From Periplaneta americana (Eukaryota > Arthropoda > Insecta > Blattodea > Blattidae): a DNA stretch of 64,000 bases. The stretch spans positions 165,444,102-165,508,101 of the forward strand of contig NC_091132.1 of NCBI RefSeq assembly GCF_040183065.1. The letters are read 5' to 3'. Positions 1 to 64,000 of this stretch are shown here, piece by piece (the stretch's first letter is position 1; every line of letters begins with the position of its first letter). The notes beneath the pieces were generated by a model. It did not search any database. It saw only the letters and a program-made list of their open reading frames with translations, and was not told the origin of the DNA. The translations under genes were made by a program, and so were the position numbers.

Positions 1-174
1 TCAGTATGGACTCCATTAGTCTACAAAATTACCCAAGATAATGTCTCTAAATTATAATTTATCAACTGAACCTTATTATGAAGTACATTTTTTGCATTAC
101 ATCTCTATTTAACTATGCAAATTTCAGGTTTGTGTTCATTATCTTCCATACTTAACAAATGCAGTACATATTTT
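1..174. other. AT-rich sequence, nothing recognised
   Basis: No coding frame, repeat boundary or RNA signature was recognised in this stretch. Confidence 0.5.
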
Positions 175-239
175 GATTTCACTCTCGCTCGGGAGCATTC
201 GACACGGTTCGGAAATGTCCGTTGACAGGTTACATCAAA

Positions 240-432
240 CAACGAATAGAATCGTGGGTTACGATACCATGCCGATTCCTTCATATTCTTTTGAATGACG
301 ATTCGTTACGATTCGTTTGAACGACGATTCGTTACGATTCTTTTGAACGACGATTCGTTGATACCACGAATCGATTCTTACGATTCTTTATTATTAGTCG
401 TTCGAATGAACGATTCGTTCACGAATCGACCC
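240..432. repeat. CGATTCGT-rich repeat cluster
   Basis: The words ACGATTCGTT, GAACGACGATTCG and their reverse complements recur about ten times in under 200 bp, in both orientations. The cluster ends at CCAACTCTAG. Such subterminal repeats are common near ends of DNA transposons, but no partner end was found in the window, so the element type is left open. Confidence 0.6.
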
Positions 433-450
433 AACTCTAGTATAAAATAG

Positions 451-709
451 CCACCGGAGCAGCTCAGTTGGCTAAGGCGCTTGCCTATCGATCCAGGGTT
501 GCGCTTGGGCACGGGTTCGATTCCCGCTAGGCTGATTACCTAGTTGGATTTCTTCCCGAGGTTTTCCCCAACCGTAAGGCAAATGTCATGTAATGTTTGG
601 CGAATCCCTGACCTCATCTCGCCAAATACCATTTCGCTATCATCAATCCCATCGATGCAAAATAACGTAGTAGTTGATACAATGTTGTTAAATAACCAAG
701 TAAAAAAAC
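451..709 (+). mobile_element. tRNA-derived SINE (family D), full length
   Basis: A tRNA-like head carries an A box (TGGCTAAGGCG) and a B box (GGGTTCGATTCCC) at about 510-525. The body follows, with CCGAGGTTTTCCCCAACCG and TTTGGCGAATCCCTGACC, and the element ends in an A-rich tail near 700. The same body lies in reverse at 55173-55280. These are the parts of a Pol III-transcribed retroposon mobilised by a LINE. No clear target duplication was seen. Confidence 0.8.
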
Positions 710-1040
710 GTATGGAATGAAATTTAAAATCATACCGGGATCACGGAACCCCGGAACATACTTTGAGAAATACTGCTCTATGGTAATTCAGCAGTTGTCC
801 AGACTGAACGAAGAGTGGCCTTGTGTGTACATACATTTTCGGAAATCGTCATCAGAGATAATAGCGATAGTGGTAACCACGATTAGAGTATCCAGTATTA
901 TAAAGAGTAAAAACCCCTGTACTGGCATAGGATAATGTTTTCAGCACATGTAATATGCTGCCGTGCCGCTCCGAGCAGACCTAAGAGGCGTGGTTATAAG
1001 CACTAGGGAGCTCTCGGTTCAGGACGTGAGACACGGGCAG
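710..1040. other. No gene seen
   Basis: Unique-looking sequence between the SINE and the duplicated block. A short open frame at 717-935 has no recognisable domain and is probably chance. Confidence 0.5.
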
Positions 1041-1337
1041 TACATCTAACTTGATGATAGATGGAAAGCAATTGTTTGTATAGGGTCTACATTTGGAGTC
1101 TGATTAGTGAAATATGTTACTAGGCAGTGATGGATGTAATGGATTAGGAAAGGAATTTGCCACACTGCTTATGAAAATAAATATAGAAGTTGTAAGAAAA
1201 TCATTTTCGGGTTCTTGTGTGATAAAAGGGTTAAAAAAAACTGATGGAAGCAGGATGTGGTGACAACAGTAGTGAAAATACTGGAGAATTAGTAGCAACA
1301 GCGAAATGTATCGAAATACAAAGGAGCAGTTGTGCTG

Positions 1338-1346
1338 TATAAATAG
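1338..1346 (+). promoter_or_regulatory. TATA-like motif in duplicated block 1
   Basis: TATAAATAG lies inside the duplicated block and is kept exactly in copy 2 at 35137-35145. A candidate core promoter for a non-coding first exon of the zinc-finger gene. Transcript support is not available here. Confidence 0.35.
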
Positions 1347-2071
1347 CGTTGGAGATGTCTGGCGCAAGACTACAAAAGTTCAAAACAAAGATACTAATTT
1401 TATACTAGACAGAAGAGTAGAAGTGAATATATGTTCTTTTACGTGTAAGTAGTAAAAATAATTTGAAGAAATCTATTATCTCTAGAATATGTGGAAATTT
1501 CAGGCTCTTGTGAGTTGGTTTTATCAGCTTATAATTTTATAAAAATAATATAAAAATGGTAAGAATTTGTAATTGTAACTACTAAAACAAAGCTGGTACT
1601 GTGGATTGGTTCATGAATTGAATTGCAGCTGATGGTTTGTGTGTTCTTCATGAGAAATATATCTTTGAGATGAAAAGCAAAATTGTATTAAAACAATAAC
1701 GTATATTTAAAATTCGATCATTTCAAAGATAAAGTAAATATGCATTAAAGGAATGATCATTCCAGTGGCTAGACAATCTGCAAAAGTTCCGTTGCCTATT
1801 AGAACACATTCTAACAAAAACTCTGTGAAATATGAATAATAGAAAATCTTAACGATCCGTCAGATTGGGTTGGCATGTTCGTAAATGTAGACAAATGTGA
1901 TAAATTGCTGTCATATTGATGCCTTACTGACACTCTGTAACTATAATTACTACTATTATATTCTAAAACAATGATGAGGAATAAAATACGAACATAACCA
2001 GCTGCTAGGTTAGTGTGGAGTTTGTTCTTCTTCTGTTAAGTCATTAACTTTTTCAAATCCTACAATATTTT

Positions 2072-2342
2072 CCCTTATTGTATTTTTTATTTTATTGGGT
2101 TATTTTACGACGCTGTATCAACATCTAGGTTATTTAGCGTCTGAATGAAATGAAGGTGATAATGCCGGTGAAATGAGTCCGGGGTCCAGCACCGAAAGTT
2201 GCTCGTATTGGGTTGAGGCAAAACCCCGGAAAAAACCTCAACCAGGTAACTTGCCCCGACCGAGATTCGAACTCGGGCCACTTGGTTTTGCGGCCAGACG
2301 CGCTGACCGTTACTCCACAGGTGTGGACCCCTTATTGTATTT
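2072..2342 (-). mobile_element. SINE family A inserted in duplicated block, with 14-bp TSD
   Basis: The SINE body runs 2086-2328 in reverse orientation. Read on the minus strand it has the head GTGGAGTAACGGTCAGCGCG, a B box around GAGTTCGAATCTC, then GGTTGAGG and the CAGCGTCGTAAAATAACCC tail region. It is flanked by the 14-bp direct repeat CCCTTATTGTATTT at 2072-2085 and 2329-2342. The homologous site at about 35880 in copy 2 has one uninterrupted TCTTATTGTATTT, so it is an empty site. Confidence 0.92.
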
Positions 2343-2684
2343 ACATTGCATAGCTAAATACCCAATACACAATATCATTTGCTTACATGTGCTTTCGTAA
2401 GATGTCTCATCCTCTATTATTGTAAAGTAGTGACTAGATTTTACACGGCTACAATTTTATGAAAATGAAGGAGGGTTGGGGACAAATTGTTGCAGATATC
2501 ATTGCAAGTATGCATTGCAATATGTTGTATAACGACGTCTTCTAGAATTGGATACTTTAAAGTAGAAGGGTGCAAAGTGCCAAAATAAAACATTTGAGAT
2601 AAGATAAAAAAACCTAGCTATAAGAGTAATTGTACACATATTTGTGTCATTTTTTTTTTACTGATAGAAAACAGCAATAGTACA

Positions 2685-3671
2685 GTGTTTACACAGTCTA
2701 CTATATACAGTCGCGAAGCTCAATATGTAGTAAAAATGCAAACATGGGTAGTTGCCTACCACTAGGATCGCTACTATCGTCTCATCATCGCAGATCTCTC
2801 TCGTACCAGACGACAAAATATGTTACACTTTTGTTGTCGTGTTTTTTTGGAAAAATTAACACCTTCCTTCCATTATTGAAATATTAAATGCATAAAGTTA
2901 ATTTATTATTTTAATGAAGTATATTAAATTCCACCATAAACTCGAAGATACCTGCAAGAAATAGGTTAATATTTTTTTTGTTTGTGCAAAACGAACTGAA
3001 ATTTACTATAATCGCTTCACTCATTCAAGATTATAGCGATATTTAACTATGAAACCAATAAATATTAATTTGCATTTCCCTTTACAGCAATAATAATGGA
3101 AATATGAATTAATGGAATAACTTACGTGTACCGGTACTTGTAGTGTAGGCTTACGTAGTTGACAAAGTGGGATGAGGTTAAGCAATAATAATCACACCAG
3201 AATTGGAAATAAAACGTGATCAATAAATTTTATTGTAACAGACTTTTTCTACGTCTCTAGTAAAGTAACAAATAAAAATGACAACAAAATTAACAGCTAT
3301 AATTAAAAACATATCCTTTGAAAAAAAAAGTAGGCCTAAGCAATAATAATCCCACCAGAATTGAAAATAAAACGTGATCAATAAATTTCATTAAAACAAA
3401 CTTAATTTTTCTACGTCTCTAGTATAATATTATTGTTCCAATTATTGTATTTTAGCCATTAACATTTTCATTACAACCAATAACGAACATTTCACAAGCA
3501 TCAATGTGAAATACGCAACGAGCTAGCACTCGATGGAAATACGACACAGTCCAAAGTCGACCATGGATAGTCTATTGTTTCTAGTTGCTAGCTGCTTGGA
3601 GCGCTTTATCACGAGATTTGCAAAAAATCACCTCAAGCTTCGCGACTGAATATAGTAGACTGTGGTGTTTA
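2685..3671. mobile_element. TIR element of the CACAGTCTAC family, with 7-bp TSD
   Basis: The element at 2692-3664 has near-perfect ~28-bp inverted ends starting CACAGTCTACTATATACAGT. It is flanked by GTGTTTA at 2685-2691 and 3665-3671. It shares internal sequence (GGCGATAGTAGCGATCCT, reverse here) with copies at 11079-11197 and 57039-57221. It is longer than the 57-kb copy because of about 800 bp of extra AT-rich sequence. No transposase frame is present, so it is non-autonomous. Confidence 0.8.
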
Positions 3672-3973
3672 CTCATTAATAATAGTGGTATGTACAAATA
3701 TTATTTCTCCATATTTAATTACATAACACAGATTGTGAAAAGGGTTAAGTAATGGGTACAGTTGCAGTCGAATGGTGCAAAGTCCTATACCTATTTTTTC
3801 CTATTCTGGAGAAATTTTTACTCCCATATCTGCCTGTAGAACTGCCTATGCTCCTCATTTGGAAGATAGGATGTCATTGCTAGTAGATCCCCCTTCTTTT
3901 CTTCAGTAATTTGCCTATTTTATGCTTTAACTTGAAACAATGCTCACTGCACATCTTTCATGTTTTTTTTTTT

Positions 3974-4748
3974 TCATTTTTTAAGCACTTTAATGGTATG
4001 TACTCCTTCATTATCATGGGACTGTTTCACACAAACACTACCTGCTTTACTAACATCACACTGAATGCAACATGCCTTAAAAATATTAAAGTTCTTGATG
4101 GAGATTAGTTGATCGGCAACATCTTGCATATTAAGGAAATATGACTCTAGCATTGAAACGGTTTGAAATGGTTTTACAACTTTAGAGTCTTGTACGATTT
4201 TAAGCAGGTCACTAGGACTGAAGGCTTTTGTCACGTTCTGTCGTTTTTCAATCAAAGCGAAATCAGAATCACATTGCAAGAAACTGTGACCACTGGGAAG
4301 GAAACGTTGTTCTATGTGCTCAAATAAACCAATGGCAACTAAAAAGAGACACATGAAAACCATTACACGATTTTTGTTTTCAGCTGCACAGTTATCAGAT
4401 TCTTCTTCTTTGTTATGTCCATGTTCATCAGTTTTAGTACACATGAGGCAGTCTCATTGGCACCTCCACTCGCGATGCTTTCAGCCCACATACATGTAAG
4501 ACTGCATTGTATCACATGCACAAACTCCAAAGTTATAACGTGAAAGCTGACATCTGTAAAACATTTCGCTGTGTGTAAGTTTGGGCACAAACATGACCTG
4601 TTGAAGATCCATTGCATTCTATGATGCAGCTCAATAGGGCGCTTAACGTCTGAAACTGCATAGTGCTGGCAACGTAACATCTAAATATCTCGCTTAAGAA
4701 ACACAATAATACATCATCCTCCTTGGCACATTGCACTTTTCTGTACAA
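3974..4748 (-). pseudogene. DUF7869-like protein fragment, frameshifted
   Basis: Read on the minus strand, two overlapping frames (about 4680-4363 and 4444-3974) together carry a pattern I associate with the DUF7869 family of insect proteins. It includes ESIASGGANETASC, then a hydrophobic stretch, then RFLPSGHSF, DSDFALIEKR and a FQTVSMLESYF segment. The family has an RNase-H-like look and is often found in mobile DNA. Here the reading frame changes near 4400 and both ends are missing, so it is a remnant lying between the TIRs of the surrounding element. The family call is from motif memory only. Confidence 0.5.
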
Positions 4749-4850
4749 TAATTTCGTTTTCTATGATTTTGGCACTTTGCACCTTTCTACTTTAAAGCAT
4801 CCAATTAACCTCACAAATAAATTATAAATTTGTTAACTTGTATTATACAA

Positions 4851-4970
4851 TGCTGGGTAACTTTCGGTGCTGGACCCCGGACTCATTTCACCGGCATTAT
4901 CACCTTCATTTCATCCAGACGCCAAATAACCTACATGTTGATACAGCGTCGTAAAATAACCCAATAAAAA
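4851..4970 (+). mobile_element. SINE family A, 5'-truncated
   Basis: Only the 3' body is present (TGCTGGGTAACTTTCGGTGC through CAGCGTCGTAAAATAACCC and an A-rich end); the tRNA head is missing. It lies just outside the right end of the TIR element. Confidence 0.85.
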
Positions 4971-5352
4971 TTCTTAATTGCATTCTCTTCAACACTAGAC
5001 AGTACTCAAGAATGTGTGTATATTAGTTACCCTGTAAGACGTTGTTATACGTTTCGGACAATATTTTTAAGAAAGCTATGAGCTTCCTATCGATATGGCG
5101 ATAGTTTTTTTTTATAAAGCATTTAGTAGATCCATTTAATCTTGTAATCTGTAATACTCAGTTTCAATTCGTTGGGACGTGAAGGATGTTCATGTAGCCG
5201 AGTTATGACATATTACTCTTCGCTTACTTGCACTCATTCTTGAAATTGCCGATTAATAAACGTTCTTAAATTTTATATAAGCTAATTGTTAACTATTTTA
5301 ACTTACTAGGTTGAGGGATAACCGAAGGAAAAGAATTAAACAAGTAAATGTC
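4971..5352. other. No gene seen
   Basis: AT-rich intergenic sequence with no recognised repeat or coding frame. Confidence 0.5.
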
Positions 5353-6795
5353 CAGAGCCTTCTTCAGTTACAAGCCGGAGCCATTCGTCGGCAACACTGT
5401 AATTAACTGTCAACCGGAAGTCTACTTTCCATAACACGTGTTTGTGCTAATGCCGATTTTCAATGTAAATTAATGTTACAATATAAGTGTGTGTCGATGG
5501 AATTATGTTTGCGGTCGTACCAAACAAGACAATAAATGAAAATATGGCTGCAGTCGTTAGCAATTTTTACGGTTATTATTAATGACAAAGTGATAGACAA
5601 TTCTTCTAAATATTAAATATTGTAAAAACTACATTCTTATAGTCTTACTTGTGGTTTGTGGTGTATCAAAATTCTGGTCAAATTTTTGGGTCTCGCCTGC
5701 TATATCAATAAAGTTACGCCTTGATTTTCAAGTTCATTGTAAACAGCTGTTTTGTGATCTCATAAATGTTACAGTTTTGTTGAAGATTCTGAATGCCTGC
5801 TATACGTCAGAACTACCTATAATTTGTAGGTGCGTAAACTGAATTTGTTCGTTTTCAAGGTTTGTTTATTAATATTACTTCTTTTGCAATAAATTAGTTA
5901 TAAACATGTTTCTTTTCACTTTAGTATTTACAAGATTTATAGTCACTGTGTTTACTCTAATTGGCACATTCTTAATAGATGATGTGTTTTGTTACGTATT
6001 ATGTTTAAGGTATGTTTCTTAATTTTTACATATATGTTTATGCTTGGCCTAACTGTATTTACATCCTCATACTTCATTATAATATGTCAGAAGTTTCCTC
6101 TGTTTACATTTTTATTTTATTTGCATAATTTACATTCTTAGCTTGTTTTCTGGAGTTGTATTTATTTAAAATTATATTTTAAAAAGTTTATAACAAATAA
6201 TTAAGGATAACGGTATTGTTATAGTGAGTGGCCAGGTGTAAGCTAAAACTGGCTTCCTGGACATCTGAAATATTTATAGAAAAACATGAGAGATAATCAC
6301 ATGAAATTAAAATTGTGTGATATCCCAGACCTTTACGTGAGATGCAAAACAACATCAAGTGGCAAAACATTGTCAATTTACTAGCCACATAATGGTTAAT
6401 TGATTGGAATAGGGTATTGCGAAAGTACGTCGTTATTTGATTTATTTCTGATACAAGTAACATTTCTTTAAGTATTTATTTATTTTGTCTTGTACCATGA
6501 ATAAAATACACGTATGCTTTTAATTTTGTTAAATTATAAGTGGCTGTACTTACACGGTATTCTGAAACTCAAATAAAATACCATTTCGGATTCCGTAATA
6601 AATTACGTACATCAATACACTGAATCTTGATCATATGCACTTAGTTTCGTATCACTTAATGTCGAAAATGTACATGTGAGAACGAAATCAAAGCACTAAA
6701 ACGTCAAAGGTCATGCCTTTATTTCGCCTCCATCCGCCTCCACTCAGCGTTGCCAAACCTACCCATGCTCCGGCTTGTAACTGAAGAAGGCTCTG
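5353..6795. mobile_element. Non-autonomous element with inverted ends CAGAGCCTTCTTCAG
   Basis: The left end CAGAGCCTTCTTCAGTTACA is repeated inverted at 6766-6795 (TGTAACTGAAGAAGGCTCTG). Further inward lie GGCAACACTG (about 5391) and CAGCGTTGCC (about 6742), also inverted. About 1.4 kb of AT-rich sequence without coding potential lies between. No matching target duplication was found, so a hAT affinity, suggested by the CAGAG start, is weak. Confidence 0.65.
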
Positions 6796-7210
6796 AAGTC
6801 TCCCAACCAGTAAATAGATGAAACCAGTCCCACTCATTTACGGTCAGACATGCTAACTGTTACATCACTGAGGCGGATGAATTTGCTGAAATTCTATATT
6901 CTGACAACATCTAATACTGTTTCATTGAATGGATAGAAATTTTAATCTTGCCGTGTATTTAATAACCCAGTCTGCCAGGCAAAATTATAACTTACGCTAT
7001 GACTAAAGCTACAGAGCATAGAGATTCCTTTCTCTTTCAGGATAATGATAATAATTAATATTTCTTTCTTTCCAATATTGTGAACGATTTGGAAATGTCA
7101 GCTTTGTTTTCCTGATAGTTTCAGTGCGAGGTTTTGAGGTAAGGGTTTCTCTGTAAAATTACAGATAATACCAATATAGATTTTGTCATGATAATGCTTA
7201 CTATTAAGTG
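6796..7210. other. No gene seen
   Basis: No recognisable feature. Confidence 0.5.
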
Positions 7211-7560
7211 CAGGGTTGCCAGATGTCCCCATATGACGGGACATATCCCGATTTTCATATAAAATTCCCGAGTTCTGCTTCGATTCTGTGTGGGACGCAA
7301 GAAGTCCCTCCTTTAAAAAATTAACGTCACTTGTATAATTGTATCGTTACCTAGTAACTATTTTGTCCTAGGCATGAATAATTACATCAAATTGAAATTA
7401 ATTTTCTTAACAATTTAGGTTTTCATATTGGAAAAAACGAATATTTTGGCAAGTGTAAGGTTTGTAACAGCTAATTCAGTGGTGAATATGATATTTCTAA
7501 ACCTTTAAAAAAAGAGACGTTCATCCCAAATGCAGGCCAAAGAGAATGGAAAAAAGCTTG
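7211..7560 (+). pseudogene. Possible hAT element 5' end with BED-like remnant
   Basis: The start CAGGGTTGCCAGATGTCCC looks like a hAT terminus. About 220 bp in, one frame (about 7430-7556) reads GKCKVCNS, a stop codon, then FSGEYDISKPLKKETF and GQREWKKAC. This is a C-x2-C spacing and a layout seen in BED-type zinc fingers at the N-terminus of hAT transposases. At least two stop codons interrupt it and no other end was found. Treat it as a tentative decayed fragment. Confidence 0.35.
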
Positions 7561-7892
7561 TTGAAAGCGTTGAAGTCCAGTAATATATATGGAGGAAGCT
7601 CTGAAAATGTATACCGCACGGTACTGTATGTTAAATTATGGGTTTCGAGGAGTAATATGGTACCGGTAAGTCACAAAATAAATATGAATTCAGGTTTCAA
7701 TAAATTTTATGTTAGGGCCTAATGTTATCAATTAATAAACATTGAAATTTAAATACAGTATTTTGTCACATCTGGTGCCATCTTTTGGAATTTGTGCTTT
7801 AGAATTAATAATAACCAGCTGGGGAAATCTATGAGTCTAGCCAGAGCCTTAACTAAAGAAGGTTCTGGTCTACTCGTTGCTGTGATCATAGC

Positions 7893-8342
7893 CTCGTCAT
7901 CAGTGTTGCCAACACATAAATTGTATTCCCGTCAGTATAACACCTAGAAATCCGTCAGAATCCGTCAAAATTAAAAATATAACACCCAATAAATAAATAA
8001 ATGAATAAATAAATATATAAAGCAAATTTTAACACAACTTACTTACAAATCCTGATTAAAATAGGCTAATAATTCGTCAACATCTTACTTGATTACGAGG
8101 AAATCTGAAACGGGATTTTAAACATAGTACGGAACAGGCAGGGCTGTTCAAATAAAAAGCAAAATCTTCCAAAAATTAAACAATTAAAAATGACAACAGC
8201 TAAAAATGTCAAAAGACGATGTAAATCGTAATTTCCGCCAGAAAATCCGTCACCCGTCAAAGCCATTTTTTTCCCGTCCGCTACATTGAAATTCCGTCAA
8301 TTTTGACGGAATTTCCGTCCAGTTGGCAACACTGCTCGTCAT
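7893..8342. mobile_element. hAT MITE with perfect 8-bp TSD
   Basis: The element occupies 7901-8334. It starts CAGTGTTGCCAAC, ends GTTGGCAACACTG, and is flanked by identical CTCGTCAT at 7893-7900 and 8335-8342. Inside, CCGTCA words recur (AATCCGTCA, TTCCGTCAA, TTTGACGGA) near both ends. No coding sequence is present. The 8-bp duplication and CAGTG start are hAT hallmarks. Confidence 0.92.
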
Positions 8343-8508
8343 GTTAGAGCCCTCCCTTTCACGGCCCTTTTGATACCTGCGCTTGGCCGTTGTTTTGGGG
8401 CGTTTATCTTTGTCTCGATTGCTGAAGTGTTACTTTCTTGAGAAGGTGTGTTGCAACTTCTTACATTTAGTAATACAATAGAGATATGAGATCGAGATAT
8501 GCAATTTC

Positions 8509-8660
8509 GGGATAATTCAGTATACAGATTCCTCACTGACACTTATACTCTAAAATACTAAAAAGAGCAGATTACTCTGCGTTTGTCGAATCCGCAGCAT
8601 CGTGCTTACGAAAGGCACTTTTAAGTGCCAATAATTTATTGTGCATAGCACTTCCATTTT
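8509..8660. repeat. Dispersed repeat (GTTTGTCGAAT family)
   Basis: It shares TCAGTATAC, ACTAAAAAGAGCAGAT, GTTTGTCGAAT, GCTTACG and AGTGCCAATAATTTA in the same order with 19330-19475. A partial third copy is at 9083-9240. Confidence 0.7.
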
Positions 8661-10620
8661 GTGAATAATTGGTAATTTCATAGAAGACGGGCACTTGGTT
8701 GAATATAGTAAGTATCACCAACTTCTTTATTTCAGAGTTAAATGTTAGTGATCTTTTAGTAACTTTTACATGTTCTAGGTTTTTTATACTAGGTGTCGCC
8801 GTGATTTTCTTTTAATTTTATTGGTAATAGTCATTTGTTCTAGAATTTTCGTTAATTTTGAGTGGATAATGACGTTATCAATTGTTCTTGCTTGTTTCAT
8901 GTAAGTGGTGTTATGTTTTGTCTGATAGCTAAAGCTATTGAAAGTTTCTCATTTTATGATTTTTGTGATTTTCTTTCGATTTGATTGGTTACAATTGTCA
9001 TTTATTCTAGAATTTTCATTAATTTTGAATGGATAATGACGTCAGTTGTTCTTGGTTATTTGACGTGAGTGGTGTTACATTGTAGATTTGTCTGCATTTG
9101 TCGAATGCGCATCATCATGCTTACGAAAAGGGACTTTTCTGTGCCAATAATTTATTTTGTGTGCACAAAGTTGGAATTTTGAAGTAAGAGGGAAAGGAAG
9201 GAATCCGTGTTCTGAAATTTATCTATTATATTTTGTGTTGATTTTGGTTTAGTTCTTTCGGTGGTGAATAAGGATTGTGTTGAATGTTGAGGAGAAAACT
9301 GTTTTTCTGTGGTTTAAAGGAATTGTTTACTGAATTTTCTGTAGAAATTAAGGTGTAATAAGTGTTCGAAGAGAATTTCATTTAGTGTAAACAAGTGGTT
9401 TATTTATGCAAAGTTGACTGTACGACAAAGTGTTGGTTATTTCTTTGCTATCTGCATGGTTTGGTTAGATTGCTTTAAAGCCTGTGTCATTTATACTGGA
9501 AGTGAAGAGGTTGTCGTTGAAGACGTCGATGAGAATAGAATTTTATTTGATAAGGTGATACATTATTATGTTTTGTTTTGTGTTTTAGTGATTTTTGGGG
9601 GTAAAGTGCGAACGAAAACTGCCAGAAAAGTACTACCAACTATGAAGTTTGAATGCCACGAAACGCCAAAAAAATCAAAGGAAAAAAATGAAATATATTT
9701 TCATTTTTTTTTCAGGGCTTGTTCTTCTTTAAAAATTTTAATACATATTTGATTTTTTATCTTTGATTTTGCGATGTTTGGTGAGATTTGGACTTCATAG
9801 TTGGCAGAACGTTTTTGGTAGTTTTCGTCAACCATGTTGGATTTTGCCCGTCTTCTAGGAAATTACTTAATAATTTTGTCGCTGAACGACCGCGCTCTTG
9901 TACGAATACAGCATTAATATTTTTCATTAGATTCGCATTGCTGGCAAGACGTGTGGTATAAAAAGGGTGATCATGTTAAGGGCGGGTGAGTTAATGTCTA
10001 AAGCATTGAGGAAGGTCTCTAGAACACAGGTAAAAAACTAAAACTTGCGTCGTAATTTTGCAAGAAATCAAGATCAACTGTACAGATAAGTTTGTAAAGT
10101 ATTCATTCGAGCAAAATACTTCCCTATTTTTGTGGGTATAGAGTTGGTTCTATATGCAAAAATAAGGAACGCCTTAAATATCCAAACTTAACTTGTCACA
10201 GATGCCCATAATCTTTTCGCTGTAAGAAAAATCCTAATATAAACAATAGCACGTGACTGAAGTGAAGCTTCATTGGCCGCTGTTTGGCGCCATGGATTCT
10301 CAGTAAGTGTTCCCGCCTACTGTTGTACATTCTGTTTCATGTTAAACATTTCCCGTTACTCGTCAAGTAGGCCTAATCTCATTACTATGCATTCGTTTGC
10401 TTAGGAAACATTTACTTTATAATTACTGTAATTAAAACTCACATAACTTATTATATACATTTAAGACTACTTGTTTTTCTCCGCTTTTGAGAGGGTTTAA
10501 TAACCAAACACACCGAGGATGCAGAAGCCATACTTCAGTATCACGTGCTTTTTCAATTATCATTTATTTTTTATTTTATGTTTCAAGATATTGGTTACAA
10601 TGTGAGTTTATAAAGTAATA
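8661..10620. other. No gene seen; partial dispersed repeat at 9083-9240
   Basis: A second, partial copy of the GTTTGTCGAAT repeat lies at about 9083-9240. An imperfect direct repeat also links 8810-8880 and 8965-9045 (GTGATTTTCTTT, TAGAATTTTCRTTAATTTTGA, GGATAATGACGT). A 112-codon open frame at 9414-9752 has biased AT composition and no recognised domain, and was not called. Confidence 0.5.
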
Positions 10621-10689
10621 TTTTAATATTATATTATATATTATACATATTATATTTATATTATATTATATATTGTATTGTATTGTATT

Positions 10690-10944
10690 ATATTATATCA
10701 TATCGTATCATATATCATATATCATATCATATCATATATCATATCATATCATATCATATCATATCATATCATATCATATCATATATCATATCATATCATA
10801 TCATATCATATCATATGTCATATCATATGTCATATCATATCATATCATATCATATCATATGTCATATCATATATCATATCATATCATATCATATCATATC
10901 ATATCATATCATATCATATCATATCATATCATATCATATCATAT
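10690..10944. repeat. (TATCA)n pentanucleotide microsatellite
   Basis: About 255 bp of nearly pure ATATC repeats, with a few GTCAT variants around 10815-10865. The unit contains no stop codon in any forward frame, so all three frames are open across it. These are not genes. Confidence 0.97.
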
Positions 10945-11078
10945 ACTTTATGAAAATAATATAGCCTATAAACCTTTTGTATTTCATATTTCAATAGTGA
11001 AAGGAAGGTGTTAATTTTTCAAAAGAACACGATATCGAAAGAACAATACATTTTATCGTCTGCTAGGGAAAGGGTCTG

Positions 11079-11197
11079 TGATGAGGCGATAGTAGCGATC
11101 CTGGTGGTTAGCAACTATCTATGGATGCATATTTTAACTGTCTATGTATGCATATTTAGTAAGTATTGAGCTTCGTCACTGTATATACTAGACTGTG
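11079..11197. mobile_element. CACAGTCTAC-family MITE, one end only
   Basis: It carries the internal motif TGATGAGGCGATAGTAGCG and the terminal sequence GAGCTTCGTCACTGTATATA ending in GACTGTG, as in the 57039-57221 copy. The opposite end is degraded or lost. It sits about 60 bp upstream of gene 1's first coding exon. Confidence 0.75.
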
Positions 11198-11264
11198 ATT
11201 ATACGTTTTCCGAACAGCTCACGTTCTGCAAATGAATGTCAATTTCTTAATTCTTTCAGTTACG

Positions 11265-11357
11265 ATGAACGTGATCAAGGCGGAACTCGAAGTCGACCCT
11301 CTGGCTCTAGAAACAAGTGACGACTCCGATGAGAAGGAGAAAAAATGTGTATTAAAG
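11265..11357 (+). CDS. Gene 1 coding exon 1
   Basis: 31 codons beginning MNVIKAELEVDPLALE and ending before GTATATTAC. The acceptor TTCTTTCAG ends at 11259, five bases before the ATG, so a leader exon must lie upstream. The start is chosen because it aligns with MDVIKKEPEFVPLAV of gene 2. An upstream ATG at 11233 lies in the intron. It contains one psi-K-x-E motif (IKAE). Confidence 0.82.
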
Positions 11358-14300
11358 GTATATTACAAGCTATTGTATCTGTTTTGTTCTTGCGACATTT
11401 GTCATTTAGCTACCTTATGACAGAAGGTATACACCTATCAAATTATAGTTAACAGAGTTAGCCAGACTGAAAAAAAAAATGGCCTGGAGATCCTATTCTC
11501 TTTTGTCATCATATCGCATAGTTTTCTGTATGTTTCACGTATATATAAGCAATTGAGAGTTGATCAAATCGTGTAATTTAACGTACAGTTTACAGTTAGA
11601 TTTATTGTATGTTTATTTTATAAACCATACATACTTTCTAATTTTTCACATGTCCAATGCAATATGTTAGTAATAAACTAGGTCATCTTTTAAGTAAAAG
11701 TTCACAATTACAAGTACATATGTAGAATGCATAAGGTGCAGCAGATGTGGCGTGAACTTCAAGTTGAGACTGTTTATATATATTATTTTAATGTACCGAA
11801 GTACATATGATATTTCCATGCAGATATTCTGCGTCATCATGCAATGAAAGAGTAATGGAACAGAGAAAAATTCTCTCCGGCGCCGGGATTTGAACCCAGG
11901 TTTTCAGCTGTACGTGCTGATGCTTTATCCACTAAGGTCCACACCTGTGGAGTAACGGTCAGCGCGTCTGGCTGCGAAACCAGGTGGCCTGGGTTCGAAT
12001 CCCGGTCGGGGCAAGTTACCTGGTTGAGGTTTTTTCCGGGGTTTTCCCTCAACCCAACAGAATTGTCTCAGATTAAGTTCCAACTCTTGGGTTTCCTCTA
12101 GTGGCCGCCCACTGCACTACGTCATAGATGTCTATGAACGTAGGACTGAAGTCCACACATGTTCTGAGGTGCACTCGTTATGAGTGACTAAGTTGGCTGG
12201 GATCCAACGGAATAAGCGCCGTCTTATATCACGAAGTGATTTACGCATATCATATATATTATTTTAATGTACCGAAGTATATATGATATTTCCATGCAGA
12301 TATTCTGCGTCATCTTACAATGAAAGAGTAATGGAACAGAGAAAAATTCTCTCCGGCGCCTGGATTTGAACCTGGGTTTTCAGCTCTATGTGCTGATGCT
12401 TTATCCACTAAGCCCCACCGGATACCCACCCCGGCATCGGACAGAATCATCTCAGATTAAAATGTTAATATCAATGTAAAGAATTAATTTCTTATATTGC
12501 AATTTTTTTTGCATTTTTCGACATTTTGAACTAATTAGTAATTTTTTTTTTTCGGCATTTTTTGGTCATTTTTAATACTCTGAAGAACTTCTAGATCATT
12601 TGAAATGCATTTTACTTTTCTTCTTTACCGATAGGTCTGTTAAATCTTTTTCTAACCAAATAGGTCAGTAGTGATTACCTAGTGAATAAGTTAATAACAG
12701 TGAAGTTTGAGTTTTATAGTTTGGAACAGACTGTAGAGTCCATCTCTCATTCCACTGAGGGCTTCACCTCACACAATAGCTTAGTTTAAGAGACGGCTTT
12801 GAATGCTGCTGTTCTTTTGTCGGTACGAGGGTGTCCTTAGAATTTGTTTGGAAGGGGGGAAACTTTCACCATGTCCTGGACAGGACATGGTTCGGAAGGG
12901 ATGTCTACTGTAGTACACAGTATTTTTAACACAAAGATTGTAAGAATGCACGCTGCACCCAAAATTTGTTTTGTCTTTCACACTCCCCCATCTGTAAGAT
13001 CTGATAACAAAAGTGAACAACGAAAAGAGGAAGAGACGGAGAATGAAGGCGGTGACATGGACCATCACCGATTGAAACACATTGTAAACTCACATTAAAA
13101 TCTATTTTTTTCCCTTAAAACTTGCATTTTTTTTTTGCATGCCTTTTCCTTTACTTAACCAAATTCCAGGAAGTTGCCTTCTCTCTCCGAGATTTGCAGG
13201 GCAGTCATTGAAACAAGGTGACTGATTTTTAAGATGTTGTTGTACGAGTACTTTGAATAATATTTAAATGTTATCTTCTTTTAATTTGATGCCATTTTTC
13301 CACTAGTTTAAGGGCATTTTAATGATCATTTTAAGTAGATTTTTAGGTCATCAACATCCACTCCCTACGCTTCCACCGTGTATAGTCCATACTACGGAAG
13401 GTCCATATGATAAAACGTCCATAAAGTCCAAATGTCCATATTGTCAAAATGTCCATACATTGAAAATGTCCATGTACTAAATGTCCATACGACAGAAAGA
13501 CAATATGATAAAACGTCAGTTAGGTCAAAATGTCCATAGTGTCACACGTCCATAATGTCCAAGTTCAAAGGAAAATTCTGCTTGAATAGAACATAATAAG
13601 GGCGCGCTTCTGAAAAGGGTAGCAGCATTTCCCCTAAGGTTAGAGCTCAGTTTAGGTGTGTGTGTATTAATAGAAAATTAGTGGCTAGAAAATAGTGAGA
13701 ATAGGACGCATGTTTATATGACATTTTTTTCGATTAATACACACATACCTTAACTGAGCTCTAACCTTAGGGGAAATGCCGCTGCCCCTGTTCGGAAGCG
13801 CACCCCATAATAAATTTTATTCCATAACTCGTACAAATAAGTTATTAATCTTCGGGAACCGGAGCCCCACTTTTAAGATGGTAACTAATACTTTTAAGAT
13901 TTAAGAGAATTTCTCCCTTTTCTTTGTACCTGTTGTAGTTTCTCACAATCTGGAGAATTTGTCTCTGTTTCGTCAAATACGTTTCATTCCCGTCTCTTTA
14001 ATTTGTGTATGCCTCACTCTTGCTTGCAATATTTGTGTCCAAATTCCATTTTCTTCGCGCTTTAGTCACTGTATAAATCGCCAAGTGGATGGATGTACAG
14101 CCATCATGCGTTGAAGAAGATTGTTCCAGTCTTCTACCGCGTTGTTTGTGTGCTGCATGCCTTTCAGCTTGGGAGGTTCATGTTCCTGTATCGCCAATAT
14201 ATTTTTGTCCTATCTCTATTAAAGTCATGATGTTGGTATAGGTATGCACGAAGAGAAAGAAGTGGCTTACCCTTCTATGATGGCACTAACTGAGGATTTC

Positions 14301-17300
14301 GTTCCGTCTTTAAGAAATTCAGTTCTGATTAGTTCTGCATTTGAAAATTTATACATAGGTTACTTTAACTACCATAAACAATGGATATAGTGTACATTAT
14401 AGAGCTATGGACATTATGACTCTGGACATCAGAGTGAAGTGGACATTATACAACTATGGACATTTTGACCCTGGACATCAGAGTGAAGTGGACATTATAC
14501 TACTATGGACATTTTGACTCGGACATCAGAGTGAAGTGGACATTATACTACTATGGACATTTTGACTCTGGACATCAGAGTGAAGTGGACATTACACTAC
14601 TATGGACATTATGACTCTGGACATCAAAGAGAAGTGGACATTATACTACTATGGACATTTTGACTCTGGACATCAGAGTGAAGTGGACATTATACTACTA
14701 TGGACATTTTGACTCTGGACATCAGTGTGAAGTGGACATTATACTACTATGGACATTTTGACTCTGGACATCAGAGTGAAGTGGACATTATACTACTATG
14801 GACATTTTGACTCTGGACATCAGAGTGAAGTGGACATTATACTACTATGGACATTTTGACTCTGGACATCATTGTGAAGTGGACATTATACTACTATGGA
14901 CATTTTGACTCTGGATATCAGAGTGAAGTGGACATTATACTACTATGGACATTATGACTCTGGACATCAGAGTGAAGTGGACATTATACAACTATGGACA
15001 TTTTGACCCTGGACATCAGAGTGAAGTGGACATTATACTACTATGGACATTTTGACTCTGGACATCAGAGTGAAGTGGACATTATACTACTATGGACATT
15101 TTGACTCTGGACATCAGAGTGAAGTGGACATTATACTACTATGGACATTATGACTCTGGACATCAAAGAGAAGTGGACATTATACTACTATGGACATTTT
15201 GACTCTGGACATCAGAGTGAAGTGGACATTATACTACTATGGACATTTTGACTCTGGACATCAGTGTGAAGTGGACATTATACTACTAAGGACATTTTGA
15301 CTCTGGACATCAGAGTGAAGTGGACATTATACTACTATGGACATTTTGACTCTGGACATCAGAGTGAAGTGGACATTATACTACTATGGACATTTTGACT
15401 CTGGACATCAGTGTGAAGTGGACATTATACTACTATGGACATTTTGACTCTGGATATCAGAGTGAAGTGGACATTATACTACTATGGACATTTTGACTCT
15501 AGACATCAGAGTGAAGTGGACATTATACTACTATGGACATTTTGACTCTGGACATCAGAGTGAAGTGGACATTATACTACTATGGACATTATGACTGGAC
15601 ATCAAAGAGAAGTGGACATTATACTACTATGGACATTTTGACTCTGGACATCAGTGTGAAGTGGACATTATACTACTATGGACATTTTGACTCTGGACAT
15701 CAGAGTGAAGTGGACATTATACTACTATGGACATTTTGACTCTGGACATCAGAGTGATGTGGACATTATACTACTATGGACATTTTGACTCTGGACATCA
15801 GTGTGAAGTGGACATTATACTACTATGGACATTTTGACTCTAGACATCAGAGTGAAGTGGACATTATACTACTATGGACATTTTGACTCTGGACATCAGA
15901 GTGAAGTGGACATTATACTACTATGGACATTATGACTGGACATCAAAGAGAAGTGGACATTATACTACTATGGACATTTTGACTCTGGACATCAGTGTGA
16001 AGTGGACATTATACTACTATGGACATTTTGACTCTGGATATCAGAGTGAAGTGGACATTATACTACTATGGACATTTTGACTCTGGACATCAGTGTGAAG
16101 TGGACATTATACTACTATGGACATTTTGACTCTGGACATCAGAGTGATGTGGACATTATACTACTATGGACATTTTGACTCTGGACATCAGTGTGAAGTG
16201 GACATTATACTACTATGGACATTTTGACTCTAGACATCAGAGTGAAGTGGACATTATACTACTATGGACATTTTGACTCTGGACATCAGAGTGAAGTGGA
16301 CATTATACTACTATGGACATTATGACTGGACATCAAAGAGAAGTGGACATTATACTACTATGGACATTTTGACTCTGGACATCAGAGTGAAGTGGGCATT
16401 ATACTACTATGGACATTTTGACTCTGGACATCAGAGTGAAGTGGACATTATACTACTATGGACATTTTGACTCTGGACATCAGAGTGAAGTGGACATTAT
16501 ACTACTATGGACATTTTGACTCTGGACATCAGAGTGAAGTGGACATTATACTACTATGGACATTTTGACCCTGGACATCAGAGTGAAGTGGACATTATAC
16601 TACTATGGACATTTTGACTCTGGACATCAGAGTGAAGTGGACATTATACTACTATGGACATTTTGACTCTGGACATCAGAGTGAAGTGGACATTATACTA
16701 CTATGGACATTTTGACCCTGGACATCAGAGTGAAGTGGACATTATACTACTATGGACATTTTGACTCTGGACATCAGAGTGAAGTGGACATTATACTACT
16801 ATGGACATTTTGACTCTGGACATCAGAGAGAAGTGGACATTATACTACTATGGACATTTTGACTCTGGACATCAGAGTGAAGTGGACATTATACTACTAT
16901 GGATATTTTGACTCTGGACATCAGAGTGAAGTGGACATTATACTACTATGGACATTTTGACTCTGGACATCAGTGTGAAGTGGACATTATACTACTATGG
17001 ACATTTTGACTCTGGACATCAGTGTGAAGTGGACATTATACTACTATGGACATTTTGACTCTGGACATCAGAGTGAAGAGGACATTATAGAACTATGGAC
17101 ATTTTGACTCTGGACGATTTAACATGGACATTATTCCATGGACATTTTGACATATGGACATTATAATCCTGGACTTAATGTCTGGTAACTGCCCCCTACT
17201 TATGAGTAACGACTCTGTCCCCATAAATCCACCTGATAGAAATTAGCTTGAAATTGACATACGAAACAGAAAAGATAACGTTAGAGACTGAAGAATATAA

Positions 17301-20300
17301 GGGTGTGTGTATGAGCATGCTCATTCTCTCACTGAAGTTCTGGTGTTAGAATATGTTACGCTGTTATTCCTTCGTGCTGACCCAGCGAGAGAGCTTGGTT
17401 GAATGTGACAGTAATGATCTGCTATTCTCTCTCAGTTTGTAGTAGAATTTTCCTGCTTTCTGTACATTCTGTAAGATTATAGTCCTGTTGTTTTTGCAGT
17501 TAAAAGAATGTATTCATTCTGCATCTTGTACCTATATATGTATGTATGGGGTTGGGGACAACTGGCCACAGAGGTAACTCGCAGCATAATTGAAACTCGT
17601 ATCAAAGACAATTAGCCACACATTAAAATTCAAGGCAATACTCAAATTCGCAACAATTCATAATACATTTCTATGGTAACACAAGACAAATCCAGAAGCT
17701 GTAAACTAATTCGCAACTATGGCGGAAGAAATTCGCTTCACAAAATCAGAAAGAGGCTCTGACAAATTAATATATCTTGGCTACATGTAGCCTACACGAG
17801 ACTAAGAGAAAATAAGAATGGAGTTGTTTGGCGCTGTGACATGCGTGGCGGGTGTAATGCAACAGTCACGTTATCAGAAGATGGCAGCAGTGTCGTCAAA
17901 GAACCGTCTGAACACAAGAATCATTCTGCAGACTGGGGAAGGCTTAAGGCAAAGGAATGTGTAGAGAATGTGAAGGCAAGGGCGGGGACTTCCCGAGAAC
18001 CAATGTCTGTCATTGTTCAAAATGAGTTACAGCGTATTGCAAGCGAGCCAATGTGAATCTACCGAAGAAACTATCTATTAAAAAAAGTGTGTGCCTTGAC
18101 AGGAAGCTGCACCTACCACCTGAACCAAGGAATATTGACCAACTGAACGTTATAGCCGACAGATACACTAAGACCGTACAAGGAGAAAGGTGGTTGTTGT
18201 ATTTCGAACCAGAGGACAACATGAAAGTTATCATACATTGCCACTAATTCACATTTAAATAAATTGTTATGGTCCCATTTTTCGATAATGGACGGTGTGG
18301 CAAATTGTCTATTTGTGGCAAATTGTCTATCTCTGGCAAATTGTCTATCTGTGGCGAATTGTCCCTATTACCAATTTTCTGTGGCCAATTGTCCCAGTTA
18401 CCAATTTTCTGTGGCCAATTGTCCAGAACCGGTATGTATGTATACCGGCATACAGTTTTGTGTGTGTATGTATGTATGTGTACTATGTGTGTAAAAAGCT
18501 TTTCACAATCATTGTATACAGCTGTTAAGATCCTGGACTCCCTGTAATCCGCATTGCTTTTTATAATTTCTCTCCTGTGCGTGACATAATAGCCAAGCAC
18601 TGATCTGGAGAACAGTTAAAATCAAGTTAAAAGTGGGTACCTAATAAAAATTACTCATTTATGATACCTCTTTCCTCCCCAGAGTGTGCAAAAATCCACT
18701 CAGATAAAGATTGAAGGCGAAGACAACATCTATGATCTCGCATCAGAGATGAAATATGAGTCTCAGGTGAGTGGAGCTTATTGGTTATAGTCCGGGTCAG
18801 CTTACTTCATACCCTAATGCACCATTCTCGATCATTTAGCCAGTTTATCAGCAATCACGGAAACATGGTTAATTCTTGACATTGATCAAGTTACAGGTGC
18901 GGTGCACCGATATTTTCCCTCGATCAACTCAGTCAGCTGACGGTACGCTCGCTTGAGGAGAATCATCTGAGCGCTAGGTTACCGCGTATAAAACAGCGAA
19001 CGAACGCACTCTGTCAATTATTGCTTCGTTTTTGTTTGTCGGACTGTTTCAAACATCCTCGCAGTTTTCAAATAACAAGTTTCAATAATCATGGAAGAAA
19101 AAAAGAAAAGAGCACCGAACTTCTCACACTTCGAATTGGGAATTCTTTTAGAACTCGTCAGCAATTCTGCATCCATATTAGAGAATAAAAGTACTGACGG
19201 AAGTTCTCTAAGAGAAAAGCTGGCTCCCTGGTTGGATTTAACCTCACAGTTCAACATGAGTTATACATAATTCCACATAATTTGTAACGTAATTTATAGA
19301 GTGATTATTTCATATTATTGATAATAATTGGGAAATTTTCAGTATACGGATACCTCACTGACCATTATCTCGATATATGCTACTAAAAAGAGCAGATTTG
19401 TATGTGTTTGTCGAATGCTCATCATCTTGCTTACGGAAAGACATCTCAGTGCCAATAATTTAGTTGGGAAAATTTCAGTATACGGATACCTCGCTAACCA
19501 TTATTTTAAAATTAAAAAAAAAAGAAACAATTCGTCTTTATATGTTGAATACGCATCATTATGCATACGAAAAGGAAGTTTTTAGTGGCAATTTATTTTG
19601 TGTGCAGAAGGTTGGAATTTTTGAGTAAGAGGGAAAGGAAAGTATCCTTGTTCTGAAATTTATCCATTTATTTTGTGTTCACAAGGTTGGAATTTTGGAG
19701 TAAGAGAGAAGTGAAGGTATCCGTGTAATTTCTCTTAATTCAAGCATAAATAGCCTAATTGTTCAAAAAGTCATGTAGGTCCTAATAGTTTCAAACGGCA
19801 AATCTATAGCTAATAAGTGATAATCTCGTATTCTACAAAATGATCATTTAGTTTTACTGTATTATTACCGGCATAGAATAGCTACTTTATTATTATGTTA
19901 ACAAAATTGGACAGTTAGGCCTAAATAATATTTTGTGCTCAAGTATAGTCCCGATCCTCCAAAGCAGAAACACATAAAAAAACATTTTTATTATTCATCT
20001 ACAAACTTACTCTTTCTACAATAACACAAATTCTGTTGTTTCCGCAGTGATTTGCGTGTTCAAGATACATAATTTCATCTTCAATTCCATCAAGTACGTC
20101 AGATCATGCCGCCATTTTGGTATTCTCGCCTTGACCATGTTCAATTCAAGATAATCGGTCCCACACCCGTGATCAAATTTGATCATTATCATCTCGCTTG
20201 TTTAACTTATTATTGAGATTGATACTCCGCAAATTGGGGTTGAAGATGGTCAAGTGTCGACTTAACCTTGATCAAATTTTAATCGAGAATGGTGCACACG

Positions 20301-21646
20301 GGCATAAGGGTGAAAGCTAACCATTTTTCCCCCAATACTACATATGCTACTGGATTGTGGTGATTTTCTAGTTTGCAGGTTGAATTCCCTTTTGCAAACT
20401 TCGTTTCGAATTCCAAACATGATGTAGAATATAAATCAGATTTTGTTGCACATAGTACAGTATGCAAATTGTTTTCAGATGGAACACCTGGTCTATTATT
20501 TCTACTTTAAGTTCTCGATTCTATTCTGTCTTAAATTTTCTTCTCTAATTTGTTGCCTGATTTGAGGGAGTTAGCCAATGACTGTCGGCTCTTACACATG
20601 AAGTCAACTTTAAAATAGCTAAATAAATGTATTCACGATGTCTTTATGTTTTGTAGGAAGGGAATTTATCGCATCTGGAAGTGACGGACATGAAGGCAGA
20701 ATGTGGGGACAATAATTATGTTATAAAAACAGAGATAAAAGTTGAAAACACCACTCCAGTGCCTACTAGCTTTCCTGTGGTGAAATCTGAAGTTGATGTA
20801 AGTGGTTCTTTATCATTTTATATATTTATAGCAGCAGTGCATTTTACTTATATCGGATCTATTAAGGGGTTACAGGAGTAAAATTTTTAGGAAATATTCA
20901 CCATTTTTTTCCTCCATTACTGTATCTTGTATAATAATGAAAATTGGTAAATATAAAATACTGTCTTTCTACTATATGAAATAAATATCTTTACGATTTT
21001 TTTTTTTTTTTTCAAAATTGTGACAGGTCACTGTGCAGTGATGAAGCCTTTCCCTCATAACTCATAAACTTGTTAACTTTTTCATGATCTCGTTTATTCT
21101 ATTGTTGAAACGCATGTTTACAACATCATTCTCTTTGAAATACATTTCTTAATAAATAATATTTTCTTTTATTTTGTATTAGAAGGAAATAATGATATTT
21201 GATCATTTTTTAAAAAGAATGTATTTTTTATCAGACAATCTATCAAAGATAGAGAAATGATTTAGCATAATATTGTAGATATGACATGCATCAATACAAG
21301 CAAAAAATTTTATCATAGAATGTTGGATAATTTTTAGTTACGAGGGAAATGCTTCATCACTGCACAGAGAATTTTGAAAAAAAAATATATGTGTGTGTGT
21401 GTGTGTAAATTTTTTTTTTAATCGTAAAAAATATTTTTTCATATACAGAATGAGAGTGTTTTACACATACTAATTTTCATTATTGTAAAAGATACAATAA
21501 TGGAGGAAAAAAATGTTGAATATTTCCAAAAATTTATTGCTATAAGGTGTACCTAACACCTTAACAGTCTTGAATATGTTTAACTGTTGTCTCTCTTTTC
21601 AGTATTCTCTAAACTTACACTCCTTTAATTTTTAGATATGAAGTGC

Positions 21647-21726
<80 letters not shown>

Positions 21727-24700
21727 TCAGACAGACGCATCTGGTAGTTAAGAGAATTATCTCGAATGCCTGGAGGAAATTCTTGTGCCTAGAACAGATT
21801 TTAAATTTAACTTCACAAAATTTGTGTTTTGTTGTTATTGGTCCCACAATTACATTTCTAGCCATTGAAGGACATGGTCAAACTGATTTTTTTCAAAAGT
21901 CACGAAAAATTTTTAAGTCGTCCAGATTTGTTAACCCTTTCCACTCAAAATATTTTTAGCCTTTCCTTCTTATACACTTGTATTTATTTATGTGCAAAAT
22001 CTAACATAACACAACACTTTTTGAATGCTGTAACAGAAATAAAAATCATACAAATAAAATCATACAAATGACACTTTCACATTATTTATCACATTTTTCA
22101 CTGTTTTCTTTACAGGAAGTGTTCTGATTAGTTTTACTTCTTGATGGTGTGATACTTTTCGAAACATTCACCTGGTTGCAGTCCTGGTTTTCTTGTCCAA
22201 GTCTTGCAAAATCTAACATAACAGAAGACTTTTTGAATGCTGTAACAGAAATAAAAACATATAAAAGACACTTTCACATTATTTATCACATTTTTCACTG
22301 TTTTCTCTACAGGAAATGTTCTGATTATTTTTACTTCTTGACGGTGTGATACTTTTCGAAACATTCACCCGGTTGCAGTCCTGGTTTTCTTGTGCAAGTC
22401 TTGCAAAATCTAACATAACACAACATTTTTTGAATGCTGTAACAGAAATAAAAATCATACAAATAAAATCATACAAAAGACATATTCACATTATTTATCA
22501 CATTTTTCACTGTTTTCTCTATAGGAAGTGTTCTGATTATTTTTACTTCTTCACGGTGTGATACTGTTCGAAACATTCACCCGGTTGCAGTCCTGGTTTT
22601 CTTGTGCAAGTCTTGCAAATTCTAACATAACACAACACTTTTTGAATGCTGTAACAGAAATAAAAATCATACAAAAGACACATTCACATTATTTATCACA
22701 TTTTTCACTGTTTTCTCTACAGGAAGTGTTCTGATTATTTATACTTCTTGACGGTACTTTTCGAAACATTCAACTGGATGCAGTCCTGGTTTTCCTGTGC
22801 AAGTCTTGGAAATTCTAACATAACACAACACTTTTTGAATGCTGTTACAGAAATAAAAATCATACAAAAAACACTTTCACATTATTTATCACATTTTTCA
22901 CTGTTTTCTCTCCAGGAAGTGTTGTGATTATTTATACCTCTTGACGGTGTGATACTTTTCGAAACATTCACCCGGATGCAGTCCTGGTTTTCTTGTGCAA
23001 GTCTTGCAGTAGAAGACAGTTTCTCTTCTTCCACCTTCTACCTTCTTGTTGCTACTTACAGCACAGTCCTTGCTGTTACTCTTCTCATTTGCATATATGA
23101 AGTGTGGTTTCCTATTCAGTCTTTCTTCTTGTTCAGACGTGGATGGTCTTCCTCTCTTCCTCCCCTCTCTGTTTCGGACATCACCAACCAAGGATCTGAT
23201 GCGTTGCAGCTTGTATTTTTTGTGTGTGAACTTGGGTTTCTGATTTGCTACAGCATTCAAGTTGTATAGTATGAGCTGTTCACTTCCGCCACCTCCAGCA
23301 ACCAGAAGAACATCTTACGCCACCACTTCTTTGATTTTCGGATGAAACTGTAGGATGATATGTACTGGTCAGATACATCGGCCCCTCCCACGTGATTGTT
23401 GTAGTCACATATGACTGCAGGCTTTTCTATCTGCTTTTCTACGTTATTTTTTGCTTTCCTTTTCAATTGCTGGGTACTATTGTTATGCCACGTACTCAGC
23501 ATCACAACATTTCGCTTGTCTTCCCATGCGAGAGCAAGCATTTTATCGTCTTTCCTGTATGCTGCTATTTCCTCTTTCTTTAGTTTCAGTTTCTTTTTAG
23601 AAAGTGCATCAGGCAAACCTTTCCTATTTGCTGAATAGTACCTGTGAGATGGTACCCCATATTCCATAACTCTACCGCAAGATCACATCCTGTATAAAAT
23701 CTATCAACGTAGCGATGGTAACCTCTAGCATTTGCAGTAGCATTTACTAGTTTGTCACACAAATGCAAAACTATTCTAGCCGTAAATGGCTTTTGGGGTC
23801 TTGTGAATGCCTGTGTAGTCTGTGAACCAAAATAAGGTTGAATACCCACTATATAAAATGAGACACTGTCAGCCTATATGTAGATTCTCATGCCCCACTT
23901 TGTGGGATTCATTGGACTGAAACATTTGAAATAAATTCTGCCTTTGAATCCAGTTGTACTCTCATCAATACAAATGTTCTGCCCTGGAATGTAATACTCC
24001 CTAAATTTACTATCTAGATACTGGGTCATATCCTTCATTGTTGAACCCCTTGTATTTACAGTAGCAGACTTCCTGGTTATTGGTCCGGCATGAAACATCC
24101 AAAAAATCTGAAAAAATCTCTCTCTCTTATAGACGTCCTTATAAAATGAACAATTCTGAATCCAGTCTTCAGTGAAATAATCCTGAATTGCAGGTTTGGG
24201 TTCATGCCCATATTCAATATGACACCTAAAAATGCCCATACTTCTTCGTCTGTAACATCCACCCAATTTCTCCAAACAGATCTTTCCCTCAGTGGTGTGT
24301 TTTTCTGTATTTGCTCCTTGGCATATTCATTGGTATTTTTCGTAAATTCATTGATCAAGTTGGGAATGAAAAATAGCATAAAAAATTCTCTTTCCTCATT
24401 AGGAGCAGGGTTAGGTGGTTTATATCCACTCTACGCCGTATAATTGAATTTTACAAAGTCCGGTTGCAGTCTGTATTTATCCCAACCATCTGCAGAAGGG
24501 AGGCCATCGTCTGTATCATCACTTCCTTCGTCGTCGTTCGTGTTGTTAGAGTCATCACTATCTACATCTTCTACCTCACTATCTCGATCATGATTATTAT
24601 TATCTCCATTGTAAATACTTTCAGTATCTCTCTCACTACTGTCAACAATAATATCTTATATAGTCTTCTTGTTGTTCGCCAGGTTCGCCATCTTACTTGT

Positions 24701-27700
24701 TGACATAAACACAGCATGCACGATCAGATAAAAACCCGAAAGACTTGAAGAATAGAACGGAAAAATAATACTGACGTAGTTCCATTCGTTCCCGAAAGAT
24801 AGCAACAGGTGCTAGCATAAGAAAAATTGCGGTGCGAGCCCCGACAAACGAGTTACAACAAAATAAAAGTTTGGCGGGGCACGCCCGACATGCTAGCTAA
24901 ACATCATTTTTTTTAATGTCGGGACTGTCTTGCCTGTCGAGTGGAAAGGGTTAAGTAAGTTCATACAAATAAGTGATGATTAACTTTTGTTTATAAAAAT
25001 TGATTTTTGCTGTTATAAACAAATCCGTGAATTATGCCACTATGATGAGTAGCTCATCTGCTGTTCCCAGCTATTTTTTTTTTTAATTCCTTGAATTTCA
25101 GTTACAGAATCAGCATTTACACTGTTTACTATAGACTTTCATCTGCCGTAACTTTTCTTATCTGCCATGTAACCAGTCTCTTCATATATTTTACAAGCTT
25201 TCACAAAGACGACAAATTTCAGGTTCTATACCTCAGCCCGTTTGGAGTTATGTATCTCAACAATCCGTGTTACATATAATTTTGTAGTAACACTCAATTA
25301 GGCCAATTTGGATATGTGGAGGTAAAACCTTTGAAATGAACCGTCAACAATAGCATATAAAAGGAAATGTATTAATGCTTCAATGTACTGGGGTGGACTC
25401 AAAAGTAACCGGAAGCGAACTGTTGCGCGCGCAAGCTTTGTAGTTACGAGTTGTGCTGTTAGGTGGTGTTAGTTTTGGGTCTCCTGCGACCGTTAATGAG
25501 CTGGAATCAGTCTGAGGTAAGTGGTTTGTCTGTGGTGCTGTGTTATTTGCGTTCCTGTTTCAACCATTGTGGCAATTAGTGAGATGGCCGACCACAGGGA
25601 ACAAAGACAGGCAATGACAGGTCTACGAGTGGTTTTCCCGTTTCAAATCTGGCAACATGTCAACTGAAGACATGCCTCGCCCTGGGCATCCTTCGACAGG
25701 AAGAAATGACGAAAACATTGCCAAAATCAAACGTGCAATTGATGAAGATCGTCGAAAAACCATTGACAAAGTTTCTGAGCAAACGAACCTGTCATGGAGC
25801 ATGGTCCAGCGAATTTTAACCGAAGATTTGCACATGAGACGGGTGTCTGCAAAATTTGTTCCTCGCTTGCTCACAGGTGACCAAAGAGAAAACCTCGTGA
25901 GAGTTTACCGTAACTTGAAGAGTGAAGTGCAGAACGATCCAAATTTTCTTAAAAGTATTGTGACTGGGGATGAGTCCTGGTGCTATGGGTACGATCCAGA
26001 ATCAAAGCAAGCATCGAGCCAGTGGAAAACTCCAAATTTACCACGACCCAAGAAAGCACGTCAAATGCGATCCAATGTGAAAACAAAGTTGATTTGTTTT
26101 TTTTTTTATTTGAATGGCATAGTCCACAAAGAGTTCGTTCCGCCATTACAAACAGTGAACCAACATTTCTATTTGGATGGTTTACGAAGATTACGAGAGA
26201 GTGTGCGACGAAAACGACCCGAATTGTGGAGAAATGGGAACTGGTTCCTTCATCACGACAATGCTCCACCACACAGCTCTGACGGTCCGACAGTTTTTCA
26301 CAAACAACAACATGGTGCTTGTGCCTCAACCACCCTACTCACCCGATCTAGCTCCGTCGGACTTTTTTTTGTTTCCACGGATGAAGAAATGTCTGAAAGG
26401 AAAGCGATTCAGTGATGTGGATGACTTCAAAGAAAATACGCTAACGGCTTTCATCAGTATCCTGCCTCAAGAGTTCTAGCACTGTTTTCAGTAGTGGCAA
26501 AAGCGTTGGGACAAGTGCATTAATGCACATGGACAATACTGTGAAGGGAAGTAAAGTACTGTGAATGTAGGGTTCAGTAAAAATGCAAACAAAAAGAAAA
26601 CATTCCGGTTATTTTTGGGTCCCCCCTCATATAACCTTTTACTATTTTTATGCACGAAATATTGTAATAAATTCAGTTTAGTATTTTTGAGGACCTATGT
26701 ACATCACATGCAGATATTTTCAAGGCTGAAACTTGATTACAAATGTTCATCTAATTCTCTATTCATTATTTACTCATTTTTGCAGGAAGATTCGTCCGAT
26801 CTGGACAGACTTCAGCAGGAACAGAAAATAGAAGCGTTTCCAGAGGAGGATGAAGTGTTCTGTGAGAGGTGAGTGTACTGTGCTGGTTTTAGTTTATCTA
26901 CTGTGATATCCTGGTTGGAATATAATAATAGTAATAATATCCAAATATAATTCGAACTTTTGGTACAGATATTCACAAGTTAACCACCACTAATTTACTA
27001 AAACCTGATCACAAACTGAATATTATGAATCAGTATATATGGCCTAAGATCATTTATTCGCTCCAAAGTACACCACTGAATAAGATTTCAAAATCTTTCT
27101 TACACGATATTGATAAAATTGTCTGGACAGGTGCTAAGGAAATTGTGGGTTTACCGCATGATTGTCCGAATGACATTCTATATGCTCCGAAGAATCTTCA
27201 TGGCCTTGGTTTATTTAATGCTGAATGGGAAGTACACCTCCAACACTATAACACTGCCAGAAGTCTTTCAAAAATAAATGACCAACATCTCCATTTCTGC
27301 AGGAATCTTGAAACTGAAAAACAAGAAGCTCTTTCACAATTAAACCTTCCCAACAATGCAGAAGCGCATTTGATGACAGGCCGAAGTTTAAGATCTGAGT
27401 TATGGTGGAAGTCGATTAATAATTGGTGTCGTCTTCCACAAGAAGGCAAAAGAGTGGTAACTTAGAGTGAAGACCCAAAAAAACAACTCTTGGATTAGTA
27501 ATAGAAGAGGGATATCATCCTCAAAGTGGACCAATGCCATAAAGATGTCCACAAACATCGCACCAGTACAATCAGTGCCAGGTCGTTCCTTTCAAGATCA
27601 AAACTGTCGTCATCCAGGATGCAGCGAAGTAGAAACCCTTGGGCATGTTTTGGGTTATTGCCCTAAAGGAGAACTACTGAGGAAGAATCGCCACCATAAA

Positions 27701-30700
27701 GTGAGAAGCTCCATCGTAACCACTCTTCGGAAAGCAAAGTGGGAGGTTTACAAAGAAGGCACTGCTTGGCTGAGAATGGGTCAGTGGGAAGAGCAGACAT
27801 TATAGCCATCGATCGCCGGAATCAAAGAAGCCTCATTCATGACCCTACTGTCCGTTTTGAGAGGGATGATCAACAAGCAATTAACGTTAATGATGAAAAG
27901 AAGTCTATTTACATCCCATGTATTCCTCACTTCAGTTCAGTTCACATGGGAGTGAAAGGACTTCTTTTTGGCGCTAGGGGAACTTCTTATAAGTTAACCA
28001 AAACCATTCTCCTTTCTCTTAAATTTTTCTAATGAGGACATTAAGAAAATTTGTCTAATGGTGTTCAGAGATTCATTATCCATTTTACGCAATCAGTTGT
28101 ATAATACGATGTAATTTTTTTTTACCTTATTTGATTACTCTTCAATGTATTTTCATCTCACGTTTCTCCGAAATCAAATTGTACTTTATCTTTAAATTTA
28201 TCATTGTTCCATATTCTCTCCGCAATCATATTGTATTTTTCATTTAACCTCTGGATCCTAGTGGTCAGCCATAGATTTCGACCAGATGTTCCAAATTGTG
28301 GAATTTGTTGTTGTTGTAACATCTAATCTTCCTCAACTTGGTGAGGTTGCCAAAGGCAAAGAATGTGAAACAATAACAATTAAGGTCTTACAAGAAATTT
28401 TTGGTACAAAAAATTGAAATTTACAGTAGATAATGTTTTAAAATAATTAAAATTTGCAATAAAAAAAATACAGACAATAAATGAAATAGAGTGAGAAAAT
28501 TGAACTGTAATTACAATTGAAGGAAAAGTGTCGCCGTCAAATTTGCAGAGAGGCCTTCAAAGCCATCATAGAAATTTCTTTTATTCTTGTTGTTGGAAAG
28601 TATTGTAAATATTTATTGTTTGAAGAATTTTCCGGTCTTCTCCCTTACCTCGTTAAGAGCAAATACTGTGTATCTTCAGGTGCTGGACCCTGTACTCATC
28701 TCACTAGTATCATCTTTATCTCACTCAGATGTTAGAAATCCATAGCTGTTGATATAGCGACGTAAAATAGATAACGAAGGAACTATTTATGAAAATTAAT
28801 TTCAGTAGAATTTTATACTTCGAAATATTTTTGTCATTACTTAGTATTTACTTCCATCCGACACTCCAGACAATATGCTTTGTTCACCTAAGAAATACAA
28901 AGGACTTGGTCTTTATAAAGGAAGCTGGGAAGTTTTTCTACAGTTTATCAACGCCTGCAAATTGCTTGCAAAGACAAACAACATATATGTTTCAAATACA
29001 CATAATTTGACCAATAAAATACAAGCAAGTCTGGATAAACGTGGATTGGCAAATATGGACTCCTCTGATCAGATAAACGTATCATCTTTACGAAAACTCC
29101 TACGAGACAAAGAATTTGATTCCTGGTGTATGTTGCCTCAGAAAGGAAAGGGGGTCATTCTATATAAAGAAAACACGCCTGGTAATAAATAGCTATCTAA
29201 ACCGAATGGATTGACCAGCAGCGAATGGAAGGACGCTATTAAGATGACTGCCAATGTATGTCCAGTACGTGCTCTACCAGGTAGATCTCAGAATGGAGTG
29301 CCGACATTGTCGGAGTGAGAAAGAAACACTTGCTCACATTCTGGAAGCCTGTTCTCATGGAGAACTACTGAGGAATAGTCGTCACCACAAGATTCGATCC
29401 CTCCTAGCATTGGCCCTACGAGGAAAAAACTAGCAAGTAGAAGAGAAGGTCCATGGTTTGTCCACAAATGGGTCTTCAAGGTGCATTGACATCATTGCTA
29501 TCCCGACAAGATCAACAAGCGGATTCATAATTGATCCAACTGTAAGAATGGAAATGTACGAATATCAACCTGCTGAGTTACATCAGGAAAAATGCGACAT
29601 ATGCGACCCCACTATACGACATTATAAGGAAAAATATCATCTAACGTCGATTGAAGTTGTTGGATTATTGATTGGGGCTAGAGGAACCATTACAAAAAGA
29701 TTCGCGCATTTTTGTAAGCAGTTTGGTGTAGGACAAACTCTTGTCACTGAAGTATCTATGTCTGCAGTGAAAGGATCTATAAAAATCCTAAGAAACCATC
29801 TCTACAGTTATATAGATTGATCTCTTTGCTGTGGTGATCTGCTCACTTAAGTTGGGTCTTGCAAATAGACGACTGTGATCACCCAATAGCTAATAGATAC
29901 TAGGAAATTTTATGTTTCTTCTGGAATTAATGATGTTTTGTTTAGTCTTTTCCAATTATTTCTAATTGTGATATTTCTTATTCTTTTTCTTCTCCATTGT
30001 TTCCTTTTTTTTTCATTATAACAACAATTTTATGGTAAGCTTTGTCTTCTAGGCAGACTTCACTTGGAGGAAGCTGAATAAAATTCAGTCGAAATAAAAA
30101 AAAACATGTATTTGTTTTGGATATAGCTTGTTTTTCGTGATTTGTTTGGATTTCGTCTTTATTGCATGATCTAACAGCACATTTTTTTTACAGCATTGAA
30201 GTGCCAGCACCCTGCAACAGTATTACAGAAGAAGATGATTGCCTAGAGTCAGCTGAGAAGACATACAAATGTGATGTTTGTGGAAAGTGGTTTTTGAACT
30301 CGGAAAACCTCAAAAGCCATGCTGTTCTGCACAAGCCCAAGAGCCCGCAGAAATCCTTAAGTTCTGATTTATTTAGAAAGAAATTTTCTAAATCGAATGA
30401 TCTGGATGAATATTTACGTTTACATAAAACCGAGAAGCCATTCGATTTTGATATATGTGAAAAGAAAATTTTGTTATCCCATAGTCTTAAAGAGCACGCT
30501 CTCATACACAAAGGGCAGAAACGATTGAATTGCGATATATATAGAACGAATTTCTCGGAATCTGGTAATATTATGAACCATGCAGTTGTCCATTCTGGAG
30601 ATAAGGCATTCAGTTGCGATATATGTGGAAAGAAATTTTCAAGATTTGGTAGTCTAAAAATACATTCACTGATTCATACAGGGGAAAAACCATTCAGTTG

Positions 30701-32207
30701 TAAAATATGTGGAAAAAAATTTTCGGATCCTAGTGCCTTGAGAAAACATGCACTCGTACACAATGGTGACAAGCCATTTATTTGTGAAATATGTGGAGAG
30801 ACATTTTCGCTCTCTACTACTCTAAAAACTCATGTACTATTACACACAGGGCCGAAGGTATTTGGTTGTGAATCATGTGGAAAAAAATTTACGCAATCTT
30901 GGACTTTAAAGGAGCATGTAAGGGTACACACAGGAGAGAAGCCATTCAGTTGTAATATATGTGGAAAGAAATTTTCTCATTCTAGTTCTCTAAAAAGACA
31001 TGCTGTGCTACACACAGGGGAGAAGGCATTCAGTTGTGATATATGTGGAAAAATTGTTTCGGCGTTTCATATTATGAAAGAGCATGCAAGGATACATACA
31101 GGGGAGAAGCCATTCAGTTGTGTTGTATGTGCAAAGAAATTTTCGCAATCTGGTACTCTGAAAAGACATGCAGTCATACACACAAGGAAGGAGGCATTCA
31201 GTTGCAATATATGTGGAAAGAAATTTTTGGAATCGGGTAGTCTAAATAATCATGCATTCATACACACAGGGGAGAAACTATTCAGTTGTCATATATGTGA
31301 AAAGAAATTTTCGCATTCTCGTACCCTAAAAAACCACGTACTCTTACACACAGGAGCCCAGGCATTTAGTTGTGAATTATGTGGAAAAAAATTTGCCGAG
31401 TCTCGTACTTTAAAATTGCATGCAAGAGTACACACAGGCGAGAAGCCATTCAGGTGTGATATATGTGGAAAGAAATTTTCTCAGTGCGGTTCTCTAAAAA
31501 AACATACAGTCGTACACACAGGAGAGAAGGCATTTAGTTGTGATATATGTGGAAATAAATTTTCGGAATCTGGTAATCTAAAAAAACATTCACTGATTCA
31601 TGCAGGGGAGAAACCATTCGGTTGTAAAATGTGTGGAAAAAAATTTTCGGATCCTAGTACTTTAAGAAAACATACACTGGTACACAAAAAGGTATTTATT
31701 TGTGAAATATGTGGAGAGACATTTTCGCACTCTACTGCTCTAAAACCTCATGTACTCTTACACACAGGGCCGAAGGTATTTGTTTGTGAATTATGTGGAA
31801 AAAAATTTACACAATCTTGGACTTTAAAAGAGCATGCAAGGGTACATACAGGAGAGAAGCCATTCAGTTGTGATATATGTGGAAAGAAATTTTCTCAATC
31901 TAGTTCTCTAAAAAGACATGCAATCGTACACTCAGGAGAGAAGGCATTTAGTTGTGGTATATGTGAAAATAAAATTTCGGAATCTGGGGCTCTAAAAAAA
32001 CATTTACTGATTCATACAGGGGAGAAACCATTCCGTTGTGATATATGTGGAAAAAAATTTTCGGACCGTAGTACTTTAAGAAAACATGCATTCGTACACA
32101 AAGGTGAGAAGGCATTTATTTGTGAAATATGTGGAAACAAATTTTCGGACCCAGCTAGTATAAAAGCACATACACTTACACATAGGGGAGAAGGCATTCA
32201 GTTGTGA
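11265..32207 (+). CDS. Multi-exon C2H2 zinc-finger protein (gene 1), whole gene span
   Basis: Five coding exons join in frame: 11265-11357, 18683-18766, 20657-20797, 26786-26868 and 30194-32207. The product is about 804 residues. All borders are GT..AG. The first three introns are phase 0 and the fourth splits a serine codon (AG|C). Residues 1-133 form an acidic leader without fingers. C2H2 fingers run from about 158 to 798, joined mainly by HTGEKPF-type linkers. Expected role: a nuclear, sequence-specific DNA-binding regulator; the target is unknown. The 5' splice acceptor just before the ATG implies an upstream non-coding exon. The introns are full of transposons on both strands. The exon model is read by eye and has no transcript support. 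Confidence 0.8.
11771..12456 (-). mobile_element. Tandem SINE family B units with an embedded SINE A head
   Basis: Two family-B units lie head to tail in reverse orientation. Each has an AT tail (TATTATTTTAATGTACCG), GGCGCCGGGATTTGAACCC (an antisense B box) and TGCTTTATCCACTAAG. In the first unit the sequence changes at 11938 into a forward-oriented family-A head (11938-12057, with CCCGGTCGGGGCAAGTTACC). It resumes at about 12060 with AATTGTCTCAGATT, and no target duplication borders the change. That looks like a chimera rather than a simple insertion. Confidence 0.8.
12457..13385. other. Intron 1 sequence, no gene seen
   Basis: AT-rich intronic sequence. Open frames at 12781-13098 on both strands show no recognisable domain. 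Confidence 0.5.
13385..13570. repeat. GTCCATA repeat cluster (left flank of satellite)
   Basis: Short words such as AAATGTCCATA, AAAACGTCC and GTCAAAATGTCCATA recur about a dozen times. They are the reverse complement of the TATGGACATTTTGAC words that make up the satellite to the right and its right flank, so the two sides form inverted arms. Confidence 0.8.
13592..13813. mobile_element. Foldback MITE with 8-bp TSD
   Basis: The element at 13600-13805 consists of two ~70-bp inverted arms around a ~60-bp loop. Shared arm sequence includes ATTTCCCCTAAGGTTAGAGC on the left and its complement on the right. CATAATAA flanks it at 13592-13599 and 13806-13813. No coding sequence. It lies inside the GTCCATA/satellite region. 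Confidence 0.85.
13814..14399. other. No gene seen
   Basis: Unique-looking sequence between the foldback MITE and the satellite; no domain or repeat recognised. Confidence 0.5.
14400..17105. repeat. 49-bp tandem satellite, about 55 units
   Basis: The unit is GTGGACATTATACTACTATG followed by GACATTTTGACTCTGGACAT and CAGAGTGAA, 49 bp in all. It repeats without a break for about 2.7 kb. Variant units recur in register. A 2-bp-deleted ATGACTGGACATCAAAGAG unit appears near 15588, 15929 and 16319, at spacings of 341 and 390 bp (7x49-2 and 8x49-2). The CAACTATGG variant recurs 538 bp apart (11x49-1). These show higher-order blocks made by unequal exchange. Open frames of about 68 codons inside are by-products. 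Confidence 0.96.
17106..17190. repeat. TATGGACATTTTGAC flank (right side of satellite)
   Basis: Irregular copies of ATGGACATTATTCCATGG, GACATTTTGACATATGGAC and a final CCTGGACTTAATGTC. This is the inverted counterpart of the left flank at 13385-13570. Confidence 0.75.
17191..17555. other. Intron 1 sequence, no gene seen
   Basis: No recognisable feature. Confidence 0.5.
17556..18424 (+). mobile_element. Short MULE-type element with repeated right end
   Basis: The left end GGACAACTGGCCACAG matches, with one mismatch, the inverse of the right end CTGTGGCCAATTGTCC. The right end is amplified: six imperfect copies of TGTGGCAAATTGTCTAT / TGTGGCCAATTGTCC lie at 18294-18424. It encloses a FLYWCH-type remnant, a finger often found at the N-terminus of Mutator-like transposases. 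At 870 bp it lacks the catalytic part, so it is non-autonomous. Confidence 0.65.
17719..18247 (+). pseudogene. FLYWCH zinc-finger / MULE transposase N-terminus, frameshifted
   Basis: An ATG at 17719 opens MAEEIRFTKSERGSDKLIYL. The frame is lost at about 17788-17796 (TAG), continues in a second frame as NKNGVVWRCDMRGGCNATV and EHKNHSADWGR, then shifts again at about 18053 into LPKKLSIKKSVCLDRK and ERWLLYFEPED. The W-R-C-x4-5-C pattern followed by H-x-N-H is the FLYWCH finger signature. The following region resembles the segment between finger and catalytic domain in MULE proteins. Two frameshifts make it a pseudogene. Confidence 0.7.
18683..18766 (+). CDS. Gene 1 coding exon 2
   Basis: 28 codons (SVQKSTQIKIEGEDNIYD...MKYESQ) between CTTTCCTCCCCAG and GTGAGTGG. 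Phase 0 on both sides. Carries IKIE and MKYE. No counterpart of this exon was found in gene 2. Confidence 0.78.
19091..19270 (+). CDS. Truncated Myb/SANT-like DNA-binding ORF
   Basis: A 59-codon ORF starting MEEKKKRAPNFSHFELGILL and containing ENKSTDGSSLREKLAPWLDL ends in TAA. The pattern RAPNF..E...LLELV....ILENK.TD......K...W..L...FN is the start of the Myb/SANT-like domain found in zeste-like and Harbinger-associated proteins. A TATA-like GTATAAAACAG lies about 105 bp upstream. The ORF stops before the last helix would be complete, so it is probably non-functional. Confidence 0.65.
   Translation: MEEKKKRAPNFSHFELGILLELVSNSASILENKSTDGSSLREKLAPWLDLTSQFNMSYT
19330..19715. repeat. Dispersed repeat, two partly overlapping copies
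   Basis: TTTCAGTATACGGATACCTC occurs at about 19338 and again at about 19473. Each is followed by a TCGAATGC/TTGAATACGC..CATCAT..GCTTACG segment and the GTGCCAATAATTT or GGTTGGAATTTT words also seen at 8509-9240. Confidence 0.65.
20657..20797 (+). CDS. Gene 1 coding exon 3
   Basis: 47 codons from EGNLSHLEVTDMKAE to VVKSEVD, bordered by TATGTTTTGTAG and GTAAGTGG. It carries MKAE, IKTE, IKVE and VKSE. Gene 2 has a 141-bp homologue at 46832-46972. Confidence 0.82.
20862..21564. mobile_element. TTAA-flanked MITE with long inverted arms
   Basis: TTAA at 20862-20865 and 21561-21564 borders inverted ends GGGGTTACAGG / CCTAACACC. Further inverted similarity continues for about 200 bp (GGAAATATTCACC against GTTGAATATTTCC; GTCACTGTGCAGTGATGAAG against CTTCATCACTGCACAGA). 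TTAA targeting suggests a piggyBac-type origin. No coding sequence. Confidence 0.75.
21646..21724. repeat. (AAT)n then (ATT)n microsatellite
   Basis: About 10 AAT units switch at about 21680 into about 15 ATT units, giving a self-complementary tract. Confidence 0.95.
21985..22925. repeat. Five ~200-bp tandem copies of the piggyBac 3' end
   Basis: The marker ACTTTTCGAAACATTCA recurs at about 22153, 22350, 22562 (ACTGTTCG variant), 22757 and 22952, at spacings of roughly 190-212 bp. Each copy, read on the minus strand, contains the codons for RKPGL.PGECFEKYHT, the transposase C-terminus, followed by 3' non-coding sequence. Confidence 0.88.
22928..24706 (-). pseudogene. piggyBac transposase pseudogene
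   Basis: The minus-strand ATG at 24706 opens an acidic N-terminus (EDVDSDDSNNTNDDEGSDD). The DDE_Tnp_1_7 domain follows: VWRNWVDVTDEEVWAFLGV, then YIPGQNICIDESTTGFKGR, HRYVDRFYTG and NHVGGADVSDQYISSYSF. A C-terminal cysteine-rich tail has CKTCTRKPGLHPGECFEKYH. This order fits a full-length piggyBac transposase of about 580 residues. In-frame stops occur near 24656 and 24437, and the frame changes near 24200, 23860, 23620 and 23260. It can no longer encode an active enzyme. It lies antisense in intron 3 of gene 1. Confidence 0.88.
24955..25385. other. Intron 3 sequence, no gene seen
   Basis: No recognisable feature between the piggyBac and mariner elements. Confidence 0.5.
25386..26631 (+). 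mobile_element. mariner element, 1242 bp
   Basis: TA dinucleotides at 25386-25387 and 26630-26631 flank inverted ends that share CAAAAGTAACCGGAA / TTCCGGTTATTTTTG. Size and content fit a mariner with a single transposase gene. Confidence 0.88.
25584..26479 (+). pseudogene. mariner (DD34D) transposase pseudogene
   Basis: From the ATG at 25584 (MADHREQRQAM) the frame shifts near 25620 into EWFSRFKSGNMSTED and the paired helix-turn-helix region (NLSWSMVQRILTEDLHMRRV). The catalytic domain follows with TGDESW and HHDNAPPH. A one-base loss near 26273 then moves the frame to TALTVRQFF and PPYSPDLAPSDFFLFP. From HHD to APSD there are 34 intervening residues, the mariner DD34D spacing. With two frameshifts it is inactive. 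Sense-oriented in intron 3 of gene 1. Confidence 0.88.
26786..26868 (+). CDS. Gene 1 coding exon 4
   Basis: 83 bases encoding EDSSDLDRLQQEQKIEAF..DEVFCE plus two bases of a serine codon. Acceptor TTTTTGCAG, donor GTGAGTG. It joins exon 5 as AG|C, keeping the frame. Acidic; the sequence QKIE is not a strict psi-K-x-E. Confidence 0.8.
26950..28040 (+). pseudogene. R2-like non-LTR retrotransposon, 3' end (copy 1)
   Basis: Three overlapping frames cover the C-terminal part of an R2-type protein. The end of the RT/thumb region reads IMNQYIWPKIIYSLQ and APKNLHGLGLFNAEWEVHLQ. A CCHC finger follows (CRHPGCSEVETLGHVLGYC: C-x4-C-x6-H-x4-C), then a restriction-like endonuclease segment, DIIAIDRRNQRSLIHDPTV. 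The frame breaks near 27465 and 27790. The N-terminus and polymerase core are absent, as expected for 5' truncation. It lies in sense in intron 4. Confidence 0.75.
28041..28660. other. Retrotransposon 3' non-coding and intron sequence
   Basis: No coding signal. It includes a TTGTTGTTGTAACATCTAAT stretch and CTTGGTGAGGTTGCCAAAGG, perhaps the 3' untranslated part of the upstream R2-like copy. Confidence 0.4.
28661..28770 (+). mobile_element. SINE family A, degraded 3' fragment
   Basis: It keeps GGTGCTGGACCCTG, CTCACTCAGATG and TTGATATAGCGACGTAAAAT, diverged versions of the family-A body; no head. Confidence 0.65.
28860..29830 (+). pseudogene. R2-like non-LTR retrotransposon, 3' end (copy 2)
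   Basis: A second, clearly different copy of the same C-terminal region: LCSPKKYKGLGLYKGSWEVF, then FDSWCMLPQKGKGV. Next comes the finger area near 29270-29400 (ECRHCRSEKETLAHILEAC across frame breaks), and IDIIAIPTRSTSGFIIDPTV for the endonuclease. A stop at 29190 and further shifts disable it. Same orientation as copy 1. The two belong to different subfamilies, because residues differ throughout. Confidence 0.72.
29831..30193. other. Intron 4 end, acceptor at 30192-30193
   Basis: The pyrimidine-rich ATTTTTTTTACAG precedes exon 5. Nothing else was recognised. Confidence 0.6.
30194..32207 (+). CDS. Gene 1 exon 5: C2H2 zinc-finger array
   Basis: 670 codons in one exon. After a short acidic lead (ITEEDDCLESAEKTYKCDVC) come about 23 units of 28 residues. 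Twenty keep both cysteines and both histidines. Three near the start are decayed: LFRKKFSKSNDLDEYLRLH lacks its cysteines, FDFDICEKK lacks the first, and LNCDIYRTN lacks the second. Linkers are mostly H-T-G-E-K-P/A-F. Units 6-8, 12-14 and 17-19 resemble one another (e.g. KKFTQSWTLKEH occurs twice), showing block duplication. The last unit ends HTLTHRGEGIQL because two bases are missing from the usual CATACAGGGGAG, so the TGA follows a frameshift. Further finger remnants lie beyond it. Confidence 0.92.
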
Positions 32208-32640
32208 TATAAGTGCAAAGACGTTTTCTGAATCTCATAGTGTAGAAAAGCATACCTAGCTACACACAGAAGTGAACGCATTCACTTGTCATATATGTGG
32301 TAAAAAAATTACCGGATTGTCGTAATCAAAAAAAGCTTGGTTTGTTACACACAGGAGACAAGGTTATTCAGTTTTGACTTATATGAAAAATGAATTGGTA
32401 TCTCGTAGTCTCAAAAAACATGTACTCATACACACATGGGAGAAGGTTTTCTGTTGTGATATATGTGGAAAAAAATTTTCGCAATCTGGTAATTTTAAAA
32501 GGGTAGAAAAACCGTTAAGTTTTGATATATGTGGATAGAAATTTTCGGAATCTGGTAATCTAAATAATCATGTATTCGTACAGTTGGGGGGTGGGGGAGG
32601 TTGGAAGAATTCAAAAATGCTATATCCGGAAACACATTTT
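32208..32640 (+). pseudogene. Decayed extension of the zinc-finger array
   Basis: In the original finger frame the sequence continues as AFSCDISAKTFSESHSVEKH, then FTCHICGKKI, KKHVLIHTWEKVFCCDICG, KKFSQSGNF, and SFDICG followed by a stop and KFSESGNLNNHVF. These are at least four more fingers interrupted by stops and shifts. This was coding until the frameshift near 32185 moved the stop forward. Confidence 0.85.
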
Positions 32641-33248
32641 CGTTATCTATCCATAAGAAATAATTTCAAAGTCTCCACATGGAGAGAAAAGCATTTAGTT
32701 GCGATACATATGAAAACCAATTTCCGTAATGGATTAATTTTAAAGCAAATGGACGAGTACACACGTGACAATCTATTTCGATGAGAAATATGTGAAAAAC
32801 AGGTCTTGTAATCTAATAATCATTAAAATTATGAACGCACACACTCTGAATGCATATAACTGCTCTTTGTGGGACACAAATTGTTGTTGGTTCATGAATT
32901 CTGACATTCCAAACAAACACCTTAAGCCAGGCACACAGAATCACCCTTTTCTATAATTTTGTAAAATCATAAGTTGTGATACAATATGAAACCTGATTGA
33001 GGTTGTAGACATTCAGTTTATGACTTACGGTGAGTCATAAAAGGTAAACATGGCTGACTTACAGAAATTATCACTGCTGGATTGATTTTCCTTATATATG
33101 ATCGAGAGAATGGGGAAGTAAACAATTAGAAAAACTGTTGTAAGAGAGGTTGTTGAAGAGAAAGGTGCTAGTAACATTAAAATGGTGACTCCACATATTG
33201 AAACGCATGAAACTGGAAAGAGTGTATCAGTAACACCGTATGAATATC
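32641..33248. other. Intergenic sequence downstream of gene 1
   Basis: Possibly part of the gene 1 3' UTR, with weak finger-like traces to about 32780 (ISIRNNFKVSTWREKHL). No clear AATAAA-type signal was chosen. No other gene seen. Confidence 0.4.
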
Positions 33249-33519
33249 TTACAAGGAGAGGACACGCTCTGTATATCACCGCATTAAATAAGATTGTGTA
33301 AGATGAAAGTACAAGACGTACTGTTTAAAATCATACCTGATATGGGTGGCCAATGACCCCTCCTTTTGGAAATATTGGTTACTGTTTGTGACATACTTCC
33401 GTTACGTGCCTAATAGGGAAATATTATATTATGTAACAGCGTAGCTCATATTGTTGGATGCTGAGTTGTCATCCAGGCAACCCCAGTTTGAATCCTAATG
33501 CCATTTCATTTTTAAAACT

Positions 33520-33524
33520 TGATA

Positions 33525-33566
<42 letters not shown>
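33520..33566. repeat. (ATT)n microsatellite
   Basis: About 15 ATT units, directly upstream of the transposase-like remnant. Confidence 0.95.
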
Positions 33567-33567
<1 letters not shown>

Positions 33568-33569
33568 AC

Positions 33570-34231
33570 CAAAAGGACAATTTGGCCCAAGAGTGCAACG
33601 TCAAGTAGATGAACTCGCTTCTAAATTCGGAAATATATGTGTAACACGTTCTTCATCAGGAAAGCTGACATCTCAATTCCATAAGCAATACCTGGAGAAA
33701 GTAATAAAGACATATGTGAAAGAGCAGCCATTTCTTCTAATTCTGGACTCGTGGGAATTGCAGGTAAATCCTTCTTTGTATAATGAAATATTTACAAATG
33801 AAGAAAATGAAGTAACATGCGACCTTAAAGTGATTTCACCCAAATGTGCTTGATGATGCCAGTCCTGTGATGTTTATCTTTTTAGACAGGTGAAGATTTT
33901 TATCAAATATTTGCAAAATAGCTCTTTCCTTTTACAAACTGGACGACAAATTGCTTCAAGGGAGGATGCCCTCAAAATTCACTCCTTAATTCACTTCCAG
34001 TTGTCAGCTCCTATATTCAAAGCCATGTTGAAGTGTGCGTGGTATGGATCAAAATTAATAAACGAACTAGAAGTGTTTGTGAATGTGAAAGATGTCTGTT
34101 TCGCAGCAGAAGTGCGGAAAAATGTGTGTGACTGTGGACAACCTTCTTTCATTTGCTGTGCATGGTGCAGGAAATATGTATGTTTTATGTGTTTTTATGA
34201 TATTTATCATAATGAAACATGTACAAAATGA
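33570..34231 (+). pseudogene. DDE-type transposase remnant with C-terminal cysteine cluster
   Basis: The frame opens without a start after the ATT tract: KGQFGPRVQRQVDELASKFG, LLILDSWELQVNPSLYNEIF, then CDLKVISPKC followed by two stop codons (33851-33856). The same frame goes on as CDVYLFRQVKIFIKYLQNS and ASREDALKIHSLIHFQLSAP. It ends in a CDCGQPSFICCAWCRKYVCFMCFYDIYH-type cysteine cluster (about 34128-34210). The LILDSW..., PPKC..QPCDV order recalls DDE_1 (pogo-like) catalytic domains, and relatives are familiar as unnamed insect proteins. The N-terminus is missing. The exact superfamily is unsettled. Confidence 0.6.
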
Positions 34232-34831
34232 TGGGGAATAGAAACAGAACAGACACCAGTGACCTGCCTACGTGAGCAATATTTCCTTGTTTATCTTTTA
34301 CAGTGCAATGCTAGTTAATTAGTAATTAGTTTAAAACTTGAAGCGTTCAATACATTGAGAAATATGATATATGTAAATAGATTACTGTGATGACACTATT
34401 AATCTTTATTAAAAGAAAAAAAAATATAGGACCAGTTAAGATTCGAACTCAGGTTCCCTGAATAACAACTCAGCACCAAACCATATGAGCTACTCTTTTA
34501 CACAGTCCAATGCTTCCCTATTAGGCACCTAACGGAAGTATGTCACAAATAATAGCCAATATTTCCAAAATGAGGGGTCATTGGCCACCCATACCAGGTA
34601 TGACTTTAAACAGTACTTCTTGTACTTTCATCTCACACAATCTTATTTCATTCGGTGATATACAGAGCGTGTCCTCTCCTTGTTAATGCTACAGTACGGT
34701 TTTAAATAATGAAACATGTTACAAGATTAAAAATATTGAGTTACATCCACCCAACCTTTGGTAGAAATTATACGAGACACTTATGCCTCTGATCGAGATT
34801 CTGACTGTTATGTACATGTATTATTAGGCTG

Positions 34832-36094
34832 TACATCTGACTTGATTATAGATGTTAGATGGAAAGCAATTGTTTGTATAGGGTCTACATCTGATGTCTG
34901 ATTAGTGAAATATGTTACTAGGCAGTGATGTGTGTAATGGATTAGGAAAGGAATTGGCCACACTGCTTATGGAAATAAATATAAATGTTGTAAGAAAATC
35001 ATTTTGCGGTTTCATGTGTGATAAAAGGGGGAAAAAAAACTGATGGAAGCAGGATGTGGTGACAACAGTAGTGAAAATATTGGGGAATTAGTAGCAACAG
35101 TGAAATGTATCGAAACATCAAGGATCAGTTGTGCGGTATAAATAGCGTAGGCGATGTCTGGCGCAAGACTACAAAAGTTGAAAACAAAGGTATACTAATT
35201 TTAAACTAGACAGAAGAGCAGAAGTGAATATAATATGTTCTTTTACGTGTAAGTAGTAAAAATAATTTGAAGAAATCTATTATTATGTCTAGAATATGTG
35301 GAAATTTCAGGCCCTTGTGAGTTGGTTTTGTCAGATTATAATTTTGTAAAAATAATACAAAAATGTTAAGAATTTGTAATTGTAACTATAAAAGAAATCT
35401 GTTACTGTGGTTTGGTTCATGAATTGAATTGTAGCTGATGGTTTGTGTGTTCTTCATGAAAATTATCTTTCAGATGAAAAGGAAAGCTGTATTAAAACAA
35501 AGACGTATATTTAAGATTCGGTAATTTCAAAGATAAAGTAAATATGCATTAAAGGAATGGTTATTCCAGTAGCTAGACAAACTGCATGAGTTCCGTTGCC
35601 TATTAGAACACATTCTAACAAAAACTCTGTGAAATAACAATAGAAAATCTCAACGATCCTCAAACTGGGTTGGCATGTTCGTAAATGTAGACAAATGTGA
35701 TAAATTGCTGTCATATTGGTGCCTTACTGACACTCTGTAACTATAATTACTACTATTAAATTCTAAAACAATGACGATGAAAAAAATACGAACATAACCA
35801 GCTGATAGGTTAGTGTGGAGTCTGTTCTTCTTCTGTTAAGTCATTAACAGTTACAAATTCTACATTATCTTTTCTTATTGTATTTACATTGCATAGCTAA
35901 ATACCTAATGCACAATATCATTAGCTTACATGTGCTTTCGTAATATTTCTCATCGCCTATTATTGTAAAGTAGTGACCACGTTTTACATGGCCTACAATT
36001 TTATGGAAATGAAGGAGGGTTGGGAACAAATTGTTGCAGATATCATTGCAAGTATGCATTGCAATATGTTATATAACGACGTCTTGTAGAATCA
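34832..36094 (+). repeat. Duplicated block, copy 2 (upstream of gene 2)
   Basis: Homologous to 1041-2546 without the SINE. Order and spacing of all landmarks are kept. It ends at CGACGTCTTGTAGAAT, exactly where the TIR element begins in copy 1 (2546). It lies about 1.8 kb upstream of gene 2's first coding exon. Confidence 0.82.
35137..35145 (+). promoter_or_regulatory. TATA-like motif in duplicated block 2
   Basis: TATAAATAG as in copy 1. About 65 bp downstream is AAACAAAG|GTATAC, a plausible splice donor for a non-coding first exon. Copy 1 has AAACAAAGATAC there, which lacks the GT. Confidence 0.35.
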
Positions 36095-37871
36095 TGCGCG
36101 TGTACTCCTAAAGTTAATAATAACAATTATGCTATTACATAAATCTTCAGGGCAATAATAAAGTCCCAGCCCAATCCAAAAGTGTTATTATGTAATTTAT
36201 GGCAGGTAAACTGATGTCGAGCACTCTCTCATCTGTAACTTCAGCCACGTTGCTTTCAAGTGATAAGGTCTGATGTCCATTTATGAGTATGAAAATATAT
36301 AGTGTTGGACTAAGATATGTGGAATAGATGATTTAAATATTGTCCGTGCTTCACTTGGATGTTTGTTGTGTGAATTATTCTTCCACTAACTGTAAGAACG
36401 GAGGCTCATTGATCAAATTATCGAAATTTAATTACTACTTAAATATACGTAATTGCATATAAGAAACATGTCAGAATAAATATTGTTGCACCAAAAACTG
36501 ATCCTCCCTGGACCTTTGAAATATTTGAACATAATAACAAATAATCGATTTAAATACTTTATGGAAAGTTTTTCTCGTAAAGTTGCAATTGTAAGTGCGA
36601 ATTTCTCAAAGATCTTATGATCTAATGGTTACGATGAGAGACTATTAAGCAGAAGGATTCTTGGATCGATTCCCGTTGATTCCAAGATGGAATATGGTAA
36701 GTTATAACAAATATATAGCTACTTACAGTACGTGTTAATATAAAAGTATACAGTGAAGCTAGTATAGAGTAGTAGAAAGTGAGAAGAAATGGAGGAAAAG
36801 GAAGAATAGGGTAAGGAAATGAGAAAAGTTTTCTTCTAGCGCTTTACTAACACAATCCCGTAAGACACGTGAGTTAATGTAGAACTTGCAAATGTAAAAA
36901 TGTGGTGGCTGCTGTATTGTACACCTGTCAGAGTTTCGTATATGCCAGACAGCGTGAGTCTATACTTGTATGGAACTTTTGTCATGTTCCCTTACGACTG
37001 GTAACATAGTTGAAGGTGTATAAGCGGGAGTAGAATGTGATCTAACTCAGTGCTAGGTAAACCGAAAATCTAATGTTACGAGAGTTGTATAAAAATCTAA
37101 ACAAAAAATAGCAGGCCAAGATGAAACTGTAGGAATAAAATTTTATTCGAAGAAACTAAGACATATATATAGTAAAGGGGATTTGCTAAGTCTACTGTCA
37201 TTTATGATACAATATATAATATATATATTTTTTGTAATGTATGTCACACTTTCAAAACTTGTTTCCGTATCACGGCACACTTAATCGTAGTGTAACACCC
37301 AACGAGCCTAACTCGTTGGTAACACCGGAACAGTTTATTCAACAATGCATATACATTGCGACGGACAGACGGGAGAGAGAGATCATCACTAATAAAAGTG
37401 TGGTTAATTTTCATTTTAATATTTCTTAGTGGTAAGTTCGTCATTTTGTGTTTGGTGTAATTATTATTGGACTCTTATTTACCTATCTTGTTATTGTGCA
37501 GTTAAGGCACTCATTAATTTTATTTTCATGCTAGGTACTTTGTAAAATGGATGTCTTATTTGTAGGTTATAAGCTTACACTAGTTGAGGGTACTGGTATA
37601 AATGACAAAATGAAAGTGTGCATAAATTATACTTCAGCTTACGCTTTGCTTTCTGAATGCCATACAGCACTTTATATAATCTACACAAAATGTAAGCAAC
37701 AGAAAATGATTGTGATTTTTCTTCTTGAACCAATGTACCAGTAAAATGGTCGCTAACAATGGCGGATTGTTGAGACGTTTTCAATGTCATCGTTGTGCTA
37801 GGTCACGAACATAAGTCTCTTTCAGCAGTTTACGTTCTGCAGATATCTCAACACTTAAATATCTGTTACAG
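36095..37871. other. Region upstream of gene 2, no gene seen
   Basis: AT-rich. Around 36625-36670 a weak tRNA-like pattern (GGATCGATTCCC as a B box) may be an old SINE. Small open frames at 37241-37790 show no domain. The acceptor ATATCTGTTACAG ends at 37871. Confidence 0.45.
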
Positions 37872-37876
37872 TCGCG

Positions 37877-37969
37877 ATGGATGTAATCAAGAAGGAACCT
37901 GAGTTTGTCCCTTTGGCTGTGCAGTGCAGTGATGAGACTAATGCAGCTGAGCAGATGCTCATACCAGAG
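37877..37969 (+). CDS. Gene 2 coding exon 1 (zinc-finger paralogue)
   Basis: 31 codons (MDVIKKEPEFVPLAVQCSDE...MLIPE) between a splice acceptor ending five bases before the ATG and the donor GTAAACTG. Length, phase and acceptor-to-ATG distance equal those of gene 1 exon 1, and the start matches MNVIKAELEVDPLALE. The flanking ACGTTCTGCA motif upstream is shared too. It carries one psi-K-x-E (IKKE). Later exons: only 46832-46972 was found. Confidence 0.8.
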
Positions 37970-38310
37970 GTAAACTGAGAATTACTGGTTGTAATTTCTA
38001 TGTAAAACATGTATAACATTGTAGAACATTACATGACGTTTTAGCAGCATATTTCCCAGTTTATAGTTAGCTTACTTTCAATATAGTGCAAGAAATTTCA
38101 AATCCAATGTGTTTTTTTGTCGTGTTTGACTTCATGTCACATGTTACTTGTTTCTTTTATACTCTTTCATAGTATTTTAAAATTTGATAATTGGCGCAGT
38201 TTTAAGCTCAGTTCTAAAATAACCTTAAATGAATGTTGTATTAATATAGCCTATCCTCTTATTTAGAGTCTTCTATTTTTAATGAATATAATATTATTAT
38301 TTTATTATAT
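37970..38310. other. Gene 2 intron, no other feature
   Basis: No recognised repeat up to the LINE. Confidence 0.5.
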
Positions 38311-38334
38311 ACTAGTCTTTATAGAACAGGAGGG

Positions 38335-39303
38335 GTAACATTAGTAGCAAAAGAACTCGCTAGATATAGAATAGACTTAGTGGGAGTACAAGAAGTTAGG
38401 TTAGATGGGAATGGCATATCACAAATAGGCGATTACTTATTATGTTATGGGGAAGGAAATGATAATCACCAATTAGGAACAAGATTCTTTGTACATAAAA
38501 TAATAAAGTCAGCAGTAAAAAAGGTCGAGTTTATCAGTGACAGGTTATCGTATTTAGTACTTAAGGGTAGATGGTGCGATATCGTAGTTATAAATGCTAA
38601 CTCCCCTACAGAAGAGAAAGACGACCATATAAAAGATAGCTTCTATGAGGAATTGGAACACACTTTTGATCAGTTAACTAGATATCACATGAAAGTTTTA
38701 TTGGGGGATTTCAATGCTAAAGTAGGACGGGAGGATATTTTTAAACCAACAATTGGAAAAGAGAGCCTGTACGTAAGTAGTAATGACAATGGAGTTAGGT
38801 TAGTCAACTTTGCCACATCAAAAAATTTAATTGTCAAGAGTACAACATTCCCCCATAAGGATATACATAAATATACGCGGACTTCTCCAGACGGAATGAG
38901 ACATAACCAGATAGATCACATCTTCATAGATAAAAGAAGGCACAATAGTATAGTAGACATTCCAACTTTCAGGGGGGCAGACTGTAATTCTGACCATTAT
39001 TTGGTAATTGGAGAATTAAGAGAAAGACTGTCAGTAGCCAAGCGAGTAGAGCAACAGACTAATATTAGTAGATTCAATATTCTGAAATTAAAGGACGAGG
39101 AAACTAAGCAACGTTATCAGGTTGAAATTTCAAATAGGTTTGCTGCTTTAGCAATTGCTGACGAAGCTGAGGATGAGTTAGATGTTAATAGCGTGAGGGA
39201 AAATATCCGAGATAATATCAAAATTGCAGCTGAGCAGAGCATAGGTTATCATGAAACTAAGAAAAAGAAACCATGGTTGGATGAAGATTGTTCCATTGTG
39301 TAG
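38335..39303 (+). pseudogene. LINE endonuclease domain
   Basis: An open frame of about 320 codons with AP-endonuclease landmarks: LVGVQEVRLDGNG (catalytic E), KVLLGDFNAKVG, TSPDGMRHNQIDHIFID and CNSDHYLVIG. A stop at 39301 falls where relatives continue (CSIVDRRKQAK follows in the same frame after the stop). Upstream, SLYRTGGVTLVAKEL continues the frame to about 38311 without an ATG. Many insects carry host-annotated copies named after craniofacial development protein 2, but this is part of a LINE. Confidence 0.82.
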
Positions 39304-39491
39304 ATAGAAGGAAACAGGCAAAATTGAAATTCTTACAGGATCCAATCGTGGAGAATAGAGATAATTATTTCAATGAAAGACGGAAGCAAGTCGTACACTT
39401 ATTAATAAAAAGAGAGATTACTTGAAGGAAAAACTGAATGAGATAGAAACAAATAGTAAGAATAAAAACATTCGAGATTTATATAAGGGTA

Positions 39492-39764
39492 TAAAGGAAT
39501 TTTTTTTATTGGGTTATTTTACGACGCTGTATCAACATCTAGGTTATTTAGCGTCTGAATGATATGAAGGTGATAATGCCGGTGAAATGAGTCCGGAGTC
39601 CAGCACCGAAAGTTACCCAGCATTTGCTCGTATTGGGTTGAGGGAAAACCCCGGAAAAAACCTCAACCAGGTAACTTGCCCCGACCGGGATTCGAACCCG
39701 GGCCACCTGGTTTCGCAGCCAGACGCGCTGACCGTTACTCCACAGGTGTGGACTAAAGGAATTT
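39492..39764 (-). mobile_element. SINE family A inside the LINE, with 11-bp TSD
   Basis: The SINE at 39503-39753 is reversed, with complete head (minus-strand GTCCACACCTGTGGAGTAAC and CCCGGGTTCGAATCCCGG) and body. It is flanked by TAAAGGAATTT at 39492-39502 and 39754-39764. It splits the LINE codons for YKGIKEF, so it is younger than the LINE copy. Confidence 0.93.
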
Positions 39765-41478
39765 AAAAACGGATATCAGGCAAGGGTAAACGTGATCAAG
39801 GATGAGAATGATGACTTGCTTGCAGACTCTCATTCGATCCTGAACAGATGGAAAAACTATTTTGAGCAACTACTAAATATACATAGCCAAATAGAAATGA
39901 TCGGGACGAAATTCAAATACAAACTGCTGAGCCATTTATACGGAACCCACAATTTATGAAGTCGAAATTGCGATAGAAAATCTGAAAAATTACAAGTCTC
40001 CAGGTATTGATCAAATTCCAGCTGAATTAATACAAGAGGGTGGAAGGGCATTATCTAGCGAAATTTATAAACTTGTACTTGCAATTTGGGAAAAGGAAAT
40101 TGTACCAGAACAATGGAAGGAGTCCATAATCGTACCTATTTTTAAGAAGGGGGACAAGACTAACTGTAGTAACTTTCGAGGAATATCACTTTTGTTGATG
40201 TTGTAAAAAATTTTGTCGAATATCCTTTTGAGAAGATTAACTCCATATGTAGATGAAATTATTGGGGATCATCAGTGTGGTTTTAGGCGTAATAGATCGA
40301 CTATTGATAAGATTTTTTGTATTCGACAGATATTGGAGAAAAAATGGGAGTATAAAGGTACAGTACATCAGTTATTCATAGATTTCAAAAAGGCGCATGA
40401 CTCGGTTAAGAGAGAAGTTTTATATAATATTCTTATTGAATTTGGTATTCCCAAGAAACTAGTTCGATTAATTAAAATGTGTCTTAGGGAAACTTACAGC
40501 AGAGTCCGTATAGGCCAGTTTCTATCTGATGCTTTTCCAATTCACTGTGGACTAAAGCAGGGAGGTGCACTATCACCTTTACTTTTTAACTTCGCTCTAG
40601 AATATGCCATTATGAAAGTTCAAGATAACAGGCAGGGTTTGGAATTGAACGGGTTACATCAGCTTCTTGTCTGTGCAGATGACGTGAATATGTTAGGAGA
40701 AAATCCACAAACAATTAGGGGAAACGCGGAAATTGTAGTTGAAGCAAGTAAAGCGATTGGGTTGGAAATAAATCCCGAAAAGACTAAGTATATGATTATG
40801 TCTCGTGACCAGAATATAGTACGAAGTGGAACTATAAAAATTGGAGATTTATCCTTTGAAGAGGTGGAAAAATTAAAATATCTGGGAGCAACAGTAACAA
40901 ACATAAATGACACTCGGGAGGAAATTAAACGCAGAATAAATATGGGAAATGCCTGTTATTATTCGGTTGAGAAGTTTTTGTCATCTAGTCTTCTGTCAAA
41001 AAATCTGAAAGTTAGAATTTATAAAACAGTTATATTACCGGTTGTTCTGTATGGTTGTGAAACTTGGACTCTCACTTTGAGAGAGGAACAGAGATTAAGG
41101 GTGTTTGAGAATAAGGTTCTTAGGAAAATATTTGGGACTAAGCGGGATGAAGTTACAGGAGAATGGAGAAAGTTACACAACACAGAACTGCACGCATTGT
41201 ATACTTCACCTGACATAATTAGGACTATAAAATCCAGACGTTTGAGATGGGCAGGGCATGTAGCACGTATGGGCGAATCCAGAAATGCAAATAGAGTGTT
41301 AGCTGGGAGGCTGGAGGGCAAAAGACCTTTGGGGAGGCCGAGACGTAGAAGGGAAGATAATATTAAAATGGATTTGAGGGAGGTGGGATATGATGGTAGA
41401 GACTGGATTAATCTTGCTCAGGATAGGGACCAATGGCGGGCTTATGTGAGGGTGGCAATGAACCTCCGGGTTCCTTAA
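39757..41478 (+). pseudogene. LINE reverse transcriptase
   Basis: After the SINE the frame reads GYQARVNVIKDEND. It shifts near 39900 and passes KSPGIDQIPAELIQEGG, WKESIIVPIFKKGDKTN and a TAA at 40204. It then runs open for 421 codons: [45 protein letters not shown] and [11 protein letters not shown], to the terminal MNLRVP. The usual Y before ADD is C here, and relatives have AYDSV and KQGDALSP where this copy has AHDSV and KQGGALSP. With stops, shifts and altered core residues it is inactive. Confidence 0.88.
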
Positions 41479-41495
41479 ATCCAGTAAGTAAGTAT

Positions 41496-42381
41496 CTTGC
41501 TTCTGGACTATATTAGAAAGGAACCTATCATGTTATCATTGATTCTTTGTGAAGCATTGTCCTCCTATTGATGCGCAGGTTTGTGACCTTTTACATTAAA
41601 ATATATTGGCCATAATTATAGCGAAATTTTTATGGGAAGATGCTATATTGTATATATTTGTGATATAGAACACATTATTGCACAAGACACTACGACTCAT
41701 ATTGATCTTCAAATATTGAGTCCTGTGAGGGAAAAAGAACGAAGTCAGATAAATGTGCTTCATATTTACAAAAGTGCATATATTCATACATTAATATTTT
41801 TAAGTACACATAAACATACATATTACTGAGAACATATGAATGCTGCTAAGCGCTGTAGCTCTTCCATCGTATTTGCGTACTTGTATAGGTACTAGCTGGT
41901 ATCGAGGAGAGGGAAGTAACTGTAACTTAAGTACCATCTGCGTCAATGTTCGATATCCGATACAGCATAAAACACTGACAAATGATCTGGTTGGAAGGCA
42001 ACTGATATTTCCTGCATAGTATATTGTGTCACTATGGACATAATACAGTAGTTTGTAAACTTTATCCCGGCAATGATATTATTTGTCCTGGTAACACATA
42101 CCTGCGTACATAGAGGATCATAATGAAATTATCGAAATATTTTCATTTAATATAGGGTGATACCAAACACAAATTTTAGATATGGAACCTAAGTTCTCAC
42201 GTGAAATGTCTGTAGTACAGGACATTAAAATCATAGCAGTTTGGTTCTTATTAACTAAGTGCAGGTAGTTTTATTGATGCTGTTGCCAATTGCACTCAAT
42301 TCCTGGCTAATACTGCTATAGATATTCCTTTTGGGCTGAAAAACCCTAAAAAAATACGAACTAGGGAAATATAATAAAATG
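41496..42381. other. Gene 2 intron, no gene seen
   Basis: AT-rich sequence without recognised elements. Confidence 0.5.
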
Positions 42382-42739
42382 TTAAGAGGACACTTATGTG
42401 AGTTTTAAATCTTTCACAATTTTCATCCAAAATTTATAAATTTTAAACTACATAAACATGCCTACAATGCTATCATCTTTACAAAATTTGGTGCCATTAG
42501 GGCTAATAGTTTTGAAATAATATTTTTAAATTATTCTATTTTATATTTACGTCACTAAAAAGGGTCCTTGCACCACAATTTTCACAATTTTTAGTTCATA
42601 TTAGCTCAAAAGCTTCAAAATAGTAATGGGAACATAAATTAATTCGATTTTTGAGCTCGATGTAAATAGAGAGTTACGATAAATTTGTAAGTCGATTTTC
42701 TTAATTTTTCGCCGTTATTTCACCATAGTGTCCTCTTAA
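42382..42739. mobile_element. TTAA-flanked MITE (GAGGACACT ends)
   Basis: TTAA at 42382-42385 and 42736-42739 borders inverted GAGGACACT / AGTGTCCTC. 358 bp, AT-rich, no coding. Probably piggyBac-type by target site. Confidence 0.72.
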
Positions 42740-43294
42740 TATTCAACAACAATAATCGCAATCCACTAATCCCGAAAGAGAAATAAAGCATGATAGAACT
42801 AAAAAACAATTCAAAATACTTTACCAAATGACACACTTTCAATCTGATAATCAGTGACCTGAGGCTGACGATCACATACTTGGTAATAAGGAACTGCAAT
42901 GTAATATTTCAACTTCGGAATTATAATTTATTTCACAGCTTGTTCTAATCTACGTAGGAAGGACTCCGTCAGAAATAACTATCCTAATGCTCTATCGGAT
43001 TGCAATAGGCTCGTACTTTAAGATTCCTATCTATTCATCATTTCAAAACTGGAAATGTTACTGGCTATTTGTACCTTTGACGCATCTACACTTCTTGTTC
43101 ACGTCTTAATGAGAGTCGGTAAAGACTTCGTTGTGGATGGTGAATAATTCTGTAACTCATATTGAACTAGAATACTTAGGTTACCAGTGTCAGTAACACC
43201 ACTTTTTTTCCACTTTTTCCTTCTTTCTATAGGAATGTGTTGTCTTAATTTATCTTGAGGTATTTCGTCCCAAAGAAAATATGTGCGAACAAAG
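42740..43294. other. Gene 2 intron, no gene seen
   Basis: No recognisable feature. Confidence 0.5.
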
Positions 43295-43680
43295 TACAGT
43301 GAAACTTCCCTTAACGGACACTTCCCAATAGCGGACTCCTCTCAATAGCGAACATTTTAAAATTCCCCTGCCAAATAACATTGGCCCTTACAATAAAATT
43401 CTTCCAAATAGTGGACATTCTCAATAACGGACGCGGAGACTGAAATGTATCTCCCAACAACAATTAAAACTTCCAAATAACGGACAGAGTGAAAGAAAAA
43501 AAAAAAAAAAAAAAGAAACAGTTGGTTGTAAATGAAGCGGAATTCTAACGGAATTCTTTGAAACAATCATTGTCGTGCATTTGAACGTTCTTGTACTTTA
43601 TTGAAGGTAAGCAGCACAGTTGTTAGTTGTTATATTATAGTTTGTCAGGTTGAGTGTTCGGAAGTGCAATCACATTAAAA

Positions 43681-44189
43681 ATGCCACAAAAACGTAAACG
43701 TTTGTCACTAAAGGAGAAAGTAGATATTATAAAGCATAGTCAGAAGGAGAAATTAAGTGTTTGTGAGCTGGCCACAGGGTTTAATGTGGGAAAAACTCAC
43801 GTTAGTGAAATTTTGAAAAACGAGGATGTTATTTTGAAATCATACACTGAGAATGCAGATGAGAACACTAAAAGAGCTTTTCCTAAAACTGAGGGGCTTG
43901 CCATTGACAATTTAACATATGAATGGTTCTGCCGTGCTAGAGCAAGATGCCTTTATCTGGGACCTTGATTAGAGAGAAAGCCTTAGAAATTGCAAAAGAG
44001 TTGGGTTATTCTAATTTTAAAGCTTCGGGTGGTTGGCTAGACAAGTTTCGATCACGACACAATATTTCCTACAAAATTGTATGTGGTGAATCCGCTTCTC
44101 CTCATCCAGAAATTGGATCTGACTGGAAAAGTAAACTTACTGATAGGCCTATTTGTACTTTGATGTACTGTGTACATACGATTTTCTAA
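43681..44189 (+). pseudogene. Tigger-like transposase, N-terminal half
   Basis: The ATG at 43681 gives MPQKRKRLSLKEKVDIIKHS, a CENP-B-type helix-turn-helix (KLSVCELATGFNVGKTHVSE). A one-base change near 43950 then leads to the second DNA-binding domain (REKALEIAKELGY, ASGGWLDKFRSRHNI). It stops at about 44187, before any DDE residue. Only DNA binding could remain. Pogo-type proteins normally run to about 500 residues. Confidence 0.85.
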
Positions 44190-44207
44190 ATAGTGGACAC
44201 TTTTCAA

Positions 44208-44689
44208 TAATGGACATTTATCATATATATTATTTTAATGTACCGAAGTACATATGATATTTCCATGCAGATATTCTGCGTCATCATACGATGAAAGAGT
44301 AATGGAACGGAGAAAAATTCTCTCCGGCGCCGGGATTTGAACCCGGGTTTTCAGCTCTATGATATGCGTAAATCACTTCGTGATTTAAGACGGCGCTTAT
44401 TCCGTCGGATCCCGGCCAACTAGTCACTCATATCGAGTGCACCTCAGCACATGTGTGGACTTCGGTCCTGCGTTCATAGACATCTATGACGTAGTGCAGA
44501 GGGCGGCCACTAGAGGGAACCCAAGAGTTGGAGCTTAATCTGAGACGATTCTAACCGGCGTCGGAGTTGTATCCGGTGTGGCTTAGTGGATAAAGCATCA
44601 GCACGTAGAGCTGAAAACCCGGGTTCAAATCCCGGCGCCAGAGAGAATTTTTCTCCGTTCCATTACTCTTTCATCGTAATGGACATTTA
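44208..44689. mobile_element. Inverted-duplicate SINE family B with 13-bp TSD
   Basis: The insert at 44221-44676 is flanked by TAATGGACATTTA (44208-44220 and 44677-44689). It has two tRNA-like modules in opposite orientation. About 73 bp at 44276-44351 (with CCGGGATTTGAACCCGGG) is the inverse of 44605-44676 (with CCCGGGTTCAAATCCCGG), around a ~250-bp centre. One complete A/B-box head (GGCTTAGTGGATAAAGC to GGGTTCAAATCCC) lies at 44577-44635. The left end carries the family's AT tail. Confidence 0.85.
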
Positions 44690-45374
44690 ATTTTCCCCCG
44701 GCGGTGTCTGCTATTGGGAAGTTTCACTGTACTATGATTTTTTACTCTTCTTTTTCCTCACTCATAGGAGTAAATATTTTCTTTTTCTATCGTATAAATC
44801 AGGGATTGCAGAAACTGCACTTGTCAGTATTTGTGGCGAAATGAGTTTATTCGAGTTTCATGGACTGTTGATATAGGGCTAGCACTCCATGCAGAAACCA
44901 CATATATGTCAGTATAGCCGTCTCACATTTGGAGACCTGTGAAATGCTGGAAGCGCGCATGTGCTGACACATTGGTTCCGATTCCAGACGGCAGACATCT
45001 ACGACACAAGGATACAAAAATTGATCCCACTGAATGACAAATGTCTCAATTCTGATGGTGAATACGTTGAAAAATAACTCAACAATTGCTATATCTTTTC
45101 GAATAAAACAGTACATGAAATTTTGTTCGTCTTTCTGTAAACGGCCCCAGGGAAACTTATTTTTTACGGCCTTCGTAATTGTGCTCGAGTGGCCAAAATT
45201 TGTGTAACCACTTCTTTTGACATTTATTAAAATGATGGAAGAAAAAACATTAATTTTTTATCTGCTCCCATGAGAATGTTTATTGGCAAGTTCAAAAGAG
45301 AATACCATATTTACCATTTACCTTCTTCATTGGCATATATAGACCAAATCGTGCCGATTCAAAGAGAGAAGTTT

Positions 45375-45428
45375 ATTTATTTATTTATTTGTTTATTTGT
45401 TTGTTTGTTTGCTTGTTTGCTTGTTTGT

Positions 45429-45523
<95 letters not shown>

Positions 45524-45568
45524 TTTGTTTGTTTGTTTGTTTGTTTGTTTGTTTGTTTGTTTGCTTGT

Positions 45569-45601
<33 letters not shown>

Positions 45602-46300
45602 AGGGCAAAGCCCCAATTACAATAGACAGTACAGATATTTGTTAAAAAAAACATAGAATTGCATATAACATGAAAAAAGAGATGAAACAGATACAAGTGT
45701 AAATACAAATTAAAATGGAAAATGAGAAAAGGAAAAAAAAAAAGAACAGACAAATAGATGCTACCTAAATAAAAGACACAGATATAGATATAAATGAAAA
45801 ATACAAAATAAAATTAATGAAAAATAGTTAAGTATAGATATCATAGCCAAAAATGTAAAATGTAGCTGTAATTGGCAAATTACGAGTAACAAATAGCAAT
45901 ATTATATAAAATCAACTACTTTCAGTATATTAATAAGAAAATTTTTGTATTACATGTAAGAAATTCAGAAATCTATATCCCATGTTTTACATATTTCATT
46001 GAAATTTGAACACATTTTTAACCTTGGTTAATTTTTATGTGATGAATTGTTTGGTTTTTTTATAATATAACAATTGACGATTTCTTAAATGTGATGTTCT
46101 AGCATTAATCTGGATTTGTGATAATATTTCGCTGTTATCCAGTAGACCGTTGAATATTTTATACAATAAAAGTTGCTCAGCAAGTAATCTACGACTTCCA
46201 AGAGACATTAAATTAAATTCAGCAAGTAGATTGTTTGACGATAAAAGCAAAGTAATGCGTTACATACCACACGGACATGAAAAATTTTACAATAATACTC
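45375..46300 (-). mobile_element. LINE 3' end with long (TAAA)n tail, reverse
   Basis: Read on the minus strand, 46250-46035 encodes NLMSLGSRRLLAEQLLLYKI and FNGLLDNSEILSQI, typical of the C-terminal end of Jockey/CR1-type ORF2 (RR..D..LYK..NG..D...LL). It passes GGGGCTTTGCCCTG and then runs into the AAATAAAT tail at 45600-45375. 5'-truncated. Confidence 0.65.
45376..45600. repeat. (TTTA)n/(TTTG)n microsatellite
   Basis: About 55 tetranucleotide units in alternating TTTA and TTTG blocks. It probably grew from the LINE poly(AAAT) tail. Confidence 0.95.
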
Positions 46301-46831
46301 TTCAGTGGCGTATTGTGGGAAAATAAGTTCAGTTATATCCTGTACTTATGTAGTAAGTACACAGTAGGCCTATGCATATATTATATCCCTAATTTGACAA
46401 ATAAACTTTAGTTGAACTGAAATTATTATACTACAATTTTGTCAAGCTAATATATATTGATTTATTTCATTAACAATTCATTAGATTCCAATAAATTTGG
46501 TATAAAACGACACATCTATTAGGCTTCTGTCTGAAGAAGCCAGTACTATAATCAGTTCTGTGTTCTACCACCAATAATACCGTTTTTTGCGTTTACTGAA
46601 AAATTTAGCTTTCATGGCATGTGCCGTTTCTGCAATCCCCGATTCGTATGTACAGTAGATGTTAATGTGTTGTTCTCATTTTACTATCCATTAATTTTTT
46701 TATACGTATTTCGCATACGTCTTACTTAGCAATCAACCCAATATGAGGACCAAAGTGCAGCATGTAGCATTTGGTATCACGTCCATACAAGCCGTCATAT
46801 TTTACATGTTCATTATATCTGTCTTCTGCAG

Positions 46832-46972
46832 AAAGGGAATTTATTGGATCTCCACGTGGCTGGAATAAAGACGGAAATGTTGGACCACAGCTATTATGAT
46901 CCCACATGAGATATGAAAGTTGAGGAAACTGCAGTGCCAACTAATTTTGTTACGGCAAAGTGTAAACCTGAG
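46832..46972 (+). pseudogene. Gene 2 exon homologous to gene 1 exon 3, with in-frame TGA
   Basis: 141 bp between the acceptor GTCTTCTGCAG and donor GTATGTTG, the same length and phase as 20657-20797. It reads KGNLLDLHVAGIKTEMLDHS, YYDPT, then TGA (46907-46909) and DMKVEETAVPTNFVTAKCKPE. It keeps IKTE and MKVE. The codon before DMK would be expected to be sense, so gene 2 is probably broken, or this assembly has one wrong base. Confidence 0.78.
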
Positions 46973-48376
46973 GTATGTTGATCTCATAGGTTTTTCTGGC
47001 TGTTCTTTCGATTTCAAGTTTATATCCTTTTTCTTACAATTATATCAATGAGCCCTCAGGGATTTTAGCATGTGAAAAAGTCATTAATATTTTCTGTAGT
47101 AATGTCACGGAAGATCTGAGATTTATCTGGGAAATCTCACACCTCGCGTGACATTTATTAGGACTATTTCGAGACATTGTGAACTTGAAATACTCGTAGA
47201 TGAATATCGATTACTGCAATAAAGAAATTCGATGTTATTATTCAGTAATGCCAATTGCGAAAAGCGAAATACAGGTTTAACAATGTTAATTACATGTACT
47301 GCACTTTTCTCTTATTATTATAACATAAATACATTTTCATTATCTGCTGAAATCATAATTTAATTTAACAGTAACAGTGGGGACAGCTATATACCAATAC
47401 TTATGTATTCACAGCGAGACATGTTACTACACAGTGAAGCCATCTCTGTGTAGATAGGCCTAATTAAAACACGAATTTTATTACGCCGTATGGAAGGCAG
47501 TTTGATTAAAGACCTTATTATTACTATGCAAGGTCTTTGGGTTTGATATGCGATGTTACATAAATTTGAACATCTGACTTTCTATTAATTGTTTAATTTC
47601 ATTCACAAAATACAAATTTTATAGGCTACAATTATAGGTTGAGTTACCTATGGGAGCAGGACCAATGTCAGCTGTGCCTTATTTCGACCGTACTCACAAT
47701 CAGTGCTACACGAAAGCATTTTTTATAGCTCGACAAACGCATTCTCGCTGTAGTGTGTAACGGAACTAAAGCTGCATCTACACAGTTCAATATGCCAATC
47801 GCGTATGCGTGCAATCTGGGAAGACTATTGAAAGAATCAAGTTAAAAAGGCACGTTCAATTAAGATGCATGAAGATTTTGTGTCTACATGGTGCACCGTT
47901 TTGAACGTCGTCTTCACTGCGTAAATATATTAATTAATATTAAATATCAATCTTGCATTCATTGCTTTAAAGTTGAAAGAAACGTTTAACCGTGTGGTTG
48001 CATCTTAATGTATTCATGATCATCAATTTATGGGGAAACAGTTGGCGACAACGACTAAACAAAAGAACGACCATGCGATAAATTGATAGCGATAAATCTA
48101 GCTGCAAAAATGATCGCAAAGTGTGACTGTGATTGGTTGGAATTCAAAATTTAATTACACTTCATTGGTCGAAAATGGAATGACGTCATTTAAACGAAAT
48201 AGTCTATGTAAAATTATTTAATCCTTTATTCAGTGTACTCTAAATTTAAACTACGCACACTGTAGGATGATTCAAGAACATCGCGCGATATACTAGGATC
48301 TCATTTCTAACCTCATTCTGATCAAGAAAGGTTTATATAAACATAATTATATCATACTGTTAAAATTGAGTGAGCT
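46973..48376. other. No gene seen; possible MITE at 47772-48008
   Basis: GCATCTACACAGTTCAA at about 47772 and TTTAACCGTGTGGTTGC at about 47988 are loosely inverted (13 of 17 positions), with another CTACATGGTGCACCG word inside. This may be an old MITE. No exon 4 or finger homologue of gene 2 was found here. Confidence 0.4.
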
Positions 48377-48808
48377 ACACCTGAATATCATAGGTTAAGG
48401 GTGTTTGAGAATAAGGTGCTTAGAAAAATATTTGGGGCTAAGCAGGATGAAGTTACAGGAGAATGGAGAAAGTTACACAACGCAGAACTGCACGCATTGT
48501 ATTCTTCACCTGACATAATTAGGAACATCAAATCCAGACGTTTGAGATGGGCAGGGCATGTAGCACGTATGGGCGAATCCAGAAATGCATATAGTGTGTT
48601 AGTTGGGAGACCGGAGGGGAAAAAGACCTTTGGGGAGGCCGAGACGTAGACGGGAGGATAATATTAAAATGGATTTGAGGGATGTGGGATATGATAGAGA
48701 CTGGATTAATCTTGCACAGGATAGGGACCGATGGCAGGCTTATGTGAGGGCGGCAATGAACCTTCGGGTTCCTTAAAAGCAATTTGTAAGTAACTAACAC
48801 CTGAATAT
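48377..48808 (+). mobile_element. 5'-truncated RTE-like LINE with 12-bp TSD
   Basis: The LINE piece at 48389-48796 starts at the codons for [20 protein letters not shown] and ends MNLRVP plus the short 3' end. ACACCTGAATAT flanks it at 48377-48388 and 48797-48808. One extra base in GGGAAAAAGACC (about 48620) shifts the frame. It is the same family as 38311-41495. Confidence 0.93.
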
Positions 48809-49785
48809 AATTATAAACATGAAAGCTTTTAAGGTTTAAGTATTTCAGCGATCTACGAAAATTGTAACTTCGTTTATTATCATTGCACAACATTCACGTT
48901 ATTATTCACCTAAGGAATCTGTATTAAAACCGGTTTTGAAAGCATCCATTTTCTGCAGCAATATACACAGTTGTCCGAGTGCAAATTGCACTCACTATCC
49001 TATGTTGTAGATCAGAAATTTCCTCAGCTGCCAGGCAGATACGTTGTGCCAACTCTTGTTTGGTGTTCACTCCCGTACTATACACGGTGGGTCATGTGGA
49101 TAAAGTGAGATGCAAAGAGTGAAATTGAAGTTTTGAGCTATTGGAGATTCAAGCCGCCTTTGAGATCTTTTCGAAATGGACGTGGATAAAAAAAGTATTC
49201 CCCGAATGAGATGCATTTTTATAACTAGAGATGTAACTAAATCCAGCTCAGTTAAAACATCTCGTGTTTTTAATACAACTTAATTATTGCGTCGCTGTTC
49301 TGAAATAATAGTACATTATGCAACGAGCCTATAATGATAGTAATTAAATAGACGCAATCATTTGTTTTGATTTCATTGTAGCCATTGTCGTCGTTCCTGC
49401 AATAACTCCTATGTTACATATCGATTTTCAATAAGTTAAATAGTGATGCAGGAAATAATAAATCTACTACATATAACTTAATTATATTTCTTTCTTTCGA
49501 AAATGTAAGAATTCACGATCTCCTATGCACTACTGCCATAGAATGAATAAATTTGTTTTTCTTCCTACTAAAAAATTTAATATTTTGCACATAGAAGTTA
49601 CGGAACAACGACACTTTAATCTGAGGCAGCAGTGGAAATGTATTGTATTGTTATTTTAAAACTCTTGTATATCCTTAAATATCAGCCCTATCAAAATTTT
49701 GCCTGGAATAAAACTTATCGGAAATCATTTTTAAAGAAACTTTTGTTATATAACATTTTCCACAAAAATCATTAATAATTATTTA
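48809..49785. other. No gene seen
   Basis: AT-rich sequence without recognised coding frames or repeats. Confidence 0.5.
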
Positions 49786-50075
49786 ATTCAGGCCCCCCTT
49801 ATAACCCCCCTTTTAAATAAAGTATTTTGAATGCCATATAGCCTAAAATCTAAGTTACAACGAACTTAATTTATGTTCTAATTTTCATCGAAATCCGTTC
49901 AGCAATTATCACGTGAAAAGGTAACAAACAGACAGACAGACAAACAAAAATTAAAAAAAAAGCGATTTTCGGTTTCAGGATGATTAATTATACATATTAA
50001 CACCAATTATTTTTAGAAAAGCGAAAAGTACCAGAAATATTTCGCTTACAGATTTATTATTAGTATAGATAGTAG
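49786..50075 (+). mobile_element. Arthropod LINE-tail-like conserved repeat
   Basis: It contains TTCATCGAAATCCGTTCAGC, then AACAAACAGACAGACAGAC, a sequence order I recognise from the 3' ends of widespread arthropod non-LTR elements. No coding part was seen. The family is not assigned. Confidence 0.5.
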
Positions 50076-50900
50076 CGTGTACCTGTCACATTATTATTAG
50101 GTACTGTAAACGCTAAGTTAAACAGGTTTGCCACACACCACTGCTTCGATCAGGTCAGGACTTGAGAGTCTATCTGGATTGCTACGGAGAACGCCATGAC
50201 GTCACAGAGCATTGAGTTGGAAGTGACTGCTGTAATAATTAAAGTACTGATATTGCTACTACTGTCTCTACCACTATTACATTTGAACCGTATTCTATCA
50301 GGAAGTAAAAAGGGATATTTGTAAAAGACTTGTGATTTTACAGAAACGTTGAGGATTTATATTGGTTGAAGATCTTATACCGATACTTTTACTTTCAAAC
50401 AAAATATTATGCAATATTTACATTGAGTGTTACAAATTAATGGAATCATATCAATGCATTACTTCATATTTTTCAGATTAATGCAGAGCGTATTGAGATC
50501 GTTTCTTAATTTTTGTTTCAGGCTGTAGTTGTCTTTTATAGATGTACTTTTCTTTGTGTCTGAAGTGCAAATAGAACTGATACATCTCTGGCTTACTTTT
50601 TATAGGCCTGTATGAATGTTAATTCTATTGCAAGTGACAAATTTATCTGAGTTCGGTAACTTAAAACCAATATTAAAATTTTCGCAAAAATTTGCCGGAA
50701 TTCTCTTGTGATTTCACTTTCCTTCACACTACTTACGACAGTGCCCCGAGAAGAGGGCCTTAATGGTAACATCACAATCTAAATATAATGTATGTGCCTA
50801 CTTTATTGGCTTTGATATTTATGGTAGTTGATCTATCAAAGTTTCTACAGATTCTGTTCAATATTTGTTGTATCTTTTGCCGCGAAGCTGTGCTGCCATC
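50076..50900. other. No gene seen
   Basis: No recognisable feature. Confidence 0.5.
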
Positions 50901-50903
50901 TTT

Positions 50904-51350
50904 AATCTGCTTCCGGATAGTCTATATCCACTACAGCTGGGATGCAGTCTTTGAGGAAGCGAACATGCGTTTTCATAGATTTGTTTGAACTCCTTTTATT
51001 TTCACCGTATGCATAAAGAACACTATTCGACGCGATTTCCTTTTCTTCACGTACCTGTATTGGAAGATACAAATATAATAAAATAGTCATAGAAATATCT
51101 AAGACCACAGTATTGGAACTAATCCTACATGTAAGTCTGTACAATGTTTACTTACGATTTCTTTATTGCTTACATTTTTATTGCCTGAAACAAGTACGTG
51201 TGGTGGACAAGATGTCTTCCCATATCGCAAAATGAATTCAGCCTCCGATTTAACGTATTCCAGTACTGGTTTTGGCGCTCAAATGGTGGCCAAAGTTGTA
51301 TTCTTGGAATCGCATTTTCTCTATGAGCTCTCTTATGTTGAAGGCCTAAA
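50904..51350 (-). other. Unidentified coding-like stretch with possible intron
   Basis: On the minus strand an open frame runs from a possible acceptor (CTTCCAATACAG at about 51060) through EIASNSVLYAYGENKRSSNK and MKTHVRFLKDCIPAVVDIDY to a stop near 50900. Upstream, another frame reads PVLEYVKSEAEFILRYGKTS. Composition looks protein-like (charged, balanced), but I do not recognise the family. It may be a transposon or gene fragment. Confidence 0.25.
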
Positions 51351-51408
51351 TTCACTTTTCATTTTCTTTTATTTCTATTATTTTCATTTCTCTCTTTCTC
51401 TCAACCCA

Positions 51409-51410
<2 letters not shown>

Positions 51411-51441
<31 letters not shown>
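51411..51441. repeat. (TC)n microsatellite
   Basis: About 15 TC dinucleotides. Confidence 0.9.
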
Positions 51442-51444
<3 letters not shown>

Positions 51445-51629
51445 GACTCCTTTCTCGTTTTTCAGGCGAGAGTTCAACTCCTCGTGAAAGACTTAATCCA
51501 GAAAACTGAAAGAGAGGAGGCTTATGTGTTTCTACTTTATGCACACACATTCCATGATGCACAACACACGATGTTTCATAATCACATACTAATTAAAACA
51601 TACCTGCCGATCGCTGTTCGTAACATCTA

Positions 51630-51867
51630 CACCTGAGGAGTAATTGTTAGCGCGTCTGGCCGCGAAACCAAGTGGCCCGGGTTCGATTTCCTGTCGGGGT
51701 AAGTTACCTGCTTGAGGTTTTTCCGGCGTTTTCCCTCAACCCAATATGAGCAAATGCTGGGTAACTATCGGTGCTGGACCCCGAATCATTTCACCGGCAT
51801 TATCATCATCATCTCATTCAGACGCTAAATAACCTAAAATGTCGTTAAAGCAAAAAAAAAAAAAAAC
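51630..51867 (+). mobile_element. SINE family A, full length
   Basis: It has a head with GCGCGTCTGGCCGCGAAACC and CCCGGGTTCGATTTCC, body CTTGAGGTTTTTCCGG and GGTGCTGGACCCCG, and a poly(A) of 14 bases. It lacks the last part of the body (CAGCGTCG). Confidence 0.88.
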
Positions 51868-52480
51868 ATAGCCTGTATCTGGGTTATGATCAGGATCATC
51901 TATAGAGCCGTTCGGGTACATATAAATAAAATTTACAAATCACACCACGAGACTTTACTACTTAAGCAGAAGAACGTCAGTCCTCGGTACACCCATTACG
52001 CTGAATTCCGAAGTTGTGTTACGCAATATAAATGAGTGAGTTAGAACTTCTGTGCCACAAAGCAGCGGCAAGAAAACCATCTTTTTAATGTGTTATTATT
52101 CTCAGTACAGATGCAGTGAGATACTGGAGGGCGGTTGGAGAAGCTCCACATGAGGTCGAAGACATTCAAATTAGAGTCGCTCACAACCAGTTACGAAACG
52201 TAGGAATGATATATTGCTGCTGAACGCCTGACGCTATAGACAGTACGCGAAGCTCTTCCGTCTCGCAGAGTAGTCCAATGTTCGGTTTAATAATGTCCGA
52301 TTCTTTCTCGGATGGACGATTCTGGATCATGAAAGACAGATAACATTGAGTTGCAAGAATTGTTGGAAGGACGCGATTATCATCGTGTACGTTTCAGTTG
52401 ATATTTCCGAATCTCTCCGCATTGGTTGGTTGATTGATTGCATTAATTTATTAATTAATCCATCCATCCAAAATATTATG
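51868..52480. other. No gene seen
   Basis: No recognised gene. AGATGCAGTGAGATACTGGA and nearby sequence show no clear domain. Confidence 0.45.
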
Positions 52481-52643
52481 TTTTATTTAACCACGCTCGC
52501 AAAAGCCGAGGTTATATCAGCGTCGCTGGTGTGCCGGAACTTTGTCCCGCAAGAGATCTTTTACAAGCCACCTGGCCCGCGATCGAACCCAAAACCTCGG
52601 GCATAGAATGGCATCGCTATAGCAGCTGAGCCAACCAGGCCGA
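52481..52643 (-). mobile_element. tRNA-derived SINE (family C)
   Basis: Minus-strand head: GGCCTGGTTGGCTCAGCTGC, then a B box around GGGTTCGATCGC. The body has CTTGCGGGACAAAGTTCC and an AAATAAAACATAA tail. Structure and box spacing fit a SINE. Confidence 0.7.
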
Positions 52644-53249
52644 CTTCATTAATTAATTAATTCATTCATTCATTCATTAATCCAGGAATTGAACAGCACT
52701 CATCATGAAGCTGCAATCATTAGAGCTTGAGGGTGCTTTTATTTTTATTAACAACTTTATCTCCTTACAAATAATTTATTAGTAAAATAATAATACTCCA
52801 CTTAAAAATCTAATTAAAAGACTATATATTGGCTATATTAACACCTACTCTTCCAGAGGTAGCCAATGCGTTTTGAGTTTAAAGTATGAACGTTAAAATA
52901 GTGAGTACTTATTTGCTCCTCTATTTTGTAAGTGACTGCAATTTATTTTATTCTTGTATTTGTTTACATGTGAGATTTTATCTAAGCTTTATGCTTATTT
53001 CCTTTGTTACCATGTCCATTAGTTGATTTATATATTAGTTATGAAGATAAATGTGCCAAAGTGTCCAATCAATGATGATCTTATTCCAATCTAACACTTT
53101 TTAATTAGGAAAAGTATATTTCCTTCAATTTTTACTCCATTAGTGTAGTTTGAAAATGTCATCAGTGTTCCTGTAAGATGAAGTGCACTTGGTGTTCTGT
53201 CCTATATATCTGTGGTTCTGTCTAGCCAGCAAGACATCAGGCGCAACCT
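52644..53249. other. No gene seen
   Basis: A short (ATTC)n-like run at about 52649-52680; otherwise featureless. Confidence 0.5.
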
Positions 53250-53800
53250 CTTGAAAGGCGGATATTCGGTGGGATGCTCAACCTCGCCGGTTGTTGTGTG
53301 ACCGGTCAAATATAAACCGGTTTTAAGCGCTGTTCTGTAGCTCTCTAATTCAAATACAGCAGTGATGTTAACGTTCCTGCCACTTTCAGTTTCTTGATTC
53401 ATTTTGATTTTACTGTGACCTTGAAGTCGGGATGAATACATATTATTAGCAACAGATATACGAAAAATGTTTCTCAGATTGTCACTCATCCTCAATCTTG
53501 TTGATTTTTTAGAAGTTTCGTAACAGAAAATGTCTGTTCACAGCATACAGTATGTACTTCCAAACATGGCTATTATTCTTGCAGAATTTTGCTTCAGGTT
53601 TACGAATTGTGAGTCCGGAAGTGCTCTGTAAAATTCTATTAGATCGGTACTTCAGGTACTAATGAACTTTTCAGGAAGCCTACAGTCGTATCTTAGGTCG
53701 GTCAATTCCATTTGTAATGTTTCATCCCGATTACTCTTAAAACCTGTTGTGAATGACGTATCAAAGACAGTGAAACCAGATTTAATTTAACTGTATATCT
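53250..53800 (-). pseudogene. hAT transposase C-terminal dimerisation region
   Basis: Minus-strand translation gives NRDETLQMELTDLRYDCRLP, EKFIST, a stop, then STDLIEFYRALPDSQFVNLK, ARIIAMFGSTYC and (shifted) EQTFSVTKLL, and RLRMSDNLRNIFRISVANNM. The FGSTY-CEQTFS motif followed by R-L-x-x-x-x-L is the hAT C-terminal signature of the Charlie/GTF2IRD2 type. One stop and one frameshift. The N-terminal part was not found upstream. Confidence 0.8.
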
Positions 53801-54047
53801 TCTTGATGGTTGAGTTTTTTTTAGTGTATTTTTAGTAAATTATCTTGATGAATGTTGATATTAGCACCCGCCCTTCTCTCTGGTAATGTTCGTTACTTAT
53901 ATTTTTATATTCTTTCAGTTTTATTTTTACTGCATAAGATTCGTTCAACTATTTCTTCGATCTCTTATGGCTGATTTTTTCATTCCTTTGCCACTACATT
54001 CATGCTATAAATCATTATTTCTTCTGTGTTATGGAAGTTTCATTTCG

Positions 54048-54090
<43 letters not shown>

Positions 54091-55172
54091 CAGTCTTTTA
54101 ACTGTGAATTTTCAAGACCATTTGCACTCTTTTTCTAAACATTTTTAAAGCCAATATTGTTGGGAATCCAGGATAAAATACTGGTTGCTAAGATTCAATT
54201 TTTCAGTATGTGAGGTTTTACAGAAGACATTAGAATTTCATTTAGTACTGGTTAGGAATTTTTCTTTATGAGGGTTTTTCTCCTTTATGATTGATTGAGT
54301 TTCTAGAAACCGTTTTTTAGACTGTCTTCATTCATATTTGAGTTTGCCTTCGTCAATCTTGCACTATTTACTCTGAAATAATAGTATTACTTCGGAGGAA
54401 AGCTTACATCTTTCCTTTCCAAGCACTATTCTTAAAAGAAGGTAGCAAAATTATAGATTTGTCCTACTCCTAAATATACAGTAGCTTTACAGTGTTGATC
54501 TTGGTAGCCCAAACTTCTTAGCAGAAGTTTCAATCTTGTGAACATCCTGTACTGGTGCAACTGGTAACATCAATTGATCTATGTTTTTGATTAATTTTTC
54601 CAACATTGTGCGTTTTGAGATTGCAAGGAAAATAGACCTCAAGAGTTCGACTTCCGCTGTAACCTGCGATAAATAATAGACTAATCATGAAGGACTAGTT
54701 ACGAATGACTGTCAGTTTAATATCATTGAACTAATAATGGGCACTTAGAAATATTTAGTAATGGGAGCTGTCCATCACTGTATATCACACGAATTTTAGT
54801 ACATAGTGATGGGTATGGGCCATTAAGACACAATAAATCGTTATTTCATTATTAAAACCACTTGTCTCTACTGAGACAAACTAAACGGTGTTAAAAATCA
54901 AGCTTTGAACAAAATACAGAAAAAAACAAAACTTCCAATACTATTTATGACAGCAACGAACACTAAAAAATAATTAATATTAAGTGATGATAAACATGGA
55001 CATGCAAATGGACACAATGAATTTTAAACTGAAGTTTCCCATACACTCTCAGGACATAGATTATGCGCGGGGATGTAGGCTACAATTTTTACAATATTTT
55101 AAAATTTTTACAGTTGTACAATTTATTAATTTTCTACAATTTTTACAATTTTCTGCAATGATTTACAATATT
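53801..55172. other. No gene seen; (TA)n at 54048-54089
   Basis: A 42-bp TA microsatellite lies at 54048-54089. On the minus strand near 54560-54490 an isolated KKFGLPRSTL sequence resembles pipsqueak-type helix-turn-helix, but it is too short to call. Confidence 0.5.
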
Positions 55173-55280
55173 TTGGCGAGATGTAGTGAGATGTGGTGAG
55201 GTCCGAGGATTCGCCAAATATTACCCGGCATTTGCCTATTGGTTGGAGAAAACCTCGGAAAAACCCAACCAGGTAATCAG
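55173..55280 (-). mobile_element. SINE family D, 5'-truncated
   Basis: The reverse complement of the 451-709 body: TTTGGCGAGATGTAGTGAG, GATTCGCCAAATATTACC and CTCGGAAAAACCCAACC. It adjoins a family-E SINE in the same orientation. Confidence 0.78.
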
Positions 55281-55465
55281 ATCAAATAGGTGAAATGAAG
55301 TGATGCCGAGGACTCGCCATAGACCATCCGGCTTCAGTCCCACGGCTGGGGAAAACCTCGGAAGAAACCATTCAATGAGACCAAAGGGGGATCCAACCCA
55401 AGCCCGAACGCAGCTCCGGATCAGCAGCCCAGCGAGTCTGCCGACTGAGCTACATCGATGGCTCT
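55281..55465 (-). mobile_element. tRNA-derived SINE (family E)
   Basis: The minus-strand head has an A box (TAGCTCAGTCGGCAGACTCG) and a B box (GGGTTGGATCCCC); the body has GAGGTTTTCCCCAGCC. A homologue is at 61360-61515. Confidence 0.78.
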
Positions 55466-55945
55466 ACTAAAAGTATACAATACATAGCCAATCAAATTAT
55501 TAAATTTACAAACTCAAACGATCATTCATCAGTTGAGCTATATGTATAATACAAAACAAGTAAGTTAATTAAATTTAAGGCATAAACAATTCAATCAGTT
55601 GTGATATACAGAAATTGATAATACTTATCATGCAAACTACTTCAAATTACAAACACAAACAATTTATCAATAGAGCTATACATATTACTATTCCATTTAA
55701 AGCATACACAATTCATCGGCTAAAACTATACAAACATATAGCCTACAATATAAATTAATCAGATTAATTCAATTTACAAGCATACTTTCATTAAACTATA
55801 CAAATTTGTGCAATTAATATCAAGTAGATTAATTCAATTTATAATCGTAAACAATTAAATCAGTTGAGTTATACAGACTACTAGCCTATTCAAATTACAG
55901 CATATACAATTCATCGGCAGAGCTATACAGACTAGTATTCATTTT
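55466..55945. repeat. Imperfect ~60-100-bp tandem repeats (ACAATTCATCAGTTGAGCTATA)
   Basis: Diverged units with AATTCATC, AGTTGAGCTATA, TTAATTCAATTT and CATAAACAA recur about seven times. The same array follows the family-E SINE at 61516-61870, so the pair of segments is paralogous. Confidence 0.7.
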
Positions 55946-56296
55946 AAAAATGGTGCCACTACCCTATTCGGATTTATGCGGATCTAACCATAGGTATTCA
56001 ACGTATGTACAGTTACCCTTAAAAGGAATGAGACGACTCTTGGTCGTCGGAAGTTTCTACAGCGCGGTTCACTCGATATCGACGTATAACGATACATAAC
56101 ATGAGAAATACAGCAAGAATTGTTACGAGGACCACAACAAGGACAAGGACCAAAATAAGAATCACGAAGACGACAGCCATTTAAGGCCACGATTTCACAA
56201 CATAGCTCGGGTCACAAACTATCATTGCTTCTCTGTACCGAATGGCAAATGCCTGCTATGGGATCTACATTCTAGACTGCGGTTGTCACTGTCTTG
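55946..56296. other. No gene seen
   Basis: No recognised repeat. A minus-strand frame at 56190-55984 has no domain. Confidence 0.5.
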
Positions 56297-56371
56297 TCTC
56301 GGTAGCTCATATAGTAGCGTGTCGGTTCCACTGCTTAACCGAAACGTCTCGTGTTCGATCCCAGGTAAAAC
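56297..56371 (+). other. tRNA-like sequence, probably a SINE head
   Basis: CTCGGTAGCTCATATAGTAG gives an A box and CGTGTTCGATCCC a B box at roughly tRNA spacing. The sequence does not close a good acceptor stem by eye, so it is more likely SINE-derived than a tRNA gene. It resembles the tRNA-like ends at 33431-33500. Confidence 0.45.
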
Positions 56372-56651
56372 TTTTTTTTATTGAGGTGTAATTAATTTCT
56401 TCAGAGTCCCTAGACTATCTAATTTGTCGAAAAATATGAATAATTTATGCCCAATTTCTGGGTCTTACAAGTGGGCTGAACCTCTTAAAAAAAATAAATC
56501 TTATTTGAAAGTTAAGAGTATTTTTCCTCAAACAAAAATCACAAGAAACAAAAAGAGACCTGTCAACTTAAAATCTTGTCCACATGCCATCAGCTTCTAT
56601 TACAGCTCTAAGTCGGTCCGGCATGGATGTCACGAGATTGTGGAATAAATT

Positions 56652-57768
56652 CTAATCCCCGGCGAGATCTTCCCAGGTTTCAACAACTTGATCCCACAAT
56701 TCGTCTCGATTTCGAGAGCGTCGGTGGGCATAGGTGGCTATCCTTCTCTTTTTCAATTCCGCCCATAAATTTTTGATGACATTCAAATCGGGTGACTTCG
56801 GAGGCCAATTAATGATTTCGATCTCGAGTCTACTTTGAAACCATCTTTGAATGCTTGTGGCATAGTGCACGGGATGGTTATCCTGTTGGAACAGCAATGT
56901 TCCTTCGGGAAAACGTTCTAGGGGCGGAAGGAAGGAATATATTTTCCAGAATGTGCTCGTAAGTTCCCGTATTAAACCGGCCATCGATGCGTTCTATAAC
57001 GCCAGGTCCATCGTAAGACATCCACCCCAACACGATATCACAGTCTACTATATACAGTCACGAAGCTTGAGTTTTGAGGGTGCTAGAAACAATAGACTAT
57101 GACGGTACTATTTTGCATTGCCTGTAATGAGGCGATATTAGCGATCCTACTGGTGAGCAACAATCTAATGTTTGCATATTTACTACGTATTGAGCTTCGC
57201 GACTGTATATACTACACTGTGACAATATGCTAAAGTGCCCCGATCTTTCACGTCGGTGCACATAGCGCTGATCATGTGGGAGACCATCCTCACGATAGAC
57301 ACGGACAGGACTTTAGTAATCACTCGAGATGGTTGTTTCGTCGGAGAAAATTACATTTCTCTAATCGAAATCCACTCGATTGGTAACGAAGGCAAGACGG
57401 TTGACAGCTTGTGGTTCCCGCAATATTTCCATTTGCGCAACCCTCCGGCTCCTAATACCGCGGTTCCTCAACCTGCTGATCACAGTCTGAGAAGAACCGG
57501 GAAAGTTAGATGCTGCTCTTATTTCGTTAGCAGTCCGAAAGGGGTCCTGTCGAACTTCCTCGAATAAGAGAGCATCCTCTTCCAATGAAGAAATCCGGAG
57601 ACGCCCAGGAATAGGGCGATTTTCGACCTCCCCTGAATTTTGGTAACGTTGAACCCACCTCTCGGCTGTACTTCCAGGAACACCGACCAAACGGCCAGCA
57701 GATCTAGCCCCATATCCAGCCTGAACTAGAGCTATAACTCGCTGTCTCATGTCACGTCGGTTCGCCAT
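56652..57768 (-). pseudogene. Tc1-like transposase, interrupted by a MITE
   Basis: The minus-strand ATG at 57768 gives MANRRDMRQRVIALVQAGYG and a helix-turn-helix (SAGRLVGVPGSTAERWVQRY). NRVDFD and WISIREM follow, then a shift into SDETTISSSDY (first catalytic D) and VYREDGLPHDQRYVH. At 57221-57039 a 183-bp MITE interrupts it. The sequence resumes with WGWMSYDGPGVIERIDGRFN, QQDNHPVHY (second D) and WPPKSPDLNVIKNLWAELKK. Tc1 enzymes have E in P-x-x-N-L-W context (IENLW); here it is K. The gene has a frameshift, an insertion and a lost catalytic residue. Confidence 0.85.
57032..57228. mobile_element. CACAGTCTAC-family MITE in the Tc1 gene
   Basis: 183 bp (57039-57221) with inverted CACAGTCTACTATATACAGT / ATATACTACACTGTG ends. 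It is flanked by ACGATAT and ACAATAT, a 7-bp duplication with one change. Confidence 0.85.
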
Positions 57769-57841
57769 TAAGATGAGAAATGAGGGATGATGATAATACT
57801 TTAGTGTAGACAATGACTATTTAACGTGATATAGAATTATT

Positions 57842-59794
57842 GAAATAAGGGTCATCTTGCACAGTAAGAGTTAATAAATCAACTCTAACTTAAATATTTA
57901 AATAACAGGATATAACAGGAAGTCCAATTGTTGCGAAGCTAATCAAATTAAATCTAATTACATTAAGTAAACAGACCCCAAGTTATGACACCACATTGCT
58001 ACAGCTAAATTGTAGGTTATTAACATAAGCATTGAATAGGTCTGTGCTTATGTGTTGGACGACAAAACCAAACATCAAAAAGTTCGAATCTTGCCGAGGA
58101 ATGTAACTTCTTACTTTTTATAATGTAAATCAGACTTCTAACTACAATCATTCATATTTATTAATATTTATAGCCGACATTGAATTTGTAAAGAAAAGAC
58201 TTTAGAAATCTCATATGGAAGTTGTGATCTGTAGTGACATAGACATAGATTATCTCTCGGAACTTTTCCGCAAAAGTAAATTAAATTCACTCCTTGAAAC
58301 TGGAAATCTTAGTCCCCACCAGCATACAAGCTGAAGTGGCACAGCCATTGATAAAAGTTTTGTACACTGAATTAGACTGAATTCCTATTCGGCAGCACAT
58401 ATAATCAATGGCTTGTATGAACATGATAAACAAATCCTGTTTCCAATGTTACTGAACAATGCCAAAATATTAATTTAAAAACTAAAAAAGGGTCGTAAAT
58501 GCTGTATCTAGTGATTATTTACATTTATGTCTACAAAATGAATATTGGAAAAACGTATAGTGAGGATCACGTAAGTTCAGTTCCCAAACAGCAAATATTT
58601 CCGCCTTGTCAGTGTTGCCAACTGTTACCAGATATCACCACATGTAGTAAAATCACGATCCTATGTACTGAATGATTTCTTTACTCACCGTACTTTACCT
58701 TAATGTTGGAAGGTTATTCTAAATAGTTTCAATAATAATGAGAAATGTATTGCTATGTTCTATTCTTTTATTCCTTTACATTATTATTAGTATTAGCATT
58801 AATAGGTTACTAGACGTAAATATACAACAAAGTATAGTATATAATATTCAAGAATCAAATCTGTTCCAAGACCAATTAAATTATTGTCACTTCACTTTAA
58901 AGATTCCAGCGTACATATACTGTACTTCCTAAAGGTAGATAAATTAATAACCAATTGACTTTTGGTTGGAATTCGAATGACCTTCTGATTATCTTTTGAA
59001 ATTAGTAAGGAAATGGATAATACAACTAGGCTAAAACTGAAATAATAATAAATCAACTTACAAAAATAATTTTGGTCCTTAAAAGCCATAAGTAATTTCA
59101 CTTCTAGATACCTTTTTAAAGATTTCATTTGTTTGTAAATTGCTTAATAATGTTACACTTACACTTATTATTTCTGGAACTCCACGTCTGTCATTGAAAA
59201 AATGTATGATACATAACTGTGAAGTCTCTTTTTGGCTCTTGTGTCCTAAATTTAAATAAGAAAAAACAAATGATTCAAGAAATGTGAGCTGGTGAAAATT
59301 AAATACTCAATTAATAAAATAATTACTACCAAAAGAGTATTTTATTAATTCTATACAAAAGATGGATTACACAGAACAGATGGCCAGAAATCATAGATTT
59401 ATACACAACATACAGCATGAAACGATCATCAAAAAATGCTTTTTGTACACAATAACATCTTTCAAACGAAGTGAAATAGCCAATAAGTTCAATAAATATT
59501 ATGCTAATAAGTAATAACTATAATTAATAATTATCTACAAGCTGTAAAAGGGAATAAAATAGTATATTGTTGAAATTAGGGGGTATGGTTTATTACGTGT
59601 ATTTATAATTTTAATTACTTTTTCTACATTTAATTATATTTTAATTTCTATTAGATTAGTTGGTGGTGTGGGTGTTAGTTTTATCTGTGTACGTCAGACT
59701 ATTAAGGAAAAACTGAAAGAAATATTAAATCTACAATCTACTTTATATAACAATATTTAATCAAGAACTGAATATTACTATTAATTTAATAACA
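57842..59794. other. No gene seen; lone hAT-type end at 58606
   Basis: AT-rich. CAGTGTTGCCAACTG at about 58606 matches the ends of the 7901-8334 MITE but has no partner nearby. Open frames at 58738-59128 are AT-driven and not called. Confidence 0.5.
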
Positions 59795-61260
59795 TAAGAC
59801 CCAAAACATCTCCAAGTCCAGACAATACACATGCTGATTTTCTTAAATATGTTGGCAAACAAGCAAACTCACTACTTTTATCTTGTAATCTCATCTAAAA
59901 TACAATATCTGTCTGGAGAAAATCTATCATAACATTAATTTTGAAAAGCAATTATTCAACTAATATCTTTTCGAGTTATCGACAGATACCACTTACCAGT
60001 ATGATAGCCAAAATTATGGAAGAGATGATTTCATAGATTGAATTGGTTCCTGGAATCTAGTAACTAACTTTCATCTTATTGAGTTGACTTTAGAAAATTA
60101 CATTCAACAAACGGACAGATTTTAAATTTTAGTCAAGATATTAAAGATATTTTAAACAGAAAACAAAACACCTTAGCAATTTTAATTTATTTTCAAGGAT
60201 CATATGGCTCTGTAAATATAAATCACTTAAGAAATTGCAAACTTAGGGTGTCCATGATAAAGTGTTACACTGGGTCAGTGACTTGATTATTTGATTCATT
60301 GTCACAAATATGTAAATAGAGACAGATTCATCTGGGCTTCCCACATTGTTGTTTTCAGGAATACATTTTCCAATATTAATGTCGATGGTCTAACTAGAGA
60401 AATAGATCTTATGATAATCTCATCATTTGCAGATAATATGGTTGTCTAGAACAAAAAATCACAGTCCACAAATATTAATAAACTGAGCCAAAATCCCAAC
60501 AGACTTTTTGACTCTACTTGGAGAACTCAAACTTGCTCAATCAAGGGAAACTTTACTAATAAAACACAATCCCAAGTTATTTCAAAATGAATAGTATATA
60601 AGTTAACTTTAACAGATGATGTTAAGAAATGTGATACTTCTCCAGACATTTTAAAAATCATTAGAAACGATAAATGATCTGGTCAGTGAGTGACTACATA
60701 CAGTATTTTTTATAGATGGATCCTGTTTACCAAGCCATAGATGTAGTGGTGTTGTAGTACAATACCAGTATATTCACTTTTACAGGGAATTATATTCAAA
60801 CACTTGTTTGCCCCATTTTAACCGTGACAACGCTTTTTAGTTTTTTAAACTTTCTGGTTATTGTATTGTGTTTGTGTTTAGTGAAAGATTTTAGATAAGG
60901 GCGCAAATAGCCATAGTAGCTGACGCGCCCTTTTTAAACGCCACTAACTAACAAACTAACTAACTAACTTCAAACACTGACTAATTTTGATAGTGAAAAT
61001 TTAGATACACTTTTAAGCTTACAAAATCTCCAGTATCAGCTTCATAAATCTGAGAAGGCTGTCATACTATCAGATTCAAAATCAGATATTCTTGCTGCAG
61101 TATTGGACGTAACAGCATGAAATCTCAATATTTTACAGTGTTTTAATATTTTAAGCAAAATGGTCGAATTACATCGACGACTGGTACTTCCGTGGATCCA
61201 TGAACTTTATGGAGTGGGAGGTAATGAGGTAGTTGAAAGGTAGCAAAATTACTGTAAGGT
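59795..61260 (+). pseudogene. Heavily decayed LINE: reverse transcriptase plus RNase H
   Basis: Across many stops and shifts a plus-strand order of motifs is readable: KTSPSPDNTHADFLKYVG, VWRKSIITLILK and SYRQIPLTSMIAKIMEEMI (RT start, about 59805-60035). Next are KVLHWVSDLI, an FADN-like SFADNMVV at about 60425-60450, then RNase H pieces FFIDGSCLPSHRCSGVVVQY (about 60707), VILSDSKSDILAAVL (about 61055) and LVLPWIHELYGVGGNEV (about 61180). RT followed by an RNase HI domain is the layout of I-group LINEs. Very old. It carries a later 164-bp insertion. Confidence 0.68.
60795..60978 (+). mobile_element. 164-bp retroposon tail with hairpin, 10-bp TSD
   Basis: The insert at 60805-60968 is flanked by TTCAAACACT (60795-60804 and 60969-60978). 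It contains AAGGGCGCAAATAG...GCTGACGCGCCCTT, whose ends form a perfect 8-bp stem, then a (CTAA)n-type tail. This looks like the 3' end of a LINE or SINE recognised by its reverse transcriptase. Confidence 0.85.
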
Positions 61261-61359
61261 TATCTATACCTGCATCTTACCACACTGTTAAAAGAATAAC
61301 AAGATCAGAACATGACAATATGGTAACATAAATCGGAATGATTCTAAAGCAAATGAAAA

Positions 61360-61515
61360 AATTGCAATAGGCCATCCGGCATCCGCTCCACGATGGAGGA
61401 AAATCCTCAGAAGAAACCAACTAATCAGACCAAATGGGGGATCCAAACTACCCTCGAGTGCAGCTCTGAATTTGCAGGCCAACGAGTCTACCGACTAAGC
61501 TACATTGGTGACTCC
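61360..61515 (-). mobile_element. tRNA-derived SINE (family E), second copy
   Basis: It has CCATCCGGCATCCGCTCCAC, GGGGGATCCAAACTACC and CGACTAAGCTACATTGGTG, matching 55330-55460 with moderate divergence. Confidence 0.75.
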
Positions 61516-61870
61516 ACTAAAAATATGAAGTACATGGCACTCAGATTATTAAATTGACAAACCTAAACAATTATTCATCAGTTAAGCTATAAAATATAAT
61601 ACATAGCAAGCAAGTTAATTCAATTTAAAAGTATAAACAAATCAATCAGTTGAAATATACAGAAATTGATAATAAATATCATGCAAATTACTTCACATTA
61701 CAAGCATAAACAATTCATCACTTGTGGTATACAGCCTACTATTTAATTTATAGCACATACAATTCATCAGTTAAGCTATAGGCCTACAGTCTACTATTGA
61801 ATTTATAGCATATATAATTCATCAATTAAGCGAAACAAAAATATAGTACAATACATAGTAAAAATAATAC
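61516..61870. repeat. Imperfect tandem repeats, paralogue of 55466-55945
   Basis: The same order of AAATTATTCATCAG, AAGCTATA, AAGTTAATTCAATTT and ATACAGAAATTGATAATA as at 55466-55700. Confidence 0.7.
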
Positions 61871-62331
61871 ACCTAATTTAATAACTGAACTTCTATGAAA
61901 ATCTACAGTGGCAGTACTCATATTATTACAGGCCATGATTGTCTCAAATATTTACAAAGAACTGATATTTCAGAATCTCCCCATGCCATTTCTGAAATCT
62001 CAATGAAGATATGGATCATTGTCTTGACTGTTTAACTTTACACAGCTTTCAATCATCTGGTTAAATATTGGAGTGCAAGATAACAAATGACATCAACTGC
62101 TGAACACTTGGTATCAATCAACCAACAACTTCATTAGATTAAAGGGGGGAAAAAAAAACTGAAAGAATTAATTGTATATAGACACAACACATAAGACAAG
62201 GCCGCTTCAGAACAGTAATTGGCAAGGCTCTGTTGTTTTAGGATTCTTATGTAGATTCAATTTCACCTGAAAGAAAAAAGTAGCATCTATAAGTATGCCT
62301 AATTATGAGAAATAAGAGAAACGATTGCAAT
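61871..62331. other. No gene seen
   Basis: No recognisable feature. Confidence 0.5.
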
Positions 62332-62359
62332 AGTAGTAGTAGTAGTAGTAGTAGTAATG

Positions 62360-62400
<41 letters not shown>
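62332..62400. repeat. (TAG)n(TAA)n microsatellite
   Basis: About 8 TAG units followed by about 13 TAA units. Confidence 0.95.
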
Positions 62401-62440
62401 TGCAAAGTATGGAAATTAATATTGAAATATAATATCAAAA

Positions 62441-63821
62441 GGTGATTTCACACCATCAACTCTTATCATTTAGTACAACAAATCTATTATATTCAGTTGC
62501 AATCACCAGTAGCTGTTCTTTCCTCCATTTTGTTGTTGGCTGATTTTTCACAAGTCTGCTATGATATGCAGCACTATCCATGACAATAACGCATTGCCCT
62601 AATGTTCTCAGGTCAACAACTGTGTTTGCACCCACTTCTCAACTACAGGGCACTATGGTAGTCCTGACTTTTCTTTCAATTGCATGAAAAAATTAAATCA
62701 GCACCTGCAATAAAAATTATACCTGGGCATATAATTACGTCACATGAATTCACAGCATTTAAATAAAGAAAATAAAACATAACATAACATAACATGACAT
62801 GAGATCCTCTTTGGTGAAAGGCTTTCCCACGTTTTTATTTAGTCACCAATTTTTATATTTTTGTACCCTGATTTAAAAAATTACTCTTGCCAAATTTATG
62901 TAAAATATAAATCAATATAACTTACCGAGTATAAATCCACCTTTCGTTCCGGCATCTAATCTTCCACCCTCATTTGTTGGTCTATGAATAACACCATTCA
63001 TGTCACTGGAAACTTCACCTGGTTTATTTCATGAATAAGTGGGTGATCCTACTTAAAAAAACAGAGAGAGAAAAGCAATTCACATTGACACTCTAAGAGA
63101 CACAAAAATTTTAAAGACAGGAAAACCGTTCAAGAATTTTATAACTAACCTCTAGTTATAATATGAAACTATTAATTGCAAAACATGTTGTTCCCACCTG
63201 AATTCATTACTAGTAGCCTATATTAATTGCAATTTCATATTCCACATAAGTGTTAACCTATTTGTTAGTAAAAAATTCAATCACTCAATGTCTCACAATA
63301 CATTGAAATTTACCATTCATAAAAATCCAAGTCTCATCCAAGAATACTACCGGTTTAGGGTTCTCACGCTCCACATTTCTTATATATTCTCTTAAAAACG
63401 AATAACATCACTTTCTCGTACATGTGTATAAGGATCCCCTTTGCTCCATAGAAATTTCATCTCTTTCAAAATTTTTTTCACCGATGATAAGGATACTCTA
63501 AATAAATATGTTTCATAATCATCATTCATATGTTCCAGAACTTTTGCTGCTGTTAGTACTTCCCCTGTAACAGTAAATTAAAATTATGCCATATTTTTAT
63601 ACATATGACTAATATCAGAATTACATTGCATAAATCAACACAATAATTCCTGTAACTTCCCTACCTTTATGTAACTTGTCATAAATAAATCTCGCAATTG
63701 CATCTTTCGTAAAATCATCAGCATCAGTCACTGGATGTTTACGTAGTCTATGTTTTCCTGGTGTCACAAGTGGGTTCCCCTTCTGTGAATTTATCACATT
63801 CGTGGCTGTAGTGAAGCCAAG
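62441..63821 (-). pseudogene. Spliced DDE-endonuclease-like gene (partial, damaged)
   Basis: Four minus-strand exons have good splice borders: A 63821-63665, B 63564-63314, C 63048-62926, D 62704 to about 62441. A reads NPLVTPGKHRLRKHPVTDAD and IARFIYDKLHK. B reads GEVLTAAKVLEHMNDDYETY, SVKKILKEMKFLWSKGDPYT and, after a one-base loss near 63390, PKPVVFLDETWIFMNG. C contains GSPTYS, a TGA, and NEGGRLDAGTKGGFILG. D has GADLIF, shifts, then VIVMDSAAYHSRLV and TTKWRKEQL. VFLDETW and VIVMDSAAYHS are the first two catalytic-D motifs of an IS630/Tc1-type DDE endonuclease. The 5' end (helix-turn-helix part) lies beyond the window. Exon phases agree throughout. Confidence 0.72.
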
Positions 63822-64000
63822 CTGTAATAACAAACAATAACATAACACTTCTAAAAATTGTTATATCATAAAATTCATGCATGATACCAACATTTGCAGC
63901 TATATGAATAGAAAATGATCAACATATTAGGTTGGGTCTACGATAGGTTTAAGTAGGCTAATATTTAGGTAATTCTCCAGAAAAGCTACATCAAAGAAGG
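63822..64000. other. Window edge, upstream intron of the DDE gene
   Basis: Minus-strand acceptor TTGTTATTACAG lies at about 63822-63833; further exons are expected to the right of the window. Confidence 0.45.

Follow-up and report, generated by a model that had tools for sequence, protein, structure and literature searches.

Zinc-finger gene families of the kind described here are usually found in clusters, as set out in portions of two published accounts (PMC3701560; PMC5363842), and a portion of a third describes the ZAD zinc-finger genes as abundant and evolutionarily dynamic in insects (PMC7655104). The Periplaneta americana assembly PAMFEO1 comprises 3.23 Gb in 17 chromosome scaffolds and 74 unplaced sequences, 91 in all, as given in a portion of its genome paper (PMC12774602); in the portion of that paper's main text at hand the term 'zinc finger' has 0 occurrences. 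Among titles on the P. americana genome and zinc finger expansion, and on cockroach C2H2 tandem duplication, we found no description of the cluster reported here. The window, meaning the whole 64,000-nucleotide stretch of DNA that was analysed, is C16:165444102-165508101. Together with the DNA to its left it holds three genes, gene 0, gene 1 and gene 2, all on the + strand and within 65 kb, and the locus has the makings of a tandem C2H2 cluster: finger arrays, same-orientation neighbours and a recent duplication that took flanks with it. We consider it likely (probability roughly 0.85) that this is a head-to-tail C2H2 cluster in which a unit of ~31-33 kb, made up of a gene, its finger array and a 3′ flank that includes a repeated block, was duplicated in tandem, with gene 2 uninvolved.

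The repeated block is ~1.26 kb long and occurs twice in the window on the same strand, much as a preliminary description of this DNA had reported; the two copies are 91-93% identical.

1036..2548, + strand, block A (split), the tail of the previous unit; 90.8% and 92.7% identical to 34827-36092
34683..36092, + strand, block B, most likely 3′ flank belonging to gene 1, from sequence matches and gene 0/gene 1 collinearity

Block A at 1036-2085 aligns with block B at 34827-35885 at 90.8% identity (E = 0.0 as printed), and 2331-2548 aligns with 35874-36092 at 92.7% (E 1.4e-87). Block A is the longer copy solely because a 245-bp insert splits it, a repeat at 2086-2330 that also matches window positions 39500-39753 and 51851-51626. 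To the left of 34827 the homology of block B extends to 34683, which is the edge of a transposon. Outside the window there is a third copy (C16:165441217-165442959), whose end is 1.1 kb short of the window start; the 2,177 bases between it and block A gave no finger match.

Gene 1 lies between the two window copies and could be followed through to its finger exon.

11265..11357, + strand, first coding exon of gene 1, 31 codons, acceptor AG five bases before the ATG
18683..18766, + strand, possible further exon of gene 1, 28 codons, also in gene 0, proposed from splice sites and open frame
20657..20797, + strand, 47-codon exon of gene 1, from sequence
26786..26868, + strand, exon of gene 1 preceding the finger exon, from sequence
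30194..32207, + strand, zinc-finger exon of gene 1, ending in a stop at 32205-32207 and counting 20 fingers under a strict pattern, from Pfam and open frame

Spliced, the model stays open for 804 codons and encodes 20 fingers; leaving out the exon at 18683-18766 shortens it to 776 codons. Its C2H2 arrays have TGEKP-like linkers (Pfam zf-C2H2 3.8e-88, zf-H2C2_2 4.1e-115). A Pfam search with the first 150 residues of the model returned no family at E up to 1; gene 1 therefore has no KRAB, and the same search gave no ZAD.

Gene 2 begins 1.8 kb after block B (36092 to 37877) and gene 1 begins 8.7 kb after block A (2548 to 11265), in agreement with the distances of about 9 kb and 1.8 kb given previously.

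37877..37969, + strand, first coding exon of gene 2, 31 codons, of another subfamily by the exon-1 tree, acceptor five bases before the ATG
46832..46972, + strand, 47-codon exon of gene 2, with an in-frame TGA at codon 26 (46907-46909)

As observed previously, each first coding exon counts 31 codons and has its acceptor five bases ahead of the ATG, and a 47-codon exon is common to both genes, at these positions. A retroelement occupies 38245-41475, between the first two exons of gene 2, and no finger array of gene 2 was found over 46 kb, up to window coordinate 84000 (the window plus loci L058 and L059). Because of the in-frame TGA and the missing array, gene 2 is most likely a relic, unless its finger array lies beyond that stretch or the TGA reflects a mistake in the assembly.

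The partner of gene 1 in the duplication is gene 0, not gene 2. Gene 0 is found in three loci that adjoin the window on the left (L055-L057), with its exon 1 at C16:165418949, 25 kb before the window. As protein this exon is 93% identical to exon 1 of gene 1, and later exons match too; the finger array of gene 0 is broken by in-frame stops and a frameshift. We observe that the units around the two genes are collinear over C16:165410518-165442959 (unit 0) and window positions 4970-35616 (unit 1), with aligned segments covering 14,354 of the 30,647 bases and the remainder differing by insertions and deletions.

4970..36092, + strand, unit 1 of the tandem duplication, from collinearity with unit 0; the right edge is the end of the A/B homology
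32630..33251, + strand, 3′ flank of gene 1, collinear with the gene 0 3′ flank, 85.1% identical to C16:165440596-165441219
33252..34682, no strand assigned, transposon in the 3′ flank of gene 1, with ~248-bp inverted ends and a TTA target duplication

Identity is 79-82% at 4970-5353 and 84% at 6801-7662 upstream, 91.9% around exon 1 (10931-11776), and 92.3%, 91.7% and 90.6% in the introns at 18482-20984, 25610-27069 and 27068-28784, respectively. The chain also takes in the finger exon, and beyond the transposon it runs into the block itself (34918-35616 at 88.7%). The inverted arms of the transposon (33251-33498 and 34436-34683) are 88% identical and unit 0 has an empty site at the matching position; the element entered the 3′ flank after the duplication. 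The tandem junction, which is the left edge of unit 1, falls somewhere from 2549 to 4970.

We compared the ages of these parts by Jukes-Cantor distances, which count substitutions only. Ten gene 0/gene 1 segments gave 0.099, 0.069, 0.117, 0.050, 0.051, 0.094, 0.066, 0.070, 0.079 and 0.160, so that 8 of 10 fall within 0.05-0.10 in a range of 0.050-0.160; the last of these, the 3′ flank at 0.160, is more diverged than the others, which counts against the tandem-duplication reading. The block distances are 0.072 for B and the third copy, 0.078 and 0.072 for A and B, and 0.088 for A and the third copy. Exon 1 differs by 0.091 between gene 0 and gene 1 and by 0.64 between gene 1 and gene 2, where 40 of its 93 bases differ. 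The blocks thus fit the gene 0/gene 1 duplication in age and are far younger than the split of gene 1 from gene 2. A tree built from 32 exon-1 sequences makes gene 0 and gene 1 sisters (0.933) and places gene 2 in another clade, across a branch of 0.40 (1.000). The sequences were collected by similarity to gene 1 or gene 2, which makes the split into two groups partly a matter of construction, though not the sister pair; 7 of 38 loci (L023, L027, L028, L029, L034, L040 and L044), whose sequences departed from the start pattern required, were excluded. The two groups also differ in splice context (ttctttcag-TTACG-ATG and tgttacag-TCGCG-ATG), and gene 1 and gene 2 are absent from each other's exon-1 matches among the best 150 scored. 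Gene 2 is an older paralogue from another subfamily that stands outside the duplication.

The preliminary description had derived gene 1 and gene 2 from one ancestral locus, an upstream block plus a gene, duplicated in tandem. Of this, the duplication of a zinc-finger gene with adjoining DNA stands, as the collinearity of gene 0 and gene 1 demonstrates, and the pairing does not. Block and exon do come in the same order and on the same strand before both genes, and the exons are equal in size, but an exon-1 distance of 0.64, albeit over a short exon, is set against 0.072-0.088 for the blocks, the sister of gene 1 is gene 0, and a 31-kb collinearity with gene 0 refutes the pairing unless the stretch is misassembled. 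On exon-1 distance and tree we rejected a duplication that pairs gene 1 with gene 2, and we give the model next to no probability. Blocks that are alike before exons that are unlike could also result from gene conversion that homogenises the upstream regions of the two genes while the genes diverge. However, many kilobases of intron in gene 0 and gene 1 show the same distances as the blocks, and the third copy is nearly as similar; since a single duplication accounts for block, intron and third-copy distances alike, conversion is unnecessary and we hold it to be exceedingly improbable.

Using the whole genome (3,231,669,367 bases in 91 sequences), we found at least 49 matches to the whole block, with the best 40 of 1388 first-look candidates scored. 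A dispersed repeat makes up the first ~130 bp of the block (1363 candidates, best 40 scored, with matches on C1 to C17), and two short pieces of the window at 977-1174 match C1 and C10. For the core without the first ~130 bp (34972-35730) all 25 candidates were scored, giving 29 matches. Merging the pieces from both searches gave 24 places, 18 on C16 (all at 149.8-182.6 Mb), 2 on C17 (below 16.5 Mb) and one each on C9, C1, C4 and C3. An exon-1 consensus has 973 first-look candidates in the genome, of which the best 150 were scored; the matches to it and to exon 1 of gene 1 and of gene 2, among the best 150 scored in each case, crowd into C16:150-182 Mb and C17:0-17 Mb. Altogether, 20 of the 24 block places lie inside two zinc-finger regions that make up ~1.5% of the genome, the bounds of the regions having been drawn after the data were seen and the places being related by descent, so that a binomial value computed for this concentration should not be read as a true probability. 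A many-copy repeat unrelated to zinc-finger genes, the finding by which the preliminary description said it would fall, is therefore not what the block's core and its distribution reveal.

The same description had taken the block for the upstream region of the gene that follows it. Collinearity, finger matches 5′ of the block and matches to the adjoining flank all point the other way: the block is most likely the 3′ flank of the preceding gene, because at 11 of the 14 places read fingers precede it on the same strand, with 0 reverse matches. In one of these (L072) there is a single finger match, and 1.8-3.8 kb separate the finger array from the block in L065, L069 and the third copy. A single alignment (63%) in an old C17 copy, L066, connects the finger array with the beginning of the block core. 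As a control, 0 of 38 exon-1 loci of ~3 kb each had a finger match, these loci surrounding first exons and not representing random cluster DNA. Against this assignment, the remaining three places (block A, C17:3802060 and C16:159773405) had no finger match before the block. The flank at 32640-33240, searched alone, has 20 genome matches and precedes seven further block copies in the same orientation. Six of these matches are at C16:165440607, 164382773, 164404639, 154576228 and 150131835 and C17:15033157; the seventh falls 3 kb ahead of the copy at C16:159773405. It is not limited to the block, since ~8 matches are at places without one (C17:12095364, C16:160626057, C17:20027292, C5, C15 twice, C12 and C10); and 8 of the 24 block places, outside the 14 read for fingers, have no match to it, which also counts against a 3′ flank. 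These eight are C16:161915475, 163421129, 163263712, 163290500 and 178220187, C1:66564364, C4:130224033 and C3:176137080. Polyadenylation-type hexamers (AATAAA or ATTAAA) are present in all 6 flanks listed, scored for presence and not for position. On sequence grounds the block may be the 3′ UTR of the preceding gene. A right edge at 36005 that old copies seemed to have in common was rejected as the end of an element or transcript, as four of five old copies compared (L060, L061, L063 and L007, not L062) run on together past it; this continuation makes the edge a rearrangement of the A/B lineage.

We consider it unlikely that the block serves the following gene as a promoter or noncoding first exon, held in place by selection. 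Four of the places read do have a same-strand first coding exon no more than 7 kb beyond the block: gene 2, 1.8 kb after block B, and L061, L062 and L063. However, such an exon is expected anyway in a head-to-tail array, so that array order and a promoter predict it equally. Within the window the distance from block to exon varies from 1.8 to 8.7 kb; on the other side, homology runs unbroken into a finger array; the copies before gene 1 travelled with the preceding gene; and old copies pass the A/B right edge, so that the block within its present limits does not form a unit. Two landings of a transposable element would explain the dispersed matches of the first ~130 bp and of the pieces at 977-1174. 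A dispersed-repeat origin holds for those ~130 bp and was rejected for the core, whose 25 candidates in 3.23 Gb and concentration in two regions speak against an element, as does homology that in older copies runs past the block on both sides; the whole block as a transposon has hardly any probability left. Very unlikely too is that gene 1 has co-opted the copied 3′ flank in front of it, block A with the third copy, as its leader exon or regulatory region. If so, tandem duplication would pass the tail of one gene to the next gene as a control region.

In the tandem-duplication history that we favour, collinearity shows that a unit of ~31-33 kb (gene 0/gene 1, finger array and 3′ flank) was duplicated in tandem, and the 1.26-kb block is most likely part of the duplicated 3′ flank, as matches here and in older copies support. 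The molecular cause was probably unequal crossing-over or replication-based tandem duplication. Because the tail of each gene precedes the head of the next, the block copies give the appearance of upstream regions belonging to gene 1 and gene 2. A simple duplication would place one block between gene 0 and gene 1, but both the third copy and block A lie there, and a further event may have left the two. Informative sites, counted without the first ~90 bases of the block (which are misaligned), group A with B at 4, B with the third copy at 4 and A with the third copy at 1 when L060 is the outgroup, and at 5, 4 and 1, respectively, with L061. The idea that block B is a hybrid between block A and the third copy finds no support, the sites being few and scattered. 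The two intergenic copies would fit either a third unit that has lost its gene or a local duplication near the main event in time.

Overall, this is an ordinary tandem duplication, the normal way in which a zinc-finger cluster grows, and it shows with clear landmarks how a very large zinc-finger family of an insect has grown. It also carries a caution: where genes stand head to tail, a block repeated in front of two of them may be the tail of the genes preceding them, and only the age of the block set against the age of each neighbour tells to which gene it belongs. As far as the portions of the sources cited at the outset describe them, mammalian KRAB-zinc-finger clusters resemble this locus in having many clustered poly-finger genes and in growing by tandem duplication. 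Unlike KRAB-zinc-finger genes, gene 1 is an insect gene without KRAB and with another N-terminal leader, of acidic exons. Likewise, so far as the portion consulted goes, it resembles the insect ZAD zinc-finger genes as a member of an abundant and dynamic insect zinc-finger family, and differs from them in that its first 150 residues have no ZAD match.

Two mobile elements of gene 1, a zinc-finger gene on the forward strand, could be placed in time by comparison with its sister, gene 0, to the left of the window. The mobile and repetitive features that we observed are as follows.

33252-34682, transposon in the 3′ flank of gene 1, with inverted ends of ~248 bp (88% alike) and a TTA target duplication
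25618-26412, transposase-like reading frame
23877-24326, minus strand, transposase-like reading frame
57364-57816, minus strand, transposase-like reading frame
38245-41475, pieces of a non-LTR retroelement
14389-17115, minisatellite in a gene 1 intron, with ~56 copies of a 49-bp unit (95% match)
22052-23008, tandem repeat with ~4.8 copies of a ~197-bp unit (89% match)

The corresponding site of the gene 0 unit is without the transposon, so the insertion came after the duplication that yielded genes 0 and 1. The three reading frames matched, in the order listed, Transposase_1, DDE_Tnp_1_7, and HTH_Tnp_Tc3_2; since the first lies within a stretch of gene 1 that is also found in gene 0, it is older than that duplication. 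In gene 2, a paralogue from another subfamily, the retroelement pieces, which contain endonuclease and reverse transcriptase domains, separate exon 1 from the 47-codon exon.

Genes 0 and 1 also share an exon-like stretch of 28 codons (18683-18766) that lies between the 31- and 47-codon exons, keeps the frame, and is perhaps an alternative exon.

The zinc-finger family is very large, with regions at 150-182 Mb of C16 (the chromosome scaffold that holds the window), 0-17 Mb of C17, and 34-37 Mb of C12. Searching the genome with the exon-1 consensus yielded 973 first-look candidates, and each of the 150 that were scored had E ≤ 4.6e-6.
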